Position numbers and translations under genes: made by a program
Part shown: piece by piece, positions 1 through 64,000 of the stretch
Position numbering within the stretch: the stretch's first letter is position 1
Layout: every line of letters starts with the position of its first letter
From: Jaapia argillacea MUCL 33604
Lineage: Eukaryota > Basidiomycota > Agaricomycetes > Jaapiales > Jaapiaceae
Length of the DNA: 64,000 bases
NCBI GenBank assembly: GCA_000697665.1
Contig: KL197714.1
Location: 1,387,557 to 1,451,556, forward strand
Direction of reading: 5' to 3'
The notes under the pieces: generated by a model
Told to the model about the DNA's origin: nothing
The model's input: only the letters and a program-made list of their open reading frames with translations
Database searches by the model: none

Positions 1-49
1 TGAGTATCGGAACCTGGCAAATGTACATCCACATCCCCATCCCTGGGCC

Positions 50-2480
50 TCAATGGGATATTCGACTCCCGTATTTGACACCACGCGGGAGTGTTGATAC
101 GTTCCGGATGGTATCATTATCCAACAGTAGCCTACCATGGGCAAGGGTCGCTGGAGCGAAAGCTGAGAACGCTGTCGAAATTACGACTGAGAGAAGCACT
201 TACCCCCAGTAATATGCCTGTGTTCCATCCTGCTGAGGTCTCGCCATCAAAACGTACAGCGGACCGGCTGAGATCGCAGAGATTGTGTCGGGGACAACCA
301 AATCCTGCACCAGGGAGAAGATGATCTTCGAACCTCGAGTCTTCTCGAGAATACATGCAATCAACTCCTCGGGTTCGTCCTCGCTAGGTTTGCTCGTAAC
401 AGGACGATAGAGTGAGCTGATGCAAGGAATATGGGAAGCCTTGACCCATCCTACATAGTGGCTGTCGATATAGAGTGCCAGGTCGTCGTCATATTGTCGC
501 TTATATCCAATACGCAAGAGAGACCAGAAAACCTGCCGCATATTCAGTGGGGTGGGTGGGAGGATGCAAGGGAACATAAATTGACCTTCTTTTTGCCTTG
601 AGAGTTTGGCTGGAGGGGGTCATCGACACAAATACCCTCGCATATCGTCGCATACCAGAAGGTGTGCGGTTTTTTGAAGGCTCGCTTCTTGTACCAGGCT
701 TCAAGATTGAGTTTGATAGCAAGTGCAGATGTCCGGGCTGATCGATCTCCATTATCGACGATGGTGCCGAGGATGCCAAGTATCTCGTCGTAGCAATCGA
801 CGTCTTCGTCGGCAACTTGAATTACATCTTCAACCGAACATTCTGAACTGAAATTTGGTGAAACCTAGTTACAATGTGAAGGCACAAGGAAGAGCAACGA
901 ATACATACTTCACAGCAATGGTGACAAGCTGCCGACAAAGTGATGTCCTGATCTTGCGAGGTAATCGACGACTCGGCATATCCCACGGCTCAGAAGATAT
1001 ATTGTGGTAGAAATCATGGCGTGCTTCGCCCGGCTTGAACATCCATTGTCGAAGGAACGCACCCCAAAGAGAAAAGAATGGTCCTGCAAATAATTCTACG
1101 AGCGATGGCCATTCCGGATTCCCTGTTGTACTACGATGTTGAACGTGAGTTGGGGCCACGGAGCGCTTCGGCAGTTTCGAACGAATCTCTGGGGTAAGCA
1201 GAGCGGCGAGATAGTTCTTGTTCGGTAAGATTCGATTGATGATTCGGTCCGCAGATTCGCCGGCTGGAAGAGGGGGAAATGAGCTGATGTCGAGCTAGAT
1301 AGAGTGCCGTCCTTACTACCAACAGTGTCGAAATATGATTGACACACCGGGACCACATAGCAATCCCAGAGTTGGGCACCACATATATCAGAGCACACCG
1401 ACGCAAATTGTGAAAGGATGCGAGCGTATATGTGGCTGAGAATGGGGTCGTCGCTCTGGGAAAGCTCGGCCCATTGATAAACCACCTCAGGTTTTATTGC
1501 CTCCAACAAAGTGGGGTGGGCGTGAACGATGCGCTCCAGGTTCGAAATCCGGAGGCCTGCGAGTATCTGGTGGTCTGAAATCCTAGAAGCCAGTCGATCA
1601 GAAATTCTTATGGTCAAAAAAGGCTTGGACCCACGTTGTGAATTGGATGAGGGTCGCAATAGATTCTGCACGATGGTCAGAAAGAATTCCAGGGCCAAAG
1701 CGATCTCCATAATCCAGGCTCTGGATGACTGTAAGGATCTCGCTCTCTGATAAGGATACAAGTGCGCGTCTTGACGGGGCAAGCAACAAATCCCGCTGTG
1801 GGTGACGGCGAGGCAGCGAGAGCAACTGGACCTGTTTTCTCTCAAGGATGTCGAAGACGCCGAGGTCGAGAAAGATGATCCGGGCCCGAGGATCGACGTA
1901 TATGAGGGTTGTGATGTAATACAATGCTAGAAACTGGTTGTTGGGGTTATGATCTCTTCAAAGACAATCAGTGCAAACGAAGCAGAATGTAACAGAGACT
2001 AACGCACAGCAGATAATCTACCAGCTTCCGATAATACGCAGGCAATCGGGCTTGGATTTTCGAGACTGACTCTCCAGAACTCGTTAGTGATTTGGTCGAA
2101 TGTGATAGCGCGATGGGAATGAGAGACCTGAGCGGCCGAGGAGCTTGAAAAAGGGAACGGCGGTGACGTTCTGCACCAGATAGACCATCGATAATGTCCT
2201 CCATAACAGCATTCGGCCCAATTCGAAGCCGTTCTGCGACACTTCCCGCAGCTACTTTCAATTTCTTTCCCGCCCTCCCAATCCACTTTCCGATCGTACA
2301 TCTAGGACCTGGGTTGTCCGAAAGAGTGGACGTGCTCGCCGTTTCGAGCCCAAAACAACCGCCTGCGTTACGGTTGGCGTCCAGCAAGCCGAAAAGATCC
2401 CTGGCTGGAATCGAGAACGTCTCCTCAGTGGATGTTTGTCCTTTCCCCTGGTCATTGCGTGAATGCCTGTCGGGAGACAT
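50..2480 (-). CDS. GPG-family protein, copy 1 (unknown function, C-terminus shortened)
   Basis: I do not recognise a named domain. It is the paralogue of the gene at 5239-7744 and can be spliced the same way. The first exon carries a low-complexity Ser/Thr start, then a GP-x-x-TIGKWIG motif and a helix ending AERLRIGPNAV. Later exons contain LLLAPSRRALVSLSESEIL, a DPILSHIYARILSQ helix and a C-terminal ALYIDSHYVGWVKASH segment, all matched in copy 2 and more loosely in the gene at 14336. The last exon (CTCCAG acceptor, then ATLAHGR) stops at 50-52 because GGA of copy 2 is TGA here, so about 30 C-terminal residues are lost. The start is the ATG giving MSPDRH, aligned with MSPHRH of copy 2. No signal peptide or clear membrane span is seen. 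Gene presence is well supported; function is unknown. Confidence 0.7.
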
Positions 2481-3680
2481 TAGAATGTGATAGCGCTATA
2501 GGTGTGGGCTAATATGGGTCCTCCATTTGAATGTTGCCCAGCACAGCTTGATAGAGGCCGCTCACAGGAAAGGTTGCGCAGCCAAAGCCATAGCCTGAAC
2601 CTTGAGGATAGAAGGTCAGATATCGCAGCTTACATATCCCGAGGTCCTCGGGAGGGAGATTCGGATCAGCCCGAATCACATTTTCTGGTCGAGACTTGAC
2701 TCGGTCAGAGTGCAGTGCAGAACGCCGAGCCCATACTTTACCGAGCACGTCTCGTAGAATCTGAGGCTCCTTACATATCGTGCAATATCTCGAGATATTG
2801 CATTTGTTTTGATAATTTGTTCGCAGACCATCACGTTCAGAGATTGAGTCACATTCGACATATTCGCAAATGGGTCGCCTGCGAATTTATCGCTACGATA
2901 GTGGAAAGGTTCCAATGGATTTAGTCGACATGGTGGCTGGCTGCGTCCGTGCTTACGTACCCTCTCTGACTATAGGCGCAGCTCGACCCGTCCTGACGTG
3001 GCTGAGGGAGCACTCGGGAGCGACAATCCAATGTCAAGAAATATCCGCGAGCCTCAAAAGCGTATCTGCCACCGACAAAGCCAATCTCTCCGGCGTCGTG
3101 GTCGATTGATAAATTTCTCGCAGCAGATGCTTCATACATTGCCATCCTACAGGGCTGGCACACTGATGGGTGAAATACGAGGGGATGTGACTCATCGTGA
3201 GTGGTGACGCGTGACCTGTACAAGTCGGTCATGGCCAGTGACGAAAATGTCACGTTCCCCTCGACTCCTCTCTCTGCCGGCTGACTAGCTTCGACAGCGT
3301 CTCTTTTTGAGTTTTTATTAGAGTCTCATTCCCCCCTCTTGGCCACTCGATGACAGCTGAGCAGATCTGTTGCGACTGGACATGTGCATATCCCCTTCAA
3401 GTTCCGCTTGCTTTACAGTTTAATTCTGCTTTGCCACGCTCAGAAGTCATCGCTGCGTTTGGTATGTTTCTGATGGATTGTCAGATCGCAGTTGCAGGTG
3501 ATCATGAACAGACGACTGCTGCGTGCTTGCAATTTCAAAGATCTGATGGACGAGAAGAGCATTGCGGAGCACGTTGCTAGTTCTACGTGGATGGGTATAT
3601 AGACCTGGCCCACCAAGACCTATCGATCATCCAAACACTCACCAGCAAATCTATTCGCCTCTACTTCCTACAAAACCACC
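2481..3680. other. Intergenic: upstream of GPG copy 1 and of AtaL gene 1
   Basis: No gene seen. Bases about 2520-2715 match 7795-7985 upstream of GPG copy 2, so the tandem duplication extends beyond the genes. Bases about 2850-3060 resemble 39,840-40,000. From about 3200 the sequence resembles, in inverted orientation, the regions before the AtaL genes near 39.1-39.4 and 42.5-42.8 kb. Confidence 0.5.
3564..3602 (+). promoter_or_regulatory. Core promoter of AtaL gene 1: shared 15-mer plus TATA box
   Basis: GCGGAGCACGTTGCT lies at 3564-3578, followed by GTATATAG at 3595-3602, about 80 bases before the ATG. The same 15-mer occurs without mismatch before three other AtaL genes, each next to a TATA motif. 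Confidence 0.55.
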
Positions 3681-4184
3681 ATGGTCAACTACGCTGTATC
3701 CGCCACCCGAGTTATCCCCCCACGTGTGACGAGAGCCCAAGCATGGTCAGCCCTCAAAGATGGCGCTAAGAACCCTGTAGGGTTTGGGGGAATCACTGAG
3801 AGCACTATCGTGTCGGAGAACGAAAACGGGACGGAGTTCGTTAGGAAGTTCGTGAGGATGGGGAAGGAACACACACAGGCGGTAACTCTTTTCGAGCCAA
3901 CTTGGGTATGTAGTCCGTTCCCGATTTCAGCTGTGACGTTCTAAACGTTGATCTTCTTTTGTTGGTAGTACAAAGCCAAAGGGCAAGACCCTGACTCCGA
4001 GGTGACCATCATCTTGAGTTCCGATAAGGAGGGTGTCAACTACATCACCTTCACATTCCATTGGATTCACCCTGATGTCGAGGCAGGGTCAGAGCAGGAT
4101 AAGCAGATGGCAGCGCAGTATGAAGGGATAGTTAACAATGCTGCGGACAGTGCTATCAAGGCTGTTGACGATATCAAGGCCTAA
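3681..4184 (+). CDS. AtaL-like (DUF1857) START-fold protein 1
   Basis: Two exons joined at GAGCCAACTTGG | TACAAAGCC (donor gtatgt, acceptor ttggtag) give 146 residues. The order AQAWSALK, NPVGFGGI, SENENGTEFVRK, VTLFEPTW, ILSSDKEGVNYITF and GSEQDKQMAAQYEGI is that of the fungal AtaL/DUF1857 family, small SRPBCC-type proteins with a ligand-binding cavity. The family name comes from a gene in the acetylaranotin cluster of Aspergillus; a catalytic or carrier role is not settled. The ATG follows CAAAACCACC and matches the start of three paralogues here. There is no signal peptide, so it is probably cytosolic. It lies 220 bases ahead of a second AtaL gene on the same strand; the same two subtypes are paired again at 37,685-38,980. 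Confidence 0.88.
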
Positions 4185-4383
4185 TCTCGGGTTGGTCATA
4201 GAATGTCGAGGAACCAAGTACGATGTGGGTTTGATTGTACTCCATTGTAGCACATGTCCACCAGGAAATCGAAGCTTAGCGGTCTCATTTACTGACTTGC
4301 TAAGACATCGAATCATCACCTCGACGCAGCCACCTGAATTACAATGACGACGACAATCGGGTTCTAAACAAACAAGCGCTCGG

Positions 4384-4389
4384 TATAAA
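4384..4389 (+). promoter_or_regulatory. TATA box of AtaL gene 2
   Basis: TATAAA at 4384-4389. The paralogue at 37,685-38,192 has the same box, about 63 bases before its ATG. Here the homologous ATG is at 4460, 70 bases downstream, while the only in-frame ATG is at 4405, too close to the box to lie in a normal transcript. Confidence 0.5.
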
Positions 4390-4404
4390 GACTTCAGATG
4401 ATCG

Positions 4405-4978
4405 ATGAACTATCGTCCTGGTGCTTCGCCAAATCTCATTGCAATCAACGAAACCTACAATGATCACGACTGCAGCCACTCGCACCGTTTCGCCCAAATC
4501 TCACAAAGCCAACTTTGGGAAGCTCTCAAAATCAAAGCTCGTAAACCCATCGGCTTCATTGGAGCCTTCAAAGAATGCACAGGGATTTCTGAGTATGAGA
4601 ACGGGTTGGTCAGGAGAGCAGTCACTACGACGGGCACCGTCACGACAGAGGACGTCACTTTTGTCGAGCCTACCTGGGTGAGTATCGCGCTCGGCTATCC
4701 ACTGTAGATAGGGAACTGAGGATTTATTTGTCGGGGTGATGGAGGTGCACTTTAAAAGTAGGGGGGATGGCAAAGAAGTGTTTAACGTCATCAGCCTGAG
4801 TACCGACGAACAGGGTCGGCTCCTCCTCACGTACTCGTTCAATAGGACGGAGCCTGGGGTGCAACCTGGGTCAGAAGAAGAGAAGGAGCTAAGCAGGAAC
4901 TGGGTCAAGATCGCCGGGGGTGCCGTGGAACAGTCGATCAAGAAAGTCGAGGAGCTGGTGAAGGAAGGCAAGTTGTAG
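4405..4978 (+). pseudogene. AtaL-like (DUF1857) gene 2, probably frameshifted near its start
   Basis: The body is clearly an AtaL protein: SQLWEALKIKARKPIGFIGA, ISEYENGLVRRAV, DVTFVEPTW, then after an intron VHFKSRGDG and a C-terminal SFNRTEPGVQPGSEEEKEL, nearly identical to the paralogue at 37,685-38,192. That paralogue starts MITTAATRTVPP. Here the matching ATG (4460) reads MITTAATRTVSP and then loses the frame, because one base is missing between about 4485 and 4507. The frame can only be entered from ATG 4405, which lies about 16 bases after the TATA box. Either the protein uses an unusual start or translation of the correct frame has been lost. The second exon is intact, so the lesion is recent. 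Confidence 0.65.
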
Positions 4979-5238
4979 CTTGTAGGTTCAACTGAGGTTT
5001 TCAGCGGTTTTGGAAGAGAGGACAAACGGGGGTCACGATGGAATGATGAACCACGCATGTTTGGCTGGATAGTTTAGCATTGATCATAACTTCTGAGAGA
5101 TTGGGCCTGTCGAGCTCGACGATCGGCGAAACGGCGGTTAGGTGGATACTGTTTCGAGCTGGGCAATCTTGTGCTCTTGTATGTCTACGAAATCTGCAAC
5201 GGCGTTTGTTCTGTTGAGGCATCCGTCGAAGATTGAAA

Positions 5239-7744
5239 TCACGTAGAAAAGATGGTTACAACGGCGAAATCTGATTGAGTATCGGAACTTGGCAAATGCA
5301 CATACATCCCCATCCCCGAACCTCCATGGGATATTCCACCATATTCGATGCCATTCGGGAGTGTTGATACATTCCGGATGGTATCATTATCCAACAGTAC
5401 CCTACCATGGGCAAGGGTCGCTGGGGCGAAAGCTGAGAACGCTGTCGAAATCACGACTGAGAGAAGCACTTACCCCCAGTAATATGCCTGTGTTCCATCC
5501 TGCTGAGGTCTCGCCATCAAAACGTACAGCGGACCGGCTGAGATCGCAGAGATTACGTCGGGGACAACTAAATCCTGCGCTAGGGAGAAGATGATCTTCG
5601 AACCCCGAGTCTTCTCGAGAATACATGCAATCAGCTCCTCGGGTTCGTCCTCGCTCGGTTTAGTCGTAACAGGGCGATAGAGGGAGCTGATAGAAGGAAC
5701 ATGAGAAGCCTTGACCCATCCTACATAGTGGCTGTCGATATAGAGTGCCAGATCGTCTTCGTACTGCCGCTCGTACCCCATACGCGAGCTGGACCAGAAA
5801 ACCTGCCGCATATTCAGTGAGGTAAATGCGAGGATTCGAGTGGAATTAAATTGACCTTCTTTTTGCCTCGAGAGTTTGGCTGGAGGGGGTCATCGATGCA
5901 AATACCCTCACATATCGTCGCATACCAGAAGGTGTGCGGTTTTTTGAAGGCTCGCTTCTTGTACCAGGCTTCAAGGCTGAGTTTGATAGCAAGTGCAGAC
6001 GCTCGGCTTGATTGATCTCCATTATCGACAATCATGCCGAGGATGCCAAGTATCTCATCGTAGCAATCGACGTCTTCGTCGGCCACTTGAATTACATCTT
6101 CGACCGAACATTCTGAACTGAAATTCGGTGAAACCTAGTTAGAATGTGAATGCACAAGGAAGAGTGACGAATACATACTTCACAGCAATGGTGACAAGCT
6201 GCCGACAAAGTGATGTCCTGATCTTGGGAGGCAATCGACGACTCGGCATATCCCACGGCTCAGAAGATATATTGTGGTAGAAATCATGGCGTGCTTCGCC
6301 CGGCTTGAACATCCATTGTCGAAGGAAAGCACCCCAAAGAGAAAAGAATGATCCTGCAAATAATTCTACGAGCGATGGCCATTCCAAATTCCTTGTTGTA
6401 CTACGATGTTGAATCTGGGTTGGGGCCACGGAGTGCTTCGGCAGCTTCGAACGGATCTCTGGGGTAAGTAGTGCGGCGAGATAGTTCTTGTTCGGTAAGA
6501 TTCGATTGATGATTCGGTCCGCAGATTCGCCGGCTGGAAGAGGGGGAAATGAGCTGATGTTCAGCCAGATAGAGTGCCGTCCTTACTACCAACAGTGTCG
6601 AAATATGATTGACACACCGGGACCACATAGCAATCCCAGAGTTGAGCACCACAGATATCAGAGCACACCGACGCAAATTGTGAGAGGATGCGAGAGTATA
6701 TGTGGCTGAGAATAGGATCGTCGCTCTGGGAAAGCTCGGCCCATTGATAAACAACTTCAGGCTTTATAGCATCCAACAAAGTGGGGTGGGCGTGAACGAT
6801 CCGTTCCAGGTTCGAAATCCGGAGACCTGCGAGGATCTGATGTTCTGACACCCTAGAAGCCGGTACATAAAAAAGCTCATGCGGGGGGAGAAGGTTCGGA
6901 CCCACGTTGTGAATTGAATCAAGGAAGCAATAGAATTTGCACGATGGTCAGGAAGCAATCCAGGGCCAGTGCGACCTCCACAGTCCAGGCTCTGGATGAC
7001 TGTGAGGATCTCGCTTTCTGACAACGATACAAGTGCGCGTCTTGACGGGGCGAGCAATAAATCCCGCTGTGGGTGACGGCGAGGTAGAGAGAGTAATTGA
7101 TCTTGTTGCTTTTCAAGGATGTCGAAGACGCCAAGGTCAAGAAAGATGGACCGGGCCCGAGGATCGGCACATATGATGGTTGTGATGTAATACAATGCTA
7201 GAAACTGGTTGTTGGGGTTATTGTCTCTGCGGGAAAAATCAGAACAAAATGGAGTCGACTGGAAAGTAACGCACAGGAGATAATCTACCAGCTTCCGATA
7301 ATACGTGGGTAGTCGAGCTTGGATTTTGGAGACCGACTCTCCGGAACTCGCTGATGTGGTGGAATGTGATAGCGCGATGGGAATGAGAGACCTGAATGGC
7401 CGAGGAGCTTGAAGAAGGGAACGATGGTGGCGTTCTGCACCAGATAGACCATCAATAATATCCTCCATAACAGCATTCGGTCCAATCCGAAGTCGTTCTG
7501 CAACACTTCCCGCAGCTATTTCCAACTTCTTGCCCGCCTTCCCAATCCACTTTCCGATCGTATACCCAGGCCCAGGGTTGTCCGAGAGAGTAGACGTGCT
7601 CGCCGTTTCGAGCTCAAAACAATCGTCCGGATCGCGGTTGGCATTCAGCAAGTTGAACACGTCCCTCGCTGGAATCGAAAACATCGGCTCATCGTATGTC
7701 TTGCCCTTCTCCTGGCCATTGTGTGGGTGCCTGTGGGGAGACAT
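5239..7744 (-). CDS. GPG-family protein, copy 2 (unknown function)
   Basis: This is the most complete of the tandem pair. Visible junctions include CTCCT|gtgcgt...cgcag|AGACAA, ACAAC|gtgggt...ttctag|GGTGTC, GTTG|gtagta...ttccag|CCGGCG and a last exon beginning ATLAHGR. The N-terminus is Ser/Thr-rich, followed by GPGYTIGKWIGKAGKKLE and AERLRIGPNAVMEDIID. Central and C-terminal parts look globular and Trp-rich; no transmembrane span or signal peptide is evident. The last exon ends TLPNGIEYGGISHGG followed by about 30 more residues and a stop at 5239-5241. It is a direct duplicate of 50-2480 about 5.2 kb away, including roughly 240 bases of upstream DNA. The ATG (7742-7744) was chosen because MSPHRH aligns with copy 1. 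I know no function. Confidence 0.75.
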
Positions 7745-7985
7745 TTGAGTACGATGGTGAGCTGCAAGTATGCACCAGTGTTGGGCCTTGATGATTTGAA
7801 TGTCGTTGAGCACAGTTTGATAGAACCCGGCCCGGCCTCTCACAGGGAACGTTGCGCAGCCACTTAAGAATAGAAGACCAGATATCGCAGCTCATCCCGA
7901 GGCTCTCAAGAGGGGAATTCGGATCAGCCCGAATAACATCTTCTTGTTGAAGACTTGACTCAGTCGTGCAGTGCAGAACGCCGAG
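5265..7985. repeat. Direct segmental duplication of 1-2715
   Basis: Bases about 5265-7985 match 1-2715 over coding, intronic and upstream sequence with scattered substitutions and small indels. The AtaL gene pair at 3681-4978 is not part of the duplicated unit. Confidence 0.75.
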
Positions 7986-8395
7986 GGACTAGGTAACGAG
8001 CCTGTGCTAGCACTCAACATGTCCCGTAGAATCTGAAGTCGAACCGTAGCGAGCTCTAAGATAGCTTGACTGGCGTGACAAACGCGGAGCAATATTGGGG
8101 TATGAATGCGATAGACAAAGGACCGAGTCGGAGGGGCCAGCAAGCCACGGTGGCACACGACACATAGAAGCAGATAACGACAAACCCACACCACGTCCTG
8201 CAAGCCGACTTGTGAAGACGAGGATGTCAACTTCAACACACGACGGGTGCGAACTACATGATTAGGGATAAGGGTAGGGACCCTTGCCTCATCTCCACTA
8301 AAATGTGCACGTTCCGGTCACTATAGTATCGTCCGTCTCTGACCAAGGTATAAGTGAAAGAGAGTGAACGACCACCTCCCCGACTACATTGCAGT
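7745..8395. other. Intergenic: upstream of GPG copy 2, downstream of AWxHGC gene 1
   Basis: The first 240 bases belong to the GPG duplication. I see no convincing gene in the rest. Confidence 0.4.
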
Positions 8396-9580
8396 CTAGT
8401 CATCGTTAGGTGTCGTACAATACACAGCATAGTCCATTTGCCTCAGCAAAATCAGCCCAATGGGCGCAATAGTCTCAGCTCCAGGATCATTCCTCCCGAT
8501 GCAGACCTTCAATAATGTGCAGTCACTCCTCCGGGTGACGTCTGTCCTCAACACGGTTCTGCCGTTCCCATCCTTCAATATCACATTCGGTGCGTAACTG
8601 CCGAAAGTCCACCGCTTATCGACAGCACGGAGACTCGTGGACGAATTATCCCGCGAGTCGGCGAGGTTGAAAGAGAGGTAGTCGTTCGCAGGGTTGAATG
8701 ATCCTGATATGCATGGTGTGGTAGTGGTGTTTCCCGTAGCAGGGGACGTGCAGTTCCCTGTGATGGTGTTACTGATGAAGTCATAGCCGATGCTATGGAC
8801 CGAGGGGTAGCGAGGGTCAGATTCATTCGCGGAGAGGGTCGAGGAGTCGACGGTACGTAGTCCGAACGACCAGAAGTCCGCCGACTGCTGGAAGATGTCG
8901 TAGGAATATACGGGGTTATTGTAGAGGTAGTAGTGAGCGACGTTTGGATAATAAGGCGGGGCGTCATAACCCTGGGCATCAATGATGACTGAGATTGGGT
9001 AGCCATCGCATCCATGGTCCCATGCCCACTACAAGTCAGACGTGATCGTCAAGTTCTGAGAGGTGCAGTGAATGGAACTTGGAAACTTACCTTCTCCGCC
9101 ACTGACAGTCCGACGAAAGGTCCGAAGAACGGACATAAGATCATGAGCACAGCAACTGGGAACATGACGAAAATGTTCCAGAAAGTCCACAACGTATTCA
9201 ACAACGTCGACTTTCCATACCCACTGGACACTCCTCCCGAAAAGAAGTAGGCCCAGAAGGGGATCATGTTGACGAGACCCCAGACGAAGCCGAACATGAA
9301 CATCATAACTTCATACCCCGTCCAACCGCTCTGGGTTTTGTTGATGGCGTTGTGGGGGTTAGGATGTATTTCGGCTTGAACATCTGGAAAAAAGGGCATG
9401 AGTAGGATTCGCCAGTGGCGAATGCCAGGGAGACGTACAGAAGTAAATCCATGCTGCGTCCCCACAGTTGATTGCCAGCCAAAGCTGCGAGCGAAGATGT
9501 GAGCCTCGGCAGAGTCAACGAGGAGAAGAAAATCTCACAAAGACTAGGATAAACCCACAGGTTACCGAACCACTCGCCAT
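8396..9580 (-). CDS. AWxHGC-family membrane protein 1 (three spans plus ectodomain)
   Basis: Four exons. Exon 1 (MASGSVTCGFILVF) joins LWLAINCGDAAWIYFY through gtgaga...cgcag; exon 3 begins VQAEIHPNPHNAINKT and holds two spans (VMMFMFGFVWGLV and FWNIFVMFPVAVLMILCPFF); exon 4 begins WAWDHGCDGYP. The N-terminal third has three hydrophobic segments. The remaining ~240 residues are soluble, with several Asn-x-Ser/Thr sites (NESD, NCTS, NTTT, NSST) and cysteines, ending CTTPNDD. That suggests a plasma-membrane or secretory-pathway protein with a glycosylated lumenal or outside domain. I do not recognise the family; five copies occur in this window. The ATG aligns with the paralogue at 55,776-56,958. 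Confidence 0.75.
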
Positions 9581-10741
9581 TATCTCGGAGCGTTGTCGAA
9601 GAATGGACAGGAATGTGGGGGTGGTAGAAACGATGTCAAGTGGGGTTGCTCTGACTCGTGCTGAGGGAAGGCAAGTCGGGTGATTTCCAATGGTGGTGTC
9701 GGTGGTGGAGAGGTATCTGGGCCCATCGAGTATTTATATGATTCCTACGAAACTGTAGAGTCAGCGCGATGGCTGTACACCTTGAAGACTCCGAAAAGGG
9801 TCTAGAATGGGAAAGCATGGATAGCAGCTGTACTTGTGGCCCCGAATCCAGGAACCGCGTCCAATGCAAGTGCACTGCAGTTGCCCTCGAACAGCTCCAC
9901 GTTCTGTGCACAGCCCAAATGATGGTCGGAAAACACGAGGATCAAACGTTCAAGGCACGAAGCTGAGCGAGCTGGACTGTGTGATTCGAGGGATTGCGAG
10001 TCGTTTCCGTGGCATCCGTCAAGTTTCCGTCGGGTTATCTACCATAGGTGCCACTCACTAATTTCTCCACTGTGGGCGGGTTGCTATGGTAACTCACGGA
10101 TAGCGTCTGTTCTTTTCTCTCGGTGCTACTTAGCTGGTCATTGACCCCGCGGGTCGGGGAGGACGCTGGCAGTATGCTTGCAATTGTACGACGACGCTCA
10201 TGCATAGTACAGAAAAGTTCATAACTGAGCGAGTCTGATGGCTATGTTCGTCACGTCGTCACACCATCACGACGACCACGTGGGGCGGTGCTCTGCTGAA
10301 CAAATGGACGATCGGGGCGAAAGTCGTTGCATTGACACCCAACACCGGCATGCCACCAATCTCTCCGACCTCAAGGTCAGCTCACAGCCGGATGCGAGTG
10401 TAAATGATTAATCGTGAGTTTCCATAACAACAGCAGCGGACCTTTGTTAATCGCAGGCTGTACTTATAGCCCTTCGTGAGGAGAGATATTCGAGTGGCCC
10501 GTATGGAGCGAGGCGCAATCAGTTCCGTGATATGACCCCCACTGGCGCTCGCGGGTCCCTCGTGGATTTCCTCGCCCAAGTCATCCACGTTTTCGTAGAA
10601 CTCGAGAAGGCATTGTTTTCAATTACTATCTCGATATAGGGTTCAGATAACCCCCCTGGTATTGCCACATCCCCCTACTTCATCCGCCTTTTCGAACCTC
10701 AATACATAGAAGCTCCCGGTTTCCCCCACGTTCACCTCTTT
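9581..10741. other. Intergenic, no gene seen
   Basis: Bases about 9720-9960 resemble 57,080-57,300, the region upstream of AWxHGC gene 3, so this flank was copied with the gene. Nothing else is recognised. Confidence 0.4.
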
Positions 10742-11196
10742 TCAAAGGGTAATAGGGACACAGCCAAGGGAGATGAGACCGCCCTGTCATGAAAGCAGGC
10801 GATGGTGAGCACATTTTCGCAACCATCCCATCACTTCCACTCACAAACGAATTGTTTTCGCAGCAAACGGGAGAAGCGGTGCAAGCACCTCCGTTTCCGA
10901 CACCAAGGACGCTGATCGGGGAGCAGGTCAAACCCACGAGGCCTGTGATTCCGGAAAGGTCAATGCCAAGGAGCCCTGCGAGTGAGGTGACACCTAAGGA
11001 GGTCGACTACAGATTCACAGTCAGACCGTCGAGGAATTCCTTGTGGGTGAAATTGACTTACGTCCTGAACGGAGTTGCAACAGTTCAAGGTACCGACGTT
11101 GCATTGGGAAGTCTGCCTGACCTCCATATCGGCAGTGGGCATGGCGGTCGCAAGGATAGCAGAAACGGTCAAGGCGACGAAAGCACGGGAGAACAT
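10742..11196 (-). CDS. Class I hydrophobin 1
   Basis: Three exons: the first ends CNSVQ-D, the second runs from [11 protein letters not shown] to ENNSF, and the third is [13 protein letters not shown]. The 112-residue product has an N-terminal signal peptide ([15 protein letters not shown]) and eight cysteines spaced C-X6-CC-X32-C-X13-C-X5-CC-X12-C, the class I hydrophobin pattern. Such proteins are secreted and self-assemble into amphipathic rodlet layers on hyphae and spores. The last intron (gtgagt...atgacag) lies just after the CC pair. A TATA box lies about 70 bases before the ATG. A close paralogue with matching introns is at 40,273-40,728, and the shared sequence continues about 1 kb upstream of both. 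Confidence 0.93.
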
Positions 11197-12807
11197 GTTT
11201 GTAAGTGTGGAGATGCTGAACGACTTTGAGGTGTTCGACTGGAGTTCTGAGTTGAAACTGTACTCTCTTTTATACACCCAGAAGGTTTCCTTTGACGTCC
11301 AATTGGAACCTGGCGGATGCCTGACCGTAATGTGTTCCGTTCAATTTTGACGTTCGTGGATATAATTCGGCTCTCCCTATCGCCCTGCGCACGAGGTTGC
11401 ATCGACATCAGTTCCGACTGTCGAGTTCGAGAGAAATGCCTTGAATCTGGTAAGCTTCCTGCGCCCAAAGTCCGAAAACTTCTCATCCACTTGCTGCTCG
11501 TCAGACACTCAAATTTGAGGTAACGTGAGGAGGCCACGCGCGCGACTGAGTGGGTCTGCGGGCTCCCGTCAAGTTTGTGCTTTCTCGTCTCGAGGATGTC
11601 TTCAAGTTAGTCGCCCTACATCCTGGCCCGGGGTCGTAATCTTCTTCTCGCCGCCGTCCCATTACATCCTGGCCTTGGTGGTGATAATAGTTCTAATTGA
11701 CGAGCCGGCAAAGATCTGCATATGACCTTATGTGTCGTGTCAGGCTGTCTGTCTTTGCTTCCCAACCCTCGCCCCCCATCACCTTGGCCCACCTTGGCGC
11801 TTCTCATGTTCGTGACATCGTGTGTTCCTCTTTCCCTGTCTTTCCTCGCTGTTCCAGTAAATTCGCTGGAAATACGACATTTCCGGTCATTCGCATCTCG
11901 TAGGGTCACCTGAAGAAGGTCACGAATCCACTCAAGTGATACGGCATCTTTCTCACAGGCACTTACTAGACAAGACGTACACACCGAAGGCTTTCCCGAA
12001 GTACTCCTCAGGCACGCTTTGGAGAATTACCGTAACTCTCCAATTCACTGACATTCTCACTCTTGACCGCTGCGAAGTTGAAGTTACCTGAGTGGCTGTT
12101 GGCTTCGACGAAAAGGGGTTCGATGCTTCAACTTACGGTATTGCTGGTGACGGAAACTCGGTGTAGGAACACTGCTTGACGATAACCCCTCCCAGCAGCA
12201 GGATCCGATCGGTCAGTCTATGAATTCCTACGACTCTACATTCATTTGTTCTCAGACTACAGCTCGTTCATTTTAAGTATAATCCACAACTCTTGGCAGT
12301 GTTATTTGCCCTATTTTGCCAGTTTCGTGATCAAACACATGTGGGTCAGTGTCATTTGGGCCACTCACGTCGAGGAAGACATGGGACAACCTAATCCGAT
12401 TTAGGGCTACGGGTCTTATAGTCTCAAAGCTCCTCCTCTCTAGCTCTAGCGTCCGCCCTTAGGCCTTGGGGTCTCACTCTTCCATCCACTCGCTCTCCCG
12501 TGAACTCAATTGGTCCTTTCGTTGTCTCGCATAAAGTACCCAGAAGATCTACCTTCCCGAACAACTATTGGCCCCACAAGCTCAAAGCCATCGGATAATC
12601 TTGGAGCACAACCTTGCCCTCGACCCAACATAACATCTCGTTCCGGATCTCCAACTTGTTCATAAAGCCACTCGGCGGTCTCGCAACCGGATGGTCAGCA
12701 GCGGACCTACAGCAATGTTCGTATTCGATTAGTCAATGTATTGTTAGACGCTTCAAGGGTACTGGACGCATCGCATTGAAGGAGGATGAATTATGGGGAG
12801 AAGACAT
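11197..12807. other. Long upstream region of hydrophobin 1, no gene seen
   Basis: Up to about 12,185 it is the duplicated hydrophobin upstream region; 12,190-12,800 shows no convincing coding sequence. Confidence 0.4.
11267..11273 (-). promoter_or_regulatory. TATA box of hydrophobin 1
   Basis: TATAAAA on the minus strand, inside a stretch (gtactctcttttata on the plus strand) also found before hydrophobin 2. Confidence 0.5.
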
Positions 12808-13986
12808 CTAAGCTTCGCCAAGGGTGATATGACGACTCTTGATCCTATATTCCCTCAACCACGCGTACTTCTTCAACGCCGTCTCCCTACTAGCCCCCGT
12901 CTTCTGACTCGCCGAAACCAAGCTATCTTCAACCCTCTTCAAACTCCACTTCACCCACATCGGCTCCTTCCTCCTCGCTCTATCCACACTCTTAACTGGC
13001 ACAAACGTTGGCTTCGCCTTCTTGAGAAGTCCTTCCAAACTGGGAACCAAACTCTTCGCAACGACGAGGGCGCTTTGTTTGTCACGATGTTCTTTCTTGC
13101 TGTTTGCGTACTTGTAACAAGCAGACATGAGCATCGAGCAGGAGACTAGGTCTTTTGAGATTGGAGGAAGTTTGTAGAGAGAGAAGAGGGCCGATAGGGC
13201 GATCGTGTTGGATAGTGGGGTTGTAAGGTGGAGAGAGTGGAGGAGCCGACGGGCAGTTGGGAGTTGTGTGAGGGATAGGCCGTATTTGACCTTGTCGGAG
13301 AACACATCTAGAGCGAGGGTGGGGCATTTGAGCTCCTCGCAGCGACCTTAGCAGTCACGAACCATCAGTTCACGAAACTCCTCGAGCGGTGAGGTGATTG
13401 ATGAACTCACGAACGAATTGTTCGGCGTGGGTTTGGGTGAACACCTTTCCCATCGCCTTCCATGCCGGGAACATCTCAACAACCTGCTCCATCTGTTCCT
13501 TCGTACTAGCCAGGTCCCAAAGATGGTTCCAAGCGCTATCCCTGATTTGTTCCCTCCTAATCGCCCGTCTCTTGCCAATTCTGTCGGAAACGTATTGTCG
13601 GAGGTCATTGAACTTCTTGAGACGTTCTTCTGGGGTGAGTCTCTTGCGTGGGGGCTTTGTAGAGACGGGGGAGTCGATGGGGTAGCGGGATGCCCCCTGC
13701 GCGGCGGACTTGCTTGGCTTGGGAGGAATTGGGGTTGCGCTGCCGAAGAGGTCACCCATATTGGTTGTGGCTTCAGGTTCCTCGTCAGGGAAGAGGGAGT
13801 CCATGTCCATCTGTTTTTTCTTTTTGCATACTGTTCAAGTTCAAAGTTCGGGTCAAAATGGATGAGATTTTGGCGTGATGGAGGAGACTTACGCGCCGGG
13901 GTGGTGTGAAGGCCTCGTCGGGTAGCTAAAGAGAGAATAGCTGCTTTGGAATGCCATGTCCGGCTGGCATGAACGAGCAGAGACAT
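12808..13986 (-). CDS. Mitochondrial helical-repeat protein (possibly RNA processing or translation)
   Basis: Three exons. Exon 1 starts MSLLVHASRTWHSKAAILSL and continues TRRGLHTTPA, a typical mitochondrial presequence. Exon 2 has a Pro-rich linker, then RLTPEERLKKFNDLRQYVSD and a basic helix. Exon 3 (after gtgagttc...gctaag) begins CEELKCPTLALDVFSDK and contains paired helices (LPTARRLLHSLHLTTPL, SMLMSACYKYANSKK) like PPR/TPR-type repeats, ending with a basic tail ITLGEA. This arrangement suggests a matrix protein acting on mitochondrial RNA or ribosomes; Mtf2-type factors are one possibility, but I cannot confirm this. It is a single-copy, housekeeping-looking gene between the repeated blocks, oriented away from the GPG gene at 14,336. 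Confidence 0.65.
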
Positions 13987-14335
13987 GGTCAAGCCAGATT
14001 TTCGGAGCTTTCAGAAGTTCCGGACAGCGAAGGCTAGAGTCTATTGGGGACCGGTCTATGGACCGTGGACCAAGAGACCATTCGCCACCGTTCAGCGTTC
14101 AACGTTCAACGACAACCACACTTTGACAATGACCCTTCGTGAGCGTATTCGATATCTAAAGCTCAGAATTAAGCTATGCTTTTACTCCGTGTCTTCCGCC
14201 TCCTTTTATCCCCTCCACAAGCATGGGCGCTTATCTTCGCCTGAAATGGGATGACTTCTCGAACTGCCCCGGTGCGAACAGCCACCAGCCTGATGCTGTT
14301 GAAAACCACTGTCTCCAACTTACTCTCTTTTTCCT
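13987..14335. other. Shared upstream region of two divergent genes
   Basis: Between the mitochondrial protein gene (minus) and GPG copy 3 (plus). Includes a direct CGTTCAACGTTCAACG repeat near 14,095. No gene seen. Confidence 0.4.
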
Positions 14336-17049
14336 ATGCCGAAGGATCGAATCAATGCGATCTGTCTGGAGTTCGAAGACCCCACCGACTTGGCCCAGTT
14401 TCTCTCATCGAACTTGATCGACGATGATATCGACAGCGACCACTCTGTCGTAGATCAGCCGGGTCCGGGTCGCACTGTCGACAAGCTGATCACTAAAGCC
14501 GGTCGTAAACTGGAGGGACTCGTCAATGCAAGCGGAAAGATGGTTGATTCTAGTCGAACTACCAGTGTATCAATCTCTCATCCCTTACAAAGCCTCGACG
14601 CTTTTCAAACTTTCGCGGCAGCCCACTCTGTCGAAATGCTGAGCGGTAGCGATGAGACTGCCTCCAACCTTATGGGTCCGGGACGGACCCTGGGCAACTT
14701 CCTCTCCAATGCCGGACGAAGACTACAAGTAGCGCTGGGAAGTACTGCCGAGCGACTTGGAAAAGGTCCTAGTGCAGCTATGGATCGTATCGTATCCCTT
14801 ACCGACGAATTGGAGCGAGCGCGAAATAACAAGTTATACCCGGCAGGGTCATCTGAGTTACTTCGCTCGGGAATGGTTGTGAAGCTCGACTTAGAGCGAG
14901 GACCTCGCTCGTTTATATCTCCTCCTCGAGCGTCCGACGTCCTGGTTTCTCATTTGATACGCTACTTCAGTCACGACTTATCAGAAGATCTCACAAAAAA
15001 CACCAAATTTGTCGACAGTTGCAGACGACTGGTTGCCTATCTACGGTTTGTTCCCAACTTGACCCTCGAATTGAATTTCAGGTCTGACCCACTAACCCAG
15101 ACACCCCAAACCAAACACTCAATACCTTGGTTTGTACTACATGTCGGCCATAATAACTGCCTACCCCTCCTCCCGCGCTCTCTTCCTATCTCTAGGGGCC
15201 AAAGTCGTGTTAGACGACTTAGTCAACTTCTGCCATTTCCTCCCCCGAAGTAATAGCGACCGGAATCTCCTCCTCGCACCTTCCAGGAGGGCTCTTATCT
15301 TCCTCTCGGAAAGTGAAGTGTTAAGCGCGATCAAAGAGTTCGACGCCGTTCCAAAGGAACGCACCCGTGATACCCAAAAGTTGGCTCTGGCATTAATGCA
15401 GCATAGCACGTACGGCATCCATACCCATCCATCCCCTCGCCATCTTAACGAGTCACCAATTTCAGACAGTCGAGCGGCGGGGTTTTAGCAGCCCGTCAAC
15501 TGGCAGACGCCTTACTCCGTTTCCGCTCCGCCATGCCCCTCGTCCCTCGACATATCGTAGAATCTTGGGCTCAGATGGCCATCGACCCCGAACCTGTTTC
15601 TTCGAGCACCTTTTCGACAGTCCTCCAAAGTCTCAAGATGATCTATATGACTAGGTTGGATGACGAGAAACACCAAGTCTTTTGGTCCAGTTTCGTGTTA
15701 CCTATCGTGCAGGTGTTCTTTCAAACTTGGACAGGTCGGTATCTGACCTCCGTTGTTCGAATGAAGACTAACCTATATTCTTTATGTAGACGCTGAAAAT
15801 TTTAACGTCCAGATACTCGCCGAACTCCTCGGCCTATTCCCACCCGATTTTGGCACGAGTAATTGGTATGCCAACCGCCTGACCCATCAAACGCGAAACG
15901 AGCTTCGACAACTCGTCAATGAACAATCGTGTCTCACGGATCCAACTATCGAGAGGTCGGGAATCTGGGCTAGTTTGGGTATTGTAGCATCCCCTTTCCA
16001 TGAGTTGTGGGGCGCATTCTGTCGGGAATGGGATTTCAATTTTTGTGAAAGAGTGAGGGTTGAGCAGTTCCCAACTCGCATCATCGCGTATCGTAAACGG
16101 AGGGCGCTTTGTCGAGCTCTGGTCGGCTTGGTGTCCAGGTGTGTTCCATTTCCGGTATTATAACCTTTGCTACTATGCTGATTGCAGGTGTTCAGAAGTG
16201 AATGTTCCCTCGAGCACGTCGTCCAAGTTGCAGATCGCGACCAGGATTGTCGGGAAGAAATTTTACGGCTCCTCAATCTTCAGAATCTCGAGGACAACGC
16301 TGTTCTATCAGAACTAATATCCACCCTCAGTCGACCTCGACCATACCAGTCCAAGTTCCTCCGGGGTGACTATCGTTACCAAGAAGAATATTGCACGAGG
16401 ATCGCGCGATGTCGCTGCGGTCCCAATTCCTTTTGGCCAGAGTTTGAAGGGTCTATTAAGGTGAGAACATCCAATATCTTTGCTGGTCTCGGAATTGTCC
16501 AAACGATGAAATCATGGAAGGCGTACGGAATTCAGAGCCGTCCATACATTCAATTCCCCGATGATGGGTTGGGCCAGTCCACAGAAGACCATGAAGATAT
16601 CCTGCTTGCGGAGGTGGCCGCCCTTCGTTGGGCTCCTGCATCTGAGTTGCCAAAACTTCCGACCCGCTACAGACCAATTATTGTGTTCGACAACAATGGC
16701 GAACAGGAATACATTGGGGGTATGTTGGCTAGGGGAGGTGAAGGGATGCGTGTTTTCTCTGTTCCTTATACCTGGGAAATGCCTGAAGCGGTTGGAGGGT
16801 GTGTGAATGGGCAGTTGCACGTTTTAGTTGGTAGCCAAGGTGATGAGCCCTCGACGGATATTTTCTGGTATAATCGGTACGTGACTATTCGGCCTCTTGC
16901 TTCTACTTTGTGCATTATGCTTACATGATCTACCAAGATCTGCTTCGTGCCTGGTTCATGCCATCACCTCCGACAGAGCCCCAGTGCCTCCTTGGCTTCT
17001 CACCACCGACCACCAGTTGACACGAAGGACTTCGAACTTCGTTCCTTGA
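14336..17049 (+). CDS. GPG-family protein, copy 3 (809 residues, unknown function)
   Basis: Six exons (14336-15045, 15101-15409, 15466-15734, 15790-16138, 16196-16876, 16938-17049) keep one frame of 810 codons. The protein is a diverged paralogue of the two genes at the left end. It carries the GPG motif twice: GPGRTVDKLITKAGRKLEGL near residue 42 and GPGRTLGNFLSNAGRRLQ near residue 120, the second followed by AERLGKGPSAAMDRI. Other matches to the paralogues are NLLLAPSRRALIFLSESEVL, ASPFHELWGAFCREWDF and SECSLEHVVQVADRDQDC. No membrane span or signal peptide is evident. The family is unknown to me; the amphipathic, Gly/Arg-rich repeat may be a membrane-binding or assembly segment, which is inference only. 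Confidence 0.75.
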
Positions 17050-17340
17050 CGTACCGATGAGTTTCATTGACTTATTCCTCTATCTGCAGCTGTTCGAATA
17101 AGTGTAATGGAATTTCAATCTGAGAATCGCACAATGGATGATGTATCATTTCCATGGTGGACGTGGATGTCAGAGACAGAATTTTGGCTCGTCAAAAGTG
17201 GAAATCGACAAAAGAAAGCAACAATGTGTGCGACCCATCCAGTGGTTCCATTGTGGTGTAGATGAAAACATCTAGAAATGGGAGGAATGTGCAGATGGGA
17301 GAAGAGCTCCAGTCGGGTCAGACGAGGTGCTGTCGAAAGC

Positions 17341-19635
17341 TCAGATGTCAGGTTTCTCGATCACGGAGGTGCCGACTTCTGGGTATTCTGACCCGTCGAC
17401 GACATAGGTACTGAGCGCTTCATTATATTCTCGTGTATCTTGCGTGTCGACTGTCGAGGTGCTGTACGATGGGTGGGATACCAGCTGTAGAACAGAGGTT
17501 AATACTGACCGGGAGGTAATTCGGCGATGAAGAGTACTTACGCCAGCCCGAACGGATCTGAAGTGATCTACGTGGTCTCTCAAATCATAATCCTTCTCGT
17601 CTCTCAGATCTACGGAGCTTGAACCATGTTCCGGGAAGGAACCCTCCGGCAGTTCAATCAACTTCTCAAGGTCAGCAGCCGGAGGCGGTATGGGCGAGGG
17701 GGATGAGCGTATCGGAGAATGAGGAGTGAAACCGGGATGGTCACGATGAGGCACGCGGTGAGGCACCGCTGGGGAAGTTGACTTTGATGATTTCAGCCCA
17801 GGAACTCTTGAAAACAGAGGGGACTCTGGTAGAGTCTGCTTCCCAGAAGCAGCCTCGACGTCCTTGGCCTTACCCTTCCCTTTGGCCTCACTACTACCCT
17901 TTGCTCCAAGGCCACTTCTGCTCCTATTCTCACGATTCTCATCCCCGGTACCATCACCGGGACCTCTCCTCGTACTCCCACTGATCCCGGCTCCACCAGT
18001 ACCCTGGTACGTGAGGCTGCTTGGAGATATTGGCTCAGTGATTGAGGGCGGTAATGACACCTGGGAGCTCGACGATTGTTTCCTCAGATCATTGGCAATC
18101 CGACCGACTGTCAAGAACAACTCATGAGTCGATAACTTACTTCGACTATCAAGAAACTTACTTCCATTCTCGACCAAAATAACAGGGTGTCTGGTGGTTA
18201 AAATCGATCCCAAGTCTTGTGGGTCCACGAAATCATCCTGAACAACACCACGTGAGTGGCCAGAAGAGACGAAAAACATCGAGACCCACTTCGATGAACA
18301 CCCACATGTCTTCATCGTGGGCTATGGCGAGTTCTGCGTCGCTTTCCTATCGTGGACGTGAGCTAGTGGACACCCGGACTTTGGGTGAGATGATACAAGC
18401 CGTCAAGATATAATCCAAGATTGGATCCAGCAAGCAAATGTCCTTCAATGCAGTCACGTCATTATTCAATTTCAGCCCCCGGGCGAGAGATCGAACTCAC
18501 CCCGCCCTCCGGAATCGTCTCTACGTCCATGTCTCCGGCAGGTACGACATGATCGGATGAGCCAGCATCTTGTCCATGACCGCTGCTGCTGCTGTTTGAC
18601 CTGCCCCGGGCCCTGAACTTTCCCCATAAATGCCTCAATACGCTGGCTATTTTGGTCGAGGATGGGCCAGTCTCCTTAACCCTGAGTGCACTCTTGGCTC
18701 TGGCATAGACCTCCCAACGCTGCTTGACCCGAAATCCACGAACGAATATCGCCTGATTGTAGGTAGTTGGCTGGCTGCTCGTGAACTCTCCGGTATCGCT
18801 TGGTGGTGGTTGGAGAGGCGATGGGCCGTCGTGGGCTTGAGTTGAACAGAGTTGGGTCCATCCACTCTGATACGAAAACCTGACTGAAGCCATTCCTGAC
18901 ACATCAACGCCCGCACCAATGTCCCTCTTTGAGTCGGTCTGCAAAAAGGCAGCCATGGCCCACTTGCAGGTGAGGTCAACGCCCGTAGCCACAAAGAGAT
19001 CTGAAGCGTTGATACCGACGCCCAATCTCCTGTTGGCGAACGCTAGCCAGGATAGGCAGTTTTCTATTGTATAATTCCGAAGGAACTCGAAGTAGTGGAC
19101 CAGATCTTCGCGATAGGCCTTATCTTCTAGAATGAGTGCTGCACCTTGTTGCCTTGAACATTCGAAGGATGCTTCTGCAGTGGGCTCGACGGTGGCAGCC
19201 ATAGAGAGGGCACCTCTAGAAAGGGGGTTTTGTCGATGGATTCATTGACACTGATGACACCTACCCTGAAATGTGCATCTTTCCTCCAGAGTATGAAACT
19301 CTCCTCGAAAGTAGAACACCTGGGCCAAGGGGTTCTCTCTTGACGACCGCTCCGGATGGACATTGTCCCAGTGGGAGATTTTCGACTACCACATCTTCGG
19401 CAGGGTCTGCAGAGGGTATCACGAGTTGTCGGAAGGGTACAGGAAGGAAGCGAGCTTGGATTTCATGACCTGCAGGAAGGAAACAGTTAAAGAGTCGATT
19501 AAAGAAGCCGTCTCGGATGAAGCCAACGTCTCCTATCCTGATCCTATCATACGCATCACCGGGGTTGGGCTCCCATAGTGCATGTCCGAGTTTTAGACTC
19601 ATAAGTTGAGTAGCATAGATGATAGGAGCCGCCAT
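17341..19635 (-). CDS. IGDVGF-family protein fused to the tail of the neighbouring mucin-like protein
   Basis: The N-terminal two thirds belong to an Agaricomycete family of unknown function: LKLGHALWEPNPGD, IGDVGFIRDGFFNRLFN, ILEDKAYREDLVHYFEFLR, LFVATGVDLTCKWAMAAF, NQAIFVRGFRVKQRW and, after two short introns, AIAHDEDMWVFIE. An intron (gtgggt...gttcag) then joins DDFVDPQDLGSILTTRHPV and ILVENG, which fits the usual family ending. From there the frame stays open through another intron into a Ser/Pro-rich tail with KGKGKAKDVEAASG, PLFSRVPGLKSSKS, a final intron and YSTSTVDTQDTREYNEAL. That tail resembles the cytoplasmic tail of the gene at 20,382-25,910. If the gtgggt intron is not used, the family part would stop at 18,233-18,235. 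Confidence 0.6.
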
Positions 19636-20381
19636 AGGTATCTAGAGGAAGGACTCACACAATGGCTACTCTTAAGCTGAGCTGGAGGCACTGTACATGT
19701 CCGCCACGGTGTAGTTGCTGTGCAGATAAGTAGGGGCAGCACCTGTGCTAGTGGGAATTGATCAACCTGTCGCCGCTGAGCCTGAGCTCAAACAGTATCG
19801 CGTTTAGAGTTGGATACCAAGTTTTCGGAGTCGGCGATTTTGGATGACTTGGGTGTGTCTTCGAAGTTCCAGCAAGAAGGCTGTCCCAACAAATTCTGAC
19901 ATGGGCATCTGGAACTTCCAGCTCGTAAATCGTGTCTGATAGTTAAGCAGCACAGGTACAAGATGTGATGTACAGATGATGTTGAGCATGAAAGCCAACA
20001 GCGATGTGATCGAAATGGTATCTAGAATTCTTCATCGTCAAGTCTAAAAATCGGAGTGAACCTGGGTCAGGAGTTGCTTGAAAATCGACAAAGGAAAGTG
20101 ACAACAATTATTAAGGAAAATGTATTACTATCATCTACAATGTGTTCCGAGGATCAGCGTGAGCTATGCCAAGAAATCGTGTGTGTATGTGGCACGATAA
20201 ATAAGTTAGGAACGAGAGTGACCCTCGTCGGCTTAAAATTGGTGAGAGGTAGAGTATATGTCGTGAGATGGATGCGAGGGTAAAGTTTTTGGTTGGAAAG
20301 CGATGCAATATCGAAAGCGTGAATGAATGACGGGAATGAATTGAACCAGAGTAAAGTCCGGGTAGTAGGTCCGAAGGGAGA
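19636..20381. other. Intergenic, no gene seen
   Basis: Lies between the fusion gene and the mucin-like gene. Bases about 20,050-20,140 resemble 17,150-17,230, the 3' flank of the fusion gene, which supports duplication of the neighbour's 3' end. Confidence 0.4.
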
Positions 20382-23300
20382 TCAGTCTGCATGATGGTGC
20401 GGTGTATCGGCCACCGAATCGTCAAACTCTGTCTGTTCCGGTTCTCCCAAGGAATGGGTATCCAGTGAATCGTTCTTTTCTCGTGTATCGTGTGTGTTGA
20501 ATGTCAGCGTGCTGTACATTCGGTGGGCAACGAGCTGGGGAAAAAATATCTCACGTCAGCATCGACACATGGTAAATCGGGCAGAGAATACTTACACCGG
20601 CGCTGATGGGTCTGGCGTAGTCCACTTCGTCTCTTAAACTTGCGGCACTCGACCCTTGTACTCGCAATATACTATGCGGGAGGTTAAGTAGACTCTCCTC
20701 CTCAGCTGCCGGAGAAGGAAGCGGCGGCAAGGTTAGAAGAGGGTTGTTTCGAGGCCACTCCTCGATCTCTGCGGAAGAAGGCGAAAGATGACCTTCCTCT
20801 CTGGCGAGAGATTGAAGTGTGGGAGAGTGATGAGGAGCGAAATTAGAATGGCCAGGACGATGCATTCCACGAGACACGGGTGGAGAAGTCAACTTTGGAG
20901 ACTTCGGTCGTCGGACTCTCGAGAACAGCGGTGATGCTGGCGGTCGAGTAGGTTTCGGAAGAGCAGGTGTTACGAACTCGCGAGGAGGCTCGAAGAAAGT
21001 CGTTACGTTCGAGTACGAGCTTCGGGTGGTGCGGGTACCAGAATGTTGACCTTCTACTCCTTCGTCGGAGAACAGCTGAGAAGCTGAAGCCTTACTGCCC
21101 CGACGACGCCAGGGAACACTTTTAGAGAGGAAACCTCTGGTACTGGTCGGACTTGCGCTCCCACTTCGCTCTCCAGAAGCACCCTCGACGTCCTTTGCCT
21201 TACCCTTACCCTTCCCCTTGGCATCACTACTTCCACCACTACCAGTACCAGTACCGTTCGCCCCACTACCACTACCGCTACCGCTCTGACCGCTAACATT
21301 CCCGCCACTACTACTCCCATTCCCGCCACTTTCAGGTCCAGCGGCGCTTTGATACATGAAGCTAATGGGAGGAATGTTCCCACCCAATACTCCACTGGGA
21401 CCAGCGCCTCGAGAACCATGCGACTGAGATGAAGACGCGTAGCCCCCGGCGGCACTGAGATGACCATGTCCACTACTACTTGACCGTTCCTGCGAAGAAC
21501 CCGATCGTCCAACAACAACAAGTCCATGTCCAGTCGAGGAGGGTCCAGCGTGTCCGATTGAAGAACTCGTCCTCGCAAACACGTTCGGCATCAACTCGTC
21601 TCCACTTCCTCCACTTGGGATCAAGATATGCTCCTCACTCGAGACTAACCCAGTGGCATACGCATCATGCCCATGCCCGCTCACCGACTCCGGCGCTTCA
21701 TGACCATGCCAACTGGGTACCAAGCCTGGCGAGGCTGGCGCCACAGGGAGATAACTCACTCCCGCGCCAACGGGGGCACCCGCGCTCGACCCAGGTCTTG
21801 ACCCGTTACCACCATAAGCGATCCCACCTAACCAATAACCCGGATCCAACCCCGATATACTGCTCCTCCTCCTTCCGCTCCCAGTGGTCTTCGTCGGAGA
21901 AACGGGGGGACTGATTCCATAGTCTACCCCACTCTCGTGAGCACCACCGAGTCCCAATCCGGCACCTCCCATAACCTCCACAACCTGTCCAAATCCAACC
22001 CCAGAACTCGTCCGTCGATGTCTACCACGGCCATTCCCATCACTCATCAAAGCACTCGACGAGTTCCGGCCCATGGCGACTTCCTCTTCCGTGGGCAACG
22101 GAGGCAAAGGCGGTAAGGGAGGATCATGTCCACTGGCGACACCAGCACCTTCGCCGTCTCCACCTCTCATTCTGTTCGCAACTCCTCCATATCCTCCATA
22201 TCCAGGACCGAGGGAGACAGGTATCGGCAAAGCGCCCATCATCTCAGGTCCATGATCATCTTCATCTTCATCCAAAGGTCCTCGAGCGAGTGATGTCCCA
22301 TCGCCAAATTCCAAAGCGGTTGCCTCCAATCGACGGCGTTTATGTCCTCTCCAAACGAATATTGCCCATGCGGTGAGAAGGCCAACAGCAAAAGTGACGC
22401 CAACCACAAGACCCGCAATCGCTCCTGCGTGATGCGACAGGCTAAAAAGAAAAGGGTGTTAGTCAAAGCACAGTTGGGAAGCAAGATAACCTGCCGATTG
22501 CTTGCCCCGTTGGGACTGTTCGGTACCAAACTTCCACTTGGCACAACAGTCATGACGGTCGTCATACCTCCTCCGGGTATTGTAGTCGTGTACCATGTGG
22601 TAACATCGATGGTGGTGGTGTAGTATCCAGCCGTTGCTGATGATATGGTAGTCGAGAATTCCCGTGCAGAAGAAAAAGATACGGAGGAATGAGATGTTGT
22701 CGTCGTACCAGCAGATCGGATGGTCGCTGTAGGTGTATCGCTAAAGCTAAACCAACATCAGTTGAAATGGGAGTCAAAAAAGTACACAGACGCGACGAAC
22801 CTGGTTATTGAACTCTCCGCCGATGAGCTAGAACCACTCGTCGTTCCGGGTGCGCTGCCACTACTGGGGGGAGGAGCAGAGACGCTCTGAGAGTCAGTGG
22901 ATGTCGATGGACCAGATGAAGAAGGAATTGAAGAGATTGAAGACACAGAAGAAGAGGAACCAGTGGAAGAAAGGCTGAACGAGGAAGTAGTGCCCGAAAT
23001 AGAATTTGATATGGGACTTGAAGTGAATGAAGTGGAAGTTTCCGTTGAAGAAGGCGGAGGTAAAGAAGGACTTGACATTGAAGTGGAGGATGAATTGGAT
23101 GCACGAGTTGAAGAAGAAGAGGAAGTGGGGGAGGTAGGAGGCGGGGACTGCGAAGTGGTGGGGGTGGATGAATGTGTAGAAGAGGAAGACGTGGGAGGTG
23201 GGGAGGAAGATGTGAGAGGTGAAGGGGAAGATACGGGAGGTGAAGAGGAAGACGCGGGAGGCGAAGAAGAAGATGCGGGAGGCGAAGTGGTGGGGGTAAA

Positions 23301-25910
23301 TGACTGTGTGGAAGAGGAAGAAGTGGGAGACGCGGGAGGCGAAGAGGTAGGGGTCGACGACATTGCAGAATTTGAATTCGAGGACGAGGAGGCTGAAACC
23401 GATCGCGAGCTAGGCACAGTGATCGACGCCGATTGCGACACAGACTGGCCAGCCGACACGATAACAGACGACGCGGAGTTCGTTGTTGAAGAAACAAAAG
23501 TCGGAGCAGGCGTAGTCATAGGCGTAAAAGTAGAAGTCGTAGAACTCGCATCAACCGAACCAAAAGCAAAGGAAGAAGGGAGGGAAAACGAAGAGGAAGA
23601 GAACAAGGAGGAGGAAGAAGGTGAAACCGATGAAGCCACGAAAACAGAAGTATGAACCGAAATTGACACTGACGTAGACGTTCTTGACAGAGACCCTGAT
23701 CCAGACCCAAATCCGGACGTCGGGTCTGTCGATCCCGTAATTGATCCAATTATGGATGAAGTTGATATCCGGCCGGTTCCTGTGCCTGAAGAGGTTAAAG
23801 TTGAAGATTCCGAACATGATTGACTGCCGGCGCTAGAACATCCCCCATTGCCAGAAGACGCAGGGGCCGATGTCGGGATTGATGGGCTTGATGATGGAGA
23901 TGAGTTTGGAGGAGAGCTCGGTGGAGGAGAGCTTGGTGGAGGGGTTGGTGAAGAGGGAGGAGGTGAGCTTGGAGGAGGATTTGATGAAGAGGTTGGTGGT
24001 AAAGGTGAGCTCGGTTCCGAACTAGGAGGAGGCGTTGGGGAAGAAGAGGGAGGTGGTGAACTCGGAGGGGGCGTTGGGGAGGATGATGGAGGAGAGCTTG
24101 GAGGGGGTGTAGGTGACGACGAGGGAGGAGTTGAGGTTGGAGGAGTCGTGGTAGGAGGAGTGGAGGTAGGAGGGCTTGAAGTTGGAGGGGTAGAGGTTGG
24201 TGGTGGTGAAGGAAACGGTGTCGTGGTTGGAGGCGTCGTACTCGGCGTCGTTGAAGTTGTAGTCGGAGGAGGGTTGGGAGTCGAGGTAGTTGGGGGAGGG
24301 TTCGGAGTCGAAGTCGTAGGAGGAGGGTCTGGAGTCGACGTTGTAGGAGGAGGGCCCGGAGTAGAAGTTGTAGGAGGAGGAGGGTTAGGAGTCGAGGTAG
24401 TAGGAGGAGGGTGGGGAGTCGACGTTGTAGTCGGAGGGGGATTGGGAGTAGAGGTCATAGGGGGAGGGCTGGGAGTCGAAGTCGTAGGAGGAGGGCTCGG
24501 AGTCGAGGTTGTAGGAGGAGGAGGGTTCGGAGTCGACGTCGTAGGAGGCGGGTTGGGAGTCGACGTTGTCGTAGGGGGTGGGTTCGGAGCCGACGTCGTA
24601 GGAGGAGGGTTCGGAGTCGTCGAAGGCGACACAGGAAACTCGTTACCCCGATCCGACGTCGTACTGGTCGTTGTCGTCGTCGGGGGTGGGGGTGGGGGTG
24701 GGGTAGCTGGAGTGGTCGTGGTCGTTATCTCCTGAGTCGTAGGAGGTGGAGATGAGGTTGTAGGAGGAGGTGTAGGTGGTGTTGAAGTTGTTGTAGGAGG
24801 CGGGGGTGGTGTTGAAGTCGTAGGAGGTGAGTCCGGAGTCGACGTCGTAGTAGTAGGAGGGTTCGGAGTCGTCGAAGGCGACACAGGAAACTCGTTACCC
24901 CGATCCTCCGTCGTACTCGTCGCCGTCGTCGTTGTCGTCGGGGTTGAAGTAGTCGTAGGGGGTGGAGGAGAGGTCGTTGAAGTGGTCGTAGTCGTAATCT
25001 CCTGAGTCGTAGGAGGTGAAGATGAAGTTGTAGGAGGAGGTGTAGGTGGTGTTGAAGTTGTTGTAGGAGGTGGGGGTGGTGTTGAAGTTGTAGGAGGTGG
25101 GGGTGGTGTTGAAGTCGTAGGAGGTGGGTTCGGAGTCGACGTCGTAGTAGGAGGAGGGTTGGGAGTCGAAGTCGTAGGAGGTGAGTCCGGAGTCGACGTC
25201 GTAGTAGGAGGCGGGTTGGGAGTCGAAGTCGTCGAAGGCGATACAGGAAACTCGTTACCCCGATCCGACGTCGTACTCGTCGTCGTCGTCGTTGTCGTCG
25301 GGGGAGTTGAAGTAGTCGTAGGGGGTGGAGGAGGGGTCGTTGAAGTGGTCGTAGTCGTAGTCTCATCAGTCGTAGGAGGTGAAGACGAAGTTGTAGGAGG
25401 AGGTGAAGGTGGTGTTGAAGTTGTTGTTGGAGGTGGGGGCGGAGGAGTCGAAGTTGTAGGAGGAGGTGGGGGCGTAGACGAAGTTGTAGGAGGAGGTGGG
25501 GGTGGAGAAGAACTTGTAGGAGGAGGCGGGGGCGGGCTCGAAGTTGTTGTTGGAGGCGGAGGCGGAGACGAAGTTGTCGGGGGTGGTTGAGATGTGTCCG
25601 GCGGAGGACTCGAAGTTGCACCACCAGCTTGACTAGTACCGGGAGGAGGTGTAGGTGAGTTCGTCACTTGTTCCGGTGTCGTGGTGGGTGGTGGTGGGTT
25701 CACTTGACCACCAGCCGGCGCACTGGGCGCTCCCCCTCCACCTCCCCCTCCACCACTTCCCGCACCTCCCACTCCAGTACCACCCTGCGGTACAGCGCCC
25801 ACTCCACCACCCATCCCAACAGCTAACAAAACCAAAACCATCATCCTAACCGTCTCCAGCAAAGAACAAGTCTCGCTTCTCCTACTGAACCACCCAAGAA
25901 ATGCATGCAT
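20382..25910 (-). CDS. Very large Pro/Ser/Thr-rich single-pass membrane protein (mucin-like)
   Basis: The N-terminus has a hydrophobic secretion signal (MMVLVLLAVGMGGGVGAVPQ). About 1000 residues of low complexity follow: PPPTTSTP-type repeats, with three copies of a DRGNEFPVSPSTT segment, then Ser-rich sequence. After an intron comes TIDVTTWYTTTIPGG, then the span IAGLVVGVTFAVGLLTAWAI followed by the basic stop WRGHKRRRLE. The cytoplasmic tail of about 590 residues is Gly/Ser-rich, contains KGKGKGKAKDVEGASG, and ends in a last exon LVAHRMYSTLTF...HHHAD. The architecture fits a heavily O-glycosylated cell-wall sensor or adhesin of the plasma membrane, by analogy only. The intron before the span seems to need a GC donor (CG|GCAGGT) to keep the frame. 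The start at 25,910 is the first ATG; one nearer the signal is possible. Confidence 0.75.
23850..25680 (-). repeat. Proline/threonine-coding minisatellite array
   Basis: Short imperfect repeats of about 15-30 bases encode PPPTTSTPNP-like units inside the mucin-like gene. Three copies of a longer unit (containing GGAAACTCGTTACCCCGATC on the plus strand, near 24,635, 24,885 and 25,245) break the array at intervals of about 250 and 360 bases. Such arrays vary in length between strains. Confidence 0.85.
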
Positions 25911-26131
25911 GGAAGCAAGCAAGCGAAAGGAATAGAAGTCGAACCAGCGACAGGAGAATATAGAAGATATGAAAGCAATGTACAGACCAGCCGGTGAACA
26001 CGCAGTTGTTCCAACATTCCAATCAATCGATTTTTGACAATCGTGGGAGACGAAGCCAACATAATCAAGAGTGAGGCAATTTTCAGGTACAGGGACGCAA
26101 TACCAAAGTGTTTGAAATCTGTCAGCGCCCG

Positions 26132-26719
26132 TTACACAGACTCAAGATCAAAACAAGGGACGTACCGACTTGGCTGGACCAACAGCCACAATCTGACCCA
26201 AGAACGTTCCTCCTGGTGTCTACGAGGTTGAGCCTGGCGACGAGACGGTTTGATTATTTCCTCCCGACTTTCGTTTTTGAACGAGCCATGGATTTTGGAC
26301 GTGGCGTGATTCCGTCGATGGTGGAGAACGGTAGTACACGATTGCAGTTCTAGTAGTGGAGACGTGGCTGTGTAGTCTATGCATCGGCTTGGGGGATAGT
26401 TGAGTCGAGTGGGCGAACCCGGGGGCTGCGGCAACAAGCCGTGATTCACATTGTGAATACGGGGAATGTGAAGGTGATATCGTATCTCCATTAGACCCAA
26501 TTGAGGCAGAATGAAATACCACCACCTCCAGGCGCGGTGAGGCGGTAGAGTGGATTGGGATGAACACGAGTCCGGATTTGACGTTTCTCCATTGGAAGTT
26601 TGGGACGAAGAGGAGGATACGAGCTCATCCGTGTTGTTGTTGGTAGGTATCAAAGGAGTGGAGATGATGATGGGATCAGAAAGAGAGTGATTCGACTGTG
26701 TATGTCGAGTTGGTGCCAT
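26132..26719 (-). CDS. Hypothetical protein, weakly supported
   Basis: An open frame of 195 codons starting MAPTRHTQSNHSLSD, with a Ser/Thr/Asn-rich beginning, a Trp-rich segment (HRAWRWWYFILPQLG) and a basic tail. No domain, paralogue or splice evidence is available. The opposite strand also has a charged, helical-looking open frame (26,600-26,938: TWNEKEKETLLKLHKYRKE), so at most one of the two is likely real. Confidence 0.25.
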   Translation of the reverse strand: MAPTRHTQSNHSLSDPIIISTPLIPTNNNTDELVSSSSSQTSNGETSNPDSCSSQSTLPPHRAWRWWYFILPQLGLMEIRYHLHIPRIHNVNHGLLPQPPGSPTRLNYPPSRCIDYTATSPLLELQSCTTVLHHRRNHATSKIHGSFKNESREEIIKPSRRQAQPRRHQEERSWVRLWLLVQPSRYVPCFDLESV

Positions 26720-26939
26720 GGTGATATTATTGAATTGGATATACGATCTGTCTTGGAAAAGATTCGGTCGATTGACAGGCGCTGTCAAAAGTCTAAAGTC
26801 GTGTGCGATGATGTTCGTGGTATGCTGGATGGCAAGAAAACTTGGAACGAGAAAGAGAAAGAGACGCTGTTGAAGCTACATAAGTATCGAAAAGAAGTAG
26901 GTGAGTTTAGTGCCAAAATGATTGGAGAGGGCGGTTGAA

Positions 26940-29148
26940 CTATGAAATAAACTCTTACCGCATTGCACCACGCCTGTATGCAATTCGCTTGCACAGATCC
27001 ACCACGTTTCCAGCGATTTGACTTTGGGCGGGGAGATACACAGGACCGGAGAGTCGGAGACGGAGTGAAACAACTGAACTGCTCCTCGCCGATGGGGCTT
27101 TTGGGAACTGGGTTTTTTTGAACCAGCTCCACTGCGCCGCCTTTTGCCTTGCCTTCTCAGAAACCATGTATCGGCGTCCTCGGCCCACCCATCCTCGAGG
27201 TTCTTCCAGCGTCTCCCTCGACGGGATCTAAACTATTTTTGGACGAACACGCTGCGCCGAACTGGTGGAAACATGAGAAGCGCCCCACCGATCAAACGCT
27301 GATCATGACTGTATTCTTATCTAATCTGCATACTGTGCCGATCACGCTTGTTCGGTTCCACGGCTTGCCCTTTGTCTTCAACCACAACATCCTTGTCCTC
27401 TCCATTTCTCAAGTCCTTCAAGCTGCTATGGACTACTCTTTGTTGCTTTCGAGTTTCACCTACCCGAAGAATCACACAATATCCGAGATCTGCTTATCGG
27501 TATCCAACCGACCATCGTGCGAGCCCACGAGCGCTCAGAGTGTACCTATGAAGTCACTCCAGCGTATGATGACGCCAACACTGTTTTTTTATGTTTTTCA
27601 AATATTCAAAAACGTAAGTCCACGACCAGATGATTTCTCATTCCTCTCACCGTTTGTAAGTACCTCAACAAAATTGCTATCGTTCATGGGACCGGAGAAG
27701 GATTGACAAGGCCCTCCGCCATCGATGCTGGAATGGACGAGGTCTGGATGGTCCGTTATCACTGGGAGTGCCGTAACCAACCCCGGACTCGCGCGATGTG
27801 GAGCCCAAGCTCATCCTTCTCATCTTCCTTCACCCCAACCCCGGTCGTTAGGCTACCTTCCATAGCTTCGACGCTCGATCCCGAGCCAAGTTTCCAAGGT
27901 GGAAGAAGACCTCCCATGTGGGGAAGAATTTCCCTACTTGACGCCATCGTCGCTCACCTGGTCAGCAACGTGTAGTGAAGGTATAAGAACGTTGCGTCGC
28001 TCCAGGCAACGTTGTTTTAACCTTGGGAGTTGGCTTTGATCGTGTTTTCGTCGAGCTGGCTAACGTTCCTCCCCTCATCCCCCTGTACTTGTCTCAACAA
28101 TTGATTATCGATCGACTGAGTGCCCACGACAGCGGGTCAGGGGCTTTGAGCGATTGTTCCTTATGCCTCATGTATCACCTAACGGCAGACCAATCCCATC
28201 TCGAATGAAAGTGCTTTCCCACATAGATAGTCGGTCTACTTACGCCGCCGATACTTCTGCAGTTCCTGGCCAAAAGGACTGATATGGTAGGGGAGATCAT
28301 TCACTTACGAACGTCCAGTCTCGAAACTTCTCGAAAGCGTTAGGATTGCCAACGCGCTCTCCCGCGAAAGTCTTGGCATCCTTTATCCGCCGTTGCTAGC
28401 AAGTTAGACAACCACTTATCATATGCCTGCGCTTTTCCTCCACTTATCACATCGCCGGCAGCTCTGCAGTTCCTGACTAAATGGACGGATATGGCAGGGA
28501 AGATCCTTCACTTACGAACATCCAGGCTCGAAAGAATTAGGATTGCCCAGGTACTCTCTCCCGCGAATGTCTTAGCATGCTGCATCCTTTATCCCCCGTT
28601 GTGCCCAGCAAGTGGACGATCACACCTGCGCTTTTCCTCCACTTATCACATCGCCGACAGCTCTGTAGTTCCTGACCCATGGATGGATATGGTAGCGAAG
28701 GACATTCACTTACGAACATCCAGGCTCGAAAGAGTTTGGATTCAAAATGTGCTCTCTCCCGCGAACGACTTTAGTCTCGTCTTGGAATGTGTTAGCATTG
28801 GCAGTAATTACCTTCTAGTACTATAGTGCCTATGGACGGCATACATCGCTATCCGCCCATTCAAAGCCATTCAGCTGGGCGTCCTGCCTCACAAGTGGAC
28901 GATCACTAGTCACTTATACTATGTCTCTCGGCATACCGCGACCGAGGACTTGAAGGATTAACCCACTTTTATATCAGCCGTAAAGATCAGGCCTTCCGCG
29001 CTGCGTGGTCGGTGATCAGCGAATCGTGAAAATAGGCTAAACGACAACAGACCTAGATAAGCATGATAACCCATCGCCAACTTTCTCTCCCCATTGAACC
29101 TCCATCTTCATACATCCCCCCTGAGATACGTCCTACAACTTTCCCAAA
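26940..29148. other. Region without a recognised gene
   Basis: Open stretches at 27,149-27,706 and 27,703-27,975 (plus) look possibly coding and donor-like gtaagt sites occur near 27,612 and 27,656, but I cannot build or recognise a protein. 28,262-28,815 is a tandem repeat listed separately. The last 300 bases are the upstream region of the BTB gene. Confidence 0.35.
28262..28815. repeat. Tandem repeat of about 200 bases, two full units and one partial
   Basis: Units start at about 28,262, 28,469 and 28,668 with GTTCCTG. Each contains TTCACTTACGAAC, CCAGGCTCGAAAG, CTCTCTCCCGCGAA and ends CACTTATCACATCGCC-GCAGCTCTG. Lengths are about 207 and 199 bases; the third unit breaks off near 28,815. 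Units differ at many positions, so they are not recent. No long open frame is shared. Confidence 0.8.
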
Positions 29149-30124
29149 ATGTCCTCGTCATCCACCGAACCCGCATCCGACTACTGCCCCAGTTTCAACC
29201 ATCCAGACGCAGACATAATCCTCCGTTCCTCCTCCAACACCCATTTCAAATCGTTCAAAACCATCCTCTCCCTCTCTTCCCCAATCTTTGCCGACATGTT
29301 CTTAGTCTCCCAACCACCCACTCCATCCACTTTCGATGATCCAGATTCAACCAAAGACGGTCTTCCGGTGGTACCACTGTCCGGCACTCACTCGAGTGTC
29401 AAAGCTCTCTTAGAGTTTTGTCACCCCTGCGAGAACCCGACTCTGAGATCCCTAGAAGAAGTAAAAACCATCCTCGAACTCGCACAGATGTATGAAATCG
29501 CTTTCATCATCAAATCCCTCGAACCACAATTGTTGAAGTTCGCAGAGAAGGATCCGATGAGGGTATACGCCATAGCGTGCATATACGAGTTGAAGAATGT
29601 AGCGATAGAAGCTGCGAAGCTCACCCTTCGGCATCCCGCCAATGAGATGTTCCCAGGTCGACATACCACCCTCGCTAGCGAGTTCAAGTTGATTTCGGCG
29701 CAGAGCATTTTTCGACTTCAGACGTATCGCGAGGATTGCGTCGCAGCTATGGACATCCCTTCCAACCACTTTCGGAACCTCCTCTACGGGTGGACGAAAC
29801 ATTGTAATTCCTGCGCCAAAAAAACGAATTCAGGCAAGAGTCGCTTCGGATCGTATTGGACGACGTTTAACGAACGAGCCGTCGTAGCTCTTCGCGAGAG
29901 ACCGTGCGGAGAAACGGTGTTGTCCCTTCAGTTACTCGCACCTTGTTTGAAGATGATTTGTGAGAAGTGCCCGGAGAAGACGGCGAAGGAGATGTCTCTG
30001 TATGCGGAACGTTTGGGTGGGTACGTCGATGAAATCATAGCTAAGGTGAGTTTCGCTGAGCCCCTTTGATTGATGTTATTGTCGCTGAGAGTTTTATTAG
30101 GTGGAGATGTCTTTTCCGTTCTAG
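29149..30124 (+). CDS. BTB/POZ-domain protein
   Basis: The N-terminal 110 residues follow the BTB fold as in many Agaricomycete paralogues: FNHPDADIILRSSSNTHFKS, FKTILSLSSPIFADMFL, PVVPLSGTHSSVKALLEF, then helices TILELAQMYEIAFIIK and YAIACIYELKNVAIEAAK. BTB domains mediate dimerisation and often recruit Cullin-3; fungal members of this type are mostly uncharacterised. A Cys-containing stretch (HCNSCAKKTNSG, CEKCPEK) lies in the C-terminal half. A single intron near the end (AAG|gtgagt...ttattag|GTG) leaves a tiny last exon, VEMSFPF. The ATG in AAAATGTCC is the first after the leader. Confidence 0.85.
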
Positions 30125-30698
30125 TTGGCCGTCAATTGTCAGAGCACAGTTTCCGCGATCGATTTCGTTTGTGTCCACTTGTACGAATATTTGCTTTTGG
30201 TTTTCTTCGCTATCTCCTTCTGGACTGACATCTCTTGCGAAGCATTGTACGTTGACGTTCGATCCATCTTGAACAATGTAGCTTGAATTACTCGAATGGT
30301 TCCCCATCTCGTAGGCATGTGTACGAAAACGTTAGGGTTCGAGCCGTCTTTCTATGCAAGTGTTGTGCTGCCTACCTTGGATTCCGGGATGAGCGACAAA
30401 TATCTTGAGGTAGTGAACGCAGCTTACAGTAATTCGCGGACTCCCAACGACCGAAGCCCAGTGCCAAACCAAAATAGACTGACATGGCTGCGACGTTAGC
30501 ACCACACCCATGTTTATCGAGATTTAGCAATAACGTCAACGAAACGGTAGCAAACCGAATTAGAACATTACGGTGATGTTCACAGGATGCAGGTCCTCTT
30601 CGGCGCGTTGGAACTACTTGCTGAGGCTGATGTCGAACGCGAAGAGACTGTAGCCTTTGCTGAATACGACATTGAACTTGAGTGATATTGCGCTGGAG
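30125..30698. other. Intergenic between convergent genes, nothing seen
   Basis: Lies between the BTB gene (plus) and the WW-like membrane protein (minus). No recognisable gene. Confidence 0.4.
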
Positions 30699-33694
30699 CT
30701 AAACAGGCAAGGATGGTATAGGCGAGAGAGCGATCGGAGGTGGTGGAGTTGCGGCAGCCCTAGTTTCCCTTCTCCCACCTAATTTCCTCCATGGCGCACC
30801 GAGGCAACCCTTCATTGCACCAGCCCATCCAAATATATTTTTCTGCTTCCCCTCCCAATCCTTGATGGCAAACCAAACGATCAACGATAGAACGCAAGCC
30901 CAGGCGACCGCCAGCACCGTGGACGAAGCAATGTCGTGCGGCACGAACATCACATCCAGATTGAAGGTGAGGCAGAAGAGTGCCACCAGAAACAGGACCA
31001 TCCTAATCGCGTGCTTTGGATTAGATGCTGAATGTAATCAAGGGATACTTGACTCACCCCCACATCAATAGCGCATACGGAATCGCGTACATGATGGCCA
31101 AAGGTTCAAGACTGCCGTTTCTCCCGACATTTGCCTCCATATATGCCTCCTATTGAAGCAATCAGCCAAGTACGATGTGAAGAACCCTCGAGACGTACCG
31201 CCGTAGCTGCGTCTGCGGAGGACATTGACTGATGTTGGCGGACCAAGACAAGAGCAATTATAATACTTCCTGTGCTGGCGAGGGTTGAGAGGTAGCTTGC
31301 AATCTGAGGAGGCCACAGTTGGTTATCAGTCCGGGCAACATTGTTGCCTCCCAGTACTGAGACATTGACAGCTAACATCACAGTTGCCTGGAAATAGGCC
31401 GTCAAGGACAGCCAAGTTTGGGGAGAAAGAGTTGGTGGCACATACCATAAACGACAACTTCTCCCAGTCCTCTTGGAGTTTTGTCATAAACCTCACCCAG
31501 GGAGCAAAGCTAATAACTCGATCGGCCCACATCTGCTCTAACTCTTCAAGATGAGTGCCAAGGGAGCAGAATAAAAATGGTGACAGAATCTTGATGAGCC
31601 ACGAGCGCGGCCGGTGAGAGTTTTCAACGAATATACTTTGCCCATGGGCTAACCGAGCGCCTTCTTGGCCATGGTTATGCATGAAGCGAATATTTGCTGG
31701 TTATGGTCAGGATAGACTGCGTAGGTCTGGTGAATCGGACAAACCAAAGTAAGTCATCAGTCTCCCTGCATTTATGAAGTCGGTCCAACCAGTATGTGAG
31801 GAATGATATTTGGATCACCTACCGACAACACAAGCTGATGTCCCCTCCGCAGGGCCAATTTCTGGTAGTATGCTTTATAAGTACCACTGGGTGATACACT
31901 GGAAGATCACTGACTAGGAATATTTTTGACCAATTCCAAGATTATCTTCGCGTCCGCGGAGAGGAAGGGTGAAAGCGATGAACCAGACGTGGTTGAGTCT
32001 ATAGTCGATAAGTTAGCCGCAAGCGAGGGATGGAAACACAGGGAAAAAGAAGAACAGACCAATAGTGGCGTGCATGAGCAAGCCGATTAGATGTTTAAGG
32101 ACTTCAGGCGCTACTGTGCGGTGGTTAGGGAACCGTTCATAGTGAGTCCTTCAGCTGTCTCAATCGTCTTGATAATGATGTTCTAAAAATGCTACGTTAC
32201 TGGCAGTTTCGAGGGGCACAAATTGGTACTCACCTGTAGAAATTGAGCACGTACCAATACCGAGCCTCCAGACCTACTTCTGTGGTTCCATGAGTTATTG
32301 GACGCCTAAAGCACAGCACGGGAGAGGACGTACTGATATGGCCGAGATTTGGCTCGCCTTCAAACCCGTCTAGGATAGAACGCGCTGGGCGCGCTTCCAA
32401 CCAGAAAAGCGTTTTTGCGCGGGTATTAACGAGATAGTAGTGGACATTATTTTCCACTGCCACGGCTCCTTCAGGTTGCTCCGAGTGCAGCATCTCCAGC
32501 ACAAGCTCAACGCCGTCGCCCATAGCAGCTTCTCTTTCGGGGTCAAAGACGTCATTAATATTATTCAGAATATCCTCAAGGGCGGCAGCAACTTTCGGTT
32601 TGTATAGATTTGCTTCTGTAAAGCATTGCTGATTGAATTTGAATCAAGCTATGAGCTAGAATCCAGGCAAAGAACGAGGAACTAACCTTTCCCTCGTTGT
32701 AAAAGTACAACGCACCCTCCGGATGGCCACAAGCTTCCCAGCCAGAGGGAAGAGGACCGCTAAAATGGATGCCGTCAAACTGACAACACTACGGAGATTT
32801 AATACAAAGCTCACATTTTGAACTCCGTCTCCTTAGGGGGGATTTCATACGTAGGACTTTTGCGCTTTGGTCTACCAAACCCTTCAGTGAGTTGTTCTTG
32901 ATGAGGGTAAATTGCTTGACCGACATGGTGATTCCCCTGTCATATCTTGGTACCCCCATTGATGTGATTGGTATGAGCTTTGGTCTGGTCCGTCTCTGTG
33001 GTGTTGGCGCAGCTGGGTTGTTGCTTGGGCCTGCAGTGATTCTGGATGATAGGTGCGTCGCAGAGCCTTGAGGCGCCTGGGGGTCTGCACGAGGAAGGGC
33101 GGGAATCAAGTTGATCATGGAGCCCGACCTCGAATGGATTTGTATGGGAGATGGAGACCTCTGATTGGAAAGGTGAGAACCAGAAGGAGAAGGAGGGCGA
33201 GATAATGGATGAAGATAGGTTTGGTTGGAAACCCTAGAGCCAGAGGGAGACGGAGCGCGAGACGATGGATGAAGAAGATTTTGGTTAGGTGTCGGGTTCG
33301 GATGAGATGCTGCTGGGAGTGGGGATGGGTATAAATGCTCGCTTCCTTCTCCAGGGCCTTCGACGTTAATATTCAAGCTGGGGCAGATGGTCGACACAGT
33401 CTTAGCAACCCCATCTGAGGTTGAAAGACCATATGACGACGGGTGAGATTTTGTCGACTTCGAATCTCCAGGGTCACGAGGATCCTTTCCGATGAGCGAG
33501 AGAGCCAAGCGCCTAATGCGACGTTGGATTACCACCCAAACACGAGAGATTAGAGATAGGATCCAGCGTCTGCACCCCTGCAGCTTCGATATCAACCAAA
33601 GTAAGACTTTAACCAGGAATCGGACAAGCGTAGCCTTCATCGCGTCCAAGACTGAGTGGTGGAGCAATTCCAAGGAGGATGCTCGCCTCAGCAT
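30699..33694 (-). CDS. WW-like, multi-span membrane protein of the Agaricomycete type
   Basis: Many exons. The N-terminus starts MLRRASS with amphipathic or membrane helices (FLVKVLLWLISKL), then a Ser/Pro-rich linker with a degenerate repeat (PSPSGSRVSNQ, PSPSGSHLSNQ). PRYDRGITMSVKQFT leads to a WW-like module (PSGWEACGHPEGALYFYN), then a helical domain with LEDILNNINDVFDPE, HYYLVNTRAKTLFWLEA and a region ending GTHLEELEQMWADRV and WEKLSFM. The C-terminal part has several membrane spans (TAYFQATVMLAVNVSVLGG, YLSTLASTGSIIIALVLV, VLFLVALFCLTFNL, VLAVAWACVLSLIVWFAI). This is a widespread mushroom family with no assigned function. Start choice is uncertain; an in-frame upstream codon at 33,829 is not an obvious start. 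Exon order is supported by HPEGALYFYNEGK joining QCFTEANLYKP. Confidence 0.7.
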
Positions 33695-33897
33695 TAATGT
33701 ATGCTGTGATAAGCGCCATGGTCGTTTTGGGCAGTGGTGCTCGGCACCTCGTTCAAGAATGTTTCGGGGGGGTGGCGCTGACCGGAACACCGGGCCGCCG
33801 TTTCGCCACTGAAAGTAAGGCCCCCACAAAGATCTAACTATGCATCGCAGGGTAATTTATCAACGAGGAAGACTCTTTCCCGAGCAAATGCAGTCAC

Positions 33898-35283
33898 TCA
33901 AGGGAGATCAGACTGAAGGAAGGGTAGGTCCATGGCATTGAGATACGAGTGAGGGAAACCCAACAAAAAGACGATGGTGAATGGCGTAGGTAGGTATTGT
34001 AGGAGACTGTAAGACGAAGATTTGGCAGGAAATAGTACAGTACACGCGACAAAACTCTGCAGCGCCAGGTAGCCCAAAATTCCTACAGGGAGGTTTATTC
34101 GAAGGGCTTCAGCAGAGTTCGCAAACAGCATGGAGGCAAACTTCAAAAGATCACCCATCCTTAGGACAGATGAGACTCCAAGAGGTCTGATGTCGACTGA
34201 ACAGTGTTTGGGTCCTTACTCGGAGGAGAGGGTTGGGAGCCTAAGGTCATGATTTCTCCCGATACTCGACGTCGAACGGACAACATGAGTGAGACGGCAA
34301 ACAACCAGTTGAAATGAATGACGGAGAAATCCGTATCCAAGCAGCGAGTATTGGCTAGTGCTCATCAGGAGATGAGACCTCCAGGGCAGTCGCAAAAGAG
34401 TATAGTCAAAGTCCCCTAGGAGTCCAACGTCGCAGTTCAACTTGGTTTGTGAAGCAGTGCCGGGACTCATCGAGGACCAAGCTGCGCCGAGGATTGAGAT
34501 TCGAGAAAAGACGTCGTGGCGCCCACTTTGCGGAGACGAACTGTTGGGGGGAAACGACGTAGACAGGAAGGGCACGATGGCCATTTGATTTCCAGATAAA
34601 ACACTCCTGGGGCAGTCCCGCGGGCGAACCTCACTATCGGACCAGGATCCACGGCTCCCCAGAACTTGCCACCTGTTAACACCGCGAGAAGGAGCGGCAA
34701 CTAACACCTTCCGCAAGCAGGTTTCACGCGTGCGACCATCAAAGTCGGTCCCGAGCCTCAGATCTGGTGAAGAGGTTGCCAGGACTCTCACCGACATCTG
34801 GGCGCCAAGGGCGACCCGTGGCGATAGATTGGACACCATGGGTGCGAGGGAAAGCAAACGCTGAGCTACGAACGACGCCAAGGTTGGATAACGAGATGAG
34901 AAGTACAGAAAAGCTGAAAGCCCAGGGTATTCGGCCACCGAGATCCACGAAGAAATCGTCGCCAAGGTTCCAGAGGAAACGCTGCTTATGCGTAACGGGA
35001 GACCGGGATGTCGACGATGGGGTTCTTGACAACAACAGAGTGGACAGGAGCTGTGGGTTGAAAGCCCTACCCAAAGTTGCGTCAAGAGTCCGAGTGGATG
35101 AAATGGCGACAAGCATGACAGATCTACCACCATATTGTTAGACCCCACGAAAAAAATTGCTGCCCTGCCTTGTCTAGATATTTGATCTCCCAGCAACACC
35201 GCGGAAAGCAACGGCAACGTCCATACGGCAATCCCATAACACTCACCAAGCAAGTCATAAGGAGTTTCATAGATCCCGAGCAC
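33898..35283 (-). CDS. Unrecognised membrane-like protein, model uncertain
   Basis: The terminal exon (33,898-34,159) encodes hydrophobic helices (INLPVGILGYLALQSFVACT, YLPTPFTIVFLLGF). It joins an upstream exon in frame through gtaagg...cctaag, giving TLSSE-MGDLLKF. Upstream, an open frame of about 350 codons runs to 35,283 and includes IAVWTLPLLSAVLLGDQI, but it is Ser/Arg/Pro-rich in the middle and probably contains unrecognised introns; another frame at 34,739-35,116 is also open. There is no ATG at 35,283. I cannot name the family. Only the last intron is well supported. Confidence 0.35.
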
Positions 35284-35653
35284 GAAAGTTTTCTGCGTGC
35301 AGTTCGGTCCTGCCCTCCGACGCGCCTCCGAGATCCCAAACGATGCTCAACAGAGATTCACCATGCAGTAACCTAAGCCGACAAACATCAGGTTTCTATG
35401 CCACGACTTTCCAAGCAAGTTTTGTGTCCAAGACAGAAGTCAAACGCGACAGAAACAAGGGCAAGAATTGAAGAAAACAGACGCCAAGTCTGAATCGTGG
35501 AAATAGAACGGGGTTCCGGGTTGCCTTCCCAAACCTATCAGGATGAGCCATGCCGTGGATAAATGTGGTGCTCGTAATCCACAGACTTCACTCCCTTCCA
35601 CATCCTTCCCAACCTTTCCCAGCGCCTTTCGAAGCTGAGAGCTTGTCAGCTCG

Positions 35654-36749
35654 ATGGCGGTATCAGACAAAGAGGCTCAACTCCCAGCTCCTGTCTCTTC
35701 GCCCTCGACGGTGGACGGTGGCGATGGCCGGTATGGCAGGCGTTCGGAGAGCTGGTTATCGACGGAGTATCTCAGGAACTATGTGATGACTTCTGTGCAT
35801 CCAGACCAGTGTACGCCGCCCCTCGTAGCATATTGCTTCATGACCGGGTTCATGTGAGTTTGTTACCCTATGTCTCTACACGGTTTCAACATATGATCGA
35901 CGGACATCACTGATCTTTTTTCTCTATCAGTGATGCTGTCGGATTTACTGCGATATTCGTATGGTGTGGTTTCCAAACTGGTAACTCTGTCCAGGTACGA
36001 TAAACCCTCATCCATCCACCCCTCTTCAACCCAACCCAACCAACTCTTTCCGCCATCCAGCTCGCCCTAGCCCTCGCCCGTCTCTTCCAAGGTCCCCCAG
36101 GCCAACGGGACTTCTCCTTCCACATAGCCGACAAACAAGCTCTCACCTCCCTCATCACCTTCATCCTCGGTGCCTCCGTCGGTCGAATCGGCGACCACAT
36201 GGGTTCCAAGACTCGCTTATGGCTCTTCCTAGGAACGATGATCCAAGCACTGTTCACAATGGCTGCTGCATTATGTGTGTGGAAGAGTGGTCAGGGTAGC
36301 TTTGCGGAGCTTAGGGGAGACCCGGCTTGGACGACTCCTTTGACTTTTGTCGCCGTTGGGTTTATGAGTGCTAGTCTGGGGTTACAAGGGATCATGGGGA
36401 AGAGGGTCAATGGGCAGTATGCTACCACCAGTGCGTCCACTTATCATTTGGTCGTGGGACTGGTATGCTGATATCGTTCGATAAAGTTGTGCTTACCACC
36501 ATCTGGTGTGAGTTGATGGCGGATCCGAAGCTGTTCAACCTTCGTGCATGGGTCGTCTCCCGAGATCATAAGCTCATCGCCATTGTGTCCCTCTTCATTG
36601 GAGGTTTCGCCGGGCGTGCGCTCATCGAAGCTATCGGCGCCGCTGGTACGTTGGGTGTTGGGTGTGGTCTGAGAACATTAATTGCTATTGGGTGGTTGTT
36701 CGTCCCCGAGAAGAAACCCGCGGTTAAACCTGGTGTTGGTAACAAGTGA
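35654..36749 (+). CDS. DUF1275 (YoaK-type) membrane protein
   Basis: Four exons joined at TTCAT|gtgagt...atcag|TGATGC, GTCCAG|gtacga...atccag|CTCGCC and ACCA|gtgcgt...ataaag|TTGTGC. The product has the DUF1275 pattern: a first span GYxDAVGF-like (AYCFMTGFM-DAVGFTAIF), GNSVQLALALARLFQG, then SLITFILGASVGRIGDHM, WLFLGTMIQALFTMAAAL, a conserved SASLGLQGIMGKRVNGQYATT, TIVLTTIWCEL, LIAIVSLFIGGFAGRALIEA and a last span before a Lys-rich tail. About six spans are expected. The family is found in bacteria and fungi and is a putative transporter of unknown substrate. The ATG lies 20 bases after GAAGCTGAGAGC; the N-terminal 45 residues are cytosolic and variable. Confidence 0.88.
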
Positions 36750-37684
36750 GCCTCGGTTTCGATGGGATAGAGATTGACTTTCTTGGACGAGTTGGACGTC
36801 GCCGAGCTTTGCCCGCTATCGAGTTTCTGACATAGATTACGTTCGTAGACTTGTTGTACTTGCCGTTTTGCCGTTTAATCCGAGGTTAAGGACCTTAATG
36901 CCAGCTAAACGAGTCTACCGTTGATGGATATGGCTCGTGATCAGTATATGAGGCGAGATGAGACGATGACGGAAGATCCATTCGAGACGGAAACATGAAT
37001 ACATTGTAACATTGGATAGCATACAGCCCGTGCCTCGTCCCCGCCCCAACGAAGCAACCAAAACCCGATCCCACATCGCAAAACAATTGTACCATCTCAG
37101 GTAAGGAAAGCCACTCCACCTCGAGACGAGACAAAGGAAGTGCACTCCAGCTAGAGACGCCCTCGTGAAAAGATGGTCTGGGACAAGCAGTAGACTCCTG
37201 CGAGAGATGAAAATGAACATCACAGGGGGACAATAATGCGAGTCCGAGAAATGAGTGAGGAAAAAAAGTGAGGATTGGTGGGTTTATATATAGTTTGGGG
37301 TCCGTGGGAGTGATCGGGAACCAAGGGTGGGACCTGCGCATGGACCATGGACCATCATCGTTTCCCTGAGTCCATCCTTCGGCCTTTGCGCTACAACCAC
37401 TGGCTTTCTTCTCTACCCATCTCGTTTCCTTGAATCAAGACGCCAGAGAAATGCGAGCAGCCCATATCGTCGGATGATATCCTAGGCCTTAGAACGTCCA
37501 TCTACGCCTCAGTTTGGGACACCTGACCGTCATTTAGCTCTCCGATCATCGACGTTGTCGGACCTTCTACACCTCCACTCAATCTTTCTGAAGTTACAGT
37601 ATAAGCAATGCTTGATTTACGGCGAGACATGCTTCATTCATCATTCCCCTCCTTTCCCCAGTCGCTAAAGACGAACCCCTGAAC
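36750..37684. other. Intergenic between convergent genes, nothing recognised
   Basis: No gene supported. Some open frames on the minus strand (36,895-37,341) lack family features. Confidence 0.4.
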
Positions 37685-38192
37685 CTACAACTTGCCTTCC
37701 TTTATCAACTCCTCGACCTTCTTGATCGACTGTTCCACGCCACCCCCAGCGATCTTGACCCAGTTTTTGGTTAACTCTCTCTCTTCTTCTGACCCAGGTT
37801 GCACCCCAGGCTCCGTCCTGTTGAATGAGTATGTGAGGAGGAGTCGGCCTTGTTCATCGGTACTAATGATGTTGTACACCTCGTGAATATCTTCCCTAGC
37901 TTTGAAGTGCACCTGTATCACCCCGATAATTGAGTCCTTTAAGTCTCCATCTGAAGTGAATCGTGATACTCACCCAAGTTGGCTCGACAAAGGTGATGTC
38001 CTCCGTCATGATCGTGCCCGTCGTAGTGACAGCTCTCCTGACTAACCCGTTCTCATGCTCAGAAATCACTGTGGATTCTTTGAAGGCTCCAATGAAGCCG
38101 ATGGGGTTACGAGCTTTGATTTTGAGACCTTCCCAAAGTTGGCTCTGCGAGATGTTGGGCGGAACGGTGCGAGTGGCTGCAGTCGTGATCAT
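37685..38192 (-). CDS. AtaL-like (DUF1857) START-fold protein 3
   Basis: Starts MITTAATRTVPPNISQSQLW and continues IKARNPIGFIGAF, ISEHENGLVRRAV, DITFVEPTW; the intron (gtgagt...atacag) leads to VHFKARED and the exon ending SIKKVEELIKEGKL. It is the intact counterpart of the frameshifted gene at 4405-4978 and defines the second AtaL subtype here. A TATA box at 38,255-38,260 is about 63 bases before this ATG; the in-frame ATG at 38,246 is too close to that box to be the start. It follows AtaL gene 4 on the same strand by about 280 bases, the same order and spacing as the pair at the left end. Confidence 0.87.
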
Positions 38193-38254
38193 TGTGGGTT
38201 TCGTTGGTTGGGATGGATTTGATGGAGCACCAGGACGACAGTACATCTGAGGCC

Positions 38255-38260
38255 TTTATA
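38255..38260 (-). promoter_or_regulatory. TATA box of AtaL gene 3
   Basis: TATAAA on the minus strand, matching the box before AtaL gene 2. Confidence 0.5.
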
Positions 38261-38476
38261 CAGAGCACCACTCGCTTGCTTGTTTGAAACCCGATTGTCG
38301 TCATCATCCCCATTTCAGGTTGCTGACGGAGGTGACGATTCATCCACGTTTAATGTCTTAGCAAGTCACTAAATGGACCGTTAAGCTTCGATGTCTTGGT
38401 GTGCAGGTGGTACAATGGAATACAATCAAACCCACGTCGTAGTCGGTTCTATCGACATCCTATGACTAACCCAAGA

Positions 38477-38980
38477 TTAGACCTTGATATCGTCAACAAT
38501 CTTGATAGCATTGTCCACAGCACTGTTCACCATCCCCTCGTACTGCACTGCCATCTGCTTATCCTGCTCTGACCCTGCCTCGACATCAGGACGAATCCAA
38601 TGGAATGTGAAGGTGACATAGTTGACGCCCTCCTTATCGGAGCTCAAGATGACGGTCACCTCCGAGCCGCTGTCGTGCCATTTTGCTTTGTACTACCAAC
38701 AAAAGAAGATCGTTGTTCAGATCGTCGCAGGTGGAATGGGGAATGAACTACATACCCAAGTAGGCGTGAAAAGAGTCACCGTCTGTGTCTCTTCCTTCCC
38801 CATCCTCACAAACTTCCTCACTAACTCCGTTCCGTCTTCGTTCTCGGACAAGATGGTGTTCTCAGTGATTCCCCCAACCCCAACAGGGTTCCTAGCGATA
38901 CGTTTGATGGCTGACCAAGCTTGGGCTTTAGTGGCAGGTGGGGGGATAACTCGGGTGGCGGATACGGCGTAGTTGACCAT
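38477..38980 (-). CDS. AtaL-like (DUF1857) START-fold protein 4
   Basis: Same subtype as AtaL gene 1: MVNYAVSATRVIPP, ARNPVGVGGITENTI, VTLFTPTW, intron, then YKAKWHDSGSEV, ILSSDKEGVNYVTF and the end AIKIVDDIKV. The intron sits after the Trp codon exactly as in the other copies. Distinctive changes are EPTW to TPTW and GFGG to GVGG. The promoter region shares the 15-mer and TATA box listed below. Confidence 0.88.
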
Positions 38981-39057
38981 GTTGGTTTTGTGGGCAGGTA
39001 GAGGGGATATATCTTCTGGTGAGTGTTTGGATATCGAAAGGTCTTGGCGGGGTCAGG

Positions 39058-39097
39058 TTTATATACCCATCCATGTTGAACTAGCAACGTGCTCCGC
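39058..39097 (-). promoter_or_regulatory. Core promoter of AtaL gene 4: shared 15-mer plus TATA box
   Basis: GCGGAGCACGTTGCT (minus strand) at 39,083-39,097 and TATATAAA at 39,058-39,065, about 78 bases before the ATG. Confidence 0.55.
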
Positions 39098-40272
39098 AAT
39101 GCTCTTCTCGTTTGAGATCACGGGGCCGCCGTCGTCTGTTCTACGATCACCTACAATCGCGATCTCATAATCCATCAGAAACATACCAAACGCAGTGGTG
39201 ACTTCTGAGTGAGCTAAACTGTAAAGCAAGCGGAAGGGGATACTTACGCACATGTCCAGTCGCCACAGATCTGCTGGGCTGCCATCGATCGACCAGGAGG
39301 GGGAGTGAAACTGTCATAAGGACTCAGAACGAGACGCTGGCGAAGAGTCAGCCGACAAATGAGCGAGCCTAAGAGGCGAGGAGAGACCGTGACAATCTCG
39401 TCACCGATCACGCGTTAGGCGGTGACACGGGTCACTATGTCCTGTCCTCCGTCTGGTTTGCACATCACCCGAAAGCGTGCTAGTACTGGCTCTGTGCAAT
39501 TGTATCAAGGTTCTGCAAGGCTCTGTCAATCGACGAAAACGGTGGGGATATATGGTTCCACATCCGAGTTGGAAAGTGTCGGTGGCAGATGCAGTTTTTG
39601 AAGCTCGCGAATATTTAGTAACTTTCCATTGTCGCTCCCGACGGCTTGCTGTACCTGCTCTTGCTGCAATCTGGTGAGATTTTTAAGGACTTGAGCCGCT
39701 ACTCAATTTGATTCGAGCCTCAGAGGGGTCGTGGTGAGCTGTGTTTCTACGTACATCTGTCAGTGGTCGACTCATATCCGTTATGATGTTCTGACGAGCT
39801 GCTGTATCAGTTCATCACATCCAGAAGATTGGCTCAGATTGGACATATCCTCAACGATTGCGAATCTTTCGCCGCGACGGTAAAAGATCCCAATGGATTT
39901 TATCGACCTTTGGGCATATAATCATGGCTGGCTGCTTCCATGCTTACGTGCCCTCTCTTTTAACAGTAGGGACAGCTCGACCCGTGGAGTCACCGGAGTA
40001 ACGACACCTGATGTGGTTGAGGGTATGGTTAAGCTCAATGCAGCCGACTCTGACATAGGCGTAGAGCCTGCGATTTGACATTCTGCGAACAAATCACCAG
40101 AACTGAAATTTCTCATCGATCCGAGCCGTAGATGTTTTCGCGTAAACTTTCGTTTCTCACTTGGTATTCACTACTTCATCCAGCCTTTAGAAATGCCTCC
40201 CCGTCCTACCGTCCTAGTCCCTCCACCTTCTTTAAACACAACAGAAGCTCTTTCCCCCCATGGCCCTGCCTT
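39098..40272. other. Intergenic: AtaL gene 4 upstream region and a stretch like 2.85-3.06 kb
   Basis: No gene. 39,100-39,330 resembles the upstream regions of AtaL genes 1 and 5. The minus strand has GACATGTGC followed by GTAAGT and, 20 bases on, TTTACAG; the same is seen before gene 5. About 39,840-40,000 resembles 2850-3010. Confidence 0.45.
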
Positions 40273-40728
40273 TCAAAGGGTAATAGGGATGCAACCAAGG
40301 GAGATGAGCCCGCCCTGTTGCGAAAAAAGACATCCGTGAACGCATTTTCGCAACTATATTATCACTTTCACTCACAAACTGGTTATTTTCGCAGCAAACC
40401 GGAGAGGCAGTGCAAGTACCTCCGTTTCCGACGCCAAGAACGCTGAGCGGGGAGCACGTCAAGCCCACAAGGCCTGTGATCCCGGAAAGGTCGATGCCAA
40501 GTAGTCCTGCGAGTGAGGTGACGCCTAAGGAGGTCGACTCCCAAACTCATGGTTAGACCAATCGAAGGGTGAGTCGGGGCGAACGCAACCTACACTCTGA
40601 ACGGAGTTGCAGCAGTTCAATGTACCGACATTGCACTGGGAAGTCTGCCTGGCCTCCATATCGGGAGTGGGCATGGCGGTCGCAAGGATAGCAGAAACGG
40701 TCAAGGCGACGAAAGCACGGGAGAACAT
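40273..40728 (-). CDS. Class I hydrophobin 2
   Basis: 112 residues, three exons in the same places as hydrophobin 1: CNSVQ-S | [11 protein letters not shown] ... ENNQF | [13 protein letters not shown]. The signal peptide [15 protein letters not shown] and all eight cysteines are kept, with spacing C-X6-CC-X32-C-X13-C-X5-CC-X12-C. Only a few residues differ from hydrophobin 1 (for example TADMEV to TPDMEA, SPIS to SPLS, GGAC to GGTC), so the two probably form similar surface rodlets. The first intron is changed most (gtaggt...gggag). The ATG agrees with that of the paralogue. Confidence 0.93.
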
Positions 40729-40800
40729 GTTTGTAAGTGTAGAGGTGCTGAACGACTTTGAGGTGTTCGACTGAAGTTCTGAGCTGAAGGTGTACTCTCT

Positions 40801-40806
40801 TTTATA
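40801..40806 (-). promoter_or_regulatory. TATA box of hydrophobin 2
   Basis: TATAAA on the minus strand about 73 bases before the ATG, in the same context as hydrophobin 1. Confidence 0.5.
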
Positions 40807-41924
40807 TGCACAGATGCTTTCTGTCGGCATCCAATTGGAACGCGACGGAGGTTTGACCGTAATGAGTTCCGTTCAATTCGGTCCAATCCAATTCTGCCTA
40901 TCGAATGCGAGGAAAATACTGCCTTGATTCTGGTACGCTTCTTGCACCCAAAGTCCGACACCTTCCCATCCACTCGACTATTCCTTGTCGGACACTCAAA
41001 ATCGTGCAACGTGAGGAAGCCACGCATACGACTGAGTGGGTCTGCGGACTCCCGTCGAGTTTGTGTATCCAAGTCTCTAGGATGTCTTCGTCGCTCTACC
41101 CCCCTCAAAGTCCTGCTGCACAATTTTCTTCTCGTCAGCGTTTCATTCCCTCCTGACCTTGGTGGTGATCATAGTTTGAATTGGCGAGTTGATGATTTAC
41201 ATCTGTATTCATGCCGTGGGCAGTCCGGCTTGCTTCCCCGTGCTCGCCATCCATCACCTTGGCCTACCTTGGCGCCTCCCATGTTCGTGACATCGTGTGC
41301 TCCTCTTTCCTTGCTGCCCTAATAAATTCGCTGGAAATACGAGATTTCTAGTCATTGGCATCTCGTAGGCCCACCTGCAAAAGGTCACGGATCCACTCAA
41401 GTGGTACGACATCTTTCCCACAGGCATGCAAAACGACAAACCTGCGCACCGAAGTACTCTCTCAGGCACGCTTTGAAGAATTACCGTAATGTTTCAATAC
41501 ATTCACGTTCTCGCTGTTTTACTGCTTGGCTCTTGGCTTTGACAACGGTGTGTCGGATTACGGTAGCTTCACTACTTAAACTTACGGGATTGGTTATAGC
41601 GGCACCTTGGTCTAGGGGCACTGCTTAGCGGTGATCGCCAGCAACCGAAGTCGATCGGTGAGTACTTGACGCACCACCACAAGATATCCTCGAGCAGATG
41701 GTTCATCTATACCCACTGGTAGCCTCAATGAGCACACGAAGATCATAAAACACCGCCGAGCATCCCTACCAACCCCAGCAAGGTCAGTGATGATTCATCC
41801 ATGTTTGATGTCCCGCGAGCTTCGATGTCACGGTGTACACGTGTGTATATGCGTTACAATGGAATACTGCACAATCAACCCCACGTCTTACAAGGTGCTA
41901 TCGCGTCCCATGACCAACCCGAGA

Positions 41925-42431
41925 TTAGACCTTGTTCCTACCGTCCATACTCTGGACAGCGCTTTCCACGGCGTTGTTCACTATCCCCTCGTACTGTGCT
42001 GCCATCTGCTTATCCTGCTCTGACCCTGCCTTGACATCAGGGTGAATCCAATGGAATGTGAAGGTGATATAGTTGACACCCTCCTTATCGGAACTCAAGA
42101 TGATGGTCACCTCGGAGTTGGGGTCTTGGGATTTGGCTTTGTACTACCAACAAAAGAATATCGATGTTTAGAATGTCGCAGCTGAAATCGGGAACGGACT
42201 ACATACCCAAGTTGGCTCGAAAAGAGTCACCACCTGTGTGTATTCCTTCCCCATCCTCACCAACTTCCTCACTAACTCCGTCCCGTTTTCACTCTCGGAC
42301 AAGATCGTGCACTCGGTGATTCCCCCAAACCCTACAGGGTTCCTAGCGCTATCTTTCAAGGCTGACCAGGCTTGGGCTTTCGTCACATGTGAGGGGATAA
42401 CTCGGGTGGCGGATACAGCGTAGTTAACCAT
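41925..42431 (-). CDS. AtaL-like (DUF1857) START-fold protein 5
   Basis: MVNYAVSATRVIPSHVTKAQ, ARNPVGFGGITECTI, SESENGTELVRK, VTLFEPTW, intron, YKAKSQDPNSEV, ILSSDKEGVNYITF. The C-terminus departs from the others: after GIVNNAVESA it reads VQSMDGRNKV instead of IKAVDDIKA, so the last helix is altered. Otherwise intact. It stands alone, without a partner of the MITTAATRT subtype. Confidence 0.86.
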
Positions 42432-42515
42432 GTTGGTTGTGTGGGCAGGTGCAGTACAGTAGGGTGTATTGGCTGGTGAGTGTTTGGATATCGAAAAGGT
42501 TTGGTGGGGTCAGGT

Positions 42516-42548
42516 TTATATAGCTGTAGCACTAGCAACGTGCTCCGC
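42516..42548 (-). promoter_or_regulatory. Core promoter of AtaL gene 5: shared 15-mer plus TATA box
   Basis: GCGGAGCACGTTGCT (minus) at 42,534-42,548, TATAAA at 42,516-42,521. Confidence 0.55.
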
Positions 42549-43335
42549 AACGCTATTCTCGTCTGAAATTACAAGTACGCAGCAGTCATCTGCTGATGAT
42601 CACCTGCGACTGCGATCTGAGAATCCATCAGAAACATACCAAACACAGTGATGGCTTCTGAGTGTGGCGAAGCAGCGGCTGCATCGCTAAACTGTAAAAC
42701 AATCGGAAGGCGAAACTTACGCACATGTCCAGTCGCAACAGATCTGCTGGGCCGTCATCGGTGAACCAAGAGGAGGAAATGAAAGTCTCATAGAAACTCA
42801 GAACGAGACGCTGGTGAAGAGTCAGCACTAGTCAAAGGACAAATTCCAGCTACTTCAGTAGTGGGTCTTGTAGCGAGGTATACATAGTTTGCAGAGCGCC
42901 CGCCGTTTTTCGGCTGCTTATCAATCTGTGACCTTTTGTGACATCCTGATTGTCAAGCCAGTAACATTCTGGTCAGCCTCATTCAATGGAGACCTGCATA
43001 GCTACGTACACTTCTGAGTGTTTGCTTGTTGGCATGTATGTTGTAGAAGTGTAGCGGGCTCTGCCGCTCATGCGGCCTTTCGCGTTATGAGAGAGACGAG
43101 AAGGGACGGTGACACCGTCGTCACAGGTCACGCATCACCACCAGCCTCAAGTGAAGCCAATCGGCGAGTACTCGAGCAGATGATTCATTTATACCTGCTG
43201 GCAGCCTCAACGAGCACGAAGATCATACAGCACCGCAACACTTCAATTCTTGATTACATTGGCCTCGAGCAATCAAGTCCGCGTCACACAGGGTACAAAT
43301 ACACCAACGCCCATAATCCGACAAATTCGATCCTA
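42549..43335. other. Intergenic between AtaL genes 5 and 6
   Basis: First 280 bases are the shared AtaL upstream region, with the same GACATGTGC-GTAAGT stretch as gene 4. No gene in the rest. Confidence 0.4.
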
Positions 43336-43837
43336 CTAAACCTTCAAATCACCAGCAGCCTTGATAGCGCTATCTGCAGCCTTGTTCGCTATCGCTTCGT
43401 ACTGAGCTGCCATCTGCTTATCTTCCTCTGACCCCGCCTCGACATCAGGACGAATCCAATGGTACGTGAAGGTGATATATGTGGCACCCTCCTTATCGGA
43501 GCTCAAGATGGCGCTCGCCTCGGAGCCGCTGTCTTGCCATCTGGCTTTGTACTGCCAACAACGGAGATTCATCGTCCAGGTCGTCGTAGGCGGATCGGGA
43601 AGAACTACGCACCCAAGTAGGCTCGAACAGAGTCACGGTCTGTGTCTCTTCCTTCCCCATCCTCACCAACTTCCTCACAAACTCCGTCCCATCTTCGTTC
43701 TCGGACACGATCGTGCTCTCGGTGATTCCCCCAAACCCTACAGGGTTCCTAGCGTTATCTTTGAGACCTAACCAAGCTTTGGCTTTAGGGACGTTTGGGG
43801 GGATAACTCGGGTGGCGGATACGGCGTAGTTGACCAT
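43336..43837 (-). CDS. AtaL-like (DUF1857) START-fold protein 6
   Basis: MVNYAVSATRVIPPNVPKAK, ARNPVGFGGITESTI, SENEDGTEFVRK, VTLFEPTW, intron, YKARWQDSGSEASAI, SSDKEGATYITFTYHWIRPD, GSEEDKQMAAQYEAI and an Ala-rich end AAGDLKV. All family positions are kept. An in-frame ATG further upstream (43,924) overlaps the promoter and is not used in the paralogues, so the ATG at 43,835-43,837 is preferred. Confidence 0.87.
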
Positions 43838-43907
43838 ATTGTTGTGGAAACAATGAGATGCTGGACGGGGATGATATAGAATATCGGTGGCATTGTATGT
43901 GCACAAG

Positions 43908-43947
43908 TTTATATACCCATCCATGCAGAGCCAGCAACGTGCTCCGC
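43908..43947 (-). promoter_or_regulatory. Core promoter of AtaL gene 6: shared 15-mer plus TATA box
   Basis: GCGGAGCACGTTGCT (minus) at 43,933-43,947 and TATATAAA at 43,908-43,915. Confidence 0.55.
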
Positions 43948-44824
43948 CATGGCTTTCTCGCTGATGAGATCTTTGAAATTAGAAGTACGCAGCAGTCGCC
44001 TGCTCACCTGCAATCGCGTTCTGACGATCTGGCATCAGGGGTCAGAAGTCCTGAGACGTGGAGAAGCGAAGCTAAACAAGCCAAATTTGGAGGGGGTATG
44101 CGGATGTCCAGTAATAGTGCAAGTGCAACTCCAGATGTGGTCAGTTGCCATCGATCAAAGAAATGCCTTCCAAATGCCGTCGAAGACGGACAACGAGGAC
44201 ATCAGTGATCACCAACTAGTCACTCGTTCAGCTTCACCAGCATCGCATGGCCATGAACCAGGTCGAGTTCCCTCCTACCCACAGACTCCCGGCACTGAAT
44301 TCGAATAAATATCTTGTGCTTAGGTTAGGGATGTCATGCCTCGAATCAAATCACCCAGAGTGTGATATCGAAATGACATAGAAGCGGAACGGCTCTCGTA
44401 CAACCACCTCAAACTGTAAATTCCATTCACCCATCCTGCGGTACAGGGCTGCGAGTGACGGATCCATCTCAACACCGTGTCGCAATGTCCCCAACTTCTG
44501 CACCCTCTGCGCTGAACGAGAACCCCATACCATCTGGCGCTACAACTATCCCGGGCCGAACCACATTTCAAATTGCCACAGGTGGTCCAACGGGTGCAAC
44601 CTTGCGGCCACTGCCCCTCAGTGTAATAAGCCAAATTTAGATCGGGTCTGCGCATGTCCAGTGCAAGTGTTGTATAGCTCAGGAGGTGGAACTTGAAAGC
44701 CACCCTAGGAAATCACTTGACTTGGCTTCCCTTAGGCTCAGCACGAGTGAGAGCAACCGCCACTTGACATCGCTTCTACCTCCCTCCCATCCCTGTTCAT
44801 TCGTCGACAACGCTGCGGTATATA
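43948..44824. other. Intergenic, with one arm of a ~120-bp direct repeat and a short open frame
   Basis: 44,168-44,296 resembles 46,262-46,382. A minus-strand frame at 44,351-44,533 (RHGVEMDPSLAALYRRMGEW, VVVREPFRFYVISI) reads like protein but is too short to identify; it may be a gene remnant. Confidence 0.4.
44168..44296 (+). repeat. Direct repeat arm, left
   Basis: Contains TTCCAAATGCCG, CGAAGAC, GCATGGCCATGAAC, GGTTC-like and ACAGTC-like words shared in order with 46,262-46,382, about 2.1 kb away. The two arms enclose the AWxHGC pseudogene and the GPG fragment. Confidence 0.6.
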
Positions 44825-45971
44825 ATGGCGAGAGTTTCAGAAACCTGTGGGCTTACCCTGGTCTTTGTGAGTCATTATTCTCCTCGTCGACTCTGTCGTC
44901 GCTGACATCGTCGCTTGTAGCTTCGGTTGGCGATCAACTGTGGTGACGCAGCATGGATCTACTTCTGTACGTCTCCATGACATTCGCCACATGCTAATAG
45001 TACTCATACCCCCTGCAGATACTCAAACCGAAATGCATCCTAACCCCCACAATGCCATCAACAAAACGATGAGCGCTTTGAACGGGTATAAAGTTATGAT
45101 GTTCATATTCGGCTTCTTCTGGGGTCTCGTCAACGCCATCCCTTTCTGGGCCTACTTTGCTGCTGTTAAAGTGTTCAATGGGTACAGAGTGACACTGGAA
45201 CATTTTCGTCATGTTCCCGGTTGCTGTGCTCATGATCTTGTGTCCATTCTTCGGACCTTTCATCAGCCTTTCATTGGCGGAGAAGGTAAGTTTCCAGGTT
45301 TTATTCACTGCACCACTCGGAACTTGACGATAATCCGACTTTTAGTGGGCATGGGACCATGGATGCGATGGCTACCCAATCTCAGTCATCATCGATGCAT
45401 AGGGTTATGCCGCCCCGCCCTATTATCCAAACGTGGCTCACTACTACCTCTACAATAACCCCGTATACTCCTACGACATCTTCTAGCAGTCGGCGGAGTT
45501 CTGGTCATTCGGCCTGCGTACCATCGACTCCTCAACGCTCTCCGCGAACGAATCTGACCCTCACTACCCCTCCGTCCATAACATCGGCTATGACTTCATC
45601 AGTAACGCCATTACGGGGAACTGCACATCCCCTACTACGGGAAATACCACCACCACCACACCATGCATCTCGGGATCGTTCAACCCTGCGAACGATTATC
45701 TCTCATTTAACCTTACCGACTCGCGAGACAATTCGTCCACCAGTCTCCGTGCGGTCGATAAGCAGTGGACTTTCGACGGAATGCGAAGTTGAAGGATGGG
45801 AACGGCAGAACGGTGTTGAAAACAGACATCACGACGAGGAGCGACTGCACCTTGTCGAAGGTCTGCATCGGGAGAAATAACCCTGGAGCCGAGACCATCG
45901 CGCCCATTGGGCTGATTTTGTTGCGACAAATGGATTATGGTATGTATTGTACAACACCTAGAGATGACTAG
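44825..45971 (+). pseudogene. AWxHGC-family pseudogene 2
   Basis: The exon structure of gene 1 is still visible: MARVSETCGLTLVF, intron, LRLAINCGDAAWIYFY, intron, TQTEMHPNPHNAINKT, MMFIFGFFWGLVNAIPFWAY. A 26-base deletion near 45,185 then shifts the frame. In the last exon (WAWDHGCDGYP...) two CAG codons have become TAG at 45,400-45,402 and 45,484-45,486. A 10-base deletion near 45,780 shifts the frame again before the end KDGNGRTVLKTDITTR...CTTPRDD. Four independent lesions make this a clear pseudogene. It is closest to genes 1 and 3 and is oriented opposite to both. Confidence 0.88.
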
Positions 45972-46040
45972 AATGTAACGTAGCCGTGGAGGTGGTTATC
46001 TAATCCCTTTTAGCCCACGCCTATGTATCCTCGCGAAGGG

Positions 46041-46236
46041 AAGTCCATGCAATCAACTCCTAGGATCCGTCCTCACGCGGTTTGGTGGTAAAATGACGAA
46101 AGAGGTAGCTGATGGAAGGGATATGAGAAGCCTTGACCCATCCTACATAACGGCTGTCGATATAGAGCACCAGGTCGTCTTCACATCGTCTCTTGTACCC
46201 AATACGCAAGAGAGACCAGAAAACCTGTCGTGAATT
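46041..46236 (-). pseudogene. Fragment of a GPG-family gene
   Basis: On the minus strand it reads VFWSLLRIGYKRRCEDDLVL, YIDSRYVGWVKASHIPSISY and TTKPRED, then a stop where the paralogues have GAG (TAG GAG TTG ATT GCA). This matches the exon near the C-terminus of GPG copies 1 and 2 and starts exactly at their exon border. The rest of the gene is absent. The similarity ends near 46,041, just after a TTGCATG word. Confidence 0.85.
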
Positions 46237-46261
46237 TCAGTGGGGTAGATGGTCACGGTGA

Positions 46262-46382
46262 CGACTTCCAAATGCCGCCGAAGACAGGCGACGAGGAGAG
46301 TCACTAGTTTCGCCGCCAGCATTGCATGGCCATGAACTAGGTCAGGTTCCCTCGCCTTCACAGTCTGTGCTGGCGCTCCATC
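46262..46382 (+). repeat. Direct repeat arm, right
   Basis: Partner of 44,168-44,296. Confidence 0.6.
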
Positions 46383-46436
46383 TTTCAAGCTCCACAACCC
46401 CTGAAATCTATCTTGAATACTCCATTCCAGAAAGCG

Positions 46437-46460
46437 TACATACATACATACATACATACA
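46437..46460 (+). repeat. (TACA)6 microsatellite
   Basis: Six perfect TACA units just after the right repeat arm and before the aldolase gene's 3' end. Confidence 0.95.
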
Positions 46461-46506
46461 GACTTCCTTCCTATCCAGGTCCTCTGCTACGTGTTCGCCG
46501 TGACTT

Positions 46507-47579
46507 CTAAGAGTAACTGAATCCCTTTTTCTCTTGACCAACCCCAGCAGCCTCAGCCAAGTTCTTGGCGATAGCCTCTGAGAGAGCACCAACGTCGGTG
46601 GTGACTGAGATGATATCGAAACCTTGTTTGGCGCGAAGAGCAGACTGGGAGCCTGATGTGCAGTAGATTGCGCTAGGGAATGGGAGCGTGATGTTAGTGT
46701 AGGTCGGCGGGAAGGAAACTCATGGAGACATGTAAAGACCAGCATATTTTGGCAGATCAACATACCATTTCTTCTGGGCCGCATGGGCGACACCAAGAAT
46801 CTTTTGAATCACCTTCTCGACTTCAGGATGGGGATCCGGTGATGGGGGAGGGAAACCAAGTGAGATCGACAAATCATAGGGGCCAATAAACAAGGCATCT
46901 GCAACAGAGCAGCAGTTCAGCAAAACGCCAAAAGCACAACGAAAACAAGTAATCAAACTAACCGATGCCATCAACCTTGATGATCGATTCCATGTTCTCC
47001 ACACCTTCTTTCGTTTCGATCTGCACCATCACCACAACGCTTTCGTTCGCAGATCCGAGGTAATCCCCTGGCGAAATACCCCAGGTACCGTTTGTGAAGG
47101 GAGATCCGAAGCCGCGACGACCGATTGGGGGGAAGCGGGCTTCTGCAGCTATTTCGCGTGCCTTCTCTTCAGATCCCACCTAAACATTAACAAGGAGGGC
47201 CGATCAATATCCCGACGAACTTCAGTTGGAGACGTTTGCATACCATGGGAACCAAAATTCCTCTTGCACCAGCATCAAGTGCATACTTGATCTGCCATCC
47301 CATACCAGTGCCACCGGCCGAACTGAAACCAGTAGCGGGGATCCTAACAATCGCACTGGGAGCATCCACGTTCTCCCTTCCAACCCCAGCAAGGGTTTGC
47401 ATAGCCTCGGCAGCGCCAGGGACGAGCGAAGTCAGCCCGTGTTCGCAATCAACCAAGACCCATGATAGGTGAGGAGACGCTTGGGCCACAGTTCGGAGGT
47501 TGAAGACTCCTGGCAATGTTATCCAGGCTCCAAACGCGGGTTTATTCGACTTGATGGCGGTGAGGAGTGGATGTGACAT
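46507..47579 (-). CDS. HpcH/HpaI-family aldolase
   Basis: Four exons: MSHPLLTAIKSNKPAFGAWI ... GILVPM | VGSEEKAREIAAEARFPPIG ... KVDGI | DALFIGPYDLSISLGFPPP ... AAQKKC | AIYCTSGSQSALRAKQGFD. Family landmarks are VLVDCEHG (catalytic His region), AIVRIPATG (substrate-binding Arg), the metal ligands in QIETKEGVEN (Glu) and DALFIGPYDLS (Asp), and GRRGFGSPF. These enzymes are divalent-metal-dependent class II pyruvate aldolases that cleave or form 2-keto-3-deoxy acids or 4-hydroxy-2-oxo acids, used in sugar-acid and aromatic breakdown. The exact substrate cannot be told. No targeting signal is seen, so it is probably cytosolic. The ATG matches the usual family start. Confidence 0.92.
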
Positions 47580-48832
47580 TGTTGGATACAATTGTAGTGA
47601 AATGGGTGAGGGGGGAGTGGATAGTAATAAGGCATTCCGGAATCATCACTGGTATTTATCCGCGGACGAGCTGAGTAAAAGTGTCGAAGGAGGTCAGGAG
47701 AGCTATTGATGTTGTCCGTCGGAGGAGCGAAGAACACCGTCAATAACCGTGGAAAATAGGTTCGGCCCGGCTACACCGAGCACTCCTTCTGCCAGTCACG
47801 GTGATCAACCAGTGGAAGGTCTGTCGTGTTCATCCACTGTGTGGATAACGTCCCGGTCCGTGAAACATAACTTATCCTCGGAATAACCAGCGTTTCCGTA
47901 TTACCTGCTGTCTCACTCAATGGTCCACCAGGTCTTCTTCATCACTACCGATACCGGCCGAGAACAGAGCATGTCAGTAAATCATCGGTTTTGGAAAGTA
48001 GGACGAGGGAAAAGCCAACGTTTGCCTCCTGACAGGACGGCGAGGCTATCGGTGGTCAGTATATTGCTCATATCGCTGACCGCGAGTCGATTTACCCTCT
48101 CCCAACATATACAGACCTAAGTATTGCTCGGATTTTACTCAATCATATCCGAACGTTCCAACCTCAGTTGTCCATTTTAATTGTCGCAAGCTGGCCGAAC
48201 TTGAACACCAACCTATCTTGTCTTTGCTTCCGAAACTCGTTCATTATTACAACTTCTTGGATGCAGAGGAAATGATTGCAGATCTGCAGTCTTGGCGGTA
48301 AAATTCGCCATCCGTCACCAGTCTTTCCATGATCGGTATATGGAGAAAAAAGCACGGAGATGGTCAGAACCAAGTGATATCTCGAAATTCAGCGATGATA
48401 TTCACTGCACGTAGGAGAGGGTGACTACAGACTCATCGTTGATATCTTCGTCGATCATGTGTCGCAGGATTGAGATCTCACCTTGTCCTCCAGCCTCTGG
48501 GAATACTCAGGAAGTAACCCTCACAAAAGAACGGGAGTAAACAAGATGGGATCACAGTAATCAATACCAAGTTGGCTCGAGACCGAATTGTCGAAAGGTG
48601 AGCTTGGTTCATGGCCAACTATGTTCCACCTGGATTACGATCTCCCATCCATTCCTACCGGAGAGCATGGGGAAGCTTACGGATTTGATAGAGAATGAAC
48701 CGCGGGCAGAATACTTTCACAAAGGGAAGCTGAAAAGACGCTTGTGATCAGAAGAGAGACAACGCGTGTGGCGCTGACTTGAGGTGAACGCCACACGAGC
48801 TCTCCTGAATCTCTTCTTGACCTCCGGCTCAA
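47580..48832. other. Intergenic, nothing recognised
   Basis: Upstream regions of two divergent genes. No supported gene, repeat or RNA. Confidence 0.4.
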
Positions 48833-49613
48833 ATGGTCTCCTCACGATGCATGTTCGCACAATGCCCTAACAGAGTAGGAGACGCACCAGATTCACCCAG
48901 GACCAACAATACGTCGAAATGCAGTGGGTGTAAGAAGGTCTCGTAGTGCGTTCTAGTCTATATCGTCCGTCCATCGAGTAAGTATCACTCACGGGCTGAT
49001 GGTGTAGCTGCTCTCGAGGATGTCAAGTCAGTATTCAGAATGTTCATACGCGTCGCATTTGACAAGGGTGAACTGTAGGTGGCAGACTGGAAGCAGCATA
49101 AATCCTTTTGCAAGCACCAGACCACTCAACGCGCCACATCAGACACCTCCCCATCTAACAATGCCGCCAAACCGACACAACTACAACCAGATGCATCGCA
49201 TATTCTCCCCCATATGGAAGAGCTAATCAAGGCATTCGAGGGCAGACATGCGCCCGTCGAAGAAAGGATCATATTGAGAGTCCTTGAGGATCCCGATAAT
49301 GATTCGAAAAGAGCGAAGAAGTTTGCTGCAGAACTTGATACTGATGAAATCGCCCAATATTCGGTATGTCCTTTCCCACTCCCTCCCGGCATGCTCTGAT
49401 ACCGTCCTCCGGATTGGTCGCACCCTCGGTTTGGCACTTCGCAACGCGCTCTAGGTCGAACGCTTCTTGTATACGAAAGATAAGGGGGCTATCGTCTTCA
49501 ATATCAAGTACCCGTATACGGACGATCCATCCCATCGGCGATTCACTTGGGTTCCGAGACAAGCCTTCATCCATTCCCTTGAACCAACCCTCGTTCGTCA
49601 AGTAACTCGATAG
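48833..49613 (+). CDS. MYND-type zinc-finger protein
   Basis: Four exons: 48833-48945, 49008-49026, a third from 49079 to a gtatgt donor near 49,362, and a last one starting VERFLYTKDKG. Joining them gives CMFAQCPN near the start, then a complete MYND finger: CSGC-KKVSYCSRGC-QVADWKQH-KSFC, with all Cys/His ligands present. The 19-base second exon supplies the middle of the finger, which strongly supports the model. After it comes a Gln/Thr-rich linker and a helical domain (EELIKAFEGRH, EERIILRVLEDP, YPYTDDPSHRRFTWVP). MYND fingers bind proline-rich peptides; many Agaricomycete MYND proteins have no known role. A further 3' exon cannot be excluded, because the last codons include a gtaact site. 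Confidence 0.83.
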
Positions 49614-50036
49614 TATGTTCACGTGGCTCTCTGCGTCGCTCGCGTCACCTGAACTTCTCACCTCAGCGACCCGGAACATTATTGCGTCATTCTATTCGCC
49701 CTGCCCCCTCCCTCTGGATTGTCCGCACAAGTTTGGTCGATGGAGATATTCTTCTCCGTCGAGGCTATAATCTCGTTCCAGGTCGAGAGGACAAAAGTTG
49801 AGTGGGAGAAGAAGATGAGGAAATGGCAGGGTGATGGTTTGTTGGAGCTGAAAGAATAGGATGCTGGGAGTAGAGGGATCGGATGGTTGCTTGAATCTGG
49901 CATGCGGGGGTGCGCCAATGGGAACCGAAGCGGCTTGTTATATATTGGCGTCTGCTTTTGCTCAATCGCTTTTCTATCTTGATTGGAGAGATGGAGATTA
50001 GACCCGCCGAGTATAGAAGACAGGCTGAACTCACCA
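49614..50036. other. Intergenic between convergent genes
   Basis: Nothing supported. A minus-strand frame at 49,679-49,918 has no recognisable features. Confidence 0.4.
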
Positions 50037-51517
50037 TCACATGGACATCATCCCCATAACATTACCGTCCCTGTCGACAGGAGTCTCCTCCAGAAAGTCA
50101 TACTCTATCCCATTCTTCATCCGAATAGTGTCGAGTATGGCTGAGATGCATCTCCTTCCGTCGACAGTATGGACATAGAACCGCTCAATGCCAATCCCAG
50201 CTTGCTCTCTCTTCTCCATGATCAAATCGACAAGACCTGCGTATAGTGTCCCGTGGATTTCAACACTTTTCAGACAAGGCCAGTTGATCCCTGATTGGGT
50301 GGACGGTTTCGGAACGAGTGACATGGCCAGGAGGTCAATAGCCTTGCCATGGATTGATAGATGTGTCAATGCTGGGCAGGCACCTGTGAATCCAACGCCG
50401 AGGACTCGGTTACCGACCGAATGCAGTTCGAGGGAGCGAAGCATAGGATATCGGGGTTCGTCTCCACCAGATGTCGATGCCTTGATCGAATCAACGAACT
50501 CTTTCCATCCTGCGTCCACTTCTTTCTCGCTGCGAATGATTAGAGAGCTGAGGGAAGGAGTGGATAAAGCTCTGGAAAACCCTATGGTCCGCCCAGCCGT
50601 CGAACTGGTGAGCTCGAGGGAACGAAGATGAGGGAGCAGGATTGGGGGAGAATATTCGGAGTCATGGAGGAGGGGTGATCGGATAATGAGAGTGTCCAAG
50701 AGGGGAACACTCTGGAACAATCGGGTAAGTTCTTCGCGAGCAGTCCCGAAAAAAGGCGGACCCCATGCAAGGTCCAATCTACTCAGAAGAGGGAATGTGG
50801 TGGTGGTGGTGGCGAGCGAGCGAAGGGTAACACTATGTAGCGTCATTCCGTCCAGCAAAGGAGCTCGATCCGTCAGAAGTGACAACACAGTTGACGGCGC
50901 ACAAGCTCCCGCACCCAGGGTCACATTGATTCTCTCCAAGACCGGTACATGTAGCCGAGATGGGTCGGATGCAAACTGAACTAGTTCAGCAACGCTTGAT
51001 CCAAGCCCGAAGTGGATTGTCAGCGATTGACAACGATTCATATACCCGTCGATATACATGAGAACTTCTTTCAAGCCGTACTTCCCTGGCAGCAACGAGT
51101 CTTCGAGGGAGATGTCAATCGGTAGCGGGGTCGACCTTCTGAGGTGCAACATCGCCAAGTGGAAGGACCAAGAACGTCCGAGACTGATGGTTGGTACGTT
51201 CGTCCAAAGGGACGGGGTGCCCATGACCAGTATTCTCCAGCACTTCGAAACACGTGACAATAAGATCGGCCGACAACTTTTCTCCTCGAATATGACACAA
51301 ATCTTGAAGATTCTGACCAGCAATTCGATGGGTAGCTCGTCGACGTGATTAACCTGCTAACGATTGACTTTCGTATCGAGTACCCACAACATGGAGAAGT
51401 AGACGAACTCACCGAGGACGAGTTTAATATCACCGGATGCTGATCAAATATGCCTTGTCCGTCGCCGCCTAGCAGAGCGCTATCCATTGCAGCAGGTGGA
51501 TGGAAGAGAATAGCCAT
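50037..51517 (-). CDS. F-box/leucine-rich-repeat-like protein A
   Basis: Two exons: MAILFHPPAAMDSALLGGDG ... ILNSSS joins QVNHVDELPIELLVRIFKIC through gtgagt...cgttag. The second exon opens with the F-box: LPIELLVRIFKIC, then LSRVSKCWRILVMGTPSLWT, as in many Agaricomycete F-box proteins. About 370 residues follow with irregular leucine-rich repeats (PVLERINVTL, PLLSRLDLAW, PLLDTLIIRSPLL, PHLRSLELTS, PMLRSLELHS, PALTHLSIHG). By family analogy the F-box binds Skp1 and the repeats choose targets for an SCF ubiquitin ligase. ATGs at 51,517 and 51,487 are both possible starts. It is divergent from F-box-like gene B, 236 bases apart. Confidence 0.82.
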
Positions 51518-51753
51518 ATGTAATAATGACGCCAAGGTACGGTGGAAGTAGTCCAAGCGCTTACCGCTCGGCGTCACATGTTGCATGGTTCCATATACAG
51601 AACATTGCTTGTCTACGAATTCTGTGTATGAGAGACGCTGTAACAAGTGTACTGCATGGTGTGGCGCGCCATGTTATTTAGGCACTTTCTTGTTAATCAT
51701 TTGTTTTCTGCCATACCCCAGCTCGTCTCCTCCTCTAGCCACCGGTCTGTGTC

Positions 51754-53465
51754 ATGTCGCATCTCGGTTGCCACCATCATCGCGCCCTACTCATTGCGGA
51801 AATATGTCGCGAGATTTGTTGGCACCTAAAGGGTGATTGGCAAAAGAAGAGATGGAATAGGTCTCTTGCCCGACTCGCCCAGTGTTCTCGAGCCTTCTCA
51901 GACCCGGCACTCGATGTGTTGTGGCATGAGATGTCGGACTTGGAGCCGCTGATAGGTCTTATCCCTGCTGTGCAGCGAGTAACCGTGGAGGGGAGCGAGG
52001 ATGATGAGGAATTCGAAATCTTCGTGAGTTTTGTTTTCCTTTCTTTAGGAGCTATTCCTGATATCCCAAAATCTATCAGAAGCTGATAGGCCCTACCATC
52101 TCAGACGACGACTGGCGTCGTTTCGACTTGTATGCAAGTCGAATTCGCGTCTACCGTTACGACCATGACGACCCTCCAGACCGTACCCTATGCCGTCAGT
52201 TGGCAGTGCTCAAAGGGCGAGCTCTCCTCCCGTCTTTGAAAACTGTCATCTACTCCCTTGGCGAGCGTTCAGATGGTGTGGAGATGAGAGCCGACATTCA
52301 AGGTCTGCAACACCTTTCGGAGTCAATTCGCTCGTTCACCACAAAGGTCTCGTCATTCTATGGTGACATTCCTAATCGAGGAGACCACCAAGGATTCTGG
52401 GACTCAGTTCCTGACTCGCTCCCTCATCTCCAACACTTTGAACTTGCAGCCGCATGGCCCATCGTTTCCATTGACTTTTTTGGTCAATTTCGGGATATTC
52501 GATTCATCAAGATCCAGGTTCAAGAGTTTTGGCATTTCAGTCCCGTAAAGCTCAGGGGCAACGACTTCGACACCCTTTCCAGTTTGCCATTACTCGAGAG
52601 TTTGACGCTCCGGCATTTTACCTTGGACGAGTGGGCTGGAAAGACGAGCCAGAACGGATTCCCGTCTCTTCGAGTCTTGGAGATGGCCGTTCCAGGTCCC
52701 GCGGGCTTACAATCCATCCTTGCCGCTATCTCCAGCACATCGATGACCACGCTAGCAGTGAGAATTACGGAATCTCGCGATTGGGATGCCATCCGTGCTT
52801 GCATCATCTCTGCGTTCAGGTTCAACGTGTCCCTCGAAAACCTTGACTGGGTGGTGGTGACCGGGATGATCTTCACCCAGGACGTTCTCAATGCCGGTGC
52901 AATGGCGGCCATTATGCCACTTTTCCTTACCTTTCGAAACCTCAAGCGTTTCGTATCCAACATATGGACCCCACATGTATTCGAGTCGTTCGACGGTTCA
53001 CCTCCTTCGTCTCCTCTAACCCCAGCAGAAGCGACTTCAATGGCTCTTCGTTGGCCACGGCTTGAAACGTTCATCCTCCGATCGGACTTCGCCTTCTTCT
53101 CTTTGGACTCGTTCGTGGCGTTCATTTCATCTTCTCCCCTATTAACCCATCTTGTTGTCGACAAGATCCTCGTGGACCGTCACCCCTGTGCTGTGATGGC
53201 CCTTCTGCCATCCTTATCCCATGGAATGGACTCACTTTGGGTTCGCAAGTTCATCCAACAATGGACAAACGAACCGGATGATCTTCCCCTTGCAATTTGC
53301 TTGTTCCAGCTGTTTCCTCGCCTTGATTTCGCGGAGAGTCTGCCGTCCTGCGGCAGTTTGAAGGAAATAATGCTACCTTGGCATATGGCGAGAGGCGAGG
53401 AATTGGAGAGAGCGAAGCATAAGAACGTATGTCACCTCGTTCTTGGATGGAAGATCTCCAACTGA
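51754..53465 (+). CDS. F-box-like/leucine-rich-repeat-like protein B
   Basis: Exon 1 carries a short F-box-like region: HRALLIAEICREICWHL, SLARLAQCSRAFSDPALDVL and WHEMSDLEPLIGLIP, the form found in many basidiomycete proteins. The intron (TTC|gtgagt...tatcag|AAG) leads to KLIGPTISDDDWRRFDLYAS, then repeated leucine-rich units (LPHLQHFELAAAWP, LPLLESLTLRHFTLDEW, FPSLRVLEMAVPG, WPRLETFILRSDF, SPLLTHLVVDKI). The expected role is substrate recognition in an SCF-type complex, by analogy. It shares a short intergenic region with F-box gene A but is not closely similar to it in sequence. The ATG at 51,754 begins MSHLGCHHHRAL. Confidence 0.82.
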
Positions 53466-53725
53466 TGCTTTCCGGCCTAGTATGACACGGTACGATGAAG
53501 ATGTGCGGAACAATCGCCATCTTGTGTACTGATCTCAAGCCTCGGTAGCCCGCCCAGTATTAGTAGGACTCCGCAATTAGTCGAGATATCTTGTGTTCTC
53601 GTAGTAATGCTACATGGTAATCTTCTTCAATTTCCGAGTTCCATCAAGGTATGCTCCAAACGTACAAACGACCAACAGCCAAAGCTCCGACTCGTCGTCC
53701 ACCACCCTTGAGGTCTAACGACACC

Positions 53726-55114
53726 TCAAACACCTAAAACTCTCTTCCCAGCCTGCCAAACCGTAAAGCTAACAGCAGTCATGGGCACAACCTTCAAGTA
53801 GCCAATACTTAACCCCACATAAAAGTTCCGCCACCCACCAACCGCCATGGCATTCTTCCCATGCCCCCAAGGCGAATTCCAAATTGCATTTATCGTCTCA
53901 CCCCACCTCAACCACCTATCGGGACTTGTCAACCCACCCACTTGCATTCTCCTCCTAACAATCTCGAAAGGGTACGAAACAGTTTGGGCAATCGCACCAG
54001 AGACTGCGCCAATTGATAAGTCTGCTACTGGTGCTCCGCGTTCTTTGTGGGACGCTTGACCTATCCGTGGGGAGGGTGGGAGGAGATGGTATCGGAGGAA
54101 ATCCCAGGCGAGGAAAGAGGTTCCGGCATAGGGTATCATCCCGGTGATAGTTACCGTGAAACCACGGTAGAATTTGAGGATGGGGAAGCGGGTGAAGATG
54201 GACCGAGTGGTTGGTAATAGTGAAGCTGCTGAAGAGGAAGATGATGGAGGAAGGGCTGGTACGCCTTCGTTGTAGAGTTGTTTCATGGCCCTGAGGATGG
54301 ACGGCCGTGCTGGTGGTGGTGGAGATGAATGTGGTAGGGAAGAAGAAGGGGAATAGGATAGGTGGGGGGGACTTGAGTTGCGTGTTTGGAAAGCCATTCG
54401 TACACGGATAAGTTCGAGTGGGTAGGTGCAGAATACAGATATCATTCCTATCACATCATTCAACTTAGGACCACGTTCAGACAAATGGGAGCAATATACG
54501 ACGCACCTGATATTGCCCCAGCAGAAAATCGGCGAAGGTTGGTTTCGGATTCTCGTGTAGGCATCAATAACTACACTCAGATGTCATCACCGTCATTTCT
54601 GCAATGACGGAGACAAGGGATTTTACTCACAAATCGTACTTGGTCATAGGCCATAAACTTTACGGCCGCGTACGGAAATATGCGGAGTAGGGTCGCTGAA
54701 TGACCTTGAAGGAGTCCTCGTACTCCACCGTCCCCGTAGATCTCTTTCGCGGCTCTGAACACTCCGTTCCACGATCCTGAAATAATGTGCATAAGCCTTA
54801 GCTACAAAGGCTGGGGATGGAGAGGGTACAGACCTGCGTAGTGCTGAAAGTCCGGGTTCGATGCTTGGAAGAGGATCTTGACTCTGTCCAGCGGCGCCAC
54901 CGTCGTTTTCGCCTGTCAACACCAGTTAGAACCTCTGGTTTCCATTGTAGAATACCTAGCAACGCACGACACATCCTGCGACCCCACCAGCAAGCCCCGA
55001 CCGAAGGACATAGTTCCACGATTGCTTATCTGTTTTCTTGCTGGGTTTCGCGACATTGAGGTTAACATTGCGGGTGGGGTCGTCTCGATCGGTGACAGAG
55101 ACATTTGAAGACAT
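53726..55114 (-). CDS. LEU5: LEU5-type mitochondrial carrier (coenzyme A related)
   Basis: Five exons give a six-span mitochondrial carrier with its three signatures: PLDRVK (repeat 1, after [16 protein letters not shown]), PLELIR (repeat 2, in [19 protein letters not shown]) and PFEIVRR (repeat 3, in [17 protein letters not shown]). Other family pieces are [20 protein letters not shown] and [20 protein letters not shown]. The [16 protein letters not shown] and [10 protein letters not shown] wording is typical of the yeast Leu5/human SLC25A16 group, inner-membrane carriers needed for coenzyme A in the matrix. A Ser/Pro-rich insertion of about 30 residues follows repeat 2's signature. The start is the first ATG ([12 protein letters not shown]); a second ATG ten bases on is out of frame. 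Confidence 0.9.
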
Positions 55115-55775
55115 TCGAGTCTTGACCCTCAGGGGAAACAGAAAAGCATGGAACTAGAGGGTCGAGGGAAGGTGTGATAAATCTCAAGGACTGTCGAGGG
55201 AAACATCATGGTCCGGGGGAGTGTCAGCGGCCGGTAAATTCCGCACGGGTATTGGTTTTGGCACCCCGACCAAATTTTGCCGACGATGACGAACAAGCGT
55301 CGGCGACGACCACAACGACGACGACGACGTATCGCCCAGCGTCGCCGCCTTCTGTAGAATTGGTCGGGCCCATTTTATGTACTGTTCACAGAATCTGCGC
55401 TAAGCCTGTCTCCTAGTCGAAGTTTTTGGTGAGAATGCAAGATTATATCGTTTGTGAAATCATTGGACCGGGTTGGACCATCTCGCCACCACCTTTAAGT
55501 ACCTTCGACTGGAATCTTGAAAGAAGTGTGAAGCTGCACGACCAAATCCTTCTTTTTGAATATCTCCGATGTCGGATGAAAACAAGTCTTCCTTCATACC
55601 AGGACGCAAGGACATCGCAATAGCCTGTTCCTACACTACACTCCCATCTGCTCGGTTTCCTTATCGCTAGAATGTACAACGTCCACTAACTACAGTATCA
55701 TCAACGTCCGTCTATGTCCAATGCGTGAGGGAAAGAGACGAGATCAGATGACCATACCCCCAACTACATTACATC
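55115..55775. other. Intergenic, nothing firmly recognised
   Basis: A 65-codon open frame at 55,426-55,623 (plus) has no recognised features. A run of (ACG)n-like sequence lies at about 55,310-55,328. Confidence 0.35.
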
Positions 55776-56958
55776 CTAGTCGTTAGGCGTTGTGCAACTT
55801 ACAGCATAGTCCATCTGCATCAACAAAACTAGTCCAATAGGCGCAATGGTCTCAGCTCCAGGATCATTCCTCCCAATGCAAACCTTCAACAAAGTGCAGT
55901 CACTCCTCCTGGTGATATCAGTCCTCAACACCGTTTGGCCGTTCCCATCCTTCAATATCGCATTTGGCGGGTAAGTGTCAAAGGTCCACTGCTTGTCGAC
56001 GGCACGGAGACTCGTGGACGAACTGTCTCGTGAGTCGGTGAGGTTGAAGGAGAGGTAATCGTTCGTGGGGTTGAACGATCCCGAGATACATGGTGTGGTG
56101 GTGGTGTTTCCCGTAGCAGGGGACGTGCAGTTCCCCGTGATGGTGTTACTGACAAAGTCATAGCCAATTGAATGTATGGAAGGGTAGTGGGGATCAGATT
56201 CATTTTCAGAGAGCGCTGAGGAGTCGACGGTTCGTAAACCGAAAGACCAGAAATCCGCCGACTGCTGGAAGATGTCGTAGGAATATACGGGGTTGTTGTA
56301 GAGGTAGTAATGAACGACGTTTGGGTAATAGGGTGGGGCGTCATAACCCTGAGCATCGATGATAACTGAGATTGGGTAGCCATCGCATCCATGGTCCCAT
56401 GCCCACTACAAGTCGGACGACCATCAACCTCTAAGTAGCGCAATGGATAAGGAGACTCGAACACTCACCTTTTCCGCCACCGACAGCCCGACGAAGGGTC
56501 CGAAGAAAGGACACAAGATCATGAGCAGAGCAACTGGGAACATGACGAAAATGTTCCAGAATGTCCACAGCGTATTCAGCAACGTCGACTTTCCGTACCC
56601 ACTGGACACTCCTCCAGAAAAGAAGTAGGCCCAGAAAGGGAAGGCGTTGATGAGGCCCCAGAAAAAGCCGAATATGAACATCATAACAGTATACCCCGTC
56701 CAACCACTCTCGGTTCTATCAATTGCATTGTGAGGGTTTGTAAAGATTTCACTTTGAATATCTGCGAAGGGTATGAGTTAGACGAGAAAGTGGCGAATGC
56801 GAAAGAGACACACAGAAGTAGATCCACGCTGCGTCGGCGCAGTTGATCCCCAACCAAAGCTACGAGGGGGAAAGACGTTAGCCTCGACTGACTCCACAGG
56901 GAGAAGTACAGCTCACCAGAATCAGGATGAACCCACCAATAGCCTCGCCACTTCCCAT
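55776..56958 (-). CDS. AWxHGC-family membrane protein 3
   Basis: The intact close relative of gene 1 and pseudogene 2. Exons: MGSGEAIGGFILIL | LWLGINCADAAWIYFY | IQSEIFTNPHNAIDRT, with spans VMMFIFGFFWGLINAFPFWA and FWNIFVMFPVALLMILCPFF | WAWDHGCDGYPISVIIDAQG. The outer domain keeps the glycosylation sites NESD, NCTS and NTTT and ends CTTPND. Three membrane spans followed by a ~240-residue soluble part are predicted by eye. About 300 bases of upstream DNA also resemble those of gene 1. Unknown function. Confidence 0.78.
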
Positions 56959-58826
56959 TTTCTCGGTGTTGTTGAAGAACGAAAAGGGATGTGGGACAGA
57001 AGCACCGGCCAGAGGCGATTGTTCTCAGAGTTGAGGATACTTCCTGGGAGTACAAGGAACCACCTAGTTTATATATTGTCCCTACGAAATTGCATTATCA
57101 CCGCAATGCGACTTGTAGTGGCTGTACCATCTGAAGATAGAAAGGGAGCAGAATTAGAACAAACTTGCATAGTAGCTGTACTTACGATCAGGGCTGAGAA
57201 GACATACACGACAGGAGTGTACTGCAATCGCCGCCCAAGAAGCAGCACATCGTATGCACAGCCCAATGATGACCGCACAAACACTAGGTTCAAGGCATGA
57301 AGATGCGCTATCTGCATTGACATGAGGAGATCGCGAATCATTTCCGGTGGTTGGAACTTTCAATGACCGCGTGGGGGCCCATGGTCTGCTGAACACCATA
57401 CTCCGAGGAGTAGCTAAATCCGGATCTGTGATTGATATGACGAGTCGAGGGGTGGGTGCAATGAGGCATTGCTGTGCTCTGCAATGAACCCATGGATATT
57501 TGGCAGATGGGCGCCAGGAGTATCCTGAACGTTGGTCACCGCGTCCTGTGAATAATTACGATACCAAGCCACATTGTCATCTGGTACGGGATATGTCGCC
57601 TCCCACTCGGAGCAACAGCTGTACAGGATGCACAGAACGCCTTGGGCAAATGTTGAATTGATCTAGTGTACAGACGTCAATATGGCACGTTGTCGATGTT
57701 CAAAGAGACATTCAGGGTCTGTCCGCGACGAGCGCAATTTCTAAATTACCACTTAACTCTCCTCGGGAAGAGTCCATGAGAAGACGGGCAGGAGCCAAGA
57801 TAAGAGGTTGATGGGAGCCTGAGGGGACACTGTAAATTCGGGGAGTTGAGCCAGGTTGGGATCGTCGAAACCGGTTTGTCAACAATACCTGCTTGACACC
57901 TCGATGGCTGCCAGATTCCCGCAACCGAGACACACACCGCATATATATCCCCCCAAGGCGACTGGGATTTAAGCCAGTTCTGAGGGGTGGACCCAACACT
58001 GCAGCCCACTCCCCGAGCCTTATGCATCTCGATCGGCACCCGGATAAAGAAGCGGTAGGGAGCCAGGCTGTGGAGTGTTGAATCAAAGATATGCTAGAAT
58101 AGTTCGCAGGAACCATGTCTCGAGTTGTGAGTGACAAAAAAGTGCTTCGCGTTATATTAATGTTTGCACTGCGAGCCAGAGGTGCCACGTAGATTCAGGC
58201 GTGATGCCAATTGGGGAAGGAAGACTGAATCCAATTCGGGTAAAGATGAGCATTCTCGTTCTTGTTCTTGAGGTGGAGGTGTGTGCGGAACATGGAGTAC
58301 AGCATGTTGTAGTGGCTGAGCGAGGAGGCCTGGGGAATGTCACTGGTCACATTTGTGTGACTACCGTAACTCTCCGTGGTTGGAACGTACTAGATTGTGA
58401 CGGCTTCAGCCCACCTTATCGACTTTTATCAAGCCTCTCGATGGTCAATCAACTCCAGTTCAGCTTCTGGCTGTATGATAGCAATTGGCTGGGGTGTTTT
58501 CCTCTCAGTCCCGAGGTTTTGATCTGTGGATAGCGACTCATGCTCTCACCAAGTCACAGCTCAGGGCCACTGACACGACCCAAATATCCTCACTCGGTCT
58601 AAAATCGATGACAACCTCGTGGTACCAGAGGAAAGGGCTCAACTAGTACGTACTGATTCTTTATGTCGAGCCTCATTGCTGCGTCTAAGCTGCATTCAGC
58701 AAGGTTTGGAAAATGTGTTACCTCGCCAGTTTTGATCCCATGTCCGCCCAAACTACGCCGACTCGGAGATCCGCTGGGAATAACACTTAAATCTCGTTTT
58801 TCTCTGTGGCTCCTTCGTCTACAATC
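56959..58826. other. Intergenic, no convincing gene
   Basis: 57,080-57,300 resembles the upstream region of AWxHGC gene 1. Open frames near 57,712-58,188 (minus) and 58,201-58,533 (plus) show no domain. 58,610-58,826 is the left end of the tandem unit shared with 60,470-60,694. Confidence 0.4.
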
Positions 58827-60010
58827 ATGCCTGCCAATGCCCCCTTTCCAAGACAAACTCGGAGGCCTGTTGGTGACTACTGTACGTGTGGTTGCGTTCT
58901 ATTTCTCGTGAGCACCACGCTTTCTAGCGATTCCTTCTCTGGTCGCCGCTAATTTGACCTTGCAGATATTCCTGATCGTCCACATCACCGACGCACTCTT
59001 AGTATATTACTGTACAGGTCTTCCTCGTCCCTTCTATGCTTCCTGACGCCAAGCTCGGTTTATAGATGGATATACCTTCGCCCATCCTTACCCACGTAAC
59101 GACTTGAACCGAACTATGGGCCACTGGCAGCGTTATACATGGCTCATGTGGATCTTCACCGTCTTCCTGGGTTTCTCGGATGTGGTCGTCTTTTGTTTCG
59201 TCGTCATGAAATCGAAAAACGACTGTGCCAAATGCATTTTGGCCCCAATTGGGTTATGTGTGACGGTCATGGTCTTCTATATGCCCTTTATCATCGAGTC
59301 GTGGGCGGAGACTGCACGTTCGTTCATGTTTATGAAAAGTTCGTCCATTGATTTTTGTCTCCTAGTATGCATGGCACCACGGATGCATCGGCGCCCAAAT
59401 GCAAGTCGTCCTTCAGGCATCACCATGCTATGGACCAGCCAACTTTGCCGTGGCCCACTACTTCATTGGCAATTCACCCGTGTACACGTACCAGCTCGTT
59501 CGGCAACCATCCAATTTCCTGAATTTCTCCCTACAGACAATCGACTCTTCATCTCTTGCGACAAACTTCTCGAGTCTTGGGTACCCATCGATCCAGAGCA
59601 TTGCCTACGACTTTGTTAGTAAGACAATTGTCGGGAATTGCACTTCGACCGCAGCTGCACCCAATTCTACCTTTCCCTGCCTTTCAGGGTCGTTCTATCC
59701 TTCCAACAACTACCTCTCATTCAATCTCACAGACTTTCGGGCAAACTCTTCCACTGCACCAATTTACCTCCGAGCAGTCGACAAAAACTGGTTCTTCAGC
59801 GAAGAGCCTCCACGAGTTGTGCTTAAGGATGGGGATGGGATGACTGTGCTTGAGACGGATGTGGCGAGTCAGTGTACGGCGCTGAAACTGTGTATGAGAA
59901 GTAGGGGTGCAGGTCCAGAGACTATCGTTCCTGTTGCATTGGTCTTATGGAAGCAGATGGACTTCGCTTCATATTGCGATTGTGGTCATCATGAGGGTGC
60001 GCTTGTCTGA
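58827..60010 (+). CDS. AWxHGC-family membrane protein 4 (second subtype)
   Basis: Exons: MPANAPFPRQTRRPVGDYCT ... VLFL | IFLIVHITDALLVYY(Y) | GYTFAHPYPRNDLNRT with spans WLMWIFTVFLGFSDVVVFCF and CVTVMVFYMPFIIESWAE | YAWHHGCIGAQMQVVLQASP. The last exon has DRQPSNFLNFSLQ-like sequence, sites NFSS, NCTS and NYLS/NLTD, and ends CDCGHHEGALV. Compared with genes 1-3 the N-terminus has an extra charged MPANAPFPRQ leader. Joining exons 3 and 4 in the frame of gene 5 needs a donor GCACGT instead of GT (GAGACT|GCACGT). Either this is a GC-AG intron or splicing is damaged, so the gene may be weakened. Confidence 0.7.
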
Positions 60011-60694
60011 TTCTCTTCTCTGCCTGCTTTCAATTCTTGAGCCCCGACGACTCGGACCCTTGTTGGGCGATGTACAATGCTGTTAATGAATTCGTGGTTA
60101 TCATTTGATGGACGTTGTATATACTCAACCGTACTCACAGTAACTATATCGGTACTGGGCGGTGTCACGATTCGGGCGATCTGGCAATGAAGGAGGAAGT
60201 GTGGTTTTGAGTTTAAACTTTCTAATCCTGTCCCCACGTGGAACCAGGTAGGGGCCATTTCGATCGAATCGATCCCCTAATCGCGCTGGAAGGCGTGGCT
60301 CCTTCCGACTTCCACTCTCCCTACCTATTGAACTTAAATTCTCCAAAACACTGGACCAGGTGTCAGAGAAGTCGGAAGGTTGTTATCAAGATGATTATAC
60401 TTAAATTCAGGAGCCTCGTGCTCAGGTTCAGTCGCCTCCCAAGTATCCTATCTTGATCTAGCATCAACAGCAACCTCACGGTACCAGAGCACAGGACTCA
60501 ACTAGTACGTATAGTATCAACCCTTTATCTCAAGCCTCGTTCTTTGAGCTAAGCTGTTTTCGGCAAACTTTGGTCAAGATATTAAAATCTGGGTTGTGAC
60601 CGCATACCCGACTAAACTGCACCTCTCGGAGATCTGTCTCTGATGACCTTTACTTAACTCCTGGGCTGTTCTACAACTGTCCTCACCAAAGGCC
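60011..60694. other. Spacer between the tandem AWxHGC genes
   Basis: 60,011-60,470 shows nothing; 60,470-60,694 is the duplicated upstream region. Confidence 0.45.
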
Positions 60695-61893
60695 ATGCCT
60701 GCTGATGCCCCCTTTCCAAGGCAAAATCGGAGACCTGCAGGGGACGGTTCAAGTTGCGACTGTGTATTCTTTGTGAGTGCTTCGTTCTCCCCACAACTCC
60801 CCACAACTCCCCTTTTTCGATCGTTCTGACGTACCCTCGCAGACCTGGCTCATCCTCCATGTCATTGACGCAATCCTGATATATTGCTGTAACTTTTGTT
60901 CTTCCCTCGTTCCACCCTCCGTTAATGCTGGCTTGCTTTTCAGATGGATACGCCTACGCCCACCCCAACCCACACCATCCGATAAATCGGGCCATGAATG
61001 GCTGGATTGCTTACACGTGGATGATGTGGATTTTCACGCTCATACTCGGATTTTCCGAGGTCGGCTTTTTCGCTATCGCCATGGTGAAGTGGAAAGACGG
61101 TTGCATCAGATGTTTGTTGGTCCCACTTGGTTTTGGCTTCGCGATTATGGCATTTTATGGACCATTTCTGGTGAGGTCGTGGGCTGAGAAAGTATGTCCA
61201 TTTCTGAATTATGTTCGTGGAGCGTTCTTCCATTGACTTATGGTTTCATAGTATGCGTGGGATCACGGCTGTCACAGCTTTCCGATGCAGGTCGTCCTTC
61301 AGGCGGCGGGGTGCTTCGGCCCAAACGTTGCCGTGGCCCACTATTTCATGGATGGCTCACCAATGTACACATACCAGCTCGACCGACAACCATCCAACTT
61401 CCTGAACTTCTCCTTGCAGACAATCGACTCCTCATCTCTTGCGACAAATCTCTCGAGTCCCGAGTACCCATCGATCCAGAGCATCGCTTACGAGTTTGTC
61501 AACAAAACGATAGCCGGGAATTGCACTTCTACTACAATCGCACCTAATTCCACCATCCCTTGCCTTTCAGGATCCTTCTATCCCTCCAACAACTACCTCT
61601 CATTCAACATCACGGACTCTCGGGCAAACTCATCCAATCAGCCGATTTACCTCCGAGGAACTGACAAGGAATGGTTCTTCAGCGAAGATCCTCCACGCTT
61701 AGTGCTCGAGGGCGGGAGCGGAACGACTGTGCTTGAAACGGATGTGGCGAGTCAGTGCACGTTGTTGAAGGTTTGTATGGGAAGGAGGGATGCGGGGCCC
61801 GAGACGATAGTTCCTATTGCGTTGGTATTGTGGAAGCAGATAGACTTTGCTTCGTATTGCGACTGCGGTGATCATGCAGATCAGCTTGTTTGA
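60695..61893 (+). CDS. AWxHGC-family membrane protein 5 (second subtype)
   Basis: 337 residues from four exons with normal sites: MPADAPFPRQNRRPAGDGSS ... CVFF | TWLILHVIDAILIYC(Y) | GYAYAHPNPHHPINRAMNGW, spans WMMWIFTLILGFSEVGFFAI and FGFAIMAFYGPFLV, RSWAEK | YAWDHGCHSFPMQVVLQAAG. The outer domain contains DSSSLATNLSS, NCTS, FNITDSRANSS and two CxC-like endings (CDCGDHADQLV). The third junction (gtatgt...ttcatag) is regular and serves as the model for gene 4. Three spans and a glycosylated domain are predicted; function is unknown. Confidence 0.8.
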
Positions 61894-62445
61894 TTCTCCT
61901 TCTGGGCTTACTCATGGTTTTTGCAAGGTGAAGCTGTAATTCTCAGCCTATGTACGATATCGGTACTTAGCGAACAGTAGGGAGGACATTGAAATGATCA
62001 TATATTATAACAAATCCATCTTCTCTGTTTACTGTAAGTGGATACCTTCATCTCGACCGAGGCTTGAGCCGAAGAATAACGATGTAACGCTGAGGTGGAG
62101 ACTGAACGGAAGAGCTGGCCGGATTGCAGGGTCGCAAAGTGACCTCTACATTTTTGAGCCTTAGTAGGTAATAACGCGCTAATGGCGAATGCTGAATTTT
62201 ACGCCCGAGGTGTTGACAACCCAACATGGACCTAGACAGACAAGGAGCCTTTCTCGTTGGGATGAAGCATAAAATGAAAATTAGGTGATAAACGATAGAT
62301 ACAACGATGAGAAGAAAGGTACCAATATAGCTGGATATCTCTCCTCTGTATTACCACGACCAACGCATCAGAATCAGTCTCCAGCGCACTACAATAAAGG
62401 ACAGACTCACCATACACATCCAACTCCAAACGCACGCAACGTGGC
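61894..62445. other. Intergenic between convergent genes
   Basis: No gene seen. Confidence 0.4.
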
Positions 62446-63115
62446 TTACGCCGGACCACCCGCCGAGCCGTTATTGTGTTTCCTCTTCTCCTCCAGATAG
62501 ACAAAGGTAACTACGATGAGATCCATCATATGTTGACCACTCGGGAATATCTGAAGACAGCCTGCATGTTTAGGCTTCCGGATGCCAAAGTTGGCTTCTT
62601 TGAACGAGGCTATGAAAGTTTCGTTAAAATCGTTCGTGATTAACTGTCAGACCGATCAGAGGGTCAGGGAAAGGGAAAGGCTAGAGGTGAGGGCGCTCTG
62701 TACTACCTTTTGGCCTCGCATTTGAAGGACCCACTTGTATTGTTTACCATCTGGCGCAATGGACTTTCTGTTCCTGTGTATCAAATAAAATGGTTGAACC
62801 GCAATGAAACAACCATGCGATCAACACCGACTGTCCAATGACCCCAATCTTCCTCAAGTAGTCTCCCACTCGCAATATCTTGCCACCATACACGATTTCA
62901 GATTGATGAAAGTGATGCCGATGGATCCTCGCCATTTCTTCGAAATGTGTATCGGGGTATGTACCTGCACGACGATAAACCGTCGTGTCTTTCCGTAGAC
63001 CGAAGCTATATGGTGTTTCGATTCTGTAGACCGGGAAGTCGTGTTCGTCGAGGAGAATGGTACGGATTGGGTCTGTGTTGGTGAAGGTGAAGATTTTGAT
63101 GGTGTCGGAGTCCAT
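62446..63115 (-). CDS. DUF6593 protein
   Basis: Three exons. Exon 1: MDSDTIKIFTFTNTDPIRTI, FPVYRIETPYSFGLRKDTTV, FEEMARIHRHHFHQSEIVYG and GKILRVGDYLRKIG. Exon 2: NRKSIAPDGKQYKWVLQMRG. Exon 3: LITNDFNETFIASF, GCLQIFPSGQHMMDLIVVTF and VYLEEKRK. This is the normal order of the fungal DUF6593 family: a beta-rich fold with YRIETP, a RIHWHSF-like strand, Y-G-GK, DG-x-x-YKW and a final MMDLIVVTFVYLE segment. Function is unknown and copies are numerous in mushrooms. The first junction uses CA|GTCGGT and is less certain than the second (AAG|gtagta...gacag). No signal peptide. Confidence 0.85.
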
Positions 63116-63824
63116 GTTGACGAGATGCTTGTAGTGTTGGGCAAAGTGCGAAGTGAACGTTCATTTATATGTTGGGAGGTGCGTCATGAACTGGGACCAT
63201 TCAAATTTGATATACGATGAGGATATTGGGAGGAAATATAGGTCGACTCGGAGGACTTACTAGAGCTGCACGAAAGATTCAGGACTTAGTCCAAACCTTG
63301 GACATTTGCCTCGCACCAAGACGGTATGCGTGCCATCTGACATGCATCGTCGCCTCGCACAGTTGGTCTCGATTAGGTCTCATCGACACCCGCGTATACT
63401 CTTGTTGAACTTCCGACAAAACAGTATCTCTAGAGTGGCGCCAAGATAATATGGGAAGCTATTCATATCATCAATGAGACGAAACCTGAGGATGTCGGAA
63501 TGGAATGAGAAACGAGGACTCGGGAAGATATCAACGAGTCGGTGAGTAGGAATGGCGGATAGTGCGTGGATGAATTCAAGCACGCAATGCGTCGGGGGTT
63601 CAATTCGGCCTGGTGGCACTCAGTTTTCTAGGATTTATGACATAATTCCGAGCACTTCATTCTCGCTGTTGTAGACAATCACGGAGAAATTGTGTTGATT
63701 ATTGTCCAAAATTCAGGCTGGATTTGCTCTTTCTCATCATGTACAGTATCAGGAGGTCAATAAATCGATTTTTTTATTGAAAACTAGGGGGTCTGGGTGC
63801 TTTACAAAGTTATGGGATGAGGAG
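63116..63824. other. Intergenic, nothing recognised
   Basis: Upstream of the DUF6593 gene. An 80-codon frame at 63,380-63,619 (minus) has no features. Confidence 0.35.
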
Positions 63825-64000
63825 AGGGATGATGGGGGAGAGGGGGAGAGGGGGAGGGGAGGAGGAGAGGGAGGAGGAGGGGAGGGAAGAGGAGGAGAGA
63901 GGGAAGAGGAGGAGAGGGGAAGAGGAGGAGAGAGGGAAGAGGAGGGAGAGGGGAGGAGGAGGGATGAAAGGAAGAGGGAGAGGGAAGAGGAGGGATGAAA
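63825..64000. repeat. Purine-rich (GGGAGA/GAGGAG)n low-complexity tract
   Basis: Almost pure A/G on the plus strand to the window edge, in imperfect GAGGAGAGGG-type units. It may continue outside the window. Confidence 0.9.

Follow-up and report, generated by a model that had tools for sequence, protein, structure and literature searches.

Four gene families in two blocks

The window analysed here is a stretch of 64,000 nucleotides of Jaapia argillacea. Self-comparison of the DNA showed that four unrelated families, here denoted GPG, AtaL, AWxHGC and hydrophobin, are common to a left block (1-12.2 kb) and a right block (37.6-46.4 kb), both situated near the end of the contig (Table 1). The alignments between the blocks extend through introns and spacers. 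The AtaL a+b pair at 3238-4981 matches 39404-37682 in inverted orientation (86.5% identity, excluding gaps), AWxHGC at 8371-9696 matches 45996-44700, also inverted (86.5%), and the hydrophobin with its upstream DNA at 10708-12064 matches 40243-41518 (82.4%). Within the left block, the two GPG copies align over 1-2729 and 5276-7985 with 87% identity. Gene order and orientation are non-collinear between the blocks; collinearity is confined to the AtaL a-b pair, which keeps its order in both, as the initial annotation had claimed, and is inverted as a whole. Two extra AtaL-a copies lie in the right block at 41.9 and 43.3 kb.

Table 1. Positions of the genes and other features in the window
Feature	Position	Strand	Remarks
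GPG copy A	203..2480	-	several exons; ORFs, 87% DNA identity to copy B
GPG A/AtaL-a head-to-head spacer	2481..3680	.	pieces recur by right AtaL-a: 39813-39985 direct, 39641-39577 inverted
AtaL-a, left	3681..4181	+	two exons, open; PF08982 E=2.3e-21
AtaL-b, left	4460..4978	+	frame broken in exon 1
GPG copy B	5473..7744	-	without AtaL partner; ORFs and DNA alignment
AWxHGC, left	8399..9580	-	three hydrophobic segments, then 210-residue cysteine-containing domain
Class I hydrophobin, left	10742..11196	-	three exons, eight cysteines, open; PF01185 E=1.6e-25 (spliced model)
Upstream DNA of left hydrophobin	11197..12064	.	matched in right copy, up to 41518
Diverged GPG homologue between blocks	14303..16925	+	ORFs and sequence comparison
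AtaL-b, right	37688..38192	-	open; PF08982 E=2.8e-31
AtaL-a, right R1	38480..38980	-	open
Hydrophobin, right, with upstream DNA	40243..41518	-	exons open, start at 40728
AtaL-a, right R2	41931..42431	-	open
AtaL-a, right R3	43339..43837	-	open, more diverged
AWxHGC pseudogene, right	44700..45996	+	two in-frame TAG and a frame break
GPG relic	46046..46252	-	about 206 bp; DNA alignment
AWxHGC third copy	55779..57094	-	older branch
AWxHGC two tandem copies, more diverged	58579..61903	+	sequence comparison

The two blocks with the same four families had been proposed in the initial annotation, and both the self-comparison and the window-pair count given below bear this out, as the stop codons, frame break and alignment in Table 1 do for the AWxHGC pseudogene and the GPG fragment annotated in the right block. 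Other parts of that description needed correction. The upstream DNA said to be kept with the hydrophobin is indeed shared, over about 0.87 kb rather than 1 kb. The genes between the blocks, described as mostly unrelated, include the diverged GPG homologue. The left block extends past the window, where a third GPG-AtaL unit (GPG with AtaL a+b) was overlooked at -10.07 to -5.68 kb. The account of the blocks likewise left out four more AWxHGC copies, three of them at 55.7-62 kb in the window and the fourth immediately past it.

With 76.5 bits for one AtaL-a model and 108.6 bits for one AtaL-b model, AtaL of either type exceeds the 27-bit Pfam threshold for PF08982, acetylaranotin biosynthesis cluster protein L, but no biosynthetic gene of an acetylaranotin-type cluster was found among the 10 other ORFs scanned, which are part of the window's ORFs. 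AtaL also gave a weak sequence match (E=0.0024) to the solved protein 2ffs (PA1206), which we take to have a START-like fold. The window hydrophobins are class I members of PF01185 in which nothing unusual was seen; the spliced model of the left gene scores 89.9 bits and has the eight-cysteine pattern.

A Pfam search reporting E values up to 1 gave nothing for GPG, and no PDB sequence match was found; a structure model built from exons 1-2, with an intron read through in frame, reached a pLDDT of 42 and was uninformative. AWxHGC proteins carry hydrophobic segments in front of a domain with six invariant cysteines, and none of the five members searched matched a Pfam family up to E=10, including the tubby, LURP-one and scramblase families. 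The AWxHGC model, which is of low confidence (pLDDT 53), consists mainly of strands and a final helix. Foldseek gave no match with E <= 0.001, and its top match was 2fim, human TULP1 (E=0.017, probability 0.99, TM 0.48 by query). The tubby-like fold is a 12-stranded barrel around a hydrophobic C-terminal helix. The top structural match and the strands with a final helix resemble the Tubby-like C-terminal domain, from which AWxHGC differs in its lack of a sequence match, its invariant cysteines and the preceding hydrophobic segments; that AWxHGC may form a tubby-like barrel is a weak lead.

Genomic distribution and divergence of the copies

A genome search found AtaL and AWxHGC solely in this stretch, the latter with six copies in total. 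All matches to AtaL, to AWxHGC and to the close clade of GPG came from a span of about 155 kb on a single contig. The GPG family as a whole is dispersed, with at least 115 matches on 29 contigs, which collapse by hand to about 62 loci, and so are the hydrophobins (at least 59 matches on 12 contigs), whose top-scoring relatives besides the two window genes lie in an array about 40 kb leftward on the same contig. Only 4 of the ~62 GPG loci have a hydrophobin within 20 kb, all four of them in this stretch; outside it, about 49 kb or more separates a GPG locus from the closest hydrophobin, unless the two are on different contigs. GPG copies at 94 and 143 kb stand without the other three families, as do the AWxHGC copies at 55-69 kb.

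To judge how exceptional the block pair is, we took the surrounding 259 kb and counted pairs of 12-kb windows separated by 15 kb or more, using ten local families laid out by hand. At least three of the ten were shared by 113 of 24,310 pairs, and all 113 are overlapping placements around the one left/right pair; no other separated pair in the 259 kb reached three. Other sequence families, too, occur in multiple copies across these 259 kb, among them ones for which Pfam names BTB and DUF6593 (one copy each). A separate multi-gene block copy adjoins (60392-63546 matching 67749-70891, 84%), and the far right of the contig holds several repeats of >90% identity. No tRNA gene lies within the window, and pattern search detected no telomere-type repeat in the last 259 kb of the contig, a stretch containing N runs, so that a subtelomeric position finds no support there.

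With exon masks set by hand, noncoding K between left and right is 0.164 for the AtaL pair, 0.170 for the left copy against AtaL-a R2 and 0.177 for AWxHGC, so that the AtaL and AWxHGC divergences are compatible with one date; the GPG relic differs from copy A by 0.174, over 206 coding bases only. The hydrophobin block stands at 0.229 +- 0.018, ~2.7 standard errors above the AtaL pair. Ks is 0.27 for AtaL-a R1, 0.35 for AtaL-b, 0.30 for the hydrophobin and 0.47 +- 0.08 for the AWxHGC pieces, the highest of the four families. Because of the higher hydrophobin K and the AWxHGC Ks, a single event is not proven. Ka/Ks is 0.07-0.20 in the AtaL-b, hydrophobin and AWxHGC pairs. Younger and older copies exist as well: noncoding K is 0.10 between the AtaL pairs of the left block and of the unit left of the window, 0.30 between the left AWxHGC and that at 56 kb, and 0.33 for AtaL-a R3. 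Between the tandem GPG+AtaL units, divergence is greater in GPG (K 0.13-0.16) than in AtaL (0.06-0.10), suggesting that the unit was perhaps copied in more than one step.

Origin of the two blocks

The two blocks probably arose by ordinary duplication and rearrangement of local DNA near the end of the contig. Two stretches hold diverged copies of four genes most likely because this DNA repeatedly copies and reshuffles genes of its own. In one segmental duplication, or a few, a neighbourhood with GPG, AtaL-a, AtaL-b, AWxHGC and a hydrophobin would have given rise to a copy some 30-40 kb away; inversions and deletions would then have broken it up, leaving the right AWxHGC and GPG as relics, and further copies of GPG and AtaL would have been added on the left. 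The main copying may have been a single event, and the genes were presumably kept one by one rather than as a working set. The homology at the DNA level, the inversions, the relics, the copies younger and older than the blocks and the multiplied neighbouring families are observed directly. The earlier description of genes copied and reshuffled together agrees with the shared multi-gene DNA blocks, the inversions and the like divergence of AtaL and AWxHGC. The non-collinear gene order and the older AtaL-a R3 count against this reading.

It is possible, though rather unlikely, that independent single-gene duplications landed by chance in the same two places with no block duplication. Such copying would account for the non-collinear order and the more diverged hydrophobin, and AtaL-a R2, R3 and the AWxHGC genes at 55-69 kb do resemble single-gene copies, but the equal noncoding divergence of the AtaL pair, AtaL-a R2 and AWxHGC, the pieces of the GPG/AtaL-a spacer beside the right AtaL-a and the want of a second window pair sharing three of ten families argue for block copying. 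Capture and dispersal of gene pieces by a mobile element, Helitron-like or similar, is most improbable. The blocks are short, partly inverted and abruptly ended, a direct repeat of about 100 bp (44167-44274 and 46265-46353) flanks the right AWxHGC pseudogene and GPG relic, and the >90% repeats at the far right of the contig would also suit an element. When two border stretches were searched for element ends, the border repeat was found in the genome only at its two sites and the only match to the right spacer was the left one, in a search that skips very common words, which lowers this idea; that AtaL, AWxHGC and the close clade of GPG are confined to about 155 kb of one contig also speaks against it.

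The initial annotation had seen in the blocks an accessory cluster at the hyphal surface. In such a module the hydrophobin, a membrane protein with a possible lipid-type barrel, a START-like ligand binder and the GPG protein would cooperate, and selection would keep and copy the set. AtaL and AWxHGC are confined to this stretch, as would be expected from a functional module too; the head-to-head GPG/AtaL-a unit followed by AtaL-b occurs twice (in the left block and left of the window) and may have left traces at a third site; the majority of copies in the window are open, with Ka/Ks <1. Yet the right GPG and AWxHGC are dead, so that the right block is an incomplete set, the solitary GPG and AWxHGC copies do without their supposed partners, and other nearby sequence families behave in the same way. 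The scattered, unlinked copies that the annotation had named as evidence against a cluster were found for GPG and hydrophobin, which are neighbours (<=20 kb) only here; AtaL and AWxHGC have none, but as single-locus families their nearness to their neighbours is unavoidable. With one upstream region representing each family, no 7- or 8-mers were shared, and 11 shared 6-mers compare with 9.9 expected. A cooperating surface cluster is improbable. Still slightly less credit goes to its more specific form, a lineage-specific surface lipid-handling module copied as a set and made up of the head-to-head GPG/AtaL-a unit with AtaL-b, a hydrophobin clade of its own and AWxHGC membrane proteins that may form a tubby-like barrel. 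Nothing found here shows the four genes to work as a unit, and among the papers listed no title or abstract opening treats these families together.

Local duplication and rearrangement also fits what is described for other fungi. Birth-and-death evolution is recognised by paralogous blocks that include noncoding DNA on the same chromosome and by a mixture of intact copies and relics of several ages, and both are present. A study of the hydrophobins of Phlebia brevispora and Heterobasidion (PMC3879219) describes birth-and-death of clustered fungal families, with clustered copies, duplication and pseudogenes in large basidiomycete hydrophobin families. Compared with that account, the present case involves four different families, two of them without a Pfam match, copied within one stretch and at least partly as a block.

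Overall, the locus is best read as a case of birth-and-death evolution of the ordinary kind that includes a tidy duplication of several genes. As a by-product it brings to light two families without a Pfam match, GPG with about 62 loci and AWxHGC with its six copies and weak tubby-like lead. The case illustrates how four unrelated families can come to recur at two sites like a gene cluster, with no functional tie between them, where other families also multiply.

Content and surroundings of the two blocks

Self-alignment bore out the initial annotation in that four families, GPG, AtaL (types a and b), AWxHGC and hydrophobin, are common to the left and right blocks as DNA-level copies. Pfam supports AtaL (PF08982) and hydrophobin (PF01185); GPG and AWxHGC gave no reported match at E up to 1, nor did the AWxHGC domain at E up to 10 in any of five copies. 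Since a third GPG, AtaL-a and AtaL-b unit lies a short way left of the window, the left block is larger than first described. GPG and AtaL-a lie head-to-head in the left block and in this unit. The reading frame of the left AtaL-b is broken, and the right AWxHGC carries two in-frame TAGs and a frame break. The stretch between the blocks, first described as mostly unrelated single copies, includes a GPG homologue at 14.3-16.9 kb. Family lists and gene models were compiled manually, and parts of the sequence are N.

Features of the blocks and their surroundings on contig C6 (window positions; negative values lie to the left)
Feature	Position	Remark
Hydrophobin array	about -47 to -30 kb (C6:1340525-1357592)	seven copies
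Third unit	-10.07 to -5.68 kb	GPG, AtaL-a, AtaL-b; a short way left of window
Left block	1-12.2 kb	GPG x2, AtaL-a, AtaL-b, AWxHGC, hydrophobin
GPG copy A	203-2480 (-)
GPG, second copy	5473-7744
AWxHGC domain	8399-9028	alignment A1
Inter-block GPG homologue	14303-16925
Repeat protein	22761-26141 (-)	long, proline/threonine/serine-rich; alternating 27- and 30-base repeats; strong GC skew
~200-bp unit	28246-28771	three imperfect copies
Right block	37.6-46.4 kb	AtaL-b + AtaL-a pair (inverted relative to left), hydrophobin (same orientation as left), two extra AtaL-a copies, AWxHGC pseudogene (inverted), GPG relic (~206 bp)
Right AtaL-a R1, R2, R3	38480-38980, 41931-42431, 43339-43837
~100-bp direct repeat	44167-44274, 46265-46353
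AWxHGC + DUF6593 gene block	60392-63546, 67749-70891 (beyond window)	84% identical; adjoined by a 302-bp inverted repeat (96.7%)
Repeated family, five loci	29.1 kb (one member)	this member with BTB domain (PF00651)
Repeated family, seven loci	51.7-53.5 kb (in window); 70.9-89.5, 132 kb (beyond window)
Repeated family	62.7, 70.1, 146.7 kb	first member matches DUF6593
Three more repeated families	-91/-78/-74, -99/-97, -67/-65 kb	possibly not all genes

A protein-level self-search of the last 259 kb of C6 detected these further repeated families, and a second multi-gene block is duplicated there, indicating that local copying, including that of several genes together, is typical of the stretch and not peculiar to the four families. 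Ten local families, mapped manually, were compared between 12-kb windows paired at least 15 kb apart. Three or more families were in common in 113 of 24,310 pairs, all of them overlapping placements around the single left/right block pair, which is therefore exceptional within the stretch; block duplication explains it without invoking function.

Ages of the copies and mechanism

Left-right noncoding divergence (K, with approximate, hand-set exon masks) was 0.164 +- 0.016 for the AtaL pair, 0.170 +- 0.020 for R2 and 0.177 +- 0.029 for AWxHGC. Between the GPG relic and copy A the divergence was 0.174 +- 0.032, measured across 206 bases of coding sequence. The AtaL and AWxHGC divergences fit a single date. 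The hydrophobin block gave 0.229 +- 0.018, mostly from upstream DNA. Either this copy is older, perhaps, or the DNA upstream of it is under less constraint or aligns less well. Greater age is shown by AtaL-a R3 (K 0.33) and an AWxHGC copy at 56 kb (0.30). In the tandem GPG + AtaL unit the AtaL part (0.10) is younger, the GPG part (0.13-0.16) not clearly so. Ks, with errors of 0.06-0.08, was 0.27, 0.24 and 0.43 for left AtaL-a against R1, R2 and R3, 0.35 for AtaL-b, 0.30 for hydrophobin and 0.47 for the AWxHGC pieces.

The spacer between GPG and AtaL-a has two segments (2829-2991 and 3014-3077) with counterparts at 39.6-40.0 kb, close to the right AtaL-a, where a GPG gene may therefore also have been present at one time. 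The two copies of the ~100-bp direct repeat lie on either side of the right-block relics of AWxHGC and GPG. In genome searches that skipped very common words, neither of the two borders tested yielded a dispersed repeat: this direct repeat had no third place, and the sole match of the right spacer was the left one. The simplest reading is that a recombination-driven duplication with inversion would have produced the two blocks.

Genome-wide distribution and function

The initial annotation proposed a gene set copied together, possibly an accessory cluster active at the hyphal surface. Following the genome-wide check that it named, we searched the genome (43.7 Mb in 95 contigs), taking counts as lower bounds. 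GPG (at least 115 matches on 29 contigs, hand-collapsed to ~62 loci) and hydrophobin (at least 59 matches, 12 contigs) are dispersed with no tendency to adjoin: a hydrophobin lies within 20 kb of 4 of the ~62 GPG loci, all in this C6 stretch, and the next is ~49 kb away. AtaL (at least 14 exon matches, ~9 genes, C6:1377072-1431354) and AWxHGC (at least 7 matches representing 6 genes, C6:1395955-1456767, with identical positions for either of two queries) matched only this stretch. GPG copies with at least 69% identity over long stretches occur only on C6, and by score the two hydrophobins of the window are closest to those of the hydrophobin array. Two dispersed and two stretch-restricted families are the pattern expected of local duplication; function is also compatible with it. 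The window spans C6:1387557-1451556 and ends 95 kb short of the end of C6 (1,546,528 bases), and a pattern search of the last 259 kb found no telomere-type repeat. Introns together with hydrophobins suggest that the genome is fungal.

Hydrophobins are surface coats, and AtaL proteins, which we take to be START-like, weakly match 2ffs in sequence. AWxHGC has three hydrophobic segments and sequons, and its domain six cysteines invariant in 5 copies; for a low-confidence model, which has a final helix, Foldseek ranked the tubby domain of TULP1 highest (E=0.017, prob 0.99). The GPG family, with three window copies and ~62 loci genome-wide, lacks a Pfam or PDB match; helices are predicted in its first exons with poor confidence. 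The N-terminal motif of the family, with TxGxxxxxAG and AERxxxGPxA, occurs twice in both the 14.3-kb copy and L047. Upstream of one representative per family we found no shared 7- or 8-mer, and 6-mers at chance number. Comparison of hydrophobin, AWxHGC and AtaL-b pairs gave Ka/Ks of 0.07-0.20, that of GPG copies and of close AtaL-a copies 0.21-0.67, which points to constraint that would act gene by gene, more weakly on AtaL-a.

With GPG and hydrophobin dispersed and other local families also multiplied, the proposed module finds no support. We conclude that the stretch reflects ordinary birth-and-death evolution together with what is probably one rather neat multi-gene duplication.
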